A stretch of 64,000 bases of DNA from Hexactinellida sp. DTS-2022 (Eukaryota > Porifera > Hexactinellida). Under the pieces are notes generated by a model. The model ran no database searches and was not told the DNA's origin. It saw nothing but the letters and a program-made list of their open reading frames with translations. Position numbers and translations under genes: made by a program. Below are positions 1-64,000 of this stretch, piece after piece (positions within the stretch are counted from its first letter, which is position 1; the number at the start of each line of letters is the position of its first letter). The DNA lies in contig JAPNXP010000012.1 in NCBI GenBank assembly GCA_028753945.1, forward strand, positions 1,612,001 to 1,676,000, given 5' to 3'.

Positions 1-463
1 TATATGAAATTTATTTTATTTATCTTTAGAAGTAGAATGATCATATGTTAGAAAAATACAACTAGCAATAGTTACAATCAAATAATTTTTCGCTTATAAA
101 CTATTATCAAACATTGCAAACTCATTTAATTTTATAGTCAATGTTACATTCAAATAGAAAATTCATTCAGATTTGCATAGTCACTGTCTTGTGGTTTGGG
201 ATGGTATTTGTTAACATTTAAAATGGCGGAAAGCTACCCTCGTGAATTGTGTGTGAACAAATTTCAGCAATGATCTGACAATATATTGGGTTATGAGTGT
301 TAATATGATGCTCGTTATTCGCTGCTATTCTCGCTGCTAACTTCACACCCATTATAAGAACTTTCTTCACTTGGACTGCAACATTAGCACGGACTACTAA
401 TTACCGGACGTAACAAAGCCAAACCACAGTCAAAAATGCATAGGCAGATAGGATGAACACATT
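1..463. other. AT-rich stretch without recognisable gene
   Basis: I see no coding frame, splice pair or terminal repeat. The short phrase acttggactgcaac near 370 recurs near 1554, just outside the fold-back element, so this may be the edge of an older dispersed repeat. Confidence 0.4.
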
Positions 464-537
464 GTATGACTGAAAATATGGTCAATTCTGTATTTTAGTG
501 ACTAAAAATACAGAATTGACCATATTTTCAGTCATAC
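464..537. repeat. near-perfect 74-bp palindrome
   Basis: The two halves begin gtatgactg and end cagtcatac and are reverse complements through about 35 bp with almost no loop. The sequence could extrude as a cruciform. No TSD is evident. It may be the collapsed ends of a fold-back element. Confidence 0.85.
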
Positions 538-560
538 TGTTTTGACAAAAAACGTTGTTT

Positions 561-598
561 TTTGACAAAAACTGTCCGGTCGGACAGTTTTTGTCAAA
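561..598. repeat. tight 18-bp-stem hairpin with 2-nt loop
   Basis: An 18-bp perfect stem (tttgacaaaaactgtccg and its complement) closes on a 2-nt loop. It lies 23 bp after the 74-bp palindrome, and a partial extra copy of its outer arm (tttgacaaaaa) sits at 541-551. I see no terminator or gene context. Confidence 0.8.
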
Positions 599-1094
599 CA
601 CTAAATACAATCCTGAATATCCGGATTTTTTGATTATCCGGGAACCCTTGGTTGATTTAATACACTGTGTTTATCCTAATTATCCCAACTTGTTTTGAGT
701 GATACCAAAGAGTTCGGATGATCAAGGTTATACTGTATTAGATTATTAGATGAGTTTAAAAAAATTTTTTTTAACAAATGTTGATTATTTTCATCAGAGA
801 TCACTTGGATAGAGTAATGATATGACTAATATTACCAATGTTGAGGAATAGATACTTAGAATCGTTCGAAGAGGTGAAACCAATGGTCCGCTCTACAAAT
901 TAGCTCATATCTTTGAAAATACGATTGGAAAATACTCGAAACTTTGTATAAACAACAAATATGGTCCTTCTGTATTGCCGAGCATTAAAATAATTTTTTT
1001 ATTAAATTCTGGCGGGACACAGGCCCCACCTGGCTCCACCCTCGCTCCGCCTCTATGTCGAAGCAAAAGTTGACTTTGCGAAATGACCGGGTTT
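599..1094. other. no gene seen
   Basis: AT-rich sequence with stops in every frame and no inverted repeat that I could find. A short CT-rich phrase near 1020-1060 is unassigned. Confidence 0.35.
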
Positions 1095-1552
1095 GCGTTT
1101 CAACGCCAAACGCGTTTGGCGTGTTTATATACGCCATTCGCGTTTCTAACATTATTTCTTTATATTTGGTGTTATTTAATTCAAATTTTGTTCAACAATA
1201 CAAATAATTTTGAATTATTCGGAATTATATTTCCCTCGAAGGCGAGGCACATATTGTTCAATTACTTAGTTTTGAACGTGAATTGTTTTTAATTCACAAT
1301 GGTTTTAAATATTTAGTATAAGTCGCAATGGTATTATTTTAGTACAGAGATTAAATTAACAGTAAATATTGTAGAACAGATATTTGAATATTAATTAGAT
1401 ACATACTTTGTTTGTGAATAATCTAACTAGCATTAAAATTAAATAACACCAAATATAAAGAAATAATGTTAGAAACGCGAATGGCGTATATAAACACGCC
1501 AAACGCGTTTGGCTGAATTAAAATGCGCCAAACGCGTTTGGCGTTGAAACGC
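1095..1552. mobile_element. fold-back element with long inverted arms
   Basis: The arms at about 1095-1180 and 1439-1552 are reverse complements, starting gcgtttcaacgcc. They contain the self-palindromic core ccaaacgcgtttgg. The right arm carries an extra ~28 bp that repeats this core. The middle (about 1181-1438) is AT-rich with no product. The 69-codon frame across the left arm is a translation of the repeat. Confidence 0.75.
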
Positions 1553-2097
1553 ACTTGGACTGCAACACTAATACACTTTGTATTTATTATTTAACCATTG
1601 TAACATAACAAAAACCTATTTCCTATGTATTTTGTGTCTTGAAATATATTTAATGCTTAGTCATCCAAACTAACGAATATTTGAATATTCGTTCGTTTAG
1701 AAAAAGGTTCGTTCGTTACATGTCGAATATTCGTTTCAGCCCTAGAACTTTTTTCTGATATTCTGTTACTGTGACAGTATATTAGGTTTTTGAAATCGTG
1801 TGATGGGTTAATGAGTCAATCAATTTGTCAGATGGGTCATGGGCAAGGAATTATCCAGGAGCGCGAGACGCTCCTTTTGGAGCATGATTTAGGAAAAATA
1901 TTAATTAGGAGCGAAAATTTGGAATCCTCTCCTATACCGTTACATTAATTTGTGATTTAGGCGTATGAAAATTGGATCAGACAAAGGAGTAGGAGCGTAT
2001 TTACAAATGGCTGTATAATACACTGGTCATGGGTCACCAATGTTGGTCCATGGTCCCCTCTGATTCAGCATAATTGTTTACCAATAATACCCGTTGA
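1553..2097. other. no gene seen
   Basis: AT-rich sequence. A 22-bp palindrome (aacgaatatt, 2-nt spacer, complement) sits near 1672-1693. A phrase ending ttcgtttcagcccta near 1733 recurs near 62107, hinting at a dispersed repeat. Confidence 0.35.
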
Positions 2098-2199
2098 AAA
2101 CTACCTTATTATAGGAAATTAACGCGCCATGAAATGAACGTGAATTACTCCAATTCGCGTTAATTTCCGTCGCGTTAATTTCCTATAATAAGGTAGTTT
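2098..2199. repeat. 102-bp inverted repeat, MITE-like
   Basis: Two 29-bp perfect arms (starting aaactaccttattatagg) flank a 44-bp centre that repeats the inner aattaacgcg motif. I see no clear TSD. Confidence 0.75.
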
Positions 2200-2327
2200 C
2201 TAGGTTCAGTTTGAATTTTTAATCTAAAGACAAAGTAGAATGTTCATTTAATTCTGTTTTACGAATTATTACACTTGTTTCATAAATGTATTGATTTCTC
2301 GTGGTTATGCTAGCTTCTAAGTGAAAT

Positions 2328-2639
2328 ATGCCACTATGTAGTTGTTCAGCTCCAAGGTGTAAAGTTAACTACAAATCAGATTACCGGTTCGTGCATTTCA
2401 AAATGCACCAGAAACCAGATCACTCAGACAAGCTTTATTCGGGCAATTTGCAGAGAAGAGACACACCGGTTTCCCAATGGAGGCGATACATTTCGCAACA
2501 TTGTACGTGTGAATCTAAAGCTGAAAGATATTCTCCACTAGTTTTTCTACCAGTATTACCCTCCTACATTCTCAATTTATACATGCAGAGTAGTTTCGAC
2601 TCAGCGGAAGGTGCGTATTTTTTAATACACCTTAAGTAG
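2328..2639 (+). CDS. THAP-like zinc-finger ORF, partial
   Basis: This 103-codon frame opens with CSAPRCKVNY, which resembles the start of a THAP domain (a C2CH DNA-binding finger found in transcription factors and in P-element transposases). A later SQWRRYI resembles the conserved Trp segment. The closing C-x2-H-F pair of THAP is absent before the stop, so this is either a first exon or a decayed fragment. I choose the ATG at 2328 because it directly precedes the motif. Assignment is tentative; the Ty3/gypsy relic downstream on the other strand suggests transposon territory. Confidence 0.35.
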   Translation: MPLCSCSAPRCKVNYKSDYRFVHFKMHQKPDHSDKLYSGNLQRRDTPVSQWRRYISQHCTCESKAERYSPLVFLPVLPSYILNLYMQSSFDSAEGAYFLIHLK

Positions 2640-2879
2640 TGAGCATTAATTCCTAAGTCACCACTTGAAATGATTGAAATGACCACTTGAAAATGCCTTT
2701 CTGTGCTACTAGTCCAGTTAAAACTCATATCTGTCCTCAGCAAGGAATTTAATGGATTTGCGATAGAAGCAAAATCTTTTTATACGTATCTACGATAATA
2801 CCCTGCTAATACCAAGAAATATTTTACTTCTTTTTGACTTGAAGGACGAGGCCACTGAATAATAAATTCTACCTAGATT
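2640..2879. other. unassigned, possibly distal pol remnant
   Basis: It adjoins the minus-strand Ty3/gypsy relic on the side where RNase H or integrase would be expected. No motif is readable. Confidence 0.25.
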
Positions 2880-3640
2880 CATCTGGAGACATTCCCAAAC
2901 TCGAAAAGGTATGCCCGAGATAAGTAACTTTACTCTTCCCAATTTGGAATTTTACCCCTCAGAGTTAAGTTGTGTTTCGGTGTTTCCCGAGTCTTTCGAA
3001 ATTCTCACAAAACAATTCGATGAAATGAGATATCCGGTGAAAATATTAATATATAATCAATAGAATTTTCTGTACTTTGTTCAAACCTACGTAAACCTGA
3101 TCAATGATGCGTTGGCTTGCACTGGGTTCACCTGTGAGTCCGAATGGAAGGACATTAAATACGTAAAGTCCCATACCCGGTCCCAATGAGAATGCAGTTT
3201 TCTGACGGTCACAGTTTGATACGGGTATCTGCCAATATCCGGAATTTAAATCCAATTTAGTGAAGTAACTCATTCCACTCAATTTATCTTGAACCTGGTC
3301 AGGAAAGGGTAAAGGATAAGCATCCTTTTGTGTCATTTTAATTTATACCACGATAATCAATGCAAAAACGTATACCTCCGTCTTTCTTTCCTACGAACAC
3401 TGGTGGAGATAGCCAGGGACTGTTTGAGACTCGTATGATATTTTTTATCTAACATGTCCTATATCTGGATGTCTACTTCTGATTTATATGCTTGACGAAT
3501 CATTATAGGAGCTGTTCTTATCCGAAATTCTTCCACTTTGGCAACTCCTGGAACGGGAATTGAAAAGATCTCGGAACTCTTCCGTTATGTCAATAAATTT
3601 TCCATTGCATACCGGTAACTCGAATGTAGAGATACTTCCA
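2880..3640 (-). pseudogene. Ty3/gypsy-type reverse transcriptase relic
   Basis: Read on the minus strand, the fragments follow the order of a Ty3/gypsy reverse transcriptase. One frame holds [18 protein letters not shown]. The next (3046-3336) holds KDAYPLPFPDQV, SYFTKLDLNSGYWQIPV, KTAFSLGPGMGLY and FNVLPFGLT. A third holds IDYILIFSPD, where the YxDD catalytic box should be; the second Asp is replaced by Tyr. At least two frameshifts and several stops separate the blocks, so this is a dead copy. No LTRs were found nearby. The RT family call is firm; boundaries are approximate. Confidence 0.85.
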
Positions 3641-3750
3641 TATCTAGGAACTGCACAACAGCATTCCCAATCATATTCGATACTTGTATCCACTATGGTT
3701 GAAATGGAATACATCTCGGGTATAATTCTTTGTGGACTGTACATTAACTT

Positions 3751-4143
3751 TTAGAAAATCTCCTCGACGTTTCGGCAGTAGATAATCCACCTATCACCGG
3801 CGATGATACCTCGTTCGCAAATTGAGTTGCACTTTGTGAATTGCCAAGGATTTGGAAATAGGGGGAGGGAAGGGCAGAATGGGACAACCCCGTGCACCAC
3901 CGCGATGAGCCCATGCCTACCACTAGAGCTGGCAACGCCACTGACCCCGATGAATATAGCTTGATACGTCCTCGTATAGAATACTATAGCATTATGGTCG
4001 GTGTTACTTGTTAGTAAATTTGTACTTCTATTCAAGCCAGTGTAAGGTGTATTTCTGGTTGTAGGATTTATTCTGCCTGCATTGGCGTAGGACGCGTTTT
4101 TTGTGCCACTTGTGTCACAAGTGGCACATTGACAGAAACACAA
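3751..4143 (-). pseudogene. ORF upstream of pol relic, possible gag/PR remnant
   Basis: This 130-codon minus-strand frame lies where gag or protease would sit relative to the RT relic. Its N-terminus reads CATCDTSGTKNASY, spaced like a CCHC zinc knuckle in which His and the last Cys are lost. However, these codons fall inside a perfect 12-bp-stem palindrome at 4103-4127 (gtgccacttgtg), so the resemblance may be chance. No other motif is seen. Confidence 0.2.
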
Positions 4144-4323
4144 ATGCTACTAAATTTATAGGGGGACATGCATTTGTTCGAATTTTACGTTGTCATTAGA
4201 TCGAATTTGTTGAACTGTCGTTAGTTCGAATAGATTTTCAAGACAACTGTCGTTAGTTCGAATCAATTTTACAAGTACTGTCGTTAGTTCGAATCGACTT
4301 TTAATTAATACTAATTATACTAA

Positions 4324-5067
4324 TACAGTAGATGTCGGATATAAGCACACCGGTTATAAGAACATATCGGATTTAAGCACACTATGTTGGAAACGGTTGC
4401 TATATACCCTATATAATTTATGTCGGTTATAAGAACATGTCGGTTATAAGCAGGGTTGGTTCAAGTACATTTGAAAGTAATTAAGTACAAGTACTACTAC
4501 TTTTCAGATATTCAAGTACAATACAAGTACAAGTACAGGTAAACTTAAAGTACTTAAGTACAAGTACAAGTACAATGAAAAAATTAGGAAAATACTTAAG
4601 TACAAGTACTTCCCAAGCTCTTATGATAAATCTCTCGTACTAATAGTAGAAATTGCTAAATACATAGTTTATATAGTATCATCCAAATCTATTTAATTGA
4701 TTTAGCAGTAGTTCTTGACACGAACACAATTCCTAATATACTAAGTATTAAGTAACACTACTTTATTTGAGATGGGATTTGAGGAACATCAATGATGTGT
4801 GTTGGAAATATATTGAATGATAAAAAAGTCACGAGTAACAAGTACTCAAGTACAAGTGCAAGTACTTTAGAAAATTGAGGAAAGTAATTAAGTACAAGTA
4901 CAAGTACAACGGAAAAAATGGTGAAAGTACTTAAGTACAAGTACAAGTACTCAAAAAATGTACTTAATTACAGAAGTACTTAAGTAAATTGTACTTGAAC
5001 CCAACCCTGGTTATAAGCACATTAAGTGCAGTTCCCTACGATGTGCTTATAACCGGCATCCACTGTA
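4324..5067. mobile_element. TA-flanked MITE (CAGTAGATGTCGG family) with nested insert
   Basis: The ends are tacagtagatgtcgg and, inverted, tacagtggatgccgg, bounded by TA as for Tc1/mariner-type elements. The interior repeats cggttataag. A sister copy without the insert lies at 17200-17377, and shorter or altered relatives lie at 38961-39049 and 42885-43570. Comparison with the sister copy shows that 4451-5009 is inserted foreign sequence. Confidence 0.85.
4451..5009. mobile_element. hAT-type MITE with 8-bp TSD, nested
   Basis: It begins cagggttggttcaagtac and ends with the near-complement ending ccaaccctg. The 8-bp direct repeat gttataag (4443-4450 and 5010-5017) fits the hAT target pattern nTnnnnAn. 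The interior is largely degenerate repeats of aagtacaagtac on both strands. There is no transposase frame; the two short frames inside are repeat translations. Confidence 0.9.
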
Positions 5068-5303
5068 CTACTGTCTTTAGTTCAAATCAATACTTTGAGT
5101 ATAGAAACAATATTAATAATCATTATTCACTGACACATTCGATGAATCGACTCTGTTTGGGATCGACAAACAATATTAGGTTTCCTTTTATTATTGTGGT
5201 TTAATCTGAACTAGTTTATTCACTCTTTGAGCACGTATACTGTATACATGTATTATATTCGCGATTTTCAAGCTTTTTAAATAAACGAATGGACTGGGAA
5301 ACC

Positions 5304-6141
5304 TGAATAAGACCGAATAGAATAAGGCCGGGAAAAAACACGGACTGGAATAAGACCGAAAGAAAATCATTACTGGAATAAGACCGAAAGAAACTCAGTA
5401 CTGGAATAAGACCGAAAGAAAATAATTACTGGAATAAGACCGAAAGAAAATCAGTACTGGAATAAGACCGAATGGAATAAGACCGAAAAAATATAAGAGC
5501 TGCTTTTCACCCTGATCAATATTAGACACTTAGAAAGGCGAGCGTTTTAACAATTCTCCATAAAAGACAATGAGAGTGGCGAGTGTTTTTCTACATGATT
5601 AATACAAGACACTTAGATAGGCGAGTGTTTTCTCAATGAATCATTACACACGCTTAGATAGTCGAGTCTTTTCTCAATGAACCATAACTCACGCTTTATA
5701 AAGTTCTAGTGTTTTAACCATTATCCATAAATGACAATTAGAGTGGCCAGTGTTTTCTCCATGATCAATACATCACACTTAGAAATGCGAGTTATTTCTC
5801 CATGAATCATTACACACCTTTTGATAGTCGGGTGTTTCCTCAATGAACCATAATTCATGCTTAGAAAGCCGAGGTTTCACTTTTATTCTTACAAACACAT
5901 ATTTATAAGCATAGAGCCGCCATTATATTATTCGGTCTTATTCCAGTACTGATTTTATTTCGTTCTTATTCCATTCGGTCTTATTTCAGTACTGATTTAT
6001 TTCGGTCTTGTTCCATTCGGTCTTATTCCTGTAGTGAATTTATTCGGTCTTATTCCAGTAGTGATTTTCTTTCGGTCTTATTCCATTCGCTCTTATTCCA
6101 GTACTGATTTTATTTCGGTCTTATTCCATTCGGTTTTATTC
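5304..6141. mobile_element. element with arrays of inverted subterminal repeats
   Basis: The left ~190 bp holds about six copies of a unit containing ggaataagaccgaa. The right ~220 bp holds the complement units (ttcggtcttattcc) in reverse order, so the ends form a multi-step inverted repeat. The centre (about 5520-5880) is a degenerate tandem repeat of ~60 bp containing gcgagtgttttctc. No TSD or coding capacity is evident. The arrangement resembles non-autonomous DNA transposons with subterminal transposase-binding repeats (inference). Confidence 0.75.
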
Positions 6142-6197
6142 AACTCCTAGAAAATCAGATTTTCTGCCCAGATTTTCGATCTAATTCAGTCAACTCA

Positions 6198-6995
6198 ATG
6201 GACTACAAGTTAGAAGATTTCAAGCGCATTACAGGGAGAGTTTTCGTTACTCCCGATGCGCATAATTATTTCCAGTCCAAAATCACGGAGAAGTATATTT
6301 ACCTCACATTCGCCTTATTTATGTCAGTAAGATGTAAAACAACATGCAAGCTAAACCGTGAATCGAATTTAATTATTTCCTTGAATCCACATAATCATGA
6401 TATTAATGAATACAAGTCTGCTATTTATGAACTCGAAGTAAATGCCAAAAACTGTCTAAACAGTCTCAATCTAGTTAAGAATTTTTTGATGATACAACCA
6501 GAACCGAACCTTCTGGATGCGAGATATCATTCCCCGAATTAGAATCATCAATATATCGTGCAAGGAGGAAGTTGCAGCCCAAAATTCCAGATACGGCTTT
6601 AGAAATCTGCGATATGTTGTCAGCTACAAATTTTGAAAACTATTTTCGATTACATGTGGTAATCAAAACAGCAGCAATAATATTTTCAGACAAAATGAGA
6701 ACATTCTTAACACAAGTAACCAATATACAGTTTAATGGTACTTTTTATACACTCCCAATCCAATTTTGTTTGTGGACAATATTCGATGCTGTGGACAGGC
6801 ACACGCTACCCGCTATACACTTTCTGACAAATCAATATTAGAAAATCTTAATTTAAATGTTCCTGACTTTCAGCTATTTTGTCAGATTGGGAATCAGAAC
6901 CTAGAAATGCTCTTAAACAAGTTTATCTTAACATAAAACTATATGGTTGCTTGTTTCACTTCGCTCAGCGAATATGGATGAAATCAGAGCTATTA
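6198..6995 (+). pseudogene. FLYWCH plus Mutator-like (MULE) transposase relic
   Basis: Three successive frames belong together. The first (6198-6542) has MSVRCKTTCKLN followed by NPHNHDIN, matching the Cys/His pattern of a FLYWCH-type zinc finger. The second (about 6543-6841) has ESSIYRARRKLQPKIPD, then IQFNGTFYTLPIQF and TLPAIHFLTNQ. That is the first DDE block of MULE transposases, but the usual Asp of DGTF is Asn here. The third (6879 on) has SDWESEPRNALKQVY and YGCLFHFAQRIW, the second catalytic block with its conserved C-x2-H. Two frameshifts break the gene and homology ends near 6995. A dead, old MULE. Confidence 0.85.
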
Positions 6996-7010
6996 AATTC
7001 GACTATCCGC

Positions 7011-8589
7011 ATGCGGGATAAAGCACATCCGCATGCGGATCCACAAAGAAATTCTATTCATCTGCATTATTAATCACAATTCGATTGTTGTTATCCGTCT
7101 TTCAAAATGAACCTATAGACTAGCACAGTGGGCATTTTCAGGGATATAAGTGGAAATAGGAAAACTATGCTAGATAGACTCTATTGAAGTATTATTGACA
7201 TATAGGTTATCGGTAGCTGTAAACCGAATAGCATCATAAAAAATGATATATGTAGTCTCCTAACAGTAGTTTTGGACGATCATTTGTAAATTCATGATTT
7301 ACTATATTTTTGGTTTTGTAACAATCATATATAAATCACCCATGATTATTGATAATACATCTTAAACTTGGGTAAAATAATTGAAATGTTAGTCTTATCC
7401 CAGGTTTTCTATATCGCATTGAATTTATAGAAAGGGTAGATGGATGCTGAGTGTAACTATCGCAGGTGCAATTACTCTTAGGAAACCCTAGATAGTTTTA
7501 GGTAGCATAGTTGTATAATATGGAACATTGATAGCGCCTAAATTTATTCCGGGTCTCATAAATTTTTTTACTGAAATTCAAAAGCATGGATGAAATTATA
7601 AATTGATATGCTGATTAAGAGATTTGACTTTAAATTATCATAAACTGCTTTGTTATTCATTATCACTATCAGTTAATGGAAGAAAAAAACTAAATTAATT
7701 GGATAAAAAGTGGAGAAATTCAAGTTACATTATATGAATTTTCTGAAGGGACAATGGTAAATTTAAAAAATCATCCGTTGGCGGGTTTGGGCGGATGCAA
7801 AACTAATATAAATATTTTGCTAATATGTCTATGTAACATTAAAAGCATTAGAATATGTGACCACGACCGAGCACCTCATGTTTTTGAACCTAAATGCCAA
7901 ATAAATATCCGTCCGAAATCCAAAAATCCTTCCATAAGATATTGTAAATTTAGCTTCAATTCCACAATAAATTGTATTTATAGCAATTACTTCAAGAAGT
8001 TACAGTCTTGAGTCTTGATATAAATTACATATTGATAGTATGAATCATCATATGGGTAGAAATCGTACAAGTTTGATTACGATCTTAATATCACAACAGA
8101 ATTATTGATATAAAATATATTTAGATCAGTCATTCCAATTCATATTATTCGTTACCCCGATAATATATAAATTCGAAAATTAGTATTTCTAGGTTTGAAA
8201 CAATGGTGAATCTGAAAAAATACAAAAGTTCGTAATCCAAGGGTGTTGACAAATAACTCTATTTCCCCTGGTTTGCCCACTGTGACTAGCTTTCAACGGA
8301 CAATATAGGTAGACAAGTACAGTGAACCAAATTTAGTGTTTACAAATTTCTAATATGAATATGTATTATTGTTATTGTTGTTGTTGTAATGGACCCTGTC
8401 AATGCAAATCTGGATTTGACCGGAAAAAAAATCTACATCTAATCTTAAATAACAGACATTTCATTCATTATGGTTTACTGTATGAATGAATTTAGTGAGT
8501 TGATGTCACACTCGAAGAATTCCCTATATAGTTACCTTAAAAGTCAGTTCGATTCGAGAAATTCTGATTTGTATTTCATTTTTAATATT
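7011..8589. other. long AT-rich stretch without recognisable gene
   Basis: Stops occur in all frames and the short ORFs have no family signature. Near 6993-7015 the phrase attaaattcgactatccgca matches, inverted, sequence at 11240-11262. A ttgttattgttgttgttg microsatellite-like run lies near 8368. Nothing else is recognised. Confidence 0.35.
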
Positions 8590-9235
8590 AATATTTCTTT
8601 TATAGGGCAAAGCACAGCAAACTAGCTAGGATGGGTAAACAACAACAATACAAATATCACGTCATGCAACATGCTTGGAATTCTTATCTGCGATCAATTG
8701 ATATTGATTACACAGAAACTTTTGTTGCCCACGTGTAAAGAATGTTCTCCTATAATCATTCTGAATGGAATTGCGATGGGAACAACAATTATAACAAGAC
8801 TCTTGCCAACTATAAAAGATAATACTAATACTTCTCAAGAATATCATATTATTCCATTATTAGAGCTATATATATTTATATAGCTGAGCTGAAGTCTCGT
8901 AATTCACTACTTAAATTCATCAAGTCAGGGATAAACCCTTTGGATTTCACAAATCTCTTAAAATCCGTTCAACCTGAATTCGCTTAGTATGTCATCTACT
9001 CTTCTGATGAAATAGACACGATACGAAAAGTTGGTCAAAAATAATAATATCCCCTTGTCTATGAAGTTATTCAGACGTTGTCAAGTTGTGAATCTATATG
9101 TGGTATTATTAGGATTTCAGCAATTTCAGTTCAACAAAGCAAATTATTAGCTGAATTTTCCCAAGGGAAAACTGTGACCATATCTCAAATACAAGCTATT
9201 TACGACAAAACAATATGCAATATTTATTAAGCATC
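8590..9235 (+). pseudogene. decayed coding segment of unknown family
   Basis: Several plus-strand blocks look protein-like: HAWNSYLRSIDIDYTETF near 8665, ELKSRNSLLKFIKSGIN and PLDFTNLLKSVQPEFA at about 8886-8986, and LLAEFSQGKTVTISQIQAIY near 9148. They are separated by stops and one frame change. I do not recognise the family. The position between MULE and Ulp1-like relics suggests transposon cargo or a broken host gene. Confidence 0.35.
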
Positions 9236-9519
9236 TTACAAAGATACTACCGCTTTTATAATAAAAACAGGCAGAAATAGAAGTATTGGGAAAATTATAG
9301 CATCTGTTATGATACCAAAGTTACAGGCATCACACTGTATAGTGTATGTGCTCCTCCCATCTTCAGTTGAACCAGCATAAGCATACTCAGGTAGATTGCA
9401 GACATATACAATCTATCGTGTATCGATGAGGAATTGGAACCTTGCCAGTACGTTTTGCTCGAGTTATAGAAGGAAAAAGAGTGATGTTTTCAGTTTCAAT
9501 ATACTTAATGAATATTCTC

Positions 9520-9790
9520 TCATTTTATCCAAGTCAGATAAATAGGATCAGATCCAGTTGCTATGGCGGTAACAACTTCAGCAGCAAAAATCCTGCAATC
9601 AGTTCCACCAAACAGTAGTTGTATATTAGAAACTTCGACTTCAAGTTGCATAGACTTATCAGCATACAGAAGTGCAAGCTGGGTATCCAGGTTCATAGTT
9701 GTCACTCTTCGAAACATCGAATCATATAAAGTAAACGGATCTTTTTTGCGCCGTCGTAACTGGAACATACCCAATTATTCTTTTATTGTG
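9520..9790 (-). pseudogene. Ulp1-like cysteine protease C-terminal fragment
   Basis: The minus-strand frame reads FTLYDSMFRRVT, then VSNIQLLFGGTDCRIFAAEV and VTAIATGSDP. This is the C-terminal half of an Ulp1/SENP-like peptidase as found in many transposons: a YDS block, then a Q-x-GG-x-DC segment holding the catalytic Cys, then an FA-x-A-x-A-x-G-x-DP block. Just upstream, after a one-base frame change in an A-run, NNWVCSS stands where the catalytic His block (HW) would be, and the His is lost. The usual Gly after the Cys is Arg. It is a dead fragment. Some MULEs carry Ulp1-like domains, so it may belong with the MULE relic, although it lies on the opposite strand. Confidence 0.6.
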
Positions 9791-10032
9791 ATGAATTTGT
9801 ACACTCAATTGGTCACAAGCCACCTTCTTAAAACTGAGGTTCTATAAATACTGTAGATCTAATATAATTAAAATATTATCAAATTATTCATAGATAACTA
9901 GTACTTTATTTCACAAATACTAGCTCTGTAATTGAGAGATTTGTCACTTCTTGAGAAAAAAGAGTGTCTTGTAGTCCATTCAGTGATGGGAAGTAATTCT
10001 TTAAGATAATCGAAAACCGAAAAATAGCAGTG

Positions 10033-10179
10033 CTGGGGCGCCGGCGATCCGCCGGATGAACGGGTGCACAAGTAAAAATGATAAACCAAAACCGGGGGGG
10101 GGGGGGGGCAAAGCCCCTGCACCCCCTTCAAAATTGACCGGAGCAACGGGTGCACGGTGCACCCGTGCCGCCGGAGCCC
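10033..10179. mobile_element. GC-rich short element with 8-bp TSD and poly-G run
   Basis: The 8-bp direct repeat tagcagtg (10025-10032 and 10180-10187) flanks a 147-bp unit. Its ends are ctggggcgccggcg and, inverted, gggctccggcgg. A G homopolymer of about 17 bases lies inside, and acgggtgcac recurs in both halves. The TSD length suggests a hAT-type non-autonomous element. Confidence 0.7.
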
Positions 10180-10227
10180 TAGCAGTGAAATGTATAATAA
10201 CATCATGAATTAAGTGTTCTCACTCAC

Positions 10228-10749
10228 GTACACAAAATGCATCAATCGAAATATCTGTTAGTTGTCCATTGGTTGAAAGTTCTGAAAGACATAATTTCTT
10301 CATCGAGGGTGATAGTTTTCTCATTGGTGAAGGCAGAATAGAAGTTTTTGGAAGAACTAGATGAAGTGAAAGATGGCTATCAGAGGATGCATCGAGCAAC
10401 CCATCGAAATATGAAACATTATGATCTTCTGCTAGGCTATTTTCTTGGGATCTTTTAGCAGCTGACAATAAGGCCGAGTTTTCTTGACTTGGTAAATGTA
10501 GCTTCTTTGGAGTGCTCGTTGTTAAGTGTATTTCCATGATGATATTGCCTTCATTCGACTCTCTTGGTTTATTATGTTTTACACGTATATACGAAACTAC
10601 AATATCAAGAAGCTGTTTTTTGGATGTCTTATACTTTTTTAATCTATACACGCACACAAAAAGGGAGTTCCTTCGGCCACCAAACTGGTTTAACTCTTCA
10701 ACTCCCAAAAAGTATTTCGCACGTCCTAATGAAAATTTAAGTTTATAAA
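10228..10749 (-). CDS. internal exon of unrecognised protein
   Basis: A minus-strand frame stays open for about 174 codons. It is preceded by a textbook 3' splice site: a pyrimidine-rich tract ending gcttttcag, whose AG abuts 10749. At the other end, after SIDAFCV, comes a donor-like gtgagt (10227 down to 10222). Readable parts are FSLGRAKYFLGVEELNQFGG, RLKKYKTSKKQLLDIVVSYI and a Ser/Lys/Leu-rich tail. I do not recognise the family and did not find the flanking exons. It is the best spliced-exon candidate in the first 20 kb. Confidence 0.5.
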
Positions 10750-10863
10750 CTGAAAAGCATAAAGTAGAAATTACAATAATCTTTTACCGTTTAGTTAGAA
10801 AAGCATTTATAAAGAATTAAGGAAAGTATCAACTGATTCTTGAGTCTACGAGGACATGATTCT

Positions 10864-11061
10864 TCATAGTGACTGCTTAGTATAATTAGCAACTTCTCCT
10901 CTCAATAACTCTTGCATATGCGCCCCATGTATTGTTTCATTACTCTGCTGATGACATAAAGGCTTAGGGGTTTCACTGTTCCAAATTGCACCTTTCTGTG
11001 GGGAAATAAAATTTCTAAAATGTTCAGGTCCTAGAACAGTAAAGCCTCCTTTCCAGGTCAT
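10864..11061 (-). CDS. short unassigned ORF, possible exon
   Basis: This 65-codon minus-strand frame contains MTWKGGFTVLGPEHFRNF, SPQKGAIWNSE and TIHGAHMQELL. The composition looks protein-like rather than like repeat translation, but no family is recognised. It lies 114 bp upstream of the exon at 10228-10749 on the same strand and ends in its own stop, so it is not simply the preceding exon unless a donor lies within it. Confidence 0.25.
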   Translation of the reverse strand: MTWKGGFTVLGPEHFRNFISPQKGAIWNSETPKPLCHQQSNETIHGAHMQELLRGEVANYTKQSL

Positions 11062-11261
11062 TACAACACTAGTACTTAACCAGTGAGTTTTGAAACTTAT
11101 CGCACGTATTGATCAATGTTTCGCGGGCATTCCATTTATACACATAAGTAGCAATTTTGCATGCATGACTTGTCCGCAGGCAGATATGCTTTATTCCGCA
11201 TGCGGATAAGCATATTCCACATGCGAATAAGCATATTCCGAATGCGGATAGTCGAATTTAA

Positions 11262-11465
11262 TACAGTAGATCCTCTGAACAACGGACACCGTTATTTAGA
11301 GGTTGTCCGCTATTTGGAGGTTGTCCGCTATTTGGAGGTTGTCCGCTATTTGGAGGTTGCTTTTCTATTAGACATATGCTAAATAAATAAATCCGTGACG
11401 AGGGTTGTCCGTTATTTAGAGTTTGTCCGCTATTTGGAGTGTCCGTTATGGGAGGCTCCACTGTA
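11262..11465. mobile_element. TA-flanked MITE with internal 20-bp tandem repeat
   Basis: The ends are tacagtagatcctctg and, inverted, tacagtggagcctccc, both leading into aacggacac, with TA at each edge. Inside, ggttgtccgctatttggag is repeated head to tail four times on the left and partly on the right. Non-coding; the frames across it are repeat translations. Confidence 0.85.
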
Positions 11466-11508
11466 TATAGAAATAACAGAAGTTAGGTATAAGTGACCTA
11501 GAAGACTT

Positions 11509-11882
11509 CAGGGATGATAAAAATCATGATTTTTTTAAAAAAATCAAAAAAATCCGATTTTTTTGATTTAAATAAGATTTTTTGATTTAAATCAGAATTT
11601 TGATTTTAATTGTTTTTTTTTGCAATCTATATCACACTGGCGTATATTATTTGGCTAATAGATTAATTACATTGTTAATGACTCATTATCAATGTAATTT
11701 GTCTCATTATCAATGTATTTTCTTTTCTTTTCGCAAAAAACAATAGACATAAAAAATCTGATTTAAATCAAAAAAGTCCGACTTTTTTGATTTAAATCAG
11801 ACTTCTTTGATTAAAATCAGATTTTTGATTAAAATCATGATTTTTATTAATAAAAATCATTGATTTAAATCAAACAACCCTG
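11509..11882. mobile_element. hAT-type MITE, gatttaaatc family, copy 1
   Basis: The element starts cagggatg and ends caaccctg. Its interior is built of gatttaaatc motifs on both strands, and the centre (atgtaattaatc with ttgataatgagtc) is shared, inverted, with the copy at 39507-39852. The 7-bp repeat ctagaag occurs at 11498-11504 and 11883-11889, with four extra bases on the left, so the TSD is imperfect. Confidence 0.75.
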
Positions 11883-12123
11883 CTAGAAGTAACCCCGAAG
11901 TCACGAAATATATTAAGCAACTTATGGCAATACAATTTCTCTGATAAGCCCTGCATTCAGTTTTCTTCAAATGCTTTCTTGGAAAGTCCTCAGATGTTGC
12001 AACTCAAAAAAACAAATTCTTATTTCAAAAAAACGTTGGCTAAACCAAGTTAGCCCCAAGAACTATATCTACCAATAACTCAGCAGAGAGCTATCATGCA
12101 AAACTTAAGGCGATTATAAAGAC

Positions 12124-12465
12124 CAGAGATCGAACCGGTCGGGATTTTCATGACCCTACCTGACCGGTGCAGTTGGAAATTTTGACCCGACCCGACCGGG
12201 CGGTCGACCGGTCAATCATAGCTAGCAATAATTTATAAATAATAGAATAAGAATCTACTGTAGTGTCATGTCATATAATTTAGGAATAAATATTATGGTC
12301 ATATACCATTTAAGGAAGAATCCTTTAAGACTACTAAGCTCTCAAGGGCTATTGCCTATTGGAGCCAGATTAAATCAAGACAAATTATGACATTATGATT
12401 TCGAATAGATCATATAGAGATCTCGGTCGACCGGTACCGGTCAGACCCGACCGGTTCCGTCTCTG
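12124..12465. mobile_element. hAT-like MITE with accggtcggg ends
   Basis: The ends are cagagatcgaaccggtcggg and, inverted, cagagacggaaccggtcggg. Subterminal ggtcgaccggt palindromes occur at both sides. The flanks ataaagac and attaaagac suggest a degraded 8-bp TSD. No coding capacity. Confidence 0.75.
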
Positions 12466-12483
12466 ATATTAAAGACTAATCAT

Positions 12484-12841
12484 CCTAGGATATGGACTTT
12501 TATGAACACACTAAATGAAATCATACAAGATGTAGATAACGATATTGGACGGTTAAGTCAAGGCAGTGAAATAACAAAGGCAAGGGAAAAGAAAGATATC
12601 AGAAATGATGAATTTAGATTCATTTGAAAACGAAAGTTGAATGAAGGAGTCGACTCACCATGGATGAAGATACAAGTAACACAAGATCAAAGTTTGGAAA
12701 ACATTTATGTAGTTTGTTTGGCACATCGAACTAGTAAATGGCTATTCATGCCTTCTAAGAATGCTAATTGCTGCACAGAGTGTAGTAATATAATTGAAAA
12801 ACTGACAGCTTTGTCCTGTTTGCCGCTCAGTGATACAAACC
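12484..12841 (+). pseudogene. decayed ORF of unknown family
   Basis: One plus-strand frame runs through about 119 codons with a single internal stop (near 12628). Readable parts are RIWTFMNTLNEIIQDVDNDI, DSPWMKIQVTQDQSLENIYV and CLAHRTSKWLFMPSKNANCC. It is squeezed between two MITEs; the downstream one inserts right after LSDTN. No family is recognised. Confidence 0.3.
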
Positions 12842-13321
12842 CAGGGTTGTATCAACTCATTTTGAGTTGGCAAAACAACTCATTTTTTGTCTACCAACTC
12901 ATTCAAATTTCCTTCACCAACTCATTCAACTCATTCATTTTGCTGTTACCAACTCATTCAACTCATTCAAGAAAATGAGTTGATTCTGCCAAATCATTTT
13001 TTATTAAACTAATTTTAACTAACGTATATCTTAAATCTTCAGTTTAATAATACATTTACAGCTGCGTCGGTCGGCTCTCAAAAGTGATCCGGCCAAATTT
13101 GGATCTCCCAACGCATTAATGTTACGAAAAAGTGAAAGTTGTCTGGCCATGGTCGGAAGTAGGGTTGTATCAACTCATTTTTTGTCTACCAACTCATTCA
13201 ACTCATTCATTTTTTTGTTACCAACTCATTCAACTCATTCATTTTGCTGTCACCAACTTATTCAACTCATTCAAGAAAATGAGTTGATTCTGCCAACTCA
13301 AAATGAGTTAATACAACCCTG
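12842..13321. mobile_element. hAT-type MITE, aactcattc family, with partial internal duplication
   Basis: The outer ends cagggttgtatcaactcatt and the complement ending atacaaccctg are bounded by the perfect 8-bp repeat tacaaacc (12834-12841 and 13322-13329). A second left end (agggttgtatcaactcattt) begins at 13162, so the element contains a partly duplicated or nested sister copy. A truncated relative lies at 45069-45180. The ORFs across it are repeat translations. Confidence 0.85.
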
Positions 13322-13329
13322 TACAAACC

Positions 13330-13704
13330 AGATTTGAAATATTTACCAATTAAATGATTATACGTATTTATATTCCTTTTTCATTTATGTTACTAATAAT
13401 TTTTCTTTTATGTTCCTATTCTGGTAGATATTAATCTTATAAATCTCTTGACCTATTTATCAGTATATAATATGTTACCTTACTTGGAAAATTGATTCGA
13501 ACAAACAACAGTAGTCTTGAAAATCCATTCGAACTAATGCAGCGCCCCCAATTTATATGAGTTAGTTATAATATCATACTATCGTTATAAACTTGACCTT
13601 GTGTTTTCAGGAAATGTTATGTCGATATTGAATAGATCTATGTATCCCTGTCATCAACCACTTGTGGCACAAATTTCGGATATTTTTGGCTGGGTTAAGT
13701 AATA
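13330..13704. other. no gene seen
   Basis: AT-rich sequence with nothing recognisable. The segment near 13495-13550 repeats ttcgaac-like phrases seen at 4230-4300. Confidence 0.3.
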
Positions 13705-13848
13705 TACAGTTGATACTCGTTAGTACGAACACCAGGGGACCGTAAAATGCGTTCGTTCGCCTTATCCGGAATTCGTATTAACCATTGAAAATGCTTTGAA
13801 GAGACTATACACGTATTAATATGTAATTACTAACGAGCTTCTACTGTA
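13705..13848. mobile_element. TA-flanked MITE, ctcgttagtacgaac family
   Basis: The ends are tacagttgatactcgttagt and, inverted, tacagtagaagctcgttagt, each bounded by TA. Relatives with ctcgttagtacgaac or ctcgctagtccgaac ends lie at 20913-21166 and 24522-24692. Confidence 0.8.
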
Positions 13849-14253
13849 GTATACGTGCGTATATTCAGTTTGGAAGTTCAATTTAGGGGGGTATATTTTT
13901 GAATTAATTTAATATCGAGTTTGTTTGATAATACTTTGATTCCAACCTTTTCTCCAGCCATCCGAATGTAGAAAAAGGTCCAGATCCTCGAATTTGAATC
14001 CTTATTATATATAGTGCCTGCCCGGCCCGGTGCGAAATTTGTGCCCACTGAGATTTTTCATAACTTTTGTGATGATATATCTAAACTTTGGATTAAAATT
14101 TAGAATATTTTGAGACTCAACCCTCCCTACAAATTCTCATAGCCACACCCACTATCACTTTATGGCTACAAGCCTGTATCAATTCTTGTAGAATCAAACT
14201 AATTTAATGAGTTCTAATTAAAATGCTTATTTTATTCTAGATACACACTATAA
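13849..14253. other. no gene seen
   Basis: AT-rich, stops in all frames, no inverted repeat noted. Confidence 0.3.
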
Positions 14254-14432
14254 CAGCGATCCCAATCTTTTTCAACCGTGGACCCACTTTAGCAAATACC
14301 AAACGTTCTGTGTACCTCCTCCTATTGCCCGCAATACAAATTTTGAGATCTTGTCGACTCCCTTTCATCCGTGAAAGGGAGTCGACAAGATCTCAAAAAC
14401 TTTCATCCGTGGACCCAATTTGAGAACCGCTG
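14254..14432. mobile_element. hAT-type MITE with 25-bp internal hairpin
   Basis: The ends cagcgatcccaa and, inverted, cagcggttctcaa resemble a widespread hAT MITE end. The flanks cactataa and ccctatca match at 6 of 8 positions, so the TSD has probably decayed. Inside, 14342-14366 and 14373-14397 form a perfect 25-bp stem (tttgagatcttgtcgactcc and on) with a 6-nt loop. Confidence 0.7.
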
Positions 14433-14764
14433 CCCTATCAGATGTTTGTTAAGTAAAGAGTTCCTTTGACGAATGCGAATACAGGTTTCACTCACTGTTT
14501 CTCTACAGAGAGACTATATTGTTTTTTAATGTTACACATAGTTCATTATGTCCTGTATGTTTATTTCATTATTAATTAACCATGTAGTGTTATTTTAAAT
14601 CTTCACTAAAGACTATTAGGGATTTCATTAATATTAAAAGGGGATTCAGGTACAAGAAAAACCTAAGAAATATGCATCAACAATGTAGCCTGACTGTAAA
14701 ACAATGACAAACTTTATTATACATAACGTATTAGGTATAATATCGAATACTAGTATATACTAAC
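14433..14764. other. no gene seen
   Basis: AT-rich sequence, nothing recognised. Confidence 0.3.
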
Positions 14765-14864
14765 CAGGCTTGGGGCTGAATACGATTACAATCGTAATCG
14801 ATTGTAACTGATTACAACATTTCCTGTAATCGTAATCACTCACTAGTAATCAGCCCCAGGTCTG
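14765..14864. mobile_element. 100-bp hAT-type MITE with perfect 8-bp TSD
   Basis: The ends caggcttggggctga and, inverted, cagacctggggctga are flanked by atactaac on both sides (14757-14764 and 14865-14872), matching nTnnnnAn. The interior is made of cgattacaatcgtaatcg-like palindromes. Confidence 0.9.
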
Positions 14865-14872
14865 ATACTAAC

Positions 14873-15254
14873 TCTTTAACCAATCCATGGTCCAACAAAA
14901 TATATGAGTGCCATTGCCTTAGTATATTGGAATGCTATGGAAATTTTTATGATTACGTCATCATTCGATAATGAGTATGCATATTGATAATCTGGTGTGA
15001 CCAACATGACCGCATCATTAATGTAAATGTTCTATTAAATTTTCAGATTTTAACTCATAAAGGGTGCGAATTCTGTGCGATTAACTAAACTAGTTGTCGG
15101 GTGCCAAAAGTTACCCCCCTATATACCAAATCAACTCGGAACTTACAAACAAATTTATATATAATATACATAAACCCCTTCTGTTTTAATAGTATAGATA
15201 GATAAACTATTTGAATTAGGTACTATATTGACTTTAAGTTTGGACTCGTTATGT
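14873..15254. other. no gene seen
   Basis: AT-rich, nothing recognised. Confidence 0.3.
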
Positions 15255-15480
15255 TGCATTCAATAGCGCATGGCCTACTTAATATACGGCCGTGTATGTC
15301 ACCGAGAAGGCCCAAAAAATAGAAGGCCAGTTTATAAAATTCATTCTAGGATAAACTATGCCTCCTAATGGTCTTATTTAGGTTGTATATGGGATAATCA
15401 ACCATTGCGAGTCCATTAAAACCAGTTTTGAGAATATCAGATTTGTGGTTAAGCTGTTTAGGCGCCATTTAATGGTGACG
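15255..15480. repeat. left part of a dispersed repeat split by an insertion
   Basis: This matches, inverted, about 36841-37055, including phrases such as ggcctacttaatatacggcc and ggttaagctgtttaggcgcc. The continuation of that paralogue is found only at 19445 onward, so the sequence between (about 15480-19445) is an insertion here. Confidence 0.8.
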
Positions 15481-16700
15481 GTAACAATTTATGGTAAATG
15501 AAAAAAAATTCAAATATCATAAATTCCATTTTATACTACTTCATAAAAATTTTATAACAAGAATACTAAAAAAGGGATGTATTTCACACTCCAAAGGCTA
15601 CTAAATTATAAAATGGCGACATTCTAAAAATTATAAAAAATTATAAAGCAACCACATGCTAAAATACAAGTAGTACCCGAGTTACAACTTACTATTTTCG
15701 TCCATAAAACGTATCTAATTGCTGGTTTATATATATATTCATTCTCATTATATATTCGGGAAATGTATTCTAAGTTATACAGGGTAAAAACCCTAACCAT
15801 CTAAGGAAGTGCCTAACCAAACTTTTTAAGGTTTTAATTGATACTTTAGGTCACTAGGAATAGTTTAAGCCCAGACAACATTTTTGAAAATTGTTGGTTT
15901 TCACACAAACGGTGACGTCATCACACGACTAATTTTTCACACTATCGGTAATAACTATTGATCTATATGTCGCCATGACATGAAATTTATATATTTGAAT
16001 AGGGCGTAAGAAAACCTATCGATTGATGTATAAATTATTTTAATCAGACGTCATCTGTATTTTTGTTTATGACGTCATCATAAATTTACCTTCTAGAGAT
16101 TCAGCTGTTTATCACGACAAACGTCACTTTACTCGATTTGAATTATTATGTTGACCTTATGCATGTTATAAATAACTTCCGCAAAGGACGTACACACGTT
16201 TTCGCAATTTTCGGAACTATAATATAGACTAATACTTAGTAAATATACGACAATAATCCACCGATACATATATTCCAATATGTCTGGTGAAAAGATTGTG
16301 CATTTTTTGAGATAAAAGCACCCAATTATGTACAGTTGTTGCATTCTAGCTACTGATCACCTTTAGCTATTGCGCATAGCCCAATTTATGGAAAAATGAA
16401 ATATTCAGGGGGTCAAAGATTAGTGCCCAATGGAATTCTCCGGCAGTATGAACCAAGGATAGACCATTCAAATGCATTCATAGCGACTGTATATTGTCAG
16501 ATTCGTCCTCAGCACTAAATTTCCAGCATTTGAGGGCAATATTTACTATATTTGGGGAAATTATTCTTCGTTATTCCAGTGCAACAGTAGGAATGTTGTA
16601 ACATTCCGATCTCAAAATTGCTACTAGCCATATCGAGTGATACCTTGTTTTCTCGGCTGTGGGCACTGAGTGCGATTTTGCTATTAGAAACACTCTAAAT

Positions 16701-16854
16701 CAGGGTTTTTTTTAAGGTTGAGACCTTGGTGCAACTCAGCGCGGCCTTGGCGTAACTCAACACTGCAGAGGCTGCTGCCGACCCGAATCGTGGTGTAACT
16801 CCAAAAAATCTTAGTGCAAATTTTACACCAAGATCGGCCTTAAAAAAAACCCTG
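16701..16854. mobile_element. hAT-type MITE in left arm
   Basis: The ends cagggttttttttaagg and, inverted, cagggttttttttaagg are flanked by the perfect 8-bp TSD ctctaaat (16693-16700 and 16855-16862), which fits nTnnnnAn. The same insertion with the same TSD is in the right arm, so it predates the arm duplication. Confidence 0.9.
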
Positions 16855-17199
16855 CTCTAAATATTAAAAAGTATGCAGGATTTTATACAGAAAAGTTTCC
16901 TATGATTACTCATTAGCATCCTAGAAACAATCACATCGCCAACTGGGGGTCAGGGGGGCGCTGTTAGCCCTCCAGTGGGGTCCAGGGGCAAAGCCCCTGG
17001 AAGCCAGTAACAATACTAGAGTACTAGTACTAGATCCAGCAGTAGAGTGCTATTGCTATTCGCCAAGGAAAAATAGGGGCGATGCCAGGATGCCCCAACC
17101 TCTGTATAAAACCCTGGTATGTATTGTTCCATATTCCTGCACAAGGCATAATGACCCAGAAATTTTGATTCGGCATTTTCTACACCTATAATGCTTCAA

Positions 17200-17377
17200 T
17201 ACAGTAGATGTCGGATATAAGCACACCGGTTATAAGAACATATCGGATATAAGCACACTATGTTGGAAAACGTTTGCCACCTACCCTGTATAATTTATGT
17301 CGGTTATAACCACATGCCGGTTATAAGCACCATAAGTGCAGTTCCCGACGATGTGCTTATAACCGGCATCCACTGTA
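17200..17377. mobile_element. TA-flanked MITE (CAGTAGATGTCGG family), intact copy
   Basis: The ends are tacagtagatgtcgg and, inverted, tacagtggatgccgg, with TA edges. This is the uninterrupted sister of 4324-5067. It is absent from the matching place in the right arm, so it inserted after the arms formed. Confidence 0.85.
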
Positions 17378-17449
17378 TTTTCAAATACAAGGTATTGTTT
17401 CAATAATATCATTTATGCAAGGTCTTTGTGTCTAATTAGCATCCATTGC

Positions 17450-17905
17450 TGAATTCTTTATCCAAAGTATCTATTTGCATGGCCGTAAATCCGTAAATAG
17501 TGGGAGGATTAAGTACCACACTTTATATTACTTATTAATAAAGATAAAATTCAAAAATAATATCAAAAGTAGACTGAAACTTCGATAGATTTTTCTAAGT
17601 ATTTCAGATCTACTAGCAAATTCCCTTGCTAAATAATCAACGTCTAGCTTTCAAATGCTATAATAATAGAAATAAATTTGGCAATTTAATGCTGGAGATT
17701 TGTTTAGAAAGTAGTCGGAAGATACTCCATTAAGGCGTCCTCTAAACACAAAATGGGGGGCATGATTGTATGGAGCATCACCTCCACTCCAAAGGATGGG
17801 GGATATATCCCCCACCAATCCCCCTGGATATACGCCCATGTCTATTTGGCATAATAGGCATTTATTCTAGTTCAAATAATAATAAATTCTAACTACTTTC
17901 AGCAA
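17450..17905. other. unique centre of the giant inverted repeat
   Basis: This is single-copy sequence between the arms. It holds a G/C-run-rich patch at 17750-17830 (atggggggcatgattg, gggggatatatcccccacc). No gene is recognised; the 62-codon minus frame has no signature. Confidence 0.4.
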
Positions 17906-18320
17906 TTTATCGCTAATTAGACCAAGAACCTTGCATTAATAACATCATTGAAAACAATCCCTTTTTTTGGAAATATTGAAGCATTATAGGTGTTGAAAAT
18001 GCCGAATCAAAATTTCTGGGTCATTATGCCTTGTGCAGGAATATGGAACAATACATACCAGGGTTTTATACAGAGGTTGGGGCATCCTGGCATCGCCCCT
18101 ATTTTTCCTTGGCGAATAGCAATAGCACTCTACTGCTGGATCTAGTACTAGTACTCTAGTATTGTTACTGGCTTCCAGGGGCTTTGCCCCTGGACCCCAC
18201 TGGAGGGCTAACAGCGCCCCCCTGACCCCCAGTTGGCGATGTGATTGTTTCTAGGATGCTAATGAGTAATCATAGGAAACTTTTCTGTATAAAATCCTGC
18301 ATACTTTTTAATATTTAGAG

Positions 18321-18474
18321 CAGGGTTTTTTTTAAGGCCGATCTTGGTGTAAAATTTGCACTAAGATTTTTTGGAGTTACACCACGATTCGGGTCGGCAG
18401 CAGCCTCTGCAGTGTTGAGTTACGCCAAGGCCGCGCTGAGTTGCACCAAGGTCTCAACCTTAAAAAAAACCCTG
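18321..18474. mobile_element. hAT-type MITE in right arm
   Basis: Reverse-complement counterpart of 16701-16854, flanked by atttagag on both sides (18313-18320 and 18475-18482). Confidence 0.9.
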
Positions 18475-19444
18475 ATTTAGAGTGTTTCTAATAGCAAAAT
18501 CGCACTCAGTGCCCACAGCCGAGAAAACAAGGTATCACTCGATATGGCTAGTAGCAATTTTGAGATCGGAATGTTACAACATTCCTACTGTTGCACTGGA
18601 ATAACGAAGAATAATTTCCCCAAATATAGTAAATATTGCCCTCAAATGCTGGAAATTTAGTGCTGAGGACGAATCTGACAATATACAGTCGCTATGAATG
18701 CATTTGAATGGTCTATCCTTGGTTCATACTGCCGGAGAATTCCATTGGGCACTAATCTTTGACCCCCTGAATATTTCATTTTTCCATAAATTGGGCTATG
18801 CGCAATAGCTAAAGGTGATCAGTAGCTAGAATGCAACAACTGTACATAATTGGGTGCTTTTATCTCAAAAAATGCACAATCTTTTCACCAGACATATTGG
18901 AATATATGTATCGGTGGATTATTGTCGTATATTTACTAAGTATTAGTCTATATTATAGTTCCGAAAATTGCGAAAACGTGTGTACGTCCTTTGCGGAAGT
19001 TATTTATAACATGCATAAGGTCAACATAATAATTCAAATCGAGTAAAGTGACGTTTGTCGTGATAAACAGCTGAATCTCTAGAAGGTAAATTTATGATGA
19101 CGTCATAAACAAAAATACAGATGACGTCTGATTAAAATAATTTATACATCAATCGATAGGTTTTCTTACGCCCTATTCAAATATATAAATTTCATGTCAT
19201 GGCGACATATAGATCAATAGTTATTACCGATAGTGTGAAAAATTAGTCGTGTGATGACGTCACCGTTTGTGTGAAAACCAACAATTTTCAAAAATGTTGT
19301 CTGGGCTTAAACTATTCCTAGTGACCTAAAGTATCAATTAAAACCTTAAAAAGTTTGGTTAGGCACTTCCTTAGATGGTTAGGGTTTTTACCCTGTATAA
19401 GTGTATTAGGAAATTATCTTCATTTTCTCGAAGTTCTTTTAGAC

Positions 19445-20031
19445 TCGAATTGTATATGTCGCAGGCGAAATTGAGTACCAGGGGAGATTGAGTCTCATTT
19501 TCGCCTGAAACTCATTCTCGCCTAGGCGAGATTGAGTCATACTTATAGAAAATGTTTAACTAAATATTATGGGTTGTTAAAAATTAATTATATCCAGATC
19601 TAATCCAGCTATTTGTTCACTTCCAAATGTTAATACTAGGTAATCAAGTATGCTGGATACGAATTTGACACTCACAAATTTATATTATGTCTATTTATTG
19701 TTGTTATTGACAATATAGGTAAACAAATTAAGGAATATTACAAATTAATGAATATTCCAAATTAACATAGAGCCTAACTTATAACGGGAATTATATGTAC
19801 GCAAGTATGCTGAACACGATTGACCCATTTACAAATTTAGAATACAAATATTTATTCTTGTTATTGCTCTTGTTGTTGTTATTGACAATATAGGTAAACA
19901 AGTTTGTAAAATATTAGAATTGACCTAGAGACTAGCTTAAGACGGTTATTTTAAGTAATTGCACATGCTAAATACGAATTTAGAATTAACTACATATATA
20001 CTACTTGCAAATAAGTGCTGTTTGTTGTTAA
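19445..20031. repeat. right part of the split dispersed repeat
   Basis: This matches, inverted, about 36409-36830 (for example ggcgaaattgagt, cacttccaaatgttaatact, gaatttagaattaactacat). It also contains a ~180-bp direct duplication (copies near 19690 and 19870, both with ttgacaatataggtaaacaa) that the paralogue lacks. The first ~60 bp and the paralogue carry repeated aggcgagattgagt phrases. Confidence 0.75.
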
Positions 20032-20912
20032 AGAGACACTTAGTAACACTTGTATTTGAGATACATACTAATTTCTAAGCCACTTACAGACTTACTGTAT
20101 AGCGTCAGGAGGAAGGTGTCGACCCCACCCTCAAGTCAGGGGAGAATATCTTCTTGTTCCCAATATTTTATTCAATGGTAAATTCTGGGGCTATGGTTAC
20201 GATTCAATTTCTCGCCACGGTTAACCAGTTAACCGCCCATGCTGATCAACACAGTAGAACATTTATTTATACTACATAATTAGTAAGGTTCAGCTTTGCT
20301 TTTATTCCTTACTACTGCTACATTTCGTCCTTCAGAAAATATTAAATCAAGGCTGGATTCGGTTAACCGCCGCTAATACCAGTTAACTGTTACGGATTTT
20401 AGTGATCAGTTAACCGATATGTTAATATTACAATTAGAAGTACACATTTTTGGATAACAGTGTGAATTTGCACGCACTTTGTTCAGAATATAATAATTGT
20501 TTATCTTATTAAGTTATTACCCATAGTCACATGATATATTTTGGTGACAACACAGTGTAGAAGTAACCTGAAGTGATAAACTTGTACGCAGTTAATTGTA
20601 CTTATAAAGTACTTGGCTAAAAGAATGTCTTTTTCGTTACTACAATTTAGATATTTTCTGAGAAATGTCTATATAAGTTGTTATAACTTTCAGTGGCGGT
20701 TAACCGGTTAACCGTAGTGTGAAGATAATCGTAACCGTGGCCTCAAAACGGTTAACCAACCCCACCCTTAACTATTGTTTATACAAGGCTGGATTTGTTA
20801 ACCGGCTGGCTAACCGCTTAAATGTTGCTATTAAATATCGGTTAGCGGTTACAGATTTCGTTAACCAGTTAGCCGGTCTGTTGATAATCAGCAGTATTAT
20901 TTGAAATTATCT
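20032..20912. repeat. region rich in ggttaaccggttaacc motifs
   Basis: At least seven gttaacc-type motifs occur, often paired as ggttaaccggttaaccg (20699) or gttaaccagttaaccg (20219), with acggttaacc-aaccccaccc near 20747. The same motif family appears at 21381, 27395-27470 and 29575-29810, so this is probably several decayed copies of one transposon family. No coding frame was recognised. Confidence 0.5.
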
Positions 20913-21166
20913 TACAGTAAATCTCGCTAGTCCGAACAGGAGATCCAACGTATATTACAATGGAATTATAAATTAATAAGTCGCAGACAATTAATTAGGT
21001 AGTATACTACATGTTTAGTTTGGATTAAAAAGCTTTGGACAAGTTTGATCCAAATTATCGGAATCTCATGTAATAGAGGCCAATAGAAAATGTATTACTT
21101 CACTAATCGGAACAGAATTTTTTTAAATCGGAAAACCTCTGTTGGGATTAGCGAGGAAGTACAGTA
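20913..21166. mobile_element. TA-flanked MITE, ctcgctagtccgaac type
   Basis: The left end tacagtaaatctcgctagtc and the inverted right end tactgtacttcctcgctaat share the core ctcgcta-tcc-aacag. TA lies at both edges. Related to 13705-13848. Confidence 0.6.
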
Positions 21167-22139
21167 TAAATAATTAAAAATATCTGAATTTTGTTTGAAA
21201 TGATGATCATAAATCCATTTCTTATCACCACAATGACCACATTATATATTTTCTGTAACTACACTATTTCTAACTTGCCCAAATTGCGAAATGTATTAGT
21301 TAATGACTACTTATTACTACTTTATAATACTGAGTCCTACACTGTAGTATAAACAAAACGAATAATAACTGTACCCTCAGAACGGTTAACAACCCCACCC
21401 TCGGTTTATAGACGAGTGTTATCTTAGCAGCGGATTCGCAAACCTCACTAATAGGCTAATAACTCAAAAAGTATAAGTTGCACATGAAAAGTGATCACAT
21501 TATCGGGAAGAGAAAAGTTGGGACAACCCATATATAATCCCAAAATGTCAAAATTCCTTAAGATGACTCAGCAATTTTCGCTCAAATTTAGACCTCGGTT
21601 TTTCCATAAAAACCCAAAAACTATTCATTTTATCAAATTTTCCTTTTAACCACATATATATCTCACTTGGGACATCGTGTCATCTAAATTTCAAAACAAA
21701 ATATTCATTTTTGAAAAAGTATTTTTAACATAAATTTCACTAAAATAAATTTCATGATCTTATCGGCGGATTCGCAGACCTCACGTTTATGCTAATAACT
21801 CAAAAAGTTTACGCTGTACGTGAAAAAATTTCACATCAGCGGAAAGATGAGAGTTGTGACAACCCATATATAATCCCAAAATGTCAAAATTCCTTAAGAT
21901 GACTCAGCAATTTTCGCTCAAATTTAGACCTCGGTTTTTCCATAATAACTCAAAAATTATTCATTTTATCAAATTTTCCTTCTAACCACATATATATCTC
22001 ACTTGGGACATCGTGTCATCTAATTTTCAAAACAAAATATTCATTTTTGAAAAAATATTATGAACATAAATTACACTAAAATCGGCTTACAATGATGATT
22101 TCCAATATCCATAATGTTGGATATGTTGTCAGAGCATCC

Positions 22140-22296
22140 TTATATGTAGACCGTCTAGAAATAGACGGTCTATAAAAGCCCATACAAATAAGCCAAAAAT
22201 TTGTAGACCGTCTATAAATTCTGTAGACCACTTGCCCTGCTTTTTATGGGTAATACTAATGTATAGGGAATAAAACCTGGTCTATTTCTAGACCCC
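22140..22296. repeat. tagaccgtcta palindromic repeats
   Basis: The phrase tagaccgtctagaaatagac folds on itself, and gtagaccgtctataaa recurs at 22203. Related phrases (ctatttctaga) reach the edge of the following MITE relic. Function unknown. Confidence 0.5.
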
Positions 22297-22464
22297 TAAA
22301 TGCATGGAAAAAGAGGCAAAAAAACCCGATACGCAAAAAAACCCGTATTTAACAATATACAGTTCTTTGAGGTTATGAAGAAACAAGGAGAAGCAAGGAG
22401 GCAAAATAACCCGATAAGGCAAAAAATCCCGTGGCAAAAAACCCCGATTTCGACTGTAGTACTA
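22290..22464. mobile_element. TA-type MITE relic, gtcgaaatcgggtt family, one end missing
   Basis: The right end reads cccgatttcgactgta and the body (gaaaaagaggcaaaaa, aagaaacaaggagaagcaag) is the reverse complement of the intact copy at 37075-37265. The left terminus is replaced by unrelated sequence (ctatttctagacc). The 65-codon frame here is a repeat translation. Confidence 0.8.
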
Positions 22465-22790
22465 ACTAGTAGAACGGGGGGCGACAGAGAGCTTTAAGCA
22501 ATTAGTCTACATATAAGATATCTCATGTTGTCAACTCTAATAATACTATTGATAAGAATGTATTTGATATGCGTCACAGTGTTCACAGGAATTAAAGTTT
22601 TTGGTACCTCTGTAGAATAATTAATGACTGCATTCCTAATTATATCAAGGATTAGTGATTACTTTCTGTAAACACGATTGCAATACCTTATAAATACAAA
22701 CACCTCATATACAAATATATTTGGAATGCAATATTCATTAAGAGAATAGAATCAGACATATAAACAATATTATGGTTAATTAATAAAACA

Positions 22791-23024
22791 ATGTTAGGTA
22801 TTTTAAGCATCTCCAGGTTTTTCCAATTCCATAATCTGCGTAACTTCTATCTGAATGATCTTACTTGTGGCCATGTTCCTTCTCTCCAAATATACGTATT
22901 TGCCTTTAAAGAGGGTGAATCTCATATAAATGTAAAGCAACATATTATCTCAGAATATGACTTACCAAAACGAGTGCATGATATTAAAATGGTGACAAAT
23001 ATTAGTAATGCTTATATGAGATAA
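22791..23024 (+). CDS. short unassigned ORF inside the TIR element
   Basis: A 77-codon frame beginning MLGILSISRFFQF with a later CGHVPSLQIYVFAFKEGESH. It looks mildly protein-like but I recognise no family. It lies convergent to, and downstream of, the 399-codon ORF; it may be a chance frame. Confidence 0.2.
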   Translation: MLGILSISRFFQFHNLRNFYLNDLTCGHVPSLQIYVFAFKEGESHINVKQHIISEYDLPKRVHDIKMVTNISNAYMR

Positions 23025-23266
23025 GAAAGATCGAGATAACCAAAGTTATCCTAAAAAAGTAAGAGAACTATAGTAGAACATGGAAATATAGAGAGAACTA
23101 GTTTATTGGTTTAGGATTTAACACATTAATCATAATATGCATGAATTCCTTTCACTGATACGATATTAAAAGGGCGCCATTAAATATAACAGGATAGTAC
23201 ATCTACAAATTGTGGTAAAACTATTGCAACTCTTCTAAAACTCTGCCTGTTCAATTTAAAAAATAA

Positions 23267-24466
23267 TTAACTATTATTTTCGAATTTAACAGAAATAATT
23301 GGTTCATAATGATTCCCAATATTTCGTATATATATCCCATTTGGGGTTGGCGCCTTCATTAACTCTTCAAAAGTTGATCCATTCCATTCCATTCCACTTA
23401 GCAAAAATTCACCACAGATTTCCTCACTAAACATGGATTGTTCAACTATGACTTCATTACCCAGAGTACTGTCATCTACTGATGGCACTAGCAATTTGGA
23501 CTCAGGGATATTAGAGGTAATAACAATTTCAGGTTGCGGGTCATCGGTAGATGACAATACCGGGACTTGTTGATTTGAAGAAGAAGAGGTATGATGCAAT
23601 TTTAGACACAGAGATTCATGAAATGAGCTTAAAGTATCTGATCTTTCTCGACACGATATAATAAAGCTAGTGAATAAATCTAGTTGTTGGACTGTGATAG
23701 CTATATATGAATTCCCGAATAGCTCTAATATCCTACAACTAATGTTTTCAACTAAAATCCATGCTTCCACTAAGTTACAATTTCGCCTAATTAGTCGAAT
23801 CCATTGCATTGACTCCATTAGACAGCAACTAAACTTTTTCGACTGGTCGTGGAGTTTGTCATCCACTAGCATGAACTCACCACTAACAAGCGGACACTCT
23901 AAGCTGAAAAATTTCATTGCATCTAACCATAGACTATTATTACAGTTAATGAATGACCAAAAATGGCTATCAGTCCTCCCTGTTTGGGGAGGAGGAGAAG
24001 CTATCTTAGACATGAGACCGTAAAGCTGGCAGTCATCGAAACCAGATGCCAATAAACCTAACAAACTGTTATTCGTTACGTCTCGCTGTAAACTAGGAAA
24101 ACTGAAATCGATTTCATCCAAACTCCTCTTACTAAGTTCTATAGTGTCAGGATATGAGCTAGCAGATACTAACTGAGTACTGATATGCTCTACTGCCAAT
24201 TGGGATACATCATTGGTAATGATAGACTTACGCGAACTGATCATTTGCTTAACGAGATGCTGAAAGTTTCCTCTATTCAATCTCCATTTGGAGCTGAGAG
24301 AATCGCGCTTAGTAGCCTTGTTTTTTCCAAAAAGAATAATTGATAATTTTCCCCAGACAGATTTTGCCTTATGTTTGCCTCCTTTGTTCAAAGCATCTCT
24401 TACGCTATCGAAGCTTTCATAGCCGAGTTTCTGGAGAGCTTCCACGAATTGCTCTATTGAAGTCAT
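23267..24466 (-). CDS. 399-aa protein of unknown function carried by the TIR element
   Basis: This is an intact, intron-free frame on the minus strand. The N-terminus (residues 1-75) is basic: IEQFVEALQKLGYESFDSVR, KGGKHKAKSVWGKLSIILFG, KNKATKRDSLSSKWRLNRG. The middle is Leu/Ser-rich with scattered Cys and Trp (FWSFINCNNSLWLDAMKFFS, CCLMESMQWIRLIRRNCNLV). A Ser-rich acidic stretch (about residues 290-345) precedes a conserved-looking C-terminus (FLLSGMEWNGSTFEELMKAP, PNGIYIRNIGNHYEPI). The ending IGNHYEPI faintly recalls the His block of OTU-type peptidases, but no Cys block was found, so I do not assign it. No transposase signature is seen. It lies wholly between the TIRs, so it is element-borne and perhaps captured cargo. 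Confidence 0.6.
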   Translation of the reverse strand: MTSIEQFVEALQKLGYESFDSVRDALNKGGKHKAKSVWGKLSIILFGKNKATKRDSLSSKWRLNRGNFQHLVKQMISSRKSIITNDVSQLAVEHISTQLVSASSYPDTIELSKRSLDEIDFSFPSLQRDVTNNSLLGLLASGFDDCQLYGLMSKIASPPPQTGRTDSHFWSFINCNNSLWLDAMKFFSLECPLVSGEFMLVDDKLHDQSKKFSCCLMESMQWIRLIRRNCNLVEAWILVENISCRILELFGNSYIAITVQQLDLFTSFIISCRERSDTLSSFHESLCLKLHHTSSSSNQQVPVLSSTDDPQPEIVITSNIPESKLLVPSVDDSTLGNEVIVEQSMFSEEICGEFLLSGMEWNGSTFEELMKAPTPNGIYIRNIGNHYEPIISVKFENNS

Positions 24467-24521
24467 TACTAGATGAAATTATTATTATTATTTTAATTAT
24501 CAATACATACATATATACTAC

Positions 24522-24692
24522 TACAGTAGAACCTCGTTAGTACGAACACTTTTAATTAATACGAATTTCCGGATAAGAAGAACAGTTCCACAAAATCAGG
24601 TCCCAACAATGGCGATTGAATGGGTATTACTCCGGTTAATACGAACTCAGGATAAAGCCAACAAATTTTTATCGTCCGTTGGTATCGACTGC
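24522..24692. mobile_element. TA-type MITE, ctcgttagtacgaac family
   Basis: The left end tacagtagaacctcgttagt with TA matches the family at 13705. The right end (gtatcgactgca, inverted tgcagtcgatacc) is diverged. It sits just 5' of the 399-codon ORF start. Confidence 0.55.
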
Positions 24693-25220
24693 ATATAGTA
24701 ATTATATTAGTAATCGAGGCCAGCGGTATTTCCTTCCGCCGGCCTTGGGCATCAAAACCTTGAAGGCCACGTTATTGTAAATTAAATTTTAGATCTGATC
24801 ATTCAAAATGTAGTGGTAAAAATATCGGTCCGGCCATGGCCTGCCCTGGTATTATTAAAATAAATAAAAAAGTAGCTAAAAGGCAAATAAAATAAATAAC
24901 TCACTTGAATTGGAAGAATCGACTTGGAGGAATAAAGAAGAGAGCAGAAATTGAAATGAGAAGAAAATGGATATGAGAAATATGCTGTAAAGTCAAAAAG
25001 ATCTTTGAAAAAAAAGTGAAAAGTGTTTTGAAAAAATGAAAAAAATGAGGAAAATCAAGTAGAAGAAAGGCAGTGTACCATTTATAGTGAGAAATAATTG
25101 AATTATAAACAAAGGATATAATAAATTCTGATCAATAGTTATTAGACAACATATTCTGCATTGTGAATACAGGATAGGTATACTAATCATCATTGTAAGC
25201 CGATTTTAGTGAAATTTATG

Positions 25221-26602
25221 GGACATACCTAATTTCCGGAACGGGACGGTACGGAACGGTACCATTCCGGAAAATCAAAGTACCTAAATTACGGAATTCC
25301 GCGGAACGGTTCCGGAAAATATGAATACCTAATTTCCGGAACGAAAGTATTCCGGAAATTCAAATGCCTATTTCCCGGAATATTCGATTCCGGAAATTAT
25401 AAATGACTAATTTCCGGAACAAATTTATTCCGGAAATTTAAATGCCTAATTTCCGGAATATACGATTCCTTTAATTTTGATCCCTAATTTCCAGAACAAA
25501 GATACCTCCTTTCACTTAACCCTCGATCGAAAGATATGTGCAATCCCGTGGATACCCTACCGAGACTCCGAGTAAACCAATTAGTGATTCCAATTTCCAA
25601 TCTTCCTTTCCAGTCTAAAAATTCCTATTTTTTATTCTTTTACCCCCGGCCCTAAATCATTAGCGTTTTAGGGCCCGCTTAGTCCGAAATCGCTAAATCT
25701 AGGGATCAGTCCAGTGATAAGGACTAGACCACTGCGCGGGATAATTATTAATAATTAATTAATTAATTAATTAATGCGGGTCGCGGAACCCGCAACCCGC
25801 GGGTTCATACGGGACAAAGGATCTGAATATTTTGCGGAGCGGGGGCGGCACCCGCATACGACCCGCACAGAGGACCGCTTAAAATATTACAATATTATTA
25901 GTCATAGTAACTAAGTGCCGCACTCAGGAAGGAGGGCAGTGATACAATGTGCATTTTACAACGAGAGTTATCATTAATTAAAAACGTATGCAATTCCCTA
26001 AACACTAAGTGCACGTGTCGGACGTGTAGGACGTGTAGACTGTAGACAAAGTGGTATAGCTACCACCTTTACCAAATGTTATCACGCACGTACGCATTAC
26101 ATACTGATGAAATCTGAGTTCACTATACCTAATTGAAAGTCCAACTAATACCACCCTGTAATTTATTTATAGTTAGGGATCCGGTATTTAAATTGTTAAT
26201 TTATGTACTCGAGCTGGGATAAATCAACTAAAGATTGATTATACCTATAACAATATACTTAATCTATGCAAAACGCGGGTCCCTAAATCGCTAGTGATTT
26301 AGGGCACCCCTAGAACACAATAGGTTAGCTATTTCGGCCCCTTGGTCCCTAAACGCCCTTACACCGGTTTGTTTCAGTTTATCTTGATAATTCTAGCACA
26401 TTTAGTATAAAATAGTATTCAGAATGCGCTGCAAGACCAAATGTTGTTAAAGTCTATAATAACCAATACCTTGGGGGTCTAACCCGTTCCGTAATTTAGG
26501 TACTTAGATTTCCCGGAATGGTACCGTTCCGTAATTTAGGTACTTAGATTTTCCGGAATGGTACCGTTCCATACCGTCCCGTTCCGGAAATTAGGTATGT
26601 CC
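25221..26602. mobile_element. 1.38-kb element nested in the right TIR, 9-bp TSD
   Basis: The ends ggacatacctaatttccgg and its complement are bounded by aaatttatg (25212-25220 and 26603-26611). The sequence outside rejoins exactly into the host TIR. Subterminal repeats of aatttccggaa and of the longer gaacggtaccattccgg unit occur at both sides. The centre holds GC-rich cgcgggtt phrases and ctaaatcgctagtgattta. No coding frame. The 9-bp TSD equals that of its host, so both may use related transposases. Confidence 0.9.
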
Positions 26603-27273
26603 AAATTTATGTTAAAAATATTTTTTCAAAAATGAATATTTTGTTTTGAAATTTAGATGACACGATGTCCCAAGTGAGATATATATGTGGTTAAAAGGAA
26701 AATTTGATAAAATGAATAGTTTTTGAGTTTTTATGGAAAAACCGAGGTCTAAATTTGAGCGAAAATTGCTGAGTCATCTTAAGGAATTTTGACATTTTGG
26801 GATTATATATGGGTTGTCCCAACTCTCATCTTTCCGCTGTTGGGAAATTTTTTCACGTACAGCGTAAACTTTTTGAGTTATTAGCATAAACGTGAGGTCT
26901 GCGAATCCGCCGATAAGATCATGAAATTTATTTTAGTGAAATTTATGTTAAAAATATTTTTTCAAAAATGAATATTTTGTTTTGAAATTTAGATGACACG
27001 ATGTCCCAAGTGAGATATATATGTGGTTAAAAGGAAAATTTGATAAAATGAATAGTTTTTGAGTTTTTATGGAAAAACCGAGGTCTAAATTTGAGCGGAA
27101 ATTGCTGAGTCATCTTAAGGAATTTTGACATTTTGGGATTATATATGGGTTGTCCCAACTTTTCTCTTCCCGATAATGTGATCACTTTTCATGTGCAACT
27201 TATACTTTTTGAGTTATTAGCCTATTAGTGAGGTTTGCGAATCCGCTGCTAAGATAACACTCGTGGTTTATAG

Positions 27274-27660
27274 GAATTTATTATGTATGGAAATGCATAG
27301 ATTTAAGATTACCATATTCTAACAAAATTAATATAATTTAAATTAGTGTTTTATATACGCAATTACATTGATATTATTTAACTAGATTAACAGACCGGTT
27401 AACTGCCAATTAAATCTATAACAGTTAACCAATATTAGCAGCGGTTAAGCGGTAACCCGGCGAACCGAATGTAGTCTAGACCTGCGAATTGATTATACTC
27501 TGTATGTTCAAATTAAAATAGGTTTCATTTCGCCCCTCATAATAGTATTTGGGGTGGCCGTTAATAGACAGCCGGGACCCCGGATCAAAACCTCTTGAAT
27601 AAGAAGGGCTACGAGATAGCAAAACAATTATTGTACTACCAGAATTACAACTGGTGGATA
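27274..27660. repeat. direct repeat copy A (other copy at 29600-29990)
   Basis: About 390 bp here (aatttattatgtatggaaat to aattacaactggtggataac) recurs as copy B with only scattered differences. Copy A was split by the TIR element. It contains accggttaac motifs and ends at the start of the RING ORF region; copy B lacks the RING sequence. Confidence 0.85.
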
Positions 27661-27689
27661 ACCTTACGCCAATAGCTTTCATTCACAGC

Positions 27690-27965
27690 ATGACCAGACA
27701 AATTGATGAGTGTTTTGACGATGTATTTAGTAATGAGGACGATGAAGTCTACTCAGACGACTCAGAAACAGAGGCTGCTGCTCCGGGACAAGATAGATCA
27801 TTGTGCCCAGTTTGCATGGATCGTGCACAAGTTGTTGATACTGCATTCATCCCATGTGGACACACCAATTGCTTTGATTGTGCTACATATATACAAAATG
27901 CTGGACAACATTGTCCAATTTTCCGTCAAGGTGTTAGAGAAATTATGAGGGTTATCTTTTCTTGA
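27690..27965 (+). CDS. small RING-finger protein, last zinc ligand replaced
   Basis: A 91-aa protein from the ATG at 27690. The frame is open further upstream, so this may be the last exon of a longer gene. An acidic N-terminus (CFDDVFSNEDDEVYSDDSE) leads into a C3HC4 RING: Cys39, Cys42, Cys56, His58, Cys61, Cys64 and Cys75 are in place (LCPVCMDRA, PCGHTNCFDC, HCPIFRQ). The eighth ligand, normally Cys, is Phe78. RING domains recruit E2 enzymes in ubiquitin ligases; loss of one ligand would weaken the second zinc site, so activity is doubtful. A polyadenylation-type aataaa at 28143-28148 lies about 180 bp beyond the stop, which favours a transcribed 3' end. Confidence 0.65.
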   Translation: MTRQIDECFDDVFSNEDDEVYSDDSETEAAAPGQDRSLCPVCMDRAQVVDTAFIPCGHTNCFDCATYIQNAGQHCPIFRQGVREIMRVIFS

Positions 27966-28489
27966 AAATTAAGTCACTGTCTCATGGTTTAGTTTCGGTA
28001 TTTACTTATAGCATACTCAATACTATTTATCTATTTAGCCTTTTTTAGTTTAGTCAACTTATACTTTTAGTTTACTAATTTAGTTAATCAATCGATATAC
28101 GGATCAATCAGACATTTTTTTTATTTCATGTAATCATTTATCAATAAAATGTACTTATATAATTATAATTAGGGTATTAGTTTCTTTATATCAAGGATCG
28201 TAAGATCCGGTCGAGATCCTTTTTGAGCATCGAAACAGGATCGTCGATTCATTTAAAAGTAGGATCGTCATCGATCCTTTTCTTTTATATTGATAGGCCA
28301 AATCATAATCTTGTTTATGTAAACCTAAGATATTTCATCAATATAATATTGCAAATTTGGAAATAATTTTCTTATATTGAGATTTCGACATTGTAATTTC
28401 ACGAGGTAAAAATTACTATAAATTCATCCTCTTAAATTTTATTTTAAAGAAAAAGATCTATTTATGTAAACTCGAACTATTTCTATTCG
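27966..28489. other. putative 3' UTR and AT-rich sequence
   Basis: No gene is seen. The patch at 28190-28280 repeats ggatcg and its complement cgatcc several times (aggatcgtaagatccggtcg). Confidence 0.3.
28143..28148 (+). promoter_or_regulatory. candidate polyadenylation signal for the RING ORF
   Basis: A canonical aataaa about 178 bp past the RING stop codon. In AT-rich DNA such hexamers occur by chance. Confidence 0.3.
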
Positions 28490-29525
28490 TGTAAATTCGA
28501 ATTGTTTCCTACTTCAAGTAAAGTTGAACTACAGTAGAAACCGGTTTTTTTCTGCACATTTCTTTACAAGATTAGTTAGAATGAATCGATACTTAGCATA
28601 TCTGCCAACCTTACATGGATTTGACCATTTTGGTGGCTGTTCTGTACAGGCTTAAATTGGTATATTACTTTCGGGCAGGAATTTTCAGCTGGGACAAAAT
28701 TACCGATTGTGAGACTAAATTGGAGCCCCATACAAGGAATGACTGAAATATTTTGGCATGTATGAGATAGAATACACCGATTATTAAAATATTTCTGTAG
28801 TTAAAATTTAGCGATAGTTAGGAAAATCGTTAGTTAGAAAAAGCCATTGGTAATTACTAGGTTACCATTACTAGTAGTCACATAGGAATTTAATACATCA
28901 CAAATAGTTAGAATAAACCGATAAGTTAGAATAACCCGAGTTAGAAAAATCATTTGAATTTTTGTGTAATTACGAATTAAATAATAAGTGCATCAAAAAT
29001 TGGTTAGAAAAAACTATAGTTAGAATAACCCGGTGTTAGAAACCCCATTTCATCTGTATTCCTATTTTTGCAAATCGAACCATTTCCGAAATTGCTTTTT
29101 CAATCGAACAATTTCCAATTTTACATTTCATTCGAACAATTTCCCTAAATCTGCAATTCGAACTATTTCCCATTATGGAAATTCGAACTATTTCCTATTA
29201 TGGAAATTCGAACTATTTTCATTCGAACAATTTCCTTAATCTGCAAATCGAACAATTTCCTAATCTTGTAAATTCGAACAATTTCCTAAACGTATAAATT
29301 CGAACAATTTCCTTTTCGTGTAAATTCGAATTATTTCCTATTCGTGTAAATTCGAATTATTTCCTATTTCAAGTAAAGTCGAACTAATTTCTATTTTTGC
29401 AAATCGAACCATTTCCGAAATTGCTTTTTCAGTCGAACAATTTCCAATTTATACATTTTCATTCTAACAATTTCCCTAAATCTGCAATTCGAACTATTTC
29501 CTATTTAGAAATTCGAACGCATTAC
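28490..29525. repeat. degenerate minisatellites (ttcgaacaatttcc and gttagaataa units)
   Basis: From about 29040 to 29520, units of roughly 15-30 bp containing cgaacaatttcc or cgaactatttcc recur about 18 times with variable spacers. From 28800 to 29040, gttagaataaaccg-like units recur. A possible left MITE end (cagtagaaaccggttttttt) is at 28531. Frames across this are repeat translations. Confidence 0.75.
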
Positions 29526-29526
29526 C

Positions 29527-29995
29527 CTACACTGTAGTATAAACAAAAACGAATCATAACTGTAGCCCCAGAAAGGTTAACAACAACAACCCCACCCTTG
29601 GTTTATAGGAATTTACTACGTATGGAAATGCATAGATTTAAGATTACCATATTCTAACAAAATTAATATAATTTAAATTAGTGTTTTATATACGCAATTA
29701 CATTGATATTATTTAACTAGATTAACAGACCGGTTAACTACTCAATTAAATCTGTAACAGTTAACCAATATTAGCAGCGGTTAAGCGGTCAGCCGGCGAA
29801 CCGAATTTAGTCTAGACCTGTGAATTGAGTCTAGTCTGTATGTCCAAATTAAAATAGGTATCATTCGCCCCTCATGATATTATTTGGGGAGGCCGTTAAT
29901 AGACAGCCGGATCAAAACCTCTTGAATAACATAGGTTACGAGATAGCAAAACAATTATTGAACTACCAGAATTACAACTGGTGGATAACCTTATC
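29527..29995. repeat. direct repeat copy B with empty target site
   Basis: It matches 21325-21411 joined to 27274-27660. The junction here reads ggtttataggaattta without the 5.85-kb element. It carries a small caacaa expansion before the aaccccacccttgg phrase. Confidence 0.85.
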
Positions 29996-30228
29996 CTTAA
30001 GATTGCACTATTGTTAGCCCGCCTATGGTCTCGCGGGCTACCAAATCCGGCAGTGCTTAATAAGCATACCACAATAATCTATATATTAAAAGCACAATAG
30101 TTCTTTGTGAGTGAGTGTGTGTGTATTTGTCCGGATTACACTAAAGTAATTCGGAGATAAAAAACGCATCTCTATTTGATATAAAACTAACTAGGGGCCT
30201 GCATTTGTCCGCCTCCGTATGTCGGCAT

Positions 30229-31006
30229 TAGTGTTTGCAATCCCGGGGCATATTTTCCAATCCCGGGATTCGGGATTGACCTGATACTCAATCCCGGGAT
30301 CCCAGGATTAAACATTTCACGTAATATAGTATGGAAAAGCTAGTATAATGAAATCAACTTTTAAGTACCATAACTTAATGCTGTATAATGAGTGTAATAC
30401 AGTCAACTCCCGTTATAACCAAAGTCGGATATAACTAAGTACCTGCTTATAACGAAGTAATTCACTGGTCCGGAAATCCTTCTATCTTATTACATTATAA
30501 AAACTTCGGTTACAACGAAATGGATATAATGAAACTCCGCTTATAACGAAGTCATTTAAATCCCATATAGTCTCTAATCTATTAATTTTACTCCGGTTTT
30601 AACGAACTCCGGTTATAACGAATTCTACTTATAACGAACTCCGGATATAACGAAATTTGTTCATAATGAACTCCGGTTACAACGAAATCCAAATTGTAAT
30701 GAACTCTTTTAAGATCGAACTCCGCTTAAAACGAAATTAAACTACGGTCCCGAGCACTTCGATATAACGGGAGTTGACTGTAGTGATAAAAGTGTAAATA
30801 ATGAAAGAATAATTAGTAGTAAACACCTGGAATCATATATGATAATTCTTGTTGAGCATCGTGTTTAAGTTCACACATCTAATTATTAAATCAAAGGATT
30901 TGCATTAATGGAACGTGGTAGCACTTAACAACAACAAATTGATCAGGATTCCTAGTACTTTATTGAATCCCGGGATTGGTCTCGAATCCCAGGATTGCAA
31001 ACCCTA
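30229..31006. mobile_element. hAT-type element with 8-bp TSD, containing a TA MITE
   Basis: The ends tagtgtttgcaatcccggg and, inverted, tagggtttgcaatcctggga are flanked by the perfect repeat gtcggcat (30221-30228 and 31007-31014), matching nTnnnnAn. Subterminal aatcccgggattg motifs are repeated at both ends. Almost half of its length is the nested MITE at 30398-30782. No coding capacity. Confidence 0.9.
30398..30782. mobile_element. TA-flanked MITE with ~18-bp tandem repeats, nested
   Basis: The ends tacagtcaactcccgttata and its complement are near-perfect, with TA edges. The body is a tandem of aactccggttataacgaa-like units (about a dozen). Confidence 0.9.
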
Positions 31007-31014
31007 GTCGGCAT

Positions 31015-32140
31015 TTGTCCAAAAATTCCAAATATCAAATGTTTAGAATTTTCCGACTACTTTGTCTCTATGTTTTATGCTGGCATTTCTCCGACTGTTT
31101 ATTAATTATCGCAATGTGAGTATTCAATAACAGTTGTAATTTATTTATGTTTTCACTCAACACAATATTTGTTGATATATGTACTTTTCAGATATTGTGT
31201 TTAATTTAAACATGATGATATATTGGCTAATAATATAATACGTATAAGAAATATTATTAATGCTATTTAGTAATTTTTGATATTTAAATTAACATGGATT
31301 TTACTTTGACTCAATAAAAATAAAATCGCTGTTCAAAATATAGAACATCTGATTGTCACAAGTTGTTTGTATCCAAAGAAAGATAATCAATTTACTAAGG
31401 GTTGTACTCTTTTTCGTAAGAGATGCAATTGCAATTGCGTCCACAGCTAAGCTCAGTCAAGAATGTAATCATATTAGTTAGCTTTCACAGTCAATATATG
31501 TTACTGTGCTATTTCTTTTTCAGTCGTTACATAGCACCTTTTTATAGAAAGTGCTCCTGAATTAACATTTAACAAGGCCTCTTAGTGTGTAAGAGGTTTT
31601 CTGCTGAGCCCCATTAGGGTCGCTGGCTAGACTTACTCCTACGCACTCAACACCCACTATAGTTAGGGCTGACTTCGCACCTGTCCAAAGATTATATTAC
31701 TTAGTCAAAGTAATATATAATGAAGCTTCTAAGTAATTATTTATTATCAATTATATAATTTATATTAGATATAATTACAATACACATTTGTTGTTTGTTC
31801 GAAGGTACGAGAAACGAAATTACTTTCAGACCCTGTAGACATGCAAATTGGTGTAGATTGCAGCATTAAATTAAATAACTTGGATTAACTTGTCCTATTT
31901 GTCACTCACCAATTCAGAGCAGTTTCGAAATAATATCATTTAGAAGTTCCTTAAAAAAACACACAGTGAAGTTGAGTTTGAGATTTTCTGATTAAATTCC
32001 AATCCCTTCTGAATGGACTGGGATTAATCTTAAAATTTATAAAACTCTAATTCCCTAGGGATATGGCCCCATCTCAGGTTGCATATTATAACAATTGTTA
32101 TTTTTAGACTATTTTTCCAATATCGAGAAAGTAGTCTGAA
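31015..32140. other. no gene seen
   Basis: AT-rich sequence. A less AT-rich phrase at 31575-31690 (aaggcctcttagtgtg, ggctgacttcgcacctg) has no recognised identity and no complete tRNA cloverleaf that I can fold. Nothing else. Confidence 0.35.
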
Positions 32141-32263
32141 AAAATCCAAAATTGCACCCTGTGCCGACGCATGTTCCTTTGGTGGCACTATATTTTGGTG
32201 GTGGTTTATTGATAGTGCCTCCAAAGGAGCATGCTGTCGGCGCAGGCTGCAATTCTGGATTTT
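32141..32263 (+). repeat. hairpin H1
   Basis: Copy of the ~122-bp hairpin (arms about 51 bp, loop about 20 nt). Short flank type: aagtcatcaacgcccaaggtgt follows. One arm has gcaccctg where the other keeps the complement of gcagcctg. Confidence 0.9.
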
Positions 32264-33004
32264 TTTCGCCAAGTCATCAACGCCCAAGGTGTGAAGAACC
32301 ATTTGTTAATTGGTCGGAGTCACAAGGAACGGTAGATAAATTTGAAGTTAGTTTCTATCATAAACCATCTTGAGTTTAATGCCATTCATTCATTATTTAT
32401 TGATAATAAGTTATATTATTAGTTATTTATTTTAGCAATGTTATCCATGGTTGGTTGAGTTGAGTCAACAAATTCCTTATATTATATATTATTTAATTTA
32501 ATCAATTGTATAGTAATACTAGAATTAAATAGAAGCCAGCTGGAATTTATAAGTAAAATCAATATAATTATCGCAAGTTGAATCACTAGAGTAGGATTTA
32601 ACAAGTTAAATCAATATAATTATTACAAGTTGAAACAATGGAATTAGATTTAACAGTTATACTGAAACTGAAGTGTGAGTAAACAAAGAAATTTCAACCC
32701 CCATTTATGGCAGAAATAAAACTCTTTATTGAAAGTTTTCTTCTCCCATCAGACGCAGAATTTTATGGTGAATCCAAATGTGAATTAAAATTTGGGGGTT
32801 TAGTAAAACATATTTTGTGTTATGGACCAGACAAACTTTTAAAGGTGTTAAAGATGTGTCAAAAATTTGTTAATCAAAAATCGTAACCCCAGGTGCAAAT
32901 TAGACGGTCCCATCGCACCTACATGCCAAGTTTCAGCCCATCAACTATAAAGCTCAGGCCAGGGCACCGTCTACGGAGAAAAAAAATATAATAATAATAA
33001 TAAA

Positions 33005-33125
33005 AAAATCCAAAATTGCAGCTGTGCCGACGCATGTTCCTTTGGTGGCACTATATTTTGGTGGTGGTTTATTGATAGTGCCTCCAATGGGACATGCTGT
33101 CAGCACAGCTGCAATTTTGGATTTT
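33005..33125 (+). repeat. hairpin H2
   Basis: Hairpin copy preceded by (ata)n; long flank type follows. Confidence 0.9.
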
Positions 33126-34228
33126 TTTTTGGCCATGTCATCGTCACTATGAAGGTGTTAAAATATTTCAAAAGGTGTTACAGAAGGCATCGACCCTTAG
33201 AGTGGCGGAAGTTTCCATTTAGTTCACTTCATTTTAGAGATATTCAAGTTTGAGTAGAATATAATAGCTGATGACTCAGCATTTTTCTGAAAGTGTTGGG
33301 TCATCACCCAACTTCAACTAACCCATTTTAAATATCGAATTAACAAGATTGTAAAAACACACTTTTTTTACGATGTCATCATCACCTCAAGGTGTCAATA
33401 CCCATTTGTAGAGGTGTTACGTGACATAAGGATCAATTAATAAATTGGAAGTTTGTTTCTATCTTATTTGAATTCTGAGATTTATGATATTTAATTAATT
33501 AGTATAAATAATTATTAATATTATTTATAATATAACACCAATTTCAATGTCAACTTACAATTATTAAGTTAAATTATTTTGTCATAAATAATTAATTAAT
33601 TAATTTGGTAATCAAATTTCAATTCCGCACACTCGATAACCCCTATTACACAAATTGGAAGCATCTATATAAGTCATATACTGACTGAATTAATTATATT
33701 TAATTACGTCAGTCTATTAACAGTGCAAGAATATTCTCGCAGAAATAAATATAATCACTTAATCTGTCGTTGTTGTGGAATGTAAAATCTTAGGTTTCAA
33801 TTAGAAAATAGAAGCCTACTCGATCTCACAAGTTGAATCAATATAATTATTACAAGTTGAAACAATGGAATTAGATTTCACAGTTTACTGAAATTGAAGT
33901 GTGAGTAAACAAAGAAATTTCAACCCCTTTTTATGGCATGAATTAAACCGTTTATTAAAATTTTCTTCTCTCATCAAACACAGAATCTTATGATGAATCC
34001 AATCGTAAAATAATATTTGGGGGTTTAGTAAAACATATTTTGAGTTATGGATCAGACAAATTTTGAAAGGTGTTAAAGATGTGTCAAAATTTGTTACTCA
34101 AAAATCGTAACCCCACGTACACATCTGTAACCCATGAGACACCCATCTTAAAAATTTGGGCTCTTAATTAATAAAACTCTGTATTGTGGAGTGGCTACGG
34201 ATAAAAAATAATAATAATAATAATAATA

Positions 34229-34352
34229 AAAAATGCAAAATTGCAGCCTGTGCCGACGCATGTTCCTTTGGTGGCACTATATTTTGTTGGATGTTTATTG
34301 ATAGTGCCTCAGAAGGAACATGCTGTCGGCACAAACTGCAATTTTGGATTTT
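34229..34352 (+). repeat. hairpin H3
   Basis: Hairpin copy preceded by (taa)n; left edge aaatgcaaaattg has one change from aaatccaaaattg. Confidence 0.9.
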
Positions 34353-35432
34353 TTTTCGCCAAGTCATCATCACTTTGAATGTGTTTGATTATTTCAGAAA
34401 GGTGTTTCAGAAGGCAACGACCCTTAGAGTTGTGGAAGTGTCCATTTAGCTCACTTCATTTGAGAGATATTCAAGTTTCAGTATAATATAATAAGTGATG
34501 AGTCAGCATTTTTAAGTGAGTGTTGGGTGATCACCCAACACCAACCAACCCACTCGCAAAATATAATTCATAAAAGTGTAAAAACACATTTTTTGACGAT
34601 GTCATCATCACTTCAAGGTGTCAAGACCCATTGGTAGAGGTGTTACGTGGCATAAGGATCAATTGATAAATTGGAAGTTTGTTTCTATCTCGTATAATAT
34701 CTGAGATTAATGATATTTAATTAATTAGTATAAATAATTATTAATTTATTAATAATTTAACACCATTATTATGTTCAGCAAAATAAATGAAGTTCAATTA
34801 TTTGCAATAATTATTAATTTAAATTTATTTTCACCATCATATTTGAATTCAGCGCACTCGATAACCCCAATAATCTAATTGGAACCGTCTCTATAAGTTA
34901 AACACAGAGCGAATTAATTAGAATTAATTATGTCATGTATCCATTGTGCAAGAATATTCTAAGCAGAAATAAATATAATCACATAATCTGTCGTTGTTAT
35001 GAAATATATAATCCTAGTTTTCAATTAGAAAATAGAAGCCTACTCGATCTCACAAGTGGAATCAATATAATTATCACAAGTTGATACAATTTAATTAGAT
35101 TTAACACTTTCAATTGAACTGAAGTGTTAGTAAACAATGGAAACTTGCAACTCAATTGTGGCACAAACTAAGTACAATTTGAAAATTCGTGCACTGTGAA
35201 AAGGTGTAGAATTTAATTCTCTATCGAATGCATATAAACTTAATTTTGGATGCTATTTATTGTTCCTGTTTCAATATTAAACAGGTGCAAAAATGTGTCC
35301 AAAAAAGTGTAATTAAAAATCGTGACCCCAGGTGCACATCTGTAATCCATGTGACACATATCCTGAAAATTTGGGCTCTTAGTTAATAAAACTCTGTTCT
35401 GTGGACGATCTACGGACTAATAATAATAACCA

Positions 35433-35677
35433 AGCCAGTAAGATTAGAACTGGGCCACTATACAATAGTATAGTCGGCACAGTAATAATAATAAAGGCAG
35501 TGATTCCAATACTGGGCCACTATACTATAGTATAGTCGGCACAGTAATAATAAAGGCAGTGATTCTAATACTGGGCCACTATACTATAGTATAGTCGGCA
35601 CAGTAATAATAATATACAATAAAGGCAGTAAGATTAGAACTGGGCCACTATAATATAGTATAGTCGGCACAGTAAAA
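35433..35677. repeat. four short palindromes (gggccactata...tcggcaca), block P1
   Basis: Four tandem units of about 60-70 bp: aaggcagtgattccaatact, then a 35-nt imperfect palindrome centred on ctatactatagtatag, then aataataat. No full hairpin follows this block, unlike the others. Confidence 0.85.
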
Positions 35678-36408
35678 ATGTCAACATCCTAGATTCGGAG
35701 AATTCCCACAACGGAGTTTGACGTAGTCTCGGAATGGGATTAGTAGGGGCCATAGGTTAGTCCATTACGGTGACATTGGGAGGCCATTGCACAATGGTAT
35801 TTCATTTGGCAAACTTTTGTATGTCCATGGCCCTACCAACCATACCAGAGCCTACGCCTTTGTATTGTTAATTTATAGATGCACATTTAAACACATTTAC
35901 TTCATAATTAGAAGGTAATTACTCATTTACTCACTATACATTCTCAACTGAGTGATATTGATAAGCTGATTTAACAGCAAAACCAGCTATTAAACCAACT
36001 AACAACACAACCAGCTTATCAATAAACTCAACATTAATTTGAAAATGTGTCGCGATTAATTATGTTCTGTTTATGGTGAATGTATTGAAAACTATATGTA
36101 TTGGAGATTAAACTGGTGGCTTGAGTGAAATTGTTTGAATTCGCGAGTAGATTAGGATAAATATTTATTACGAGCCTATAATCTCGTTCGTTTTTGCTAG
36201 GGAATACTTAACTATTCCACTTAATTCATCATCATGCATAATTTACACTTTACCACGCAATATAATTAACTTACAAAAGGATTGATTGATTTTCGTATTG
36301 ATTTTGTCAAATCTTCAATATTAATCTATATACGTACTATATTATACTAGTTTGCTTACTTACTTATATTTTAAAATATTAATCTTATTCTTAGTAATTA
36401 ATTCCCCA
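35678..36408. other. no gene seen
   Basis: AT-rich sequence. A small inverted pair (gataagctg and cagcttatc) lies at about 35960-36025. Phrases at 35690-35870 (aattcccacaacgg, ccatggccctaccaacc) are unassigned. Confidence 0.35.
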
Positions 36409-37055
36409 ACTTTAACAACAAACAGAACTCATTTGCAAGTACATATGTAGTTAATTCTAAATTCGTATTTAGATACTATGCAATTACTTAAAATAACCGC
36501 TAGTCTCTATGTTAATATGTAATATTCCTTAATTTGTTTACCTATATTGTCAATAACAACAATAAATAGACATAATATAAATTTGTGAGTGTTAAATTCG
36601 TATTCAGCATACTTGTTTACCTAGTATTAACATTTGGAAGTGAACAAATAAAGGGATTAGATCAGGGATATAATTAATTTTTAACAACCCATAATATTTA
36701 GTTAAACATTTTCTATATAAGTATTACTCAATCTCACCTGGTACTCTCGCCTAGGCGAGAATGAGTTTCAGGCGAGATTGAGACTCAATCTCGCCTGAAA
36801 CTCAATTTCGCCTACAACATATACGTATAGTATATTTGTGGTGTCATCATTAAATGGCGCCTAAACAGCTTAACCACAGATCTGAGATTCTCAAAAGTTT
36901 TTCTAATGGAATAGCTATGGTTGACTACCCCATATACAACCCAAATAATATCAATAGGAGGCATAGTTTATCCTAGAATGAATTTTATAAACTGGCCTTC
37001 TAAATTTCTCGGTGACATACACGGCCGTATATTAAGTAGGCCATGAATAGCGCTT
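36409..37055. repeat. unsplit copy of the dispersed repeat (reference for 15.25-20.03 kb)
   Basis: It is continuous here and, read inverted, matches 15255-15480 followed directly by 19445-20031. The tract at 36735-36815 has aggcgagattgagt repeats on both strands. Confidence 0.8.
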
Positions 37056-37074
37056 ATGAATTATACAAATACAG

Positions 37075-37265
37075 TACAGTCGAAATCGGGTTTTTTGCCA
37101 CGGGTTTTTTTGCCTCTCCGGGTTATTTTGCCTCCTTGCTTCTCCTTGTTTCTTCATAACCTCATAACACTGTCTAATGTAAAATACGGGTTTTTTTGCG
37201 TATCGGGTTTTTTGCCTCTTTTTCCATGCATTTACGGGGGCAAAAAAAACCCGATTTCGACTGTA
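37075..37265. mobile_element. TA-flanked MITE, gtcgaaatcgggtt family, intact
   Basis: The ends tacagtcgaaatcgggtttt and its complement are bounded by TA. The interior alternates gggttttttgcc phrases. A relic is at 22290-22464. The ORFs on both strands here are repeat translations. Confidence 0.9.
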
Positions 37266-37664
37266 TATCCCTTCTGGAGAAATCCTGGAGCAGACCCAAT
37301 GTAAGCTCCCATCATGATGGATCTGGATACTATTCATCCGGGCTTTAAGAAATTGGCGATTCTATAGAACGTGATAGAATTTGTCAAAAGATGCTTAAAC
37401 TTTAACACACAGTCATGGGCGCCGTACCAGGGGGCAGGTGGGACCTAAGGCTCCTTCCCTTCATGGTTTTCATGATTAATAATTATAATTATTGTTGTTA
37501 TTATAAAGGCTCGACCCAGACCTATGATACGACAATCCAAATCCCATAAGGCGGTAAATGGATTCGTCAAGGCAGCTACAGTTCGCGAGTATACATTTTA
37601 CATTTGAAGGAATCTAAATAATTCTGATAACATAGGTACTCATATTCTTAAAATTTAGTTTAGT
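37266..37664. other. no gene seen
   Basis: Nothing recognised. A taattattgttgttattata palindrome-like phrase lies near 37487. Confidence 0.3.
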
Positions 37665-37712
37665 TACCGTATATATTCGAATAGTAGCACCCCCCCCCCC
37701 TCGGATAATTTC

Positions 37713-38535
37713 CCCAGAGTTGCACGCGGGCCGAGTTTAATTATCGGCCCGCGGGTCTTGCGGGCCGATAATCTTTGTTGCGGTCCGTTGACCCGCAACA
37801 CCCCGCATTAGGCCCGCACAATACGTTATACTCAACAACGGTCAGGACAGTCAAGTAGTTCAATGACCAATTAAATCAACATCTTGTTAAACTCTAGCGA
37901 TTTACCCCAATTTACTGTAATTATTATTTTCAGCTCATAACTCCTTGTTATGTGTTTGTTGTTTGTTCGTCTAAAGTTTAGAATGAAATCATTATTATAT
38001 TAAACCAGGGCATAGGCGTCGATATTTTGGTATCCTTCAAAATCTGGGGGGGCCAAAAAAGGTTTATCTCTATACCTCATTATTAATATTATCTCATTAT
38101 TAATATCATTAGTCTGATTCATTACACAATTAACAATAAATTAACAATTTGTTTTTGTAACACCTTGCGAATGAATCTGTAGAATGAATAGTCGCATTCA
38201 TTGTAAAAAACAATCAATCTATGAAACATCGAGGTTAATAAACTGGGGGGGTGCTTGGGATACTCGCCCCCCCCCCCCCCCCGTTTTAAAAGCTAGGGGG
38301 ACCTGCCCCCCCCCATTAATGACGCCTATGAACCAGCCAGGGCCATGCCTTGATTGCATGCATTGAAGTATATTGAGCTTTCCGAGCATTTTCAATGTAC
38401 TTCGTTATGTAAATTTAAGGGAATACACAATGTACTTGATTATTTGCGGGCCGTGCGGGCTGCGGGTCAGTTTAACCTAAATTTCGGGCCGCGGGCGGGC
38501 TGCGGTTACAAAAATTCGGCCCGCGTGCAACTCTC
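37713..38535. mobile_element. GC-rich element with cgcgggcc ends and 8-bp TSD, nested
   Basis: The ends cagagttgcacgcgggccga and, inverted, gagagttgcacgcgggccga are flanked by aatttccc (37705-37712 and 38536-38543). Subterminal gcgggtc and gcgggct phrases repeat on both sides. Phrases of the same type lie in the 25.8-kb region, suggesting a relative there. Confidence 0.8.
38008..38330. mobile_element. possible third-level insert with poly-G/poly-C runs
   Basis: ataggcgtcgatatt on the left and aatgacgcctat on the right form a short inverted pair. Inside are ggggggg and two C-runs, one of about 17 bases, near 38245-38315. No TSD was resolved. These homopolymers are likely error-prone. Confidence 0.45.
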
Positions 38536-38960
38536 AATTTCCCCCCAAAGAAGCAATTTAAAATTTATAACCGCTGCCTGGAGAAAACATCTTTATGAAA
38601 TGCAAGTCTTAATACGATTATCAACCGACTACTTATTATAAATAAATGTGATATTCTCGAAATTTCTTAAGATTTTTGGTCCAAAATGGGGTAAAGAACA
38701 ATAATCGCCTAGGCTACTATTCGAGCAAATACGGTAGTTTGTTTGTGAAATAACGCAAAGTTTATAACAGTTTGACAATCTAGTGTTTTAAAGTTACATT
38801 AATTGTATTCAAATTTCTGACATGTAATATTGTTCTCAAAGTTCTAGGCTTCCAAAAGAAGTTACTAGGGGATTCTAATTATGGGGGCCCGGCTCCGAGT
38901 ATAATTGATCAAATGTTCGGCGCCCCTGCACACAGTATGTAATATATGCAGGAATACAAA

Positions 38961-39049
38961 TACAGTGGATATCGGATATAAGAACATCGTCGGGAACTGC
39001 ATATAAAGTTCTTATAACCGACTTGTACTTATAACCGGTATCTACTGTA
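38961..39049. mobile_element. minimal TA-flanked MITE (CAGTGGATATCGG)
   Basis: 89 bp, with ends tacagtggatatcgg and, inverted, tacagtagataccgg, TA edges, and inner ataagaac and gttcttat. A shortened relative of 17200-17377. Confidence 0.85.
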
Positions 39050-39176
39050 CGTATATTATATATATATATATAGAAATATACAGTCAATTTTTGGCTAAAT
39101 TGTGTCCTGCAGTCCAATTATATTGGGAAAACTCATCCTTAGTAGATCCTAAGAGTTACACTTTAAAAAGTAACAT

Positions 39177-40197
39177 AACCACTAGTTAAGTATTATCATA
39201 TTTACCATGAAACTGTTCCTACAAATTCCTGTGAGAAATGTGTTTGGGTTAGAAAATAGGTTAGAAAATTCCTTTTTAACACTATCCTCGATCTCATTGA
39301 ACTTGACATTCAGAAGATAAAATGTCTGTGCGTTTGCTTGAACAGCTATTGGAGGTGAGTAATCAACGTCCTGGTGAAAAGTGCTTTCGGGTTGCGTGTT
39401 TTCGACTATTCTGTCTTGACAACAGAAATACCGTGTAATAAAATCATCATTTGAAATATCAAACGTTTCATTCGATGGTAAAAGATCAAATCCTGTGGAA
39501 TTATCACAGGGTTGTTTGATTTAAAATTGCAAGTGATTTAAATCATGATTCAAATCAAAAATCTGATTTTAATCAAAGAAGTCTGATTTAAATCAAAAAA
39601 GTCGGACTTTTTTTATTTAAATCAGACTTTTTTATGTCTATTGTTTTTTGCGAAAAGAAAAGAAATACATTGATAATGAGTCAAATTACATTGATAATGA
39701 GTCATTAACAATGTAATTAATCTATTAGCCAAATAATATACGCCAGTGTGATATAGATTGCAAAAAAACAACAATTAAAATCAAAATTCTGATTTAAATC
39801 AAAAAAATCGGATTTTTTTTATTTAAAAAAAATCGGATTTTTTTCAACCTTGAAATTTATTATCATCATAGCATAGAAACTGCTCAAATCCATCAAGTCT
39901 TCTGATGAGCAAAAACAGAGTCATCTATTTCTGGGATAGTATCTATTCTTGCTGGATGTGTAGGAGATCTATCACGAACTTCCTCAATATCATGCAGTGA
40001 TGTTGTTGATCCGGAAACAAACTTCATATAAGCATTAATTATTTGAATGAGTATAGACTTTGTAAACTTTCTTGGTAACGTTTTGGAAAGGAATTTCCAC
40101 GGGCCACCAGATGGGGTTTCAAAATTCAAAATCCCTACTGACCTCACTATCTCTGCTAACGCTTGATGTTTTCGTAGCAGATTTTCACAACATCAAA
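39177..40197 (-). pseudogene. unknown gene relic disrupted by a hAT-type MITE
   Basis: On the minus strand, a frame from about 40197 to 39893 (KFLSKTLPRKFTKSILIQII, TIPEIDDSVF) shifts by one base into LIRRLDGFEQFLCYDDN at about 39905-39860. After the MITE at 39507-39852 it resumes as STGFDLLPSNETFDISNDDF, SPPIAVQANAQTFYLLNVKF and SNPNTFLTGICRNSFM, open for over 100 codons to about 39190, where atg|gtaaat gives a donor-like end. Removing the MITE rejoins YDDN to STGF in frame, so the insertion is into coding sequence. I do not recognise the family. The second half has no early ATG. Confidence 0.55.
39507..39852. mobile_element. hAT-type MITE, gatttaaatc family, copy 2
   Basis: It begins cagggttgtttgattta and ends ttttcaaccttg. 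Its interior matches copy 1 (11509-11882) inverted. attatca occurs just outside on the left (39500-39506) and six bases beyond the right end (39859-39865), consistent with an imperfect TSD. Confidence 0.8.
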
Positions 40198-40602
40198 ATA
40201 CAACTCCTAGATTACTCCATAGTCCATACACTATTACGGAATCTAAATGACCACCAATCAATTCAACAGCCTTGGGATATCAAGCTAATTGCTGATTCAG
40301 TGTATGTGCTATGTAATATTCTCCCTGTATCCGTGTGTTATATAACCCACACAGGAGATTCGCTACGCTCTCTCAGCACACGAGGTTACCAGTTACAGGT
40401 TAATATCCCTTTGTTCTGTTTGGACTCACAGGAGAATATAATCATTAGCGATGGAGGTTCTAGCAAGATAAAAGCATTTACAAAGGAAGGAATTCTCATA
40501 TGCACCATCGAAGGAAGGAGAAATAGAATGTTTACCCTACCTAAAGGATTAACTATAAATAAAAGAATGGGTATAGTAATTGTGTGTTTGAATGAGAACT
40601 AG
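40160..40602 (+). pseudogene. NHL-repeat domain fragment
   Basis: The plus-strand frame has serial NHL-type blades: DVFVADFHNIKIQLLD; QQPWDIKLIADSVYVL; CYITHTGDSLRSLSTRGYQ; FCLDSQENIIISDGGSSKIK; and FTLPKGLTINKRMGIVIV. NHL repeats form a beta-propeller for protein or RNA binding, often at the C-terminus of TRIM-type ubiquitin ligases. About three to four blades are visible before a stop at 40600. No N-terminal RING or B-box is found on this strand nearby. It could be a last exon; I favour a relic, because the sequence upstream switches to an unrelated minus-strand relic. Confidence 0.6.
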
Positions 40603-40989
40603 GGTCTTCATATCTCCTCCTCTTTCAAATAATTGAATATTTATTCCCCAGTTATTCCATTTGAAATCAACACTAAGCTCACACACTATCTCAATCTTGT
40701 ACTAATAACGGAATGGTCTGTATCGAACTAAGAGCTAATGTAATTCATGTTTACGGAATTTCTTATAAGAGAGCCCTTCGGTTCCGATAAATTTAATATA
40801 ATAGCAGAAATAAAAGACACACAAAAGTTATTTACAAACGATCTGAAAACAATCTAAAAATGATTCTAATTACAATGAATTTTATTGATCAGAATAATTA
40901 AGTTAACTGGGGACTATTAATTAACACTAAATATTACAAAAAATATATAAATTTTTGAAAGGTCTAAAATGGAATCAGAATAACTGAAT
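40603..40989. other. no gene seen
   Basis: AT-rich; agcccttcggttccgata near 40783 is a short match to the GC-rich module at 60.9 kb. Confidence 0.3.
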
Positions 40990-41656
40990 ACAATGTTCAG
41001 GATTCCGGGAAACAACTAACACTACCTTCTCTATCCATAGCTATACCAGTAGGAGAGATAAGCTCTTCCTCCCACCACTCTTCTCTTCCCAAACTTGTGT
41101 AGCAGTTCTTCTATGCTAGATAATATCAGAACAGAATCAGCTAAGTCAGTCATTATAATATTTAAATCTCTCTCGAGACAGAAGTAGAGAGGCTTAATCA
41201 CTTGATAACTTCTAGTGTTAAATTAATTAATTAAATTAATTAATTAAATTAATTAATTAATAATTATATAATTATTGTCTCTCTAATCAGCTGACTAGAG
41301 TAGTTATAGAATTAAATTCATGGATTTATAGTTGTCAGTCAACAATATCTTGCAAAGTTAGCTTGATATCTCTTGGGGTGTCAACATTAGAAATGAATGA
41401 ATTGAACAGATCTGTAGTAGTCGTGGCAGAAGCAGACAGTTAAATCAAAATTCAAACATTGAATACGAATTATACGATTGTTGAATTCACAAATGTAAAT
41501 TAGATTATTCACAGTTGATACAGCTCTCGGATTTTGAAAGTTTTTTCGTGCCTCTTCTCCCAACTGACTGTATACATTCAGTAGGGAGTTGGGAGTATAC
41601 AGTAGAGAATGAGTTCTGAACTGTGTGACGTAGATTGTGTTAAGATGGATACAGAT

Positions 41657-41974
41657 CAGTGCTCGACAAATTAGGTGGTTTGGTGGCGCTAGCCACCAAA
41701 ATCATATTTAAGCCACCAAATTTTGCCTTTGGTGGCTTAACTAATCTACCATATATTGTGGATTATTTGACTTTATGTAGATTATATTTCTCGTTGCATC
41801 ATTTGTTATTAACATTAGTGTTGTTTTACGGCATCAGAACTTTGTTAAGTAATCATAACTTTGTTAAGTCATCAGTGTTTTGTTAAACCGGCCATTGTTT
41901 ATTCTTTAGCCACCAGAAAAAGTGAGGTGGTTAGCTTAATTAGCCACCATCAAAATTTCAATTTGTCGAGACTG
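41657..41974. mobile_element. hAT-type MITE with perfect 8-bp TSD (agccaccaaa family)
   Basis: The ends cagtgctcgacaaatt and, inverted, cagtctcgacaaatt are flanked by atacagat on both sides (41649-41656 and 41975-41982), matching nTnnnnAn. Subterminal gccaccaaa and tttggtggc are repeated. The 75-codon frame inside is a repeat translation. Confidence 0.92.
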
Positions 41975-42069
41975 ATACAGATACCTACTGGTGTATTCAT
42001 CGAAAGTGCATAAGAATTCTAAAGATTCATTAAAGACTTGTACTCTTGTTATTCCATCCATCACAAATA

Positions 42070-42111
42070 TAAATATAATTCGTTTCAGAGCTCTGAAACG
42101 AATTATATTTA
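42070..42111. repeat. 42-bp perfect palindrome
   Basis: aaatataattcgtttcagag meets its exact complement at 42090/42091 with no spacer. It lies within the former NHL coding frame, next to a further aattatattt copy. Confidence 0.9.
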
Positions 42112-42420
42112 CGAATTATATTTATTTCAATAGTAATTGAATTTGGACAACAGAACTCTCCAGCTGTGGAAGAGGCATTATTCCTATGTTTCCAAGCTAC
42201 CTTTATAGGATTTCCTTTCTCATTGTAATCCGATACTCCTCTCACTCGAATGGACCGAGTCCTACTCAGGATTCCTTCTAGGTTTGTAACCAACTCCACT
42301 CGCCACATCCTATCTCTAGACTAGCTTCTAGCTCCCTTCTGCGGGCATCCACTAGAGCCACACTCTGTTCGAGAATTTCTTGATTCATTTTCTGTAAGAG
42401 TAGCGATGTTTTTTTTTGTT

Positions 42421-42884
42421 ATACTCAGCTGATCAATTTGTTTATCAACTCCCTCTCCCCTGACTAGCCATATGTGAAACTTATGTAGAGTAATGAATAT
42501 TCAGAATATTGCAAAATACAATAAAAAGTATATACCGTAGTAGCATATAACAAGATAATATTTCAATCTACATTCATAAATTTCAGGTAGAAAGTAGAAC
42601 AAATAATAAAATAAGTGGAATAATTACATAACTTTACCTAACAAAGTATTTCATTTTCGAATAACGGGAAACGTTTTCCACGAGAATGTCGATTCCTTTC
42701 ATACTAAATGTATCTACGATATCTGCATAACATACGATAAAAATTGGCTGGTATCAGCCCATTAATCTGTTAAGTGTTAACACTGCTAATTTCCTGTCGG
42801 CTATAGTTCCTTGTGTACTCGTGTAGCCTATATAGGAGCTGAAGTATCAACTGTAGCATCAAACACTGTAGTAAGTAAATTCAG
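42421..42884. other. no gene seen
   Basis: AT-rich, nothing recognised. Confidence 0.3.
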
Positions 42885-43570
42885 AACAGTAGATATAGAA
42901 CAACCGGTTATAAGAACCCTAACTCAATTTACCAAATATTTTGTATTCTATTGCATTTAATTCTTACCGGTTATAAAAGTGCATTTGTTGTGTGTTTGTT
43001 CGTTTGTCCAGAATTAATTGAAAAGACTACGAGTCCCAGAAAGCTGAAAATTTGTATACAGGGGTAATTTTGTACAGCGAATTATTGATTTTTGAAGAGA
43101 TTTCCCAAACAAATTATATTGTATAACATTCTTAATCAGGGGACTTTATGAAGAATATATTGAATACACCCCAGAGATCTATAATTCTAAATGATTAGTT
43201 TCAAGGCCTAGTAAGGCCGCGCAGCGGTCGTCAACTGAGGTGTGAAGCGCCGAACCGTCGCAAAGCGACCGAAACCGAAGGGCTCGTACAATTAAACTCG
43301 ATAGTTGTTGTTTGTCCGGATTGTATCAAAGTGCTGGGGGAATAGTAACCGCATTAATAATCGAGGTAGAAACTAATTTCAAATGTTATAAAACAAGTAT
43401 GCTGAATAAAAATTTCGCATTTACAACTTTATCATATTATAATTTATAGTTGTTTCAAAAACAACAGCGGCCATAAACTTAAGGTGTGTATACCCCTATA
43501 TAATTTATGCCGGTTATAAGAACATTATATGCAGTTCCCGACGATGTTCTTATAACCGACATCCACTGTA
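42885..43570. mobile_element. CAGTAGATATAG MITE interrupted by GC-rich module
   Basis: The outer parts (cagtagatatag with ccggttataagaa on the left; accgacatccactgta on the right) belong to the 17200 family. The middle (about 42940-43470) is foreign: gaaaagactacgagtcc and gtatacaggggtaattttgt match 61324-61395 inverted. The patch 43200-43290 (ggccgcgcagcggtc, accgaagggctcgta) matches the GC-rich module at 60877 and 61437 inverted. Confidence 0.65.
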
Positions 43571-43649
43571 TTACAATATAATTCTAACACTATGAGAATA
43601 CCATGAGTACCATAACAACAAGCAGCTACAACTGGAATTCCTATAAGAG

Positions 43650-44990
43650 TCAGTAGGCAGCAGCGTGCTTGCTCCCGCCTCTCCCCTTCTTCTGGTTTTC
43701 CTCGTACTTTTGTCTGGCTTTCTGGTGCAGCAGAGAGCAGCGCTGCTTCAGCTCTTGAGTCCTGTCCAGCATCTGCTGGTGGATGGGGGGCGGCTCCTTC
43801 CTGATTATTACATGCGCCTCCTGCGCGTCTATCTTAGCAACCAGATTCTTCTCCTGAATGTACTTAACAATCCATTGCTCGGCCTGCGCCTCGCTCAGGT
43901 GCATGCACTCGGCTAGCATACTCAGGGATATGCACTGGTATATCGCGATAAAGTTCTGCAGCACTGCGCGTCGGGCCGCCTCCAGGAACGGCTGGAAGCA
44001 TCCGGTCAGGAAGAAGTCATTCTGCACTACCTCGAAGCAGACGGCGAGTCTCTCCCGCGCGCGAGGGAAGTCGAAGTCTCTGAAGAGAGCGATAAGGAAC
44101 TCCACCACCGGGTCTCCCGTCTGCACGCGTGTATCCGTGAGGAACTGCAGCAGCCGCTTGAGCGTGTCCCCTCTGGAACTGAGCAGCGCCGCCACTGCGA
44201 AGTAGCGGAACAGATAAGGACAGTAGTGCTGCACTGTAGAGAGCAGCACTCGATCCTCTCGCAGCTCCTGGTCCGACCCGACGATTATCTGCACCAGGCG
44301 GTCCAGTCCGTCCTCGTGATGGAAGAATACGAACAGACTCCAATGCAGCCACCAAGCGCGTCTCTCCTGGCGCTGCTCCTGGCTGCCCGGCCCTCTCTCG
44401 ATCTCCTCTCGCAGCTCATCCAGACTCTTCAGAGCGTCGTCGAACCGCTGCAGCAGGATCTCGCAGGCCAGCTGGCCCCAGTGCGCGCTGGAGACTGTCT
44501 CCTGATCACAGCTGGAGTCTATCAGCGAGAAGAACCATGTCAGCGTGCTCAGCGCGAATCCATAGTCCCCGCACTCGTAATTAAGCTTTGCGAACTGGTA
44601 CAGGTCTGCTATCATCCTGTCCATGTCTGCTCTCTCCTCCGCCAGCCTAGCCGGGTCGCTCTCCGGCTTCCGACACTCTCCGCTCTGCAGTTTGACTACC
44701 ACCAGCTCCTTCTTCTGCTCGGCGGCTACGTACTCCTCCCGGACTCTGCGCTGCGCCTCCAACAGCTCCGGGGGCGTGTCCCCGCCTTCCAGCTCCTGGT
44801 GCGTCTGTATGACGTAGTCCACCATCTTGCTCTGGGAGAGGATGTGCAGCTTAGTACGGGTTACAACGTCGGACGAGTAGAGGGACCGCTTGGATAGGAA
44901 CTCCATTATAGGAAGTGTCATGTGTGCGTCGAAGTAATGGCATATCTTAGGAGTTAGATCGTACTGTACCAGGTCTGTAGCAGTAGACAT
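43650..44990 (-). CDS. EIF3E: eukaryotic translation initiation factor 3 subunit E (eIF3e/INT6-like)
   Basis: A subunit of the cytoplasmic eIF3 complex, which binds the 40S ribosomal subunit and supports mRNA recruitment. From the Met at 44990 the protein is 446 aa, essentially the usual animal length (about 445). YDLTPKICHYFDAHMTLPIM and EFLS (residues 10-33) match the eIF3e N-terminus. YQFAKLNYECGDYGFA (131-146), HWGQLACEILLQRFDDAL (170-187) and WWLHWSLFVFFHHEDGLD (213-230) match the helical repeats. NDFFLTGCFQPFLEAAR (324-340) and IYQCISLSMLAECM (350-363) match the PCI/winged-helix end. The frame is open 25 codons further upstream, but the family match and length favour the internal Met. 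It has no introns and is strikingly GC-rich against AT-rich flanks. The tail (KYEENQKKGRGGSKHAAAY) is unusual. It is divergent overall, so it could be the sole gene or a retrocopy. Antisense frames inside it are shadows. Confidence 0.92.
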   Translation of the reverse strand: MSTATDLVQYDLTPKICHYFDAHMTLPIMEFLSKRSLYSSDVVTRTKLHILSQSKMVDYVIQTHQELEGGDTPPELLEAQRRVREEYVAAEQKKELVVVKLQSGECRKPESDPARLAEERADMDRMIADLYQFAKLNYECGDYGFALSTLTWFFSLIDSSCDQETVSSAHWGQLACEILLQRFDDALKSLDELREEIERGPGSQEQRQERRAWWLHWSLFVFFHHEDGLDRLVQIIVGSDQELREDRVLLSTVQHYCPYLFRYFAVAALLSSRGDTLKRLLQFLTDTRVQTGDPVVEFLIALFRDFDFPRARERLAVCFEVVQNDFFLTGCFQPFLEAARRAVLQNFIAIYQCISLSMLAECMHLSEAQAEQWIVKYIQEKNLVAKIDAQEAHVIIRKEPPPIHQQMLDRTQELKQRCSLLHQKARQKYEENQKKGRGGSKHAAAY

Positions 44991-45068
44991 AGCTACTGAG
45001 TAGTTATGTGAGTATTCTGCAAATGGTATTTGGTTAATTAATTTTAAAGGAATTACTTTGTTCACTCA

Positions 45069-45182
45069 GGGAGGGCTGTATCAACTCATTTTGAGTTGAT
45101 ACAAATTTCTCTCTGCCCACTCATTAATATAAACTGTACCAACTCATTCATTTTGATGTAACCAACTCTTCAACTCATTCAG
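45069..45182. repeat. truncated aactcattc-family MITE
   Basis: gggctgtatcaactcatttt followed by caactcattcattttgatgt resembles the left part of 12842-13321. The right end is replaced by hairpin H4 of the array. It begins three bases beyond the upstream end of the eIF3e open frame. Confidence 0.6.
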
Positions 45183-45184
45183 AA

Positions 45185-45312
45185 AAAATCCAAAATTGCA
45201 GCTGTGCCGACGTATTTCCCTTTGGTGGCACTATCTATTGGTGGCTACCGGTTGGGTAATTGATAGTGCCTCCAAGGAAAATACTGTCGGCACAGCTGCA
45301 ATTTTGGATTTT
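45185..45312 (+). repeat. hairpin H4, divergent subfamily
   Basis: The arms read gtatttccc and ggaaaatac where the others have gcatgttcc and ggaacatgc, so two substitutions are matched on both arms. The loop also differs (ggtggctaccggttgggt). Confidence 0.85.
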
Positions 45313-45790
45313 TTTTCGCCATGCCATCATCACTATGAAGGTGTTAAACCATTTCAGAAAGGGAAATAATGAAAAAGATAACAATTATATAATTTATATT
45401 TTAATTTAATTTATACTTCGCTAGAATTAATTTGTACTTCAATAGAATTAGCTAAACAGAAATGTGCAGGTGGAGTCATGCAAGTAATGTCCAAAACTCA
45501 ATATGTGCAGTGAATTAAAGACTTACTCTCGACCAATTAAACTACAGCTTCGGTTAGGCTTCTATATGCACACTAACAATTGATAGAAAATCCTTTTATA
45601 CTAATTGGATGCTAGCTGCTAATCCATACTAGGACAACCCTTGAATTTAATTGGATTAAATAGGTGTTAAAATTATTTGAGCATAAATCGTAACCCCAGG
45701 TGCAAATTAGAAGGGCACTCCGCACCTCATGCCAAGTTTCAGCTCTCTATGTATAAAGGTGTGGCCAGGGCACCGTCTACGGAGAAAAAG

Positions 45791-45913
45791 AAAATCCAAA
45801 ATTGCAGCCTGTGCCGACGCATGTTCCTTCGGTGGCACTATATTTTGTTGGTGGTTTATTGATAGTGCCTCCAAAGGAACATGCTGTGGGCGCAGGCTGC
45901 AATTTTGGATTTT
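45791..45913 (+). repeat. hairpin H5
   Basis: Hairpin copy; short flank type follows. Confidence 0.9.
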
Positions 45914-46631
45914 TTTTCCGCCAAGTCATGAACGCCCAAGGTGTGAAGAACCATTTGTTAATTGGTCCGTGTCACAAGGAACGGTAGATAAATTTGAAGT
46001 TTGTTTCTATCATAAACCATCTAGAGTTTAATGCCATTCATTCATTATGTATTGATAATAAATTATATTATTAGTTATTTATTTTAGCAATGTTATCCAC
46101 GGTGAGTGAGTTAAGTCAACAAATTCCTTATATTATATTATTTTATTTAATCCATTGTATAGTAATACTAGAATTAAATAGAAGCCAACTGGAATTTCTA
46201 AGTTAAATCAATATATTTATCGCAAGTTGATACAATAGAGTAGGATTTAACAAGTTAAATCAGTATAATTATATGAAGTTGAAACAATGAAATTAGATTT
46301 AACACTTTTTCTGAAATTGAAGTGTGAGTACACAAGGGAAATTTTCAACTCAATTGTGGCACAATCTAAGCCCAATTTAAAAATTCGTGCACTGTGAAAA
46401 GGTGTAGAATTTAATTCTATATCCAAATATGTAAATTTTATGAAGCTCACTATTTAGTATTTAATGATATGAAGTATAATTAGATTAAATTGGTGTTAAG
46501 AAAATTTGAACGGATATAGTAACCCCAGGTGCAAATTAAAAGGTCACTTTGCACCTACATGCCAAGTTTTAGCCCTTAATGTATAAAGGTGAGGGCAGGG
46601 CACCATCACGGAGAAATAATAATAAAGGCAG

Positions 46632-46880
46632 TGATTTCAATACTGGGCCACTATACTATAGCAGGGCCGTAGCCACCAAAATCAAAGTGGTCAGGTTAAT
46701 CTGACCAACCTGACAGAGTGGTCAGGTTAATCTGACCAACCTTACCGAGTGGTCAGGTTATTCTGACCAACCTGACCGAGTGGTGCAATATTGGGAAATT
46801 AATCAACCAAAAGTGGTCAGGTTGAAACCTGACCAACCTGACCAGTGGCTACGGCCCTGTATAGTATAGTCGGCACAGTA
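46632..46880. repeat. short palindrome P2, split by a MITE
   Basis: One gggccactatactatag...tatagtcggcaca unit, interrupted by the insertion at 46662-46859. It directly precedes hairpin H6. Confidence 0.85.
46662..46859. mobile_element. hAT-type MITE inserted at the centre of palindrome P2
   Basis: The ends cagggccgtagccac and its exact complement enclose repeats of gtggtcaggtt and aacctgaccac. The flanks share tatag (46657-46661 and 46860-46864), a 5-bp TSD read against the intact palindromes elsewhere. Confidence 0.85.
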
Positions 46881-46882
46881 AA

Positions 46883-47005
46883 AAAATCCAAAATTGCAGC
46901 CTGTGCCGACGCATGTTCCTATGGTGGCACTATATTTTGTTGGTTGTTTATTGATAGTGTCTCCAAAGGAACATGCTGTCGCCACAGGCTGCAAGTTTGG
47001 ATTTT
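46883..47005 (+). repeat. hairpin H6
   Basis: Hairpin copy directly after palindrome P2; one arm has gtcgccac for gtcggcac. Confidence 0.9.
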
Positions 47006-48091
47006 TTTCGCCATGTCATCATCACTATGAAGGTGTTAAATTAGTTCAGAAAGGTGTTTCAGAAGGCAACGACCCTTAGAGTGGTGGAAGTTCCCATTTT
47101 GCTCACTTCGTTTCAAATATATTCAAGTTTCAGTACAAAATAATAAGTGATGAGTCAGCATTTTTTATGTGCGTGTTGGGTGATCACCCAAAACCAACCG
47201 ACCCATTTGAATTATATAATTCACATAATTGTGTAAACACATATATTTTACGATGTCATCAACACCTCAAGGTGTCAAGATCCATTTGTAGAGGTGGTAC
47301 GTGGCATAAGGATCAGTTGATAAATTGGAAGTTTGTCTCCATCTTGTATAATCTCTGAGATTTATCAAATTTGGCTTATTTGTCTAAATATTTAATTTAT
47401 TTATTAATAATTTAACACCATTATTATGACAAGCAAAATAAATTAAGTTCAATTATTTGCAATTATTATTAATTTAAATTTAATTTCACTATCATATTTG
47501 AATTCTGCACACTCGATAACCCCAATAATCTAATTTGAACCGTCTCTATAAGTTAAACACAGAGCGAATTAATTAGAATTAAATATGTAATGTATCCATA
47601 GTGCAAGAATATTCTAAGCAGAAATAAATATAATCACTTAATCTGTCGTTGTTGTGGAATGTAAAATCTTAGGTTTCAATTATTAAATAGAAGCCTACTC
47701 GATCTCACAAGTTGAATCAATATAATAATTACAAGTTGAAACAATGGAATTAGATTTAACACTTTCAAGAGTTTCAATTGAATTGAAGTGTTAGTAAACA
47801 AGGAAACTAGCAACTCAATTGTGGCACTAACGAAACCCAATTAAAAAATCCGTGCACTGTGAAAAGGTGTAGAATTTAATTCTCTATCCGTACATGTAAA
47901 TTCTATCAAGCTCAATATTAATTATTTCATGTTATGAGCTATAATTAGTTTAAATAGGTGTTGAAATCATTTGATAAAAAATCGTAACCCCAGGTGCAAA
48001 TTAGACGGTCACTCCGCAACTACATGCCAAGTTTCAGCCCTCAATGTATACAGGTGTGGCCAGGGCACCTGCTACGGAGAAAAAAATAAAA

Positions 48092-48213
48092 AAAATCCAA
48101 AATTGCAGCCTGTGCCGACGCATGTTCCTTTGGTGGCACTATATTTTGTTGGTTGTTTATTGATAGTGCCTCCAAAAGAACATGCTGTCGGCTCAGCTGC
48201 AATTTTGGATTTT
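48092..48213 (+). repeat. hairpin H7
   Basis: Hairpin copy; right arm shortened to gtcggctcagctgc. Confidence 0.9.
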
Positions 48214-49278
48214 TTTGCGCCATGTCATCATCACTATGAAGGTGTTAAATTATTTCAAAAAGGTGTTACAGAAGGCATCGACCCTTAGAGTGGTGGAAGT
48301 TTCCATTTAGTTCACTTCATTTTAGAGATATTCAAGTTTGAGTAGAATATAATAGCTGATGACTCAGCATTTTTTATGTGAGTGTTGGGTCATCACCCAA
48401 CTCCAAGCAACCCATGCAAATTATTTAATTTACAAAATTGTAAAATTCATTTTTTTGAAGATGTCATCATCACCTCAAGGTGTCAAGACCCGCTTGTATA
48501 GGTGGTACGTGGCATAAGGATCAATTGATAAATTGGAAGATTGTTTCTATCTGATATAATTTCTGAGATTAATGAAATTTAGCTAATTAGTATAAATATT
48601 TAATTAATTTATTAATAATTTAACACCAATATTATGTACATCAAAATAAATTAAGTTCAATTATTTGAAATAATTATTAATCTAAATTGAATTTCATTAT
48701 CATATTTGAATTCAGCGCACTCGATAACCCCACTAATCTATTTGGAACCATCTCTATAAGCGAATTAATTAGAATAAAATTCGTCATGTATCCATTGTGC
48801 AAGAATGTTCTAAGCAGAAATAGATAAAATCACATAATCTGTCGTTGTTATGGAATGTAGAATCTTAGTTTTCAATTATAAAATAGAAGCCTACTCAATC
48901 TCACAAGTTGAATCACTAGAATTATCGCAAGGTGAAACAATAGAATTAGATTTAACACTTTCAATTGAACTGAAGTGTTAGTAAACAAGGAAACTAGCAA
49001 CTCAATTGTGGCACTAACGAAACCCAATTAAAAAATTCGTGCACTGTGAAAAGGTGTAGAATTTAATTCTCTATCCGTACATGTAAATTCTATCAAGCTC
49101 AATATTAATTATTTCATGTTATGAGCTATAATTAGTTTAAATAGGTGTTGAAATCATTTGATAAAAAATCGTAACCCCAGGTGCAAATTAGACGGTCACT
49201 CCGCAACTACATGCCAAGTTTCAGCCCTCAATGTATACAGGTGTGGCCAGGGCACCTGCTACGGAGAAAAAAATAAAA

Positions 49279-49400
49279 AAAATCCAAAATTGCAGCCTGT
49301 GCCGACGCATGTTCCTTTGGTGGCACTATATTTTGTTGGTTGTTTATTGATAGTGCCTCCATAGGAACATGCTGTCGGCTCAGCTGCAATTTTGGATTTT
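49279..49400 (+). repeat. hairpin H8
   Basis: Nearly identical to H7, including gtcggctcagctgc, supporting recent duplication of the whole unit. Confidence 0.9.
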
Positions 49401-50483
49401 TTTTTCGCACAGTCATCATCACTATGAAGGTGTTAAATTATTTCAGAAAGGTGTTTCAGTAGGCAACGACCCTTAGTGAGTTGGAAGTTTCCATTTAGCT
49501 CACCTCATTTGAGAGATATTCAAGTTTCAGTAGAATATAATCTGTGATGACTCAGCATTTTTAAAGTGCGTGCTGGGTATTCACCCAACTCCAACCAACC
49601 CATGCGAATTATTTAATTAACAAAATTGAAAAAATACATTTTTTTGACGATGTCATCATCACCTCAAGGTGTCAAGACCCCCTTGTATAGGTGGTACGTG
49701 GCATAAGGACCAATTGATAAATTGAAAGTTTGTTTCTATCTTCTATAATCTCTGAGATTTATGATATTTAATTAATTAGTATAAATAATTATCAATATTA
49801 TTTATAATATAACACGAATTTCATTGTAAACTTACAAGTATTAAGTTAAATTATTTTGTCATAAATAATTAATTAATTAATTTGGCTATCAAATTTCAAT
49901 TCCGCACACTCGATAACCCCTAATAAACAAATTGGAAGCATCGATATAAGTCATATACTGACTGAATTAATTATAATAAATTACGTCTGTCTATTAACAG
50001 TGCAAGAATATTCTCGCAGAACTAAATATAATCACATAATCTGTCGTTGTTGTGAAATATATAATCTTTTTTTTCAACTGGAAAATAGAAGCCTACTCGA
50101 CAAGTTGAATCAATATAATAATAACGAGTTGAAACAATAGAATTAGATGTAACACTTACAATAGAACTGAAGTGTTAGTAAACAAAGGAAACTTGCAACT
50201 CAATTATGGCACAAACGAAACCCAATTTAAAAATTCGTGCACTGTGAAAAGGTGTAGAATTTAATTCTCTATCGAATGCATATAAATTTAATTTTCGGGT
50301 ACCATTTATTGTTCCAGTTTCAATATTAAACAGGTGCAAAAATGTGTCCAAAAAAATGTAATAAAAAATCTTGACCCCAGGTGCACATCTGTAACCCATG
50401 AGACACTTATCCTGAAAATTCCAGTTCTTAGTAAATATAACTCTGTTCTGAGGAGAGGATACGGATAAAAAATAAACCAAGGC

Positions 50484-50531
50484 AGTGATTCCAATACTGG
50501 GCCACTATACTATAGTATAGTCGGCACAGTA
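50484..50531. repeat. short palindrome P3
   Basis: One gggccactatactatag...tcggcacagt unit immediately before the inverted hairpin H9. Confidence 0.85.
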
Positions 50532-50534
50532 ATA

Positions 50535-50655
50535 AAAATCCAAAATTGCAGCCTGCGCCGACAGCATGTTCCTTTGGAGGCACTATTAATAAACAACCAA
50601 CAAAATATAGTGCCATCAAAGGAACATGCGTCGGCACAGGGTGCAATTTTGGATT
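50535..50655 (-). repeat. hairpin H9, inverted copy
   Basis: Its left arm has gccgacagcatg and its right arm catgcgtcggc, the reverse of all other copies. The loop is the complement as well. It heads the flipped segment 50535-51019. Confidence 0.9.
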
Positions 50656-51019
50656 TTTTTTTTTTCTCCGTAGACGGTGCCCTGGCCAGAGCTTTATAGT
50701 TGATGGGCTTAAACTTTGCATGTAGGTGCGATGGGACCGTCTAATTTGCACCTGGAGTAACGATTTTTGATTAACAAATTTTTGACACATCTTTAACACC
50801 TTTCAAAATTTGTCTGGTCCATAACACAAAATATGTTTTACTAAACTCCCAAATTTTATTTCACATTTGGATTCACCATAAAATTCTGCGTCTGATGGGA
50901 GAAGAAAACTTTCAATAAAGAGTTTTATTTCTGCCATAAATGGGGGTTGAAATTTCTTTGTTTACTCACACTTCAGTTTCAGTATAACTGTTAAATCTAA
51001 TTCCATTGTTTCAACTTGT

Positions 51020-51142
51020 AAAATCCAAAATTGCAGCCTGTGCCGACGCATGTTCCTTTGGTGGCACTATATTTTGTTGGTGGTTTATTGATAGTGCCTC
51101 CAATGGAACATGCTGTCGGCACAGACTGCAATTTTGGATTTT
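51020..51142 (+). repeat. hairpin H10
   Basis: Forward copy abutting the flipped segment with no (taa)n between them. Confidence 0.9.
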
Positions 51143-52232
51143 TTTTCGCAAAGTCATCATCACTATAAAGGTGTTAAATTATTTTTTAAGGTGTTTCAGA
51201 AGGCCACGACCCTTAGAGTGGTGGAAGTTTCCATTTTGCTCACTTCGTTCCAAATATATTCAAGTTTCAGTAGAATATAATAAGTGATGAGTCAACATTT
51301 TTTATGTGCATGTTGGGTGATCACCCAACTCCAACCAACCCATGCGAATTATTTAATTCACAAAATTGTAAAAATACATTTTTTTGACGATGTCATCATC
51401 AACTCAAGGTGTCAAGATTTACTTGTATAGGTGGTACGTGCCATAAGGACCAATTGATAAATTTAAAGTTTGTTTCTATCCTATATCATTTCTGAGATTA
51501 ATGAAATTTAGATAATTAGTATAAATATTTAATTAATCTATTTATAATTTAACACCAATATTATGTACATCAAAATAAATTAAGTTCAATTATTTGCAAT
51601 AATTATTAATCTAAATTGAATTTCACTATCATATTTGAATTCAGCGCACTCGATAACCCCAATAATCTATTTGGAACCATCTCTATACGTTAAACACAGA
51701 GCGAATTAATTTGAATTAAATATGTCATGTATCCATTGTTCAAGAATATTCTAAGCAGAAATAAATATAATCACATAATCTGTCGTTGTTATGGAATGTA
51801 GAATCTTAGTTTTCAATTGGAAAATAGAAGCCTACTCGATCTCACAAGTTGAATCAATATAATAATAACGATTGAAACAATAGAATTAGATTTAACACTT
51901 TCAATTGAACTGAAGTGCTAGTAAACAAAGGAAACTTGCAACTCAATTGTGGCACAAACTAAGTACAATTTGAAAATTCGTGCACTGTGAAAAGGTGTAG
52001 AATTTAATTCTCTATCGAATGCATATAAATTTAATTTTCGGGTACTATTTATTGTTCCTGTTTCAATATTAAACAGTTGCAAAAATGTGTCCAAAAAAAT
52101 GTAATAAAAAATCGTGAACCCAGGTGCACATCTGTAACCCATGAGACACCCATCCAAAAAATTAGGGCTCTTAGTTAATAAAACTCTGTTCTGTGGAGTG
52201 GCTACGGATAAATAATAATAATAATAATAATA

Positions 52233-52355
52233 AAAATCCAAAATTGCAGTCTGTGCCGACGCATGTTCATTTGGTGGCACTATATTTTGGTGGTGGCTTA
52301 TTGATAGTGCCTCCAAAGGAACATGCTGACGGCACAGATTGCAATTTTGGATTTT
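52233..52355 (+). repeat. hairpin H11
   Basis: Hairpin copy after (taa)n; gttcatttgg in the left arm is an unmatched change. Confidence 0.9.
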
Positions 52356-53432
52356 TTTTTCGCATTGTCATCATCACTATGAAGGTGTTAAATTATAACA
52401 GAAAGGTGTTTCTGTAGGCAACGACCCTTAGTGAGTTGTAAATTTCGTTTATGCTCACTTCATTTCAAAGATATTCAAGTTTCAGTAGAATATAATAGTT
52501 GATGACTCAGCATTATTTATGTGAGTTCTGGGTCATCACCCAAAACGAATCGACCCATTTGAATTATATAATTCACAAAATTGTGAAAACACATTTTTTT
52601 ACGATGTCATCATCACCTCAAGGTGTCAAGACCCACTTTTATAGGTGTTACGTGGCATAAGGATCAATTGATAAATTGGAAGTTTGTTTCTATCTTATTT
52701 GATTTCTGAGATTTATGATATTTAATTAATTAGTATAAATAATTATTAATAATATTTATAATTTAACACCAATTTCAATGTCAACTTACAATTATTAAGT
52801 TAAATTATTTTGTCATAAATAATTAATTAATTAATTTGGCTATCAAATTTCAATTCCGCACACTCGATAACCCCTAATAAACAAATTGGAAGCATCTTTA
52901 TAAGTCATATACTGACTGAATTAATTATAATTAATTACGTCATTATATTAACAGTGGAATAATATTCTCGCAGAATTAAATATAATCACATAATCTGTCG
53001 TTGTTATGAAATATATAATATTTTATTTCAATTGGAAAATAGAAGCCTACTCGATCTCACAAGTTGAATCAATATAATAATAACGAGTTGAACAATAGAA
53101 TTAGATTAACACTTTCAATTGAACTGAAGTGTTAGTAAACAAAGGAAACTTGCAACTCAATTGTGGCACAAACGAAACCCAATTAAAAAATTCGTGCACT
53201 GTGAAAAGGTGTAGAATTTAATTCTCTATCGAATGCATATAAATTAAATATTCGCGCACTATTTATTGTTCTTTTTCAAATATTAAACAGGTGCAAATAT
53301 GTGTCCAAAAAAATGTAATAAAAAATCGTGACCCCAGGTGCACATCTGTAACCCATGAGACACCCATCCTAAAAATTTGGGCTCTTAGTTGATAAAACTC
53401 TCTTCTGTGGAGTGGATACGGATAAATAATAT

Positions 53433-53554
53433 AAATCCAAAATTGCAGCCTGTGCCGACGCATGTTCCTTTGGTGGCACTATATTTTCATGGTGGTTTAT
53501 TGATAGTGCCTCCAAGGGAACATGCTCTCGGCACAGGCTGCAATTTTGGATTTT
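53433..53554 (+). repeat. hairpin H12
   Basis: Hairpin copy; loop contains tttcatggtggtt. Confidence 0.9.
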
Positions 53555-54885
53555 TTTTCCGCCATGTCATCATCACTATGAAGGTGTTAAATTATTTCAG
53601 AAAGGTGTTTCAGAAGGCAACGACCCTTAGAGTCGTGGAAGTTTCCATTTTGCTCACTTCGTTTCAAAGATATTCAAGTTTCAGTAGAATATAATATGTG
53701 ATGAGCCAGCATTTTTTATGTGAGTGTTGGGTCATCACCCAACACCAACTAACCCATTTTAAATGTCGAATTAAAAAAATTGTAAAAATACATTTTTTTG
53801 TCGATGTCATCATCACCTCAAGGTGTCAAGACCCACTTGTATAGGTGGTACCTGGCATAAGGACCAATTGATAAATTGAAAGTTTGTTTCTATCTAGTAT
53901 CATCTCTGAGATTAATGAAATTTAGCTAATTAGTATAAAAATTTAATTAATGTATTAATTATTTAACACCATTATTATATACAGCAAAATAAATTAAGTT
54001 CAATTATTTGCAATTATTATTAATTTAAATTGAATTTCACTATAATGTTTGAATTCCACGCACTCGATAACCCCAATAATCCAATTGGAACCGTCTATAA
54101 GTTAAATACAAAAGGAATTAATTATAATTAATTACGTCAGTACATTTATTGTGTAAGAATATTCTCGCCGAAATAAATATATTCACTTAATCTGTCGTTG
54201 TTGTGGATTGTAAAATCTTAACAGTTAGTTCTATCATAAACCATCTTGAGTTTAAAGCCAATCATTCAATATTTATTGTTAATAAATTATAGTATTAGTT
54301 ATTTATTTTAGCAATGTTATCCACGGTTAAGTTGAATTTAGTCAACAAATTCCTTATATTATAATATTTATTTAATCCATTGTATAGTAATATTAGAATT
54401 AAATAGAAGCCAGCTGGAATTTCTAAGTTAAATCAATATAATTATCGCAAGTTGAATCACTAGAGTAGGATTTAACAAGTTAAATCAATATAATTATTAC
54501 AAGTTGAAACAATGGAATTAGATTTCACAGTTTACTGAAATTGAAGTGTGAGTAAACAAAGAAACTTCAAACCCCATTTATGGCAGAAATTGACCCCTTT
54601 ATTGAAAGATTTCTTCTCCCATCAGACGCAGAATTTTATGGTGAATCCAAATATGAAATAAAATTTGGGGTTTAGTAAAAGATTTTTTCAGTTATGGAGC
54701 AGACAAATTTTGAAAGGTGTTAAAAATGTGTCCAAAATGTGTTAATAAAAAATCGTAACCCCAGGTGCAAATTAGACGGTCCATACGCACCTACATGCCA
54801 AGTTTTAGCCCATCAACTCCAAAGCTCTGGCCAGGGCACCGTTTACGGAGAAAAAATAATAATAATAATAATAATATTAAAGGCA

Positions 54886-55121
54886 GTAAGATTAGAACTG
54901 GGCCACTATACTATAGTATAGTCGGCACAGTAATAATAATAATAAAGGCAGTGATTCCAATACTGGGCCACTATACTATAGTATAGTCGGCACAGTAATA
55001 AAGGCAGTGATTCTAATACTGGGCCACTATACTATAGTATAGTCGGCACAGTAAAAATAATAATAATAAAGGCAGTGATTCCAATACTGGGCCACTATAC
55101 TATAGTATAGTCGGCACAGTA
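54886..55121. repeat. four short palindromes, block P4
   Basis: Four tandem units as in P1, alternating with aataataat; hairpin H13 follows at once. Confidence 0.85.
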
Positions 55122-55241
55122 AAAACAAAATTGCAGCTGTGCCGACGCATGTTCCTTTGGTGGCACTATATTTTGGTGGTGGTTTATTGATAGTGCCTCC
55201 AATGGAACATGCTGTCGGCACAGGCTGCAATTTTGGATTTT
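55122..55241 (+). repeat. hairpin H13
   Basis: Hairpin copy with a shortened left arm (acaaaattgcagctgtgccg). Confidence 0.85.
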
Positions 55242-56392
55242 TTATCGCCATGTCATCATCACTATGAAGGTGTTAAACTATTTCAGAAAAGTGATTCAAA
55301 AGGCAACGACCCTTAGTGAGTTGGAAGTTTCGTTTTAGCTCACTTCATTTGAGAGATATTCAAGTTTCAGTAGAATATAATATGTGCTGAGTCAGCATTT
55401 CTTAAAGTGCGTGCCCAACTCCAACCAATCCATGCGAATTATTTAATTCACAAAATTGTAAAAATACATTTTTTTGACGATGTCATCATCACCTTAAGGT
55501 GTCAAGATCCACTTGTATAGGTGGTACGTGCCATAAGGACCAATTGATATATTTAAAGTTTGTTTCTATCTTATATCATTTCTGAGATTAATGAAATTTA
55601 GATAATTTGTATAAATATTTAATTAATCTATTAATAAGTAACACCAATATTATGTACATCAAAATATATTAAGTTCAATCTTTTGCAATAATTATTCACT
55701 TAAATTGAATTTAATATCATATTTGAATTCAGCGCACTCGATAATCCCAATAATCTATTTGGAAGTTGGAACCATTTCTATACATTAAACACAGAGCTAA
55801 TTAATTAGAATTAAATATGTCATGTATCCATTGTGCAAGAATATTCTATGCAGAAGTAAATATAATACATAATCTGTCGTTGTTGTGGAATGTAAAATCT
55901 TAGTTTTCAAATAGAAAATAGAAGCCTACTCGATTTCACAAGTGGAATCAATATAATTATCGCAAGTTTAAACAATAGTGTAAGATTTAACAAGTTTAAT
56001 CAATATAATTATTACAAGTTGAAACAATGGAATTAGATTTAACAGTTTACTGAAATTGAAGTGTGAGTAAACAAATAAATTTCAACCCCCATTTATGGCA
56101 GAAATTAAACCCATTACTAAAAATTTCTTTACCCATCAGACGCAGAATTTGAAGATGAATCCATTGATGAAATAAAAATTGGGGGTTTAGTATAACATTC
56201 TTTGAGTTATGGACCAGACAAATTTTGAAAGGTGTTAAAGATTTGTCCAAAATTTGTTAATCAAAAATCGTAACCCCAGGTGCAAATTAGACGGTCCCAT
56301 CGCACCTACATGCCAAGTTTCAGCCCATTAACTGTAAAGCTCTGGCCAGGGCACCGTCTACGGAGAAAAAACAAATAATAATAATAAAAATA

Positions 56393-56515
56393 AAAATCCA
56401 AAATTGCAGCCTGTGCCGACGCATGTTCCTTTGGTGGCACTATATTTTGGTGGTGGTTTATTGATAGTGCCTCCAAAGGAACATGCTGTCAGCACAGGCT
56501 ACAATTTTGGATTTT
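56393..56515 (+). repeat. hairpin H14
   Basis: Hairpin copy after (ata)n; right arm has gtcagcacaggctac. Confidence 0.9.
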
Positions 56516-57594
56516 TTTTCGCCATGTCATCATCACTATTAAGGTGTTAAATTATTTCAGAAAGGTGTTTCAGAAGGCAACGACCCTTAGAGTGGTTGAA
56601 GTTTCCATTTAGCTCGCTTCATTTTAGAGATATTCAAGTTTCAGTAGAATATGATATGTGATGACTCAGCATTTTTTATCTGCGTGTTGGGTATTCACCC
56701 AACTCCAACCAACCCATGCGAAATATTTAATTCACAAAATTGTAAAAATACATTTTTTTGACGATGTCATCATCACCTCATGGTGTCAAGACCCACTTGT
56801 ATCGGTGGTACGTGGCATAAGGACCAATTGATAAATTGAAAGTTTGATTCTATCTTGTAACATCTCTGAGATTAATGAAATTTAGGTAATTAGTATTTAT
56901 ATTTAACAAATTTATTAATTATTTAACACCATTATTATGTACAGCAAATAAATTAAGTTAAATTATTTGCAATTATTATTAATTTAAATTTAATTTCACT
57001 ATGATATTTGAATTCTGCGCACTCGATAACCCCAATAATCTAATTCGAACCGTCTCTATAAGTTAAACAGAGAGCGAATTAATTTGAATTAAATATGTCA
57101 TGTATCCATTGTTCAAGAATATTCTATGCAGAAATAAATATAATCACATAATCTGTCGTTGTTAAGGAATGTAAAATCTTAGTTTTTCAATTAGAAAATA
57201 GAAGCCAACTCGATCTCACAAGTTGAATCAATATAATAATAACGAGTTGAAACAATAGAATTAGATTTAACACTTTCAATTGAACTGAAGTGTTAGTAAA
57301 CAAAGGAAACTTGCAACTCAATTGTGGCACAAACTATGTACAATTTGAAAATTCGTGCACTGTGAAAAGGTGTAGAATTTAATTCTCTATCGAATGCATA
57401 TAAATTTAATTGTCGGGTACCATTTATTGTTCCTGTTTCAATATTAAACAGGTGCAAAAATGTGTCCAAAAAAGTGTGATAAAAAATCGTAACCCCAGGT
57501 GCACATCTGTAACCCATGAGACACATATCCTGAAATTTTGGGTTCTTAGTTAATAAAACTCTGGTCAGTAGAGAGGCTACGGACTAATAATAAA

Positions 57595-57716
57595 AAAATC
57601 CAAAATTGCAGCCTGTGCCGACGCATGTTCCTTTGGTGGCACTACATTTTGTTGGTTGTTTATTTATAGTGCCTCCAAAAGAAGATTCTGTCGGCGCAGG
57701 CTGCAATTTTGGATTT
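57595..57716 (+). repeat. hairpin H15
   Basis: Hairpin copy; right arm gaagattctgtcgg is diverged. Confidence 0.9.
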
Positions 57717-59026
57717 TTTTTCGCCATGTCATCATCACTATGAAGGTGTTAAATTATTTCAAAAAGGTGTTACAGAAGGCATCGACCCTTAGAGTGGTGG
57801 AAGTTTCCATTTAGTTCATATAATTTTAGAGATATTCAAGTTTGAGTAGAATATAATAGCTGATGACTCAGCATTTTTTATGTGTGTGTTGGGTCATCAC
57901 CCAACATCAACTAACCCATTTTAAATATCGAATTAAAAAAATTGTAAAAATACATTTTTTTGACGATGTCATAATCACCTCAAGGTGTCAAGACCCACTT
58001 GTATAGGTGGTACCTGGCATAAGGACCAATTGATAAATTGAAAGTTTGTTTCTATCTTGTATCATCTCTGAGATTAATGAAATTTATCTAGTTAGTATAA
58101 ATATTTAATTTATTTATTTATTATTTAACACCATTATTATATACAGCAAAATAAATTAAGTTCAATTATTTGCAATTATTATTAATTTAAATTGAATTTC
58201 ACTATAATATTTGAATTCCACGCACTCGATAACCCCAATAATCTATTTGGAACCGTCTATAAGTTAAATACAAAATGAATTAATTATAATTAATTAAGTC
58301 AGTCATCAATTGTGCAAGAATATTCTCGCCGAAATAAATATAATCACTTAATCTGTCGTTGTTGTGGAATGTAAAATCTTAACGGTTCTATCATAAACCA
58401 TCTTTAGTTTAATGCCATTCATTCATTATGTATTGATAATAAATTATATTATTAGTTATTTATTTTAGCAATGTTATCCATGGTTGGTTGAGTTGAGTCA
58501 ACAAATTCCTTATATTATATTATTTAATTTAATCAATTGTATAGTAATACTAAAATTAAATAGAAGCCAGCTGGAATTTATAAGTTAAATCAATATAATT
58601 ATCGCAAGTTGAATCACTAGAGTAGGATTTAACAAGTTAAATCAATATAATTATTACAAGTTGAAACAATAGAATTAGATTTAACACTTTACTGAAATTG
58701 AAGTGTCAGTAAACAAAGAAATTTCAACCCCCATTTATGGCAGAAATTGACCCCTTTATTGAAAAATCTCTTCTCCCATCAGACGCAGAATTTTATGGCG
58801 AATCCAAATGTGAAATAAAATTTTCGGGTTTAGTAAAACATTTTTTGAGTTATGGACCAGACAAATTTTGAAAGGTGTTAAAGATGTGTCAAAAATTTGT
58901 TAATACAAAATCGTAACCCCAGGTGCAAATTAGACGTCGACTCCGAATCTACATGCCAAGTTTCAGCCCTCTATGTATACAGGTGTGGCCAGGGCACCTG
59001 CTACGGAGAAATAATAATAATATAAA

Positions 59027-59151
59027 TAAAGGCAGTGATTCTAATACTGGGCCACTATACTATAGTATAGTCGGCACAGTAATAATAATAATAACCAAAG
59101 CACTAAGACCAATACTGGGCCACTATACTATAGTATAGTCGGCACAGTAAT
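59027..59151. repeat. two short palindromes, block P5
   Basis: Two gggccactatactatag...tcggcacagt units separated by (aat)n; hairpin H16 follows. Confidence 0.85.
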
Positions 59152-59274
59152 AAAATCCAAAATTGCACCCTGTGCCGACGCATGTTCCTTTGGTGGCACT
59201 ATATTTTGTTGGTGGTTTATTGATAGTGCCTCCAAAGGAACATGCTGTCGGCGCAGGCTGCAATTTTGGATTTT
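59152..59274 (+). repeat. hairpin H16
   Basis: Hairpin copy; short flank type follows. Left arm gcaccctg as in H1. Confidence 0.9.
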
Positions 59275-59995
59275 TTTTCGCCAAGTCATCAACGCCCAAG
59301 GTGTGAAGAAGCATTTGTTAATTGGTCCGAGTCACAAGGAACGGTAGATAAATTTGAAGTTTGTTTCTACCTTAAACCATCTTGAGTTTGATGCCATTCA
59401 TTCATTATGTATTGATAATAAATTATATTATTAGTTATTTATCTTAGCATTGTTATCCACGGTTGAGTTGAATTAAGTCAACAAATTTCTTATATTATAT
59501 TATTTTATTTAATCCATTGTATGGTAAATTAAATAGAAGCCAGCTGCAATTTATAAGTTAAATCAATTTAATTATCGCAAGGTGAATCAATAGAGTAAGA
59601 TTTGACAAGTTAAATCAATATAATTATTACAAGGTGAAACAATGGAATTAGATTTAACAGTTATACTGAAACTGAAGTGTGAGTAAACAAAGAAATTTCA
59701 ACCCCCATTTATGGCAGAAATAAAACTCTTTATTGAAAGTTTTCTTTTCCCATCAGACGCGGAATTTTATGGTGAATCCAAATGTGAAATAAAATTTGGG
59801 GGTTTAGTAAAACAATTTTTGAGTTATGGACCAGACAAAATTTGAAAGGTGTTAAAGATGTGTCAAAAATTTCTTAATCAAAAATCGTGACCCCAGGTGC
59901 AAATTAGACGGTCCCTCCGCAACTACATGCCAAGTTTCAGCCCATCAACTATAAAGCTCTGGCCAGGGCACCGTCTACGGAGAAAAAATAATAAA

Positions 59996-60117
59996 AAAAT
60001 CCAAAATTGCAGCCTGTGCCGACGCATGATCCTTTGGTGGCACTATATTTTGTTGTTGGTTTATTGATAGTGCCTCCAAAGGAACATGCTGTCGGCACAG
60101 GCTGCAATTTTGGATTT
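59996..60117 (+). repeat. hairpin H17
   Basis: Last hairpin of the array; gcatgatcc in the left arm is an unmatched change. Confidence 0.9.
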
Positions 60118-60876
60118 TTTTTTTTCGCCATGTCATCATCACTATGAAGGTGTTAAATTATTTCAGAAAGGTGTTTCAGAAGGCAACGACCCTTTAGAGT
60201 GGTGGAAGTTTCCATTCAGCTCACTTCATTAAAGAGATATTCAAGTTTCAGTAGAATATAATCTGTAATGACTCAGCATTTTTTAAGTGGGTGTTGGGTC
60301 ATCAACCAACATTAACTAACCCATTTTAAATATCGAATTAACAAAATTGTAAAAACACATTTTTTTAACGATGTCATCATCACCTCAAGGTGTCAAGACC
60401 CACTTGTATAGGTGGCACGTGTCATAAGGACCAATTGATATATTGAAAGTTTGTTTCTATCTTCTATGATCTCTGAGATTTATGATATTTAATTAATTAG
60501 TATAAATAATTATTAATATTATTTATAATATGACACCAATTTCAATGTCAACATACAATTATTAAGTTCAATTATTTTGTCATAAATAATTAATTAATTA
60601 ATTTATCTATCAAATTTCAATTCCGCACACTCGATAACCTCTAATATACAAATTGGAAGCTTCTATATAAGTTAAATACAAACTGAATTATTTATAATTA
60701 ATTACGTCAGTATATAAACAGTGCAATTATATTCTCGCAGAAGTAAATATAATCACATAATATGTCGTTGTTATGAAATATATAATCTTAAATTAATACT
60801 GCCTTAGAAATGGATGAGCTTTGTTCAAGTTTCGAAAAAATAGCAAATAGCAAATAAAAGTAGCAAGTTTTAATAA

Positions 60877-61015
60877 TACGAGCCCTTCGGTCTCGTTCGC
60901 TTCGCGACGGATCACTCTCTCACAAAAGTCGCTTCGCGAATTTCGTTCGTAAGTGTTAGGCACTACGCGATAGAATTAACGGCCGCTTCGCGGCCTTTCC
61001 CTCCCCAAAGCAATC
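60877..61015. repeat. GC-rich hairpin module, copy 1
   Basis: acgagcccttcggtctcg, cgcttcgcgacggatcactc and aacggccgcttcgcggcc form several small stems. A second copy is at 61437-61565 and a partial inverted one at 43200-43290. It differs sharply in composition from the AT-rich surroundings. It does not fold as a tRNA that I can recognise. Confidence 0.7.
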
Positions 61016-61323
61016 ACATTAATAATGAGTTTTAATAGCTCAATAATTTTCAGTTGCACCATAAGAAAGCTCGAATCAAAAATAAAAATAAAAGAAAAAC
61101 AGGCAATAGAATAGACAAATGATTGATTGGTTAAATGAATTAATTTTCAATCAATCAAATTGGAGCCTCAGAAAATATTTCTATTATGCGGAGGCTATTT
61201 ATACTAATTGATGAAATCTGCTAATCCATACTAACAAACCCTCGAATTTAATTGGCTAACAAATTTTGTCACCTTCAAATGTGAATATTTCTCTTCAAAA
61301 ACCAATAGATCGTTGTCGCAGTA
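61016..61323. other. no gene seen
   Basis: AT-rich spacer between the two GC-rich modules; ttgattggttaaatgaatta-type phrases only. Confidence 0.3.
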
Positions 61324-61565
61324 CAAAATTACCCCTGTATACAAATTTTCAGCTTTCTAGGACTCGTAGTCTTTCCAATTAATTCTGGACAAACACACAC
61401 ACAAACAAACAAACACACAACAATTCCTCTTTTAATATACGAGCCCTTCGGTCTCGGTCGCTTCGCGACGGATCACTCTCTCACAAAGGTCGCTTCGCGA
61501 CCTTTGTTCGTTCGTATTAGACACTACGCACAACAATTAACGGCCGCTTCGCGGCCTTACTCTCC
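61324..61565. repeat. conserved phrase plus GC-rich module, copy 2
   Basis: acaaaattacccctgtatac and ttctaggactcgtagtcttt (inverted at about 43015-43080) precede an acaaacaaac tract. The module acgagcccttcggtctcg to cggccgcttcgcggcc follows. The same order, inverted, inside 42940-43470 suggests that one unit was mobilised. Confidence 0.7.
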
Positions 61566-61800
61566 TCAAATATAACTCATATTAAATAAGTTAAGCCTGT
61601 GACTGGTAAATTACACGTACTCAATTCAGTATGCTGCTATTTGGGACCCCAGTATGTCAAGTAATTAATTCATTCATTCATGTTATTCGAATTGTAAAGA
61701 ACGATATTCGAATAGCCGCTTCGTTTTGATGACTAAGCATTAAATCAATTTCAAGACTCAAATTATAGTATAAATAGTTTCTTGTTAATTATTTTTGAAT

Positions 61801-61944
61801 TTACTTATCCACCGATCATCGGCGCTTGTATTAAATAACACTGGCTACTTTCTACCGATGGTGAATTTTATAAACATAAAAAACAATCGGTAGAAAATAG
61901 CGAGGTTTTTTAATACAAACGCCGATGATCGGTGGATAAGTAAA
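61801..61944. repeat. 144-bp inverted repeat, MITE-like
   Basis: The arms ttacttatccaccgatcatc ggcg and their complement (about 35 bp) flank an inner imperfect stem (ttctaccgatgg with caatcggtagaaa). No clear TSD. Confidence 0.75.
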
Positions 61945-62844
61945 CTCATTATTTATATGGTTATGTATTCGACACAAGTTAGTTATTACTCAGCTAGTTT
62001 GGGTAGGAATGTACATATACGATCTCTTCAATAAAAACAAAATAATATCCGTTTCAATCTAATATTCTTTCAATCAATTCGAAACGAAAATATGAATATT
62101 TGGTATTTTCGTTTCAGCCCTACTAATATCAAACTTTTAAAAATTGATACATTAGATGTACTTTTAGTTAATATTTTGCACGATCATGTTCATAAGATAA
62201 TAATACAATATTCTCGGACGGACGGAGTGTAAAGTAGGGACGGACGAAGATTATAAACCAATTATATATTTTATATGGCCTTATACTTACTTTTCATTTA
62301 GTATTCTTTACTTAGTTTGCTAAGTTTCAGCTAATTGTCATTTAATTTAAAACTCAATATGCAGAATCACATCGGCTGTATTTATGATTTTAATATTGTT
62401 GAAAGACAATCTTTATTTGCAAAACTTTCATTCGATCAATTTACAACTTTCGGAATGGGAAGGAACGTCGCCACTGGGGCATAGAGGGCAATGCCCCCCC
62501 CGGTAAAACAATTTGTAACTATTTCATTGCTCTGATCCATTAATGCTATAAATTCAATTCAATGAATTCACACTTGCCAATCATTTGAGTCATATCCCTG
62601 TACGAGGCTCCAATTTTTCACTGTACATTGGTCAAGATCCATGGACATTGGACACCCCAAATCTTTTTCTAGCTCGCTGCTCTCGCTCGTCTAAGAAGTA
62701 AATTTAAACTTATACAGACACAAATTACACTTACCAAAGCAATGTATTATGTGTGTCAAGATATACGATCATGTTATTTATTAATATTGAATTTGACATA
62801 ATCCAAAATAATCATTTAGCATCCGGAGATAATATTTAATTATA
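61945..62844. other. no gene seen
   Basis: AT-rich sequence. ggaacgtcgccactgggg with a C-run near 62466-62505 faintly mirrors, inverted, sequence near 63780-63823. I do not call an element on that. Confidence 0.3.
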
Positions 62845-62850
62845 TAGACT

Positions 62851-63212
62851 AGGGGCGTAGGAGTAGGCCCGGCGCAAGCCGGACCAATAATTTCATGATG
62901 AATTTTACAAAAGCTATAATGTTTAGTCGGATAGTATTTAAATTCATTTTGATAATATAATCATGGTTAATCTCCATATTTTTGTAATATAATATTAGTG
63001 TTGATTGCTACGTATAATCTAAGATTTGCATTTGACTAATTAACAGTGGAATTATTATCTTCATTTCACCAGATAATAGTAGTAATGGCGCATAAATATT
63101 TATACTTTGTGCATATCATGCATCCGAAATTCATTTTTATATGTTTCTTGTTCTCCAAGCATGAAGTGGAGAAACCCGCCGGACCAATCGGTAATAGGTT
63201 CCTACGCCCCTG
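62851..63212. mobile_element. hAT-like short element with aggggcgtagga ends
   Basis: The ends aggggcgtagga and its complement tcctacgcccct are flanked by tagact on both sides (62845-62850 and 63213-63218). gccggaccaat occurs near both ends. The ORFs on both strands across the right end are repeat translations. Confidence 0.65.
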
Positions 63213-63218
63213 TAGACT

Positions 63219-64000
63219 GTACAGGGAATTCCTATACGCTTGAATAGGGATTGTTAATTTACACAAAACAAACTGCTATATTTTGAAGGTGTAGGCATTT
63301 TTAGGTATTATTCGACAGACAATCAAAAAAATTTCCAAACTAGCAAGCAGATACAAATTTAATACATCCCTGAGCGCCTGGACAGAACAAACAAAATGGT
63401 TGAAATCCCTATAGTGTACAGAAATCCCTATACGGTTGCCAGGAATAGACTGTTAGTAATCTAGTTTCACCTTTTAGGATATTCCTATTTATTTGGAAAT
63501 TTTGGTTCTAACTTCCAATCAACTGTTTTACAAACCCAATACACCTTTTACTTTAGAACTTTTACCTGTCAAAATTGACTTTTACCTATCATTATAGCTA
63601 GTAGATATTCTGTAGTATATGCTAGGATTGCAAAATTCTTGTTACTGTATTTGATTTTGTAGGTTACTTTTCATAGTTTAGAAAACATTAAACTAGAAAG
63701 TTTCACCTCAATTGCCTAGTTTTGGTAACATCAACTGTTAGATCTAACACCAATAGAATGTTTCTCCCCCCTGGAAATTTATATGCCCCCCCCCCATAGA
63801 TTAAAAATCCTGGCGACATCCCTGTGAATGACACTTTCACTTTTAATAATTGAAGCTGAAACAACTCAGAGAGTCTAACCGACTAACCCAGGAATGAATC
63901 TTTCCATATAGACTGATCGTTATGTTTTCATGCAACTAGTACACGTGTGATGACGGGCTGACAGGAGTGCACTAGAGGGGTCCTAGTAGTGTGGTCGAGG
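63219..64000. other. no gene seen
   Basis: AT-rich sequence with a C-run near 63787. Phrases aatccctata recur at 63403 and 63424. The last 70 bases are less AT-rich but cut by the window edge. Confidence 0.3.

Follow-up and report, generated by a model that had tools for sequence, protein, structure and literature searches.

Rolling-circle transposons are thought to halt replication at a 3′ hairpin. To our knowledge, the reliability of this stop is known mainly from one reconstructed bat element. Helraiser, a canonical Helitron from the bat, combines a Rep/PIF1-helicase transposase with a 3′ hairpin, which serves as terminator and can be bypassed; its palindrome is described as 19 bp long and 11 nt away from the end, and its termini are TC and CTAG (PMC4778049). 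As a group, the canonical animal Helitrons are described as lacking an endonuclease (PMC4067079, section 7). HINE and DINE-1 elements are deletion derivatives of Helentrons encoding Rep, helicase and endonuclease, and the features given for them include inverted subterminal repeats (subTIRs) at both ends, a 3′ palindrome, T-rich insertion and, for DINE-1, an inverted-repeat partner and a microsatellite. The 3′ palindrome of HINE-Mo is given as 5–10 bp, and in mite HINEs the 3′ subTIR lies 38–60 bp from the end (PMC4067079). The Cg_HINE/Pearl elements of bivalves are widely dispersed and are described with a left module (subTIR, inverted repeat, microsatellite), central repeats and a right module (subTIR and palindrome); the surveyed repeats are 100–500 bp long, with 160–180 bp being most common, and are flanked by a single left module and a single right module (PMC7492417). 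For Helitron2 from Fusarium, asymmetric terminal inverted repeats, in some cases with hairpins at both termini, are reported together with the 3′ end ATTTT in some elements and insertion between TTTT and T or C; these elements are described as being without endonuclease, and the hairpins quoted for them are short (PMC5148889).

The window analyzed here, a stretch of 64 kb, contains 17 copies of a hairpin of about 123 bp with 51-bp arms, 16 in the same orientation and one inverted. We consider it very probable (about 90%) that these hairpins form the 3′ ends of one family of non-autonomous Helentrons (HINEs), the members of which are moved in trans by a Rep/helicase/endonuclease Helentron of the same genome and, like HINE and DINE-1, would be its deletion derivatives. 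The family shares the subTIRs at both ends, the 3′ palindrome, the T-rich insertion, the inverted-repeat partner and the microsatellite with HINE and DINE-1, the modular organization and the wide dispersal with Cg_HINE/Pearl, and the asymmetric terminal inverted repeats with Fusarium Helitron2, some of which also have the 3′ end ATTTT in common with it. Helraiser resembles the system described here in its Rep/PIF1-helicase transposase and in having a 3′ hairpin, and the Helraiser structure 7lcc was a match. In contrast to the described HINEs, the hairpin contains the 3′ subTIR, which is only 18 bp away from the end, and its arms are far longer than the palindromes of 5–20 bp described in these papers for related elements, in agreement with the sequence-only reading, which had called the long stem unusual. 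In addition, a whole hairpin-ended unit is repeated within one element, which is not part of the HINE and DINE-1 descriptions in PMC4067079, and every unit of 0.6–1.4 kb ends with a hairpin, unlike the repeats of Cg_HINE/Pearl as described. The unusual features are thus the length of the hairpin and the presence of one to three complete end-hairpins in a row per mobile element. A limited search of titles and the starts of abstracts revealed no description of such a hairpin or of hairpin-ended units repeated in one element, and a limited literature search found no paper combining Helentrons and sponges.

The sequence-only reading had reported 17 hairpins of about 122 bp with arms of about 51 bp and a loop of about 20 nt, and all 17 were recovered. 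The consensus of 104 copies is 123 nt long; its arms form 50 pairs, interrupted by one mismatch and one bulge, and enclose a 20-nt loop. Its folding energy is −88.3 kcal/mol with RNA parameters and −58.6 with DNA parameters. The (TAA)n on the left and the T-run on the right of the hairpins were also found as reported. The proposed single higher-order array had to be replaced by two arrays, A (32141–35673) and B (45185–60790), because the region between them (about 35.7–45.2 kb) is other DNA and includes an eIF3e gene. The reported spacing of mostly 1.09–1.27 kb applied to 9 of the 15 distances within arrays, but not to the other six (0.49, 0.61, 0.84, 0.86, 1.56 and 1.69 kb). Array A is a complete element, and array B can be read as an inverted fragment and five elements, four of them complete and one truncated. 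The element sense corresponds to the minus strand of the window for 16 of the 17 hairpins. The features are as follows (H, hairpin; X, Y, Z and K, units):

32141..35673, minus strand: array A, one complete three-unit HINE located in the T-run of another repeat; sense order 5′ module ×4, (TTA)n, X-H, (TTA)n, X-H, (TTA)n, Z-H
32141..32263, minus strand: hairpin H, 3′ terminus of element A, GGATTTTTT, followed in sense by host CAGAC
33005..33128, minus strand: internal hairpin H of element A
34230..34354, minus strand: internal hairpin H of element A
35421..35673, minus strand: about four copies of the module that forms the 5′ terminus of element A
Hairpin starts in array A: 32141, 33005, 34230
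45185..46877, minus strand: HINE E5, complete, two units (Z-like, K), terminal hairpin 45185–45312; 5′ module 46615–46877, interrupted by a small insertion
46883..50534, minus strand: HINE E4, complete, three X units ending in hairpins 49279, 48092 and 46883 (terminal); 5′ module 50479–50534
50531..51019, plus strand: inverted fragment, hairpin 50531–50657 lacking a body of its own, then the TCCGTAG-side part of a unit (U2 1429–1066)
51020..55118, minus strand: HINE E3, complete, three units (one Y, two X) ending in hairpins 53433, 52233 and 51020 (terminal); 5′ module 54863–55118, tandem copies
55122..59150, minus strand: HINE E2, complete, three units (Y, X, Y-like) ending in hairpins 57595, 56393 and 55122 (terminal); 5′ module 59025–59150
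59152..60790, minus strand: HINE E1, 5′ side truncated at 60790; units X (hairpin 59996) and Z (hairpin 59152, terminal)
Hairpin starts in array B: 45185, 45791, 46883, 48092, 49279, 50657 (minus orientation), 51020, 52233, 53433, 55122, 56393, 57595, 59152, 59996

In sense direction, an element is composed of 1–5 copies of a 59-bp 5′ module, (TTA)n and hairpin-ended units, the number of which was one to three in the 15 closed elements. The module contains the subTIR ACTGTGCCGAC, TATACTATAGTATAG and the inverted repeat GTGGCCCAG, and is followed by GGAATCACTGCCTTTA(TTA)n. The subterminal repeats are inverted relative to one another, with CTGTGCCGAC being located one base from the 5′ end and GTCGGCACAG near the 3′ end, and hairpin H occupies the 3′ edge, the place of the 3′ palindrome in HINEs. 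The last hairpin of an element is best read as its 3′ terminus, and the palindromic minisatellite of 59 bp next to the (TAA)n runs as the other terminus. Array edges opposite the hairpin end at the 5′ module ACTGTGCC, which is preceded by TT in five of six readable flanks (array A, L017, L035, L059 and L061); in the exception, L003, the TT is missing, as are the initial bases of the module. These ends, ACTGTGCC and GGATTTT, and the T-run target differ from those of canonical Helitron1 elements (5′-TC, CTRR-3′, insertion A/T). The sense-direction flank could be evaluated for 107 of 110 hairpins. In 70 cases, (TTA)n and the next unit followed, in 22 cases (23 with one missed by the script) the 5′ module of another element followed, and two hairpins were located within other copies. 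At the remaining 12 places the hairpin edge adjoins DNA unlike the element, which supports the earlier suggestion that the hairpin is a transposition terminus.

The empty-site search that had been proposed for the hairpin gave one well-resolved case. The joined flanks of array A matched at 40 of 40 scored places (171–174 of 174 bases, 94–95%), and the three empty sites that were read had the uninterrupted sequence GACATTTT(T)CAGAC. This shows that array A inserted within a T-run with neither duplication nor loss, and thus has the T/T insertion without target-site duplication of Helentrons and HINEs. For L035, 38 places matched across the joint (75–85%), and in the three empty sites that were read GTTATT precedes TTT in two cases and ATT in one, which is compatible with T-rich insertion but does not fix the position to the base. 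The L061 site was uninformative, because the query retrieved, apart from its own two flanks, nothing but partial matches.

As the hairpin by itself is a nearly perfect inverted repeat, it might be a whole element, i.e., a terminal-inverted-repeat MITE or foldback element mobilized by a DDE transposase, that has entered a pre-existing repeat, and the two hairpins without an inner unit body (50531–50657 in the window and 7262–7389 in L059) would fit this explanation. However, at least 25 bp of unit body were present on the inner side of 98 of the 110 hairpins (of the others, one had a shorter match and then body, nine were cut by the locus end and two had no body). Both bodyless hairpins have a unit start (TCCGTAG) on their other side, and therefore neither represents an isolated insertion into unique DNA. 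The empty site without target duplication also argues against a MITE or foldback element, and we regard this origin as extremely improbable.

The hairpin plus about 50 bp and the final 110 bp or so are common to all unit types. The unit types include non-homologous bodies, and identities were compared within the X/Y-type and within the Z-type units. For the 38 X/Y units, the pairwise identities of the arms were 0.953 and 0.927, compared with 0.76–0.92 across the next 500 bp, whereas the arms of the 21 Z units (0.943 and 0.948) were no better conserved than most of the body (0.92–0.94). The claim that the arms are far better conserved than the filler is thus true for X/Y, but not for Z. Units of about 1.2 kb in tandem with a strong hairpin could also represent cruciform-forming satellite DNA that has grown via local tandem duplication or unequal crossing-over. 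Local homogenisation, the criterion for satellite DNA, was not found among the X/Y and Z units, since neighbouring units were no more alike than distant ones. The identity of X/Y units was 0.855 within a locus (70 pairs) and 0.847 between loci (633 pairs), and the nearest neighbour came from the same locus for 4 of 38 X/Y units (3.8 expected) and 0 of 21 Z units (0.5 expected). Local satellite growth was rejected on the basis of these similarities, and as the arrays are spread over many contigs, have sharp ends and include an empty site, a satellite origin is very improbable. Confinement of the hairpin to this array, which the sequence-only reading had named as evidence against itself, was not observed. 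A first look at the genome yielded 2138 hairpin candidates, most of them unscored, and 39 of 40 scored places were outside the window.

Another explanation is that the hairpin is kept mainly as RNA, as a small-RNA precursor or a structured transcript, and that the transposon context is incidental. Stem pairing was intact in 95.1% of the cells, compared with an average of 94.8% in shuffles, and a one-base indel was coupled across the arms (48 long/long and 11 short/short versus 7 mixed, 66 of 74 being classifiable). Compensatory changes were found in 9 cells and 6 pairs, compared with a shuffle mean of 1.4, but they are not convincing, because the −1 slid control gave 9 cells in 8 pairs. No Rfam family matched within the window at gathering score, and a tRNA scan with the bacterial code found none. 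As a hairpin is expected at the transposon end that it occupies, its retention mainly as RNA is very improbable, although cruciform formation or a function as hairpin RNA source may exist as side roles.

A candidate for the autonomous partner of the HINEs is a second PF14214 family in the genome, which has many frames of about 1700 aa. In the one copy tested, Rep, PIF1 helicase, UvrD_C_2 and an Exo_endo_phos endonuclease were above the cut-off. A single uninterrupted ORF of 1699 aa contains Helitron_like_N (2.3e-28), PIF1 (2.7e-24) and Exo_endo_phos_2 (7.3e-7, residues 1330–1432), and thus this copy has the Helentron combination of Rep, PIF1 helicase and a C-terminal AP-type endonuclease. An OTU match was below the cut-off (E 0.003), and a DUF6570 ORF is present upstream. 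Rep motif 2 reads YLRIEFQQRGSPHVH, in which the Helentron-diagnostic S separates G from P (RGSPHxH) and F/Y-x-R precedes the motif; three copies of the canonical family from the same genome read RGLPHAH. A hairpin in the right orientation lies 0.2–0.7 kb behind the coding tail in C1, C18, L073 and L074, and in C18 this comprises 680 bp that match unit X at 94.7%. In L071 and L072 the 5′ module is located immediately upstream of a coding-tail fragment. At five of eight coding-tail loci (L071, L072, L075, L076 and L077) no hairpin was found within 1.3–1.5 kb downstream, and in three of the five, short pieces of unit body were present close to the end of the locus. C1 appears to be rearranged, as a hairpin in forward orientation is located on its 5′ side. 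No autonomous copy was read from the 5′ module through the hairpin, and therefore the hairpin behind the gene could partly belong to a neighbouring HINE. For the canonical Helitron family (220-bit matches, L039–L058), hairpin or end motifs were found in 0 of 20 loci of about 3.5 kb.

Taken together, at the level of sequence, two termini, the head-to-tail order of whole elements and, at one well-resolved site, T-run insertion without duplication were shown, as was a Helentron-type gene with a hairpin or a 5′ module adjoining its coding tail in several copies. The comparison with HINE/pearl-type Helitron arrays in the sequence-only reading agrees with the subTIRs at both ends, the empty site and this gene. 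In the proposed mechanism, Rep would act at the 5′ module, and the long hairpin would be the rolling-circle terminator, by analogy to the shorter one of Helraiser. Occasional bypass of the hairpin and insertion into the T-run behind older hairpins could then generate multi-unit elements and arrays. Two- and three-hairpin blocks at separate places are 95–99% alike, which indicates that internal hairpins are not always a stop for transposition. Overall, however, linkage of neighbouring units across loci was not significant (45 of 48 pairs, r=0.18, p=0.12; r=0.01 for homologous pairs only), which counts against the proposed explanation.

We tentatively propose, at somewhat less than even odds, a multi-terminator HINE, in which every unit contains a full terminator and rolling-circle replication halts at each hairpin with some probability. 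If so, a single locus could give rise to a ladder of elements with one, two and three units, and the unit number in genomic copies would be a fossil record of the frequency of terminator bypass. This natural family has several complete terminal hairpins inside single elements, and, as multi-hairpin blocks are common to separate loci, terminator bypass may be counted across the genome. The case shows how a transposon can build satellite-like 1.2-kb arrays without local duplication.

The sequence-only reading had counted 17 hairpin copies, and 17 hairpins of about 123 nt were indeed located in the window, which belongs to contig 4 of the 112.4 Mb genome (18 contigs). Sixteen of them point one way and one is inverted; folding a consensus built from 104 full-length copies gives a 50-pair stem with a 20-nt loop. 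They do not, however, form the single array that had been described, but two groups, arrays A and B, which are separated by about 9.5 kb of other DNA that includes the eIF3e gene. The features of the window are as follows.

Features of the window
15775-17201 and 17974-19400: inverted repeat, 1427-bp arms, 99.93% identical, 772 bp between them
21412-22082 and 26603-27264: 336-bp tandem dimer and its inverted copy, 98% identity
32141-35673: array A, one complete element with three hairpin-ended units
43650-45065, minus strand: eIF3e, a single 471-aa frame running from stop to stop without interruption and ending some 120 bp short of array B
44001-46000: 2-kb bin with 48% G+C (window about 34%)
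45185-60790: array B, apparently four complete elements plus a truncated one and an inverted fragment
46662-46859: insertion of about 198 bp that interrupts the 5' module of a HINE
50531-51019: inverted hairpin and part-unit, sandwiched between two hairpins

The hairpin is not confined to this region: 39 of the 40 scored places of a genome query, which were spread over many contigs and came from 2138 first-look candidates, lie outside the window. From the loci examined and the window, 110 hairpins were analyzed, and the outer side could be evaluated for 107. In the sense direction, which is the minus strand of the window, 70 of these are followed by (TTA)n and then by TCCGTAG, the start of another unit, and 22 by a 59-bp palindromic module (23 when one missed by the script is counted). 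Of the remaining 14, two lie within other element copies and 12 abut DNA unlike the element. On the inner side, 98 of the 110 hairpins carried 25 bp or more of unit body; one had a shorter match with body after it, nine were cut by the locus end, and two were bodiless. The outer contexts and the inner unit bodies together identify the hairpin edge as a terminus. The two bodiless hairpins, one of which is the window's inverted copy, resemble truncations beside a unit start. The inversion of 50531-51019 could have arisen by recombination between palindromic hairpins.

The opposite array edge is formed by the 59-bp module, ACTGTGCCGACTATACTATAGTATAGTGGCCCAG...(TTA)n. In five of six readable flanks a TT stands just before this module; the exception is L003, where the module's first bases are missing as well. 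Within the module, ACTGTGCCGAC is an inverted match to GTCGGCACAG, a stretch of the hairpin lying 18 bp from the 3' end. Such asymmetric subterminal inverted repeats are shared with Helentrons and HINEs, as described in parts of PMC4067079, PMC7492417 and PMC5148889, whereas the 3' copy is placed 38-60 bp from the end in the mite HINEs of the relevant part of PMC4067079. The insertion of about 198 bp at 46662-46859 has inverted ends (CAGGGCCGTAGCC...GGCTACGGCCCTG), contains 31-bp repeats and is flanked on both sides by TATAG, which by eye looks like a 5-bp target duplication.

Empty sites were identified with joined flanks. All 40 scored places match the joined flanks of array A along almost their entire length, at 94-95%. 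Three of these were read and show GACATTTT(T)CAGAC uninterrupted; the filled site reads GACATTTTT/ACTGTG...GGATTTTTT/CAGAC. The flanks themselves (32001-32140 and 35674-35800) are part of a different repeat family, of which at least 40 scored places lack the HINE. For the element at L035, 38 matches to the joined flanks span the joint, at 75-85%. After GTTATT, two of the three empty sites read have TTT and one has ATT, and the filled site is GTTATT/ACTGTG...TTTT/AAATG, which is compatible with T-rich insertion at a point not fixed to the base. A third element, at L061, gave hits to its own two flanks and, beyond these, partial matches only.

The joints between the elements of array B are marked by 5' modules. 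The units fall into types X, Y, Z and K, which differ in their bodies; the final ~110 bp and the part on the hairpin side are common to all types. Among 15 closed elements from all sequence examined, one contained one unit, ten two and four three, with longer elements under-counted because most loci were examined over only about 3.1 kb; a sixteenth closed by the script (L008 at 235) was excluded for its partial hairpin. Two open elements have at least four units each. Recent local duplication is disfavored as the main source of the arrays, because units of the same locus are no more alike than others (0.855 within versus 0.847 between loci), and the nearest neighbor was local for 4 of 38 units, with 3.8 expected. 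The direct joints from hairpin to 5' module fit a model in which a new element inserts into the T-run that follows an existing one. Multi-unit blocks are shared by L002/L003 (1764 bp, 98.7%, from the hairpin edge through a second hairpin), L006/L037 (1861 bp, 98.0%) and L008/L028 (2486 bp, 95.3%, spanning three hairpins), with differing outer flanks in each pair; no rate can be drawn from them, because the loci had been selected for their resemblance to sequences of the window. Linkage of units over all 45 usable pairs was not significant. The hairpin of Helraiser, a canonical bat Helitron, is described in part of PMC4778049 as a terminator that can be bypassed, and a similar bypass may have generated the multi-unit elements.

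Conservation was analyzed with 77 hairpins after 27 directly hit ones had been dropped; 63 of these had 650 bp (38 X/Y, 21 Z, 2 K, 2 unassigned). The arms, which the sequence-only reading had called far better conserved than the filler, were moderately better conserved than the body in X/Y units, but not in Z units. Stem pairing was found in 95.1% of cells (70 distinct rows) versus 94.8% in shuffles, and double changes (9 cells in 6 pairs) were more frequent than in the shuffles, though not than in the -1 slid control. A one-base indel was coupled between the arms (48 long/long, 11 short/short and 7 mixed among 66 classifiable of 74). Selection on stem pairing is plausible rather than proven.

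Two Helitron_like_N families are present in the genome. The one with the weaker scores contains many ORFs of about 1700 aa, and hairpin arrays were found within a few kb of the two copies checked. In the Helentron gene copy L062:3780-8876, Rep, PIF1 helicase, UvrD_C_2 and Exo_endo_phos endonuclease (E 7e-7) domains and a weak OTU match were detected, and its helicase part matches Helraiser (7lcc). Its Rep motif is RGSPHVH, a type listed as diagnostic of Helentrons in section 7 of PMC4067079; in three copies from the other family the motif is RGLPHAH. Behind the coding region of C18 stand 680 bp that match unit X at 94.7% and end with the hairpin; the 5' side of this copy has the TCCGTAG end. 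A hairpin behind the coding tail was also found in C1, L073 and L074, and L071 and L072 carry a coding-tail fragment with a 5' module immediately upstream. Speaking against the link, no hairpin was present within the 1.3-1.5 kb examined downstream at five of eight tail loci (of 55 matches). The case that the HINE and the Helentron gene share their ends is favorable but incomplete, no copy having been read end to end. An open frame upstream of a Helentron gene (L063:1710-4055) has repeats of a RLKNPEKRAKHNNDVAE-like peptide in the part examined, the start of the frame. The separate canonical Helitron family (L040, L043, L044), with the RGLPHAH motif, has long open frames.

For neither such a long hairpin nor repeated hairpin-ended units was an earlier description found in a limited literature search. 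In comparison with described HINEs, the terminal hairpin is long here, and hairpin-ended units are repeated inside one mobile element. The proposal of a HINE-type terminus is supported, as the family works like a HINE and shows those features of a HINE on which a verdict was possible.
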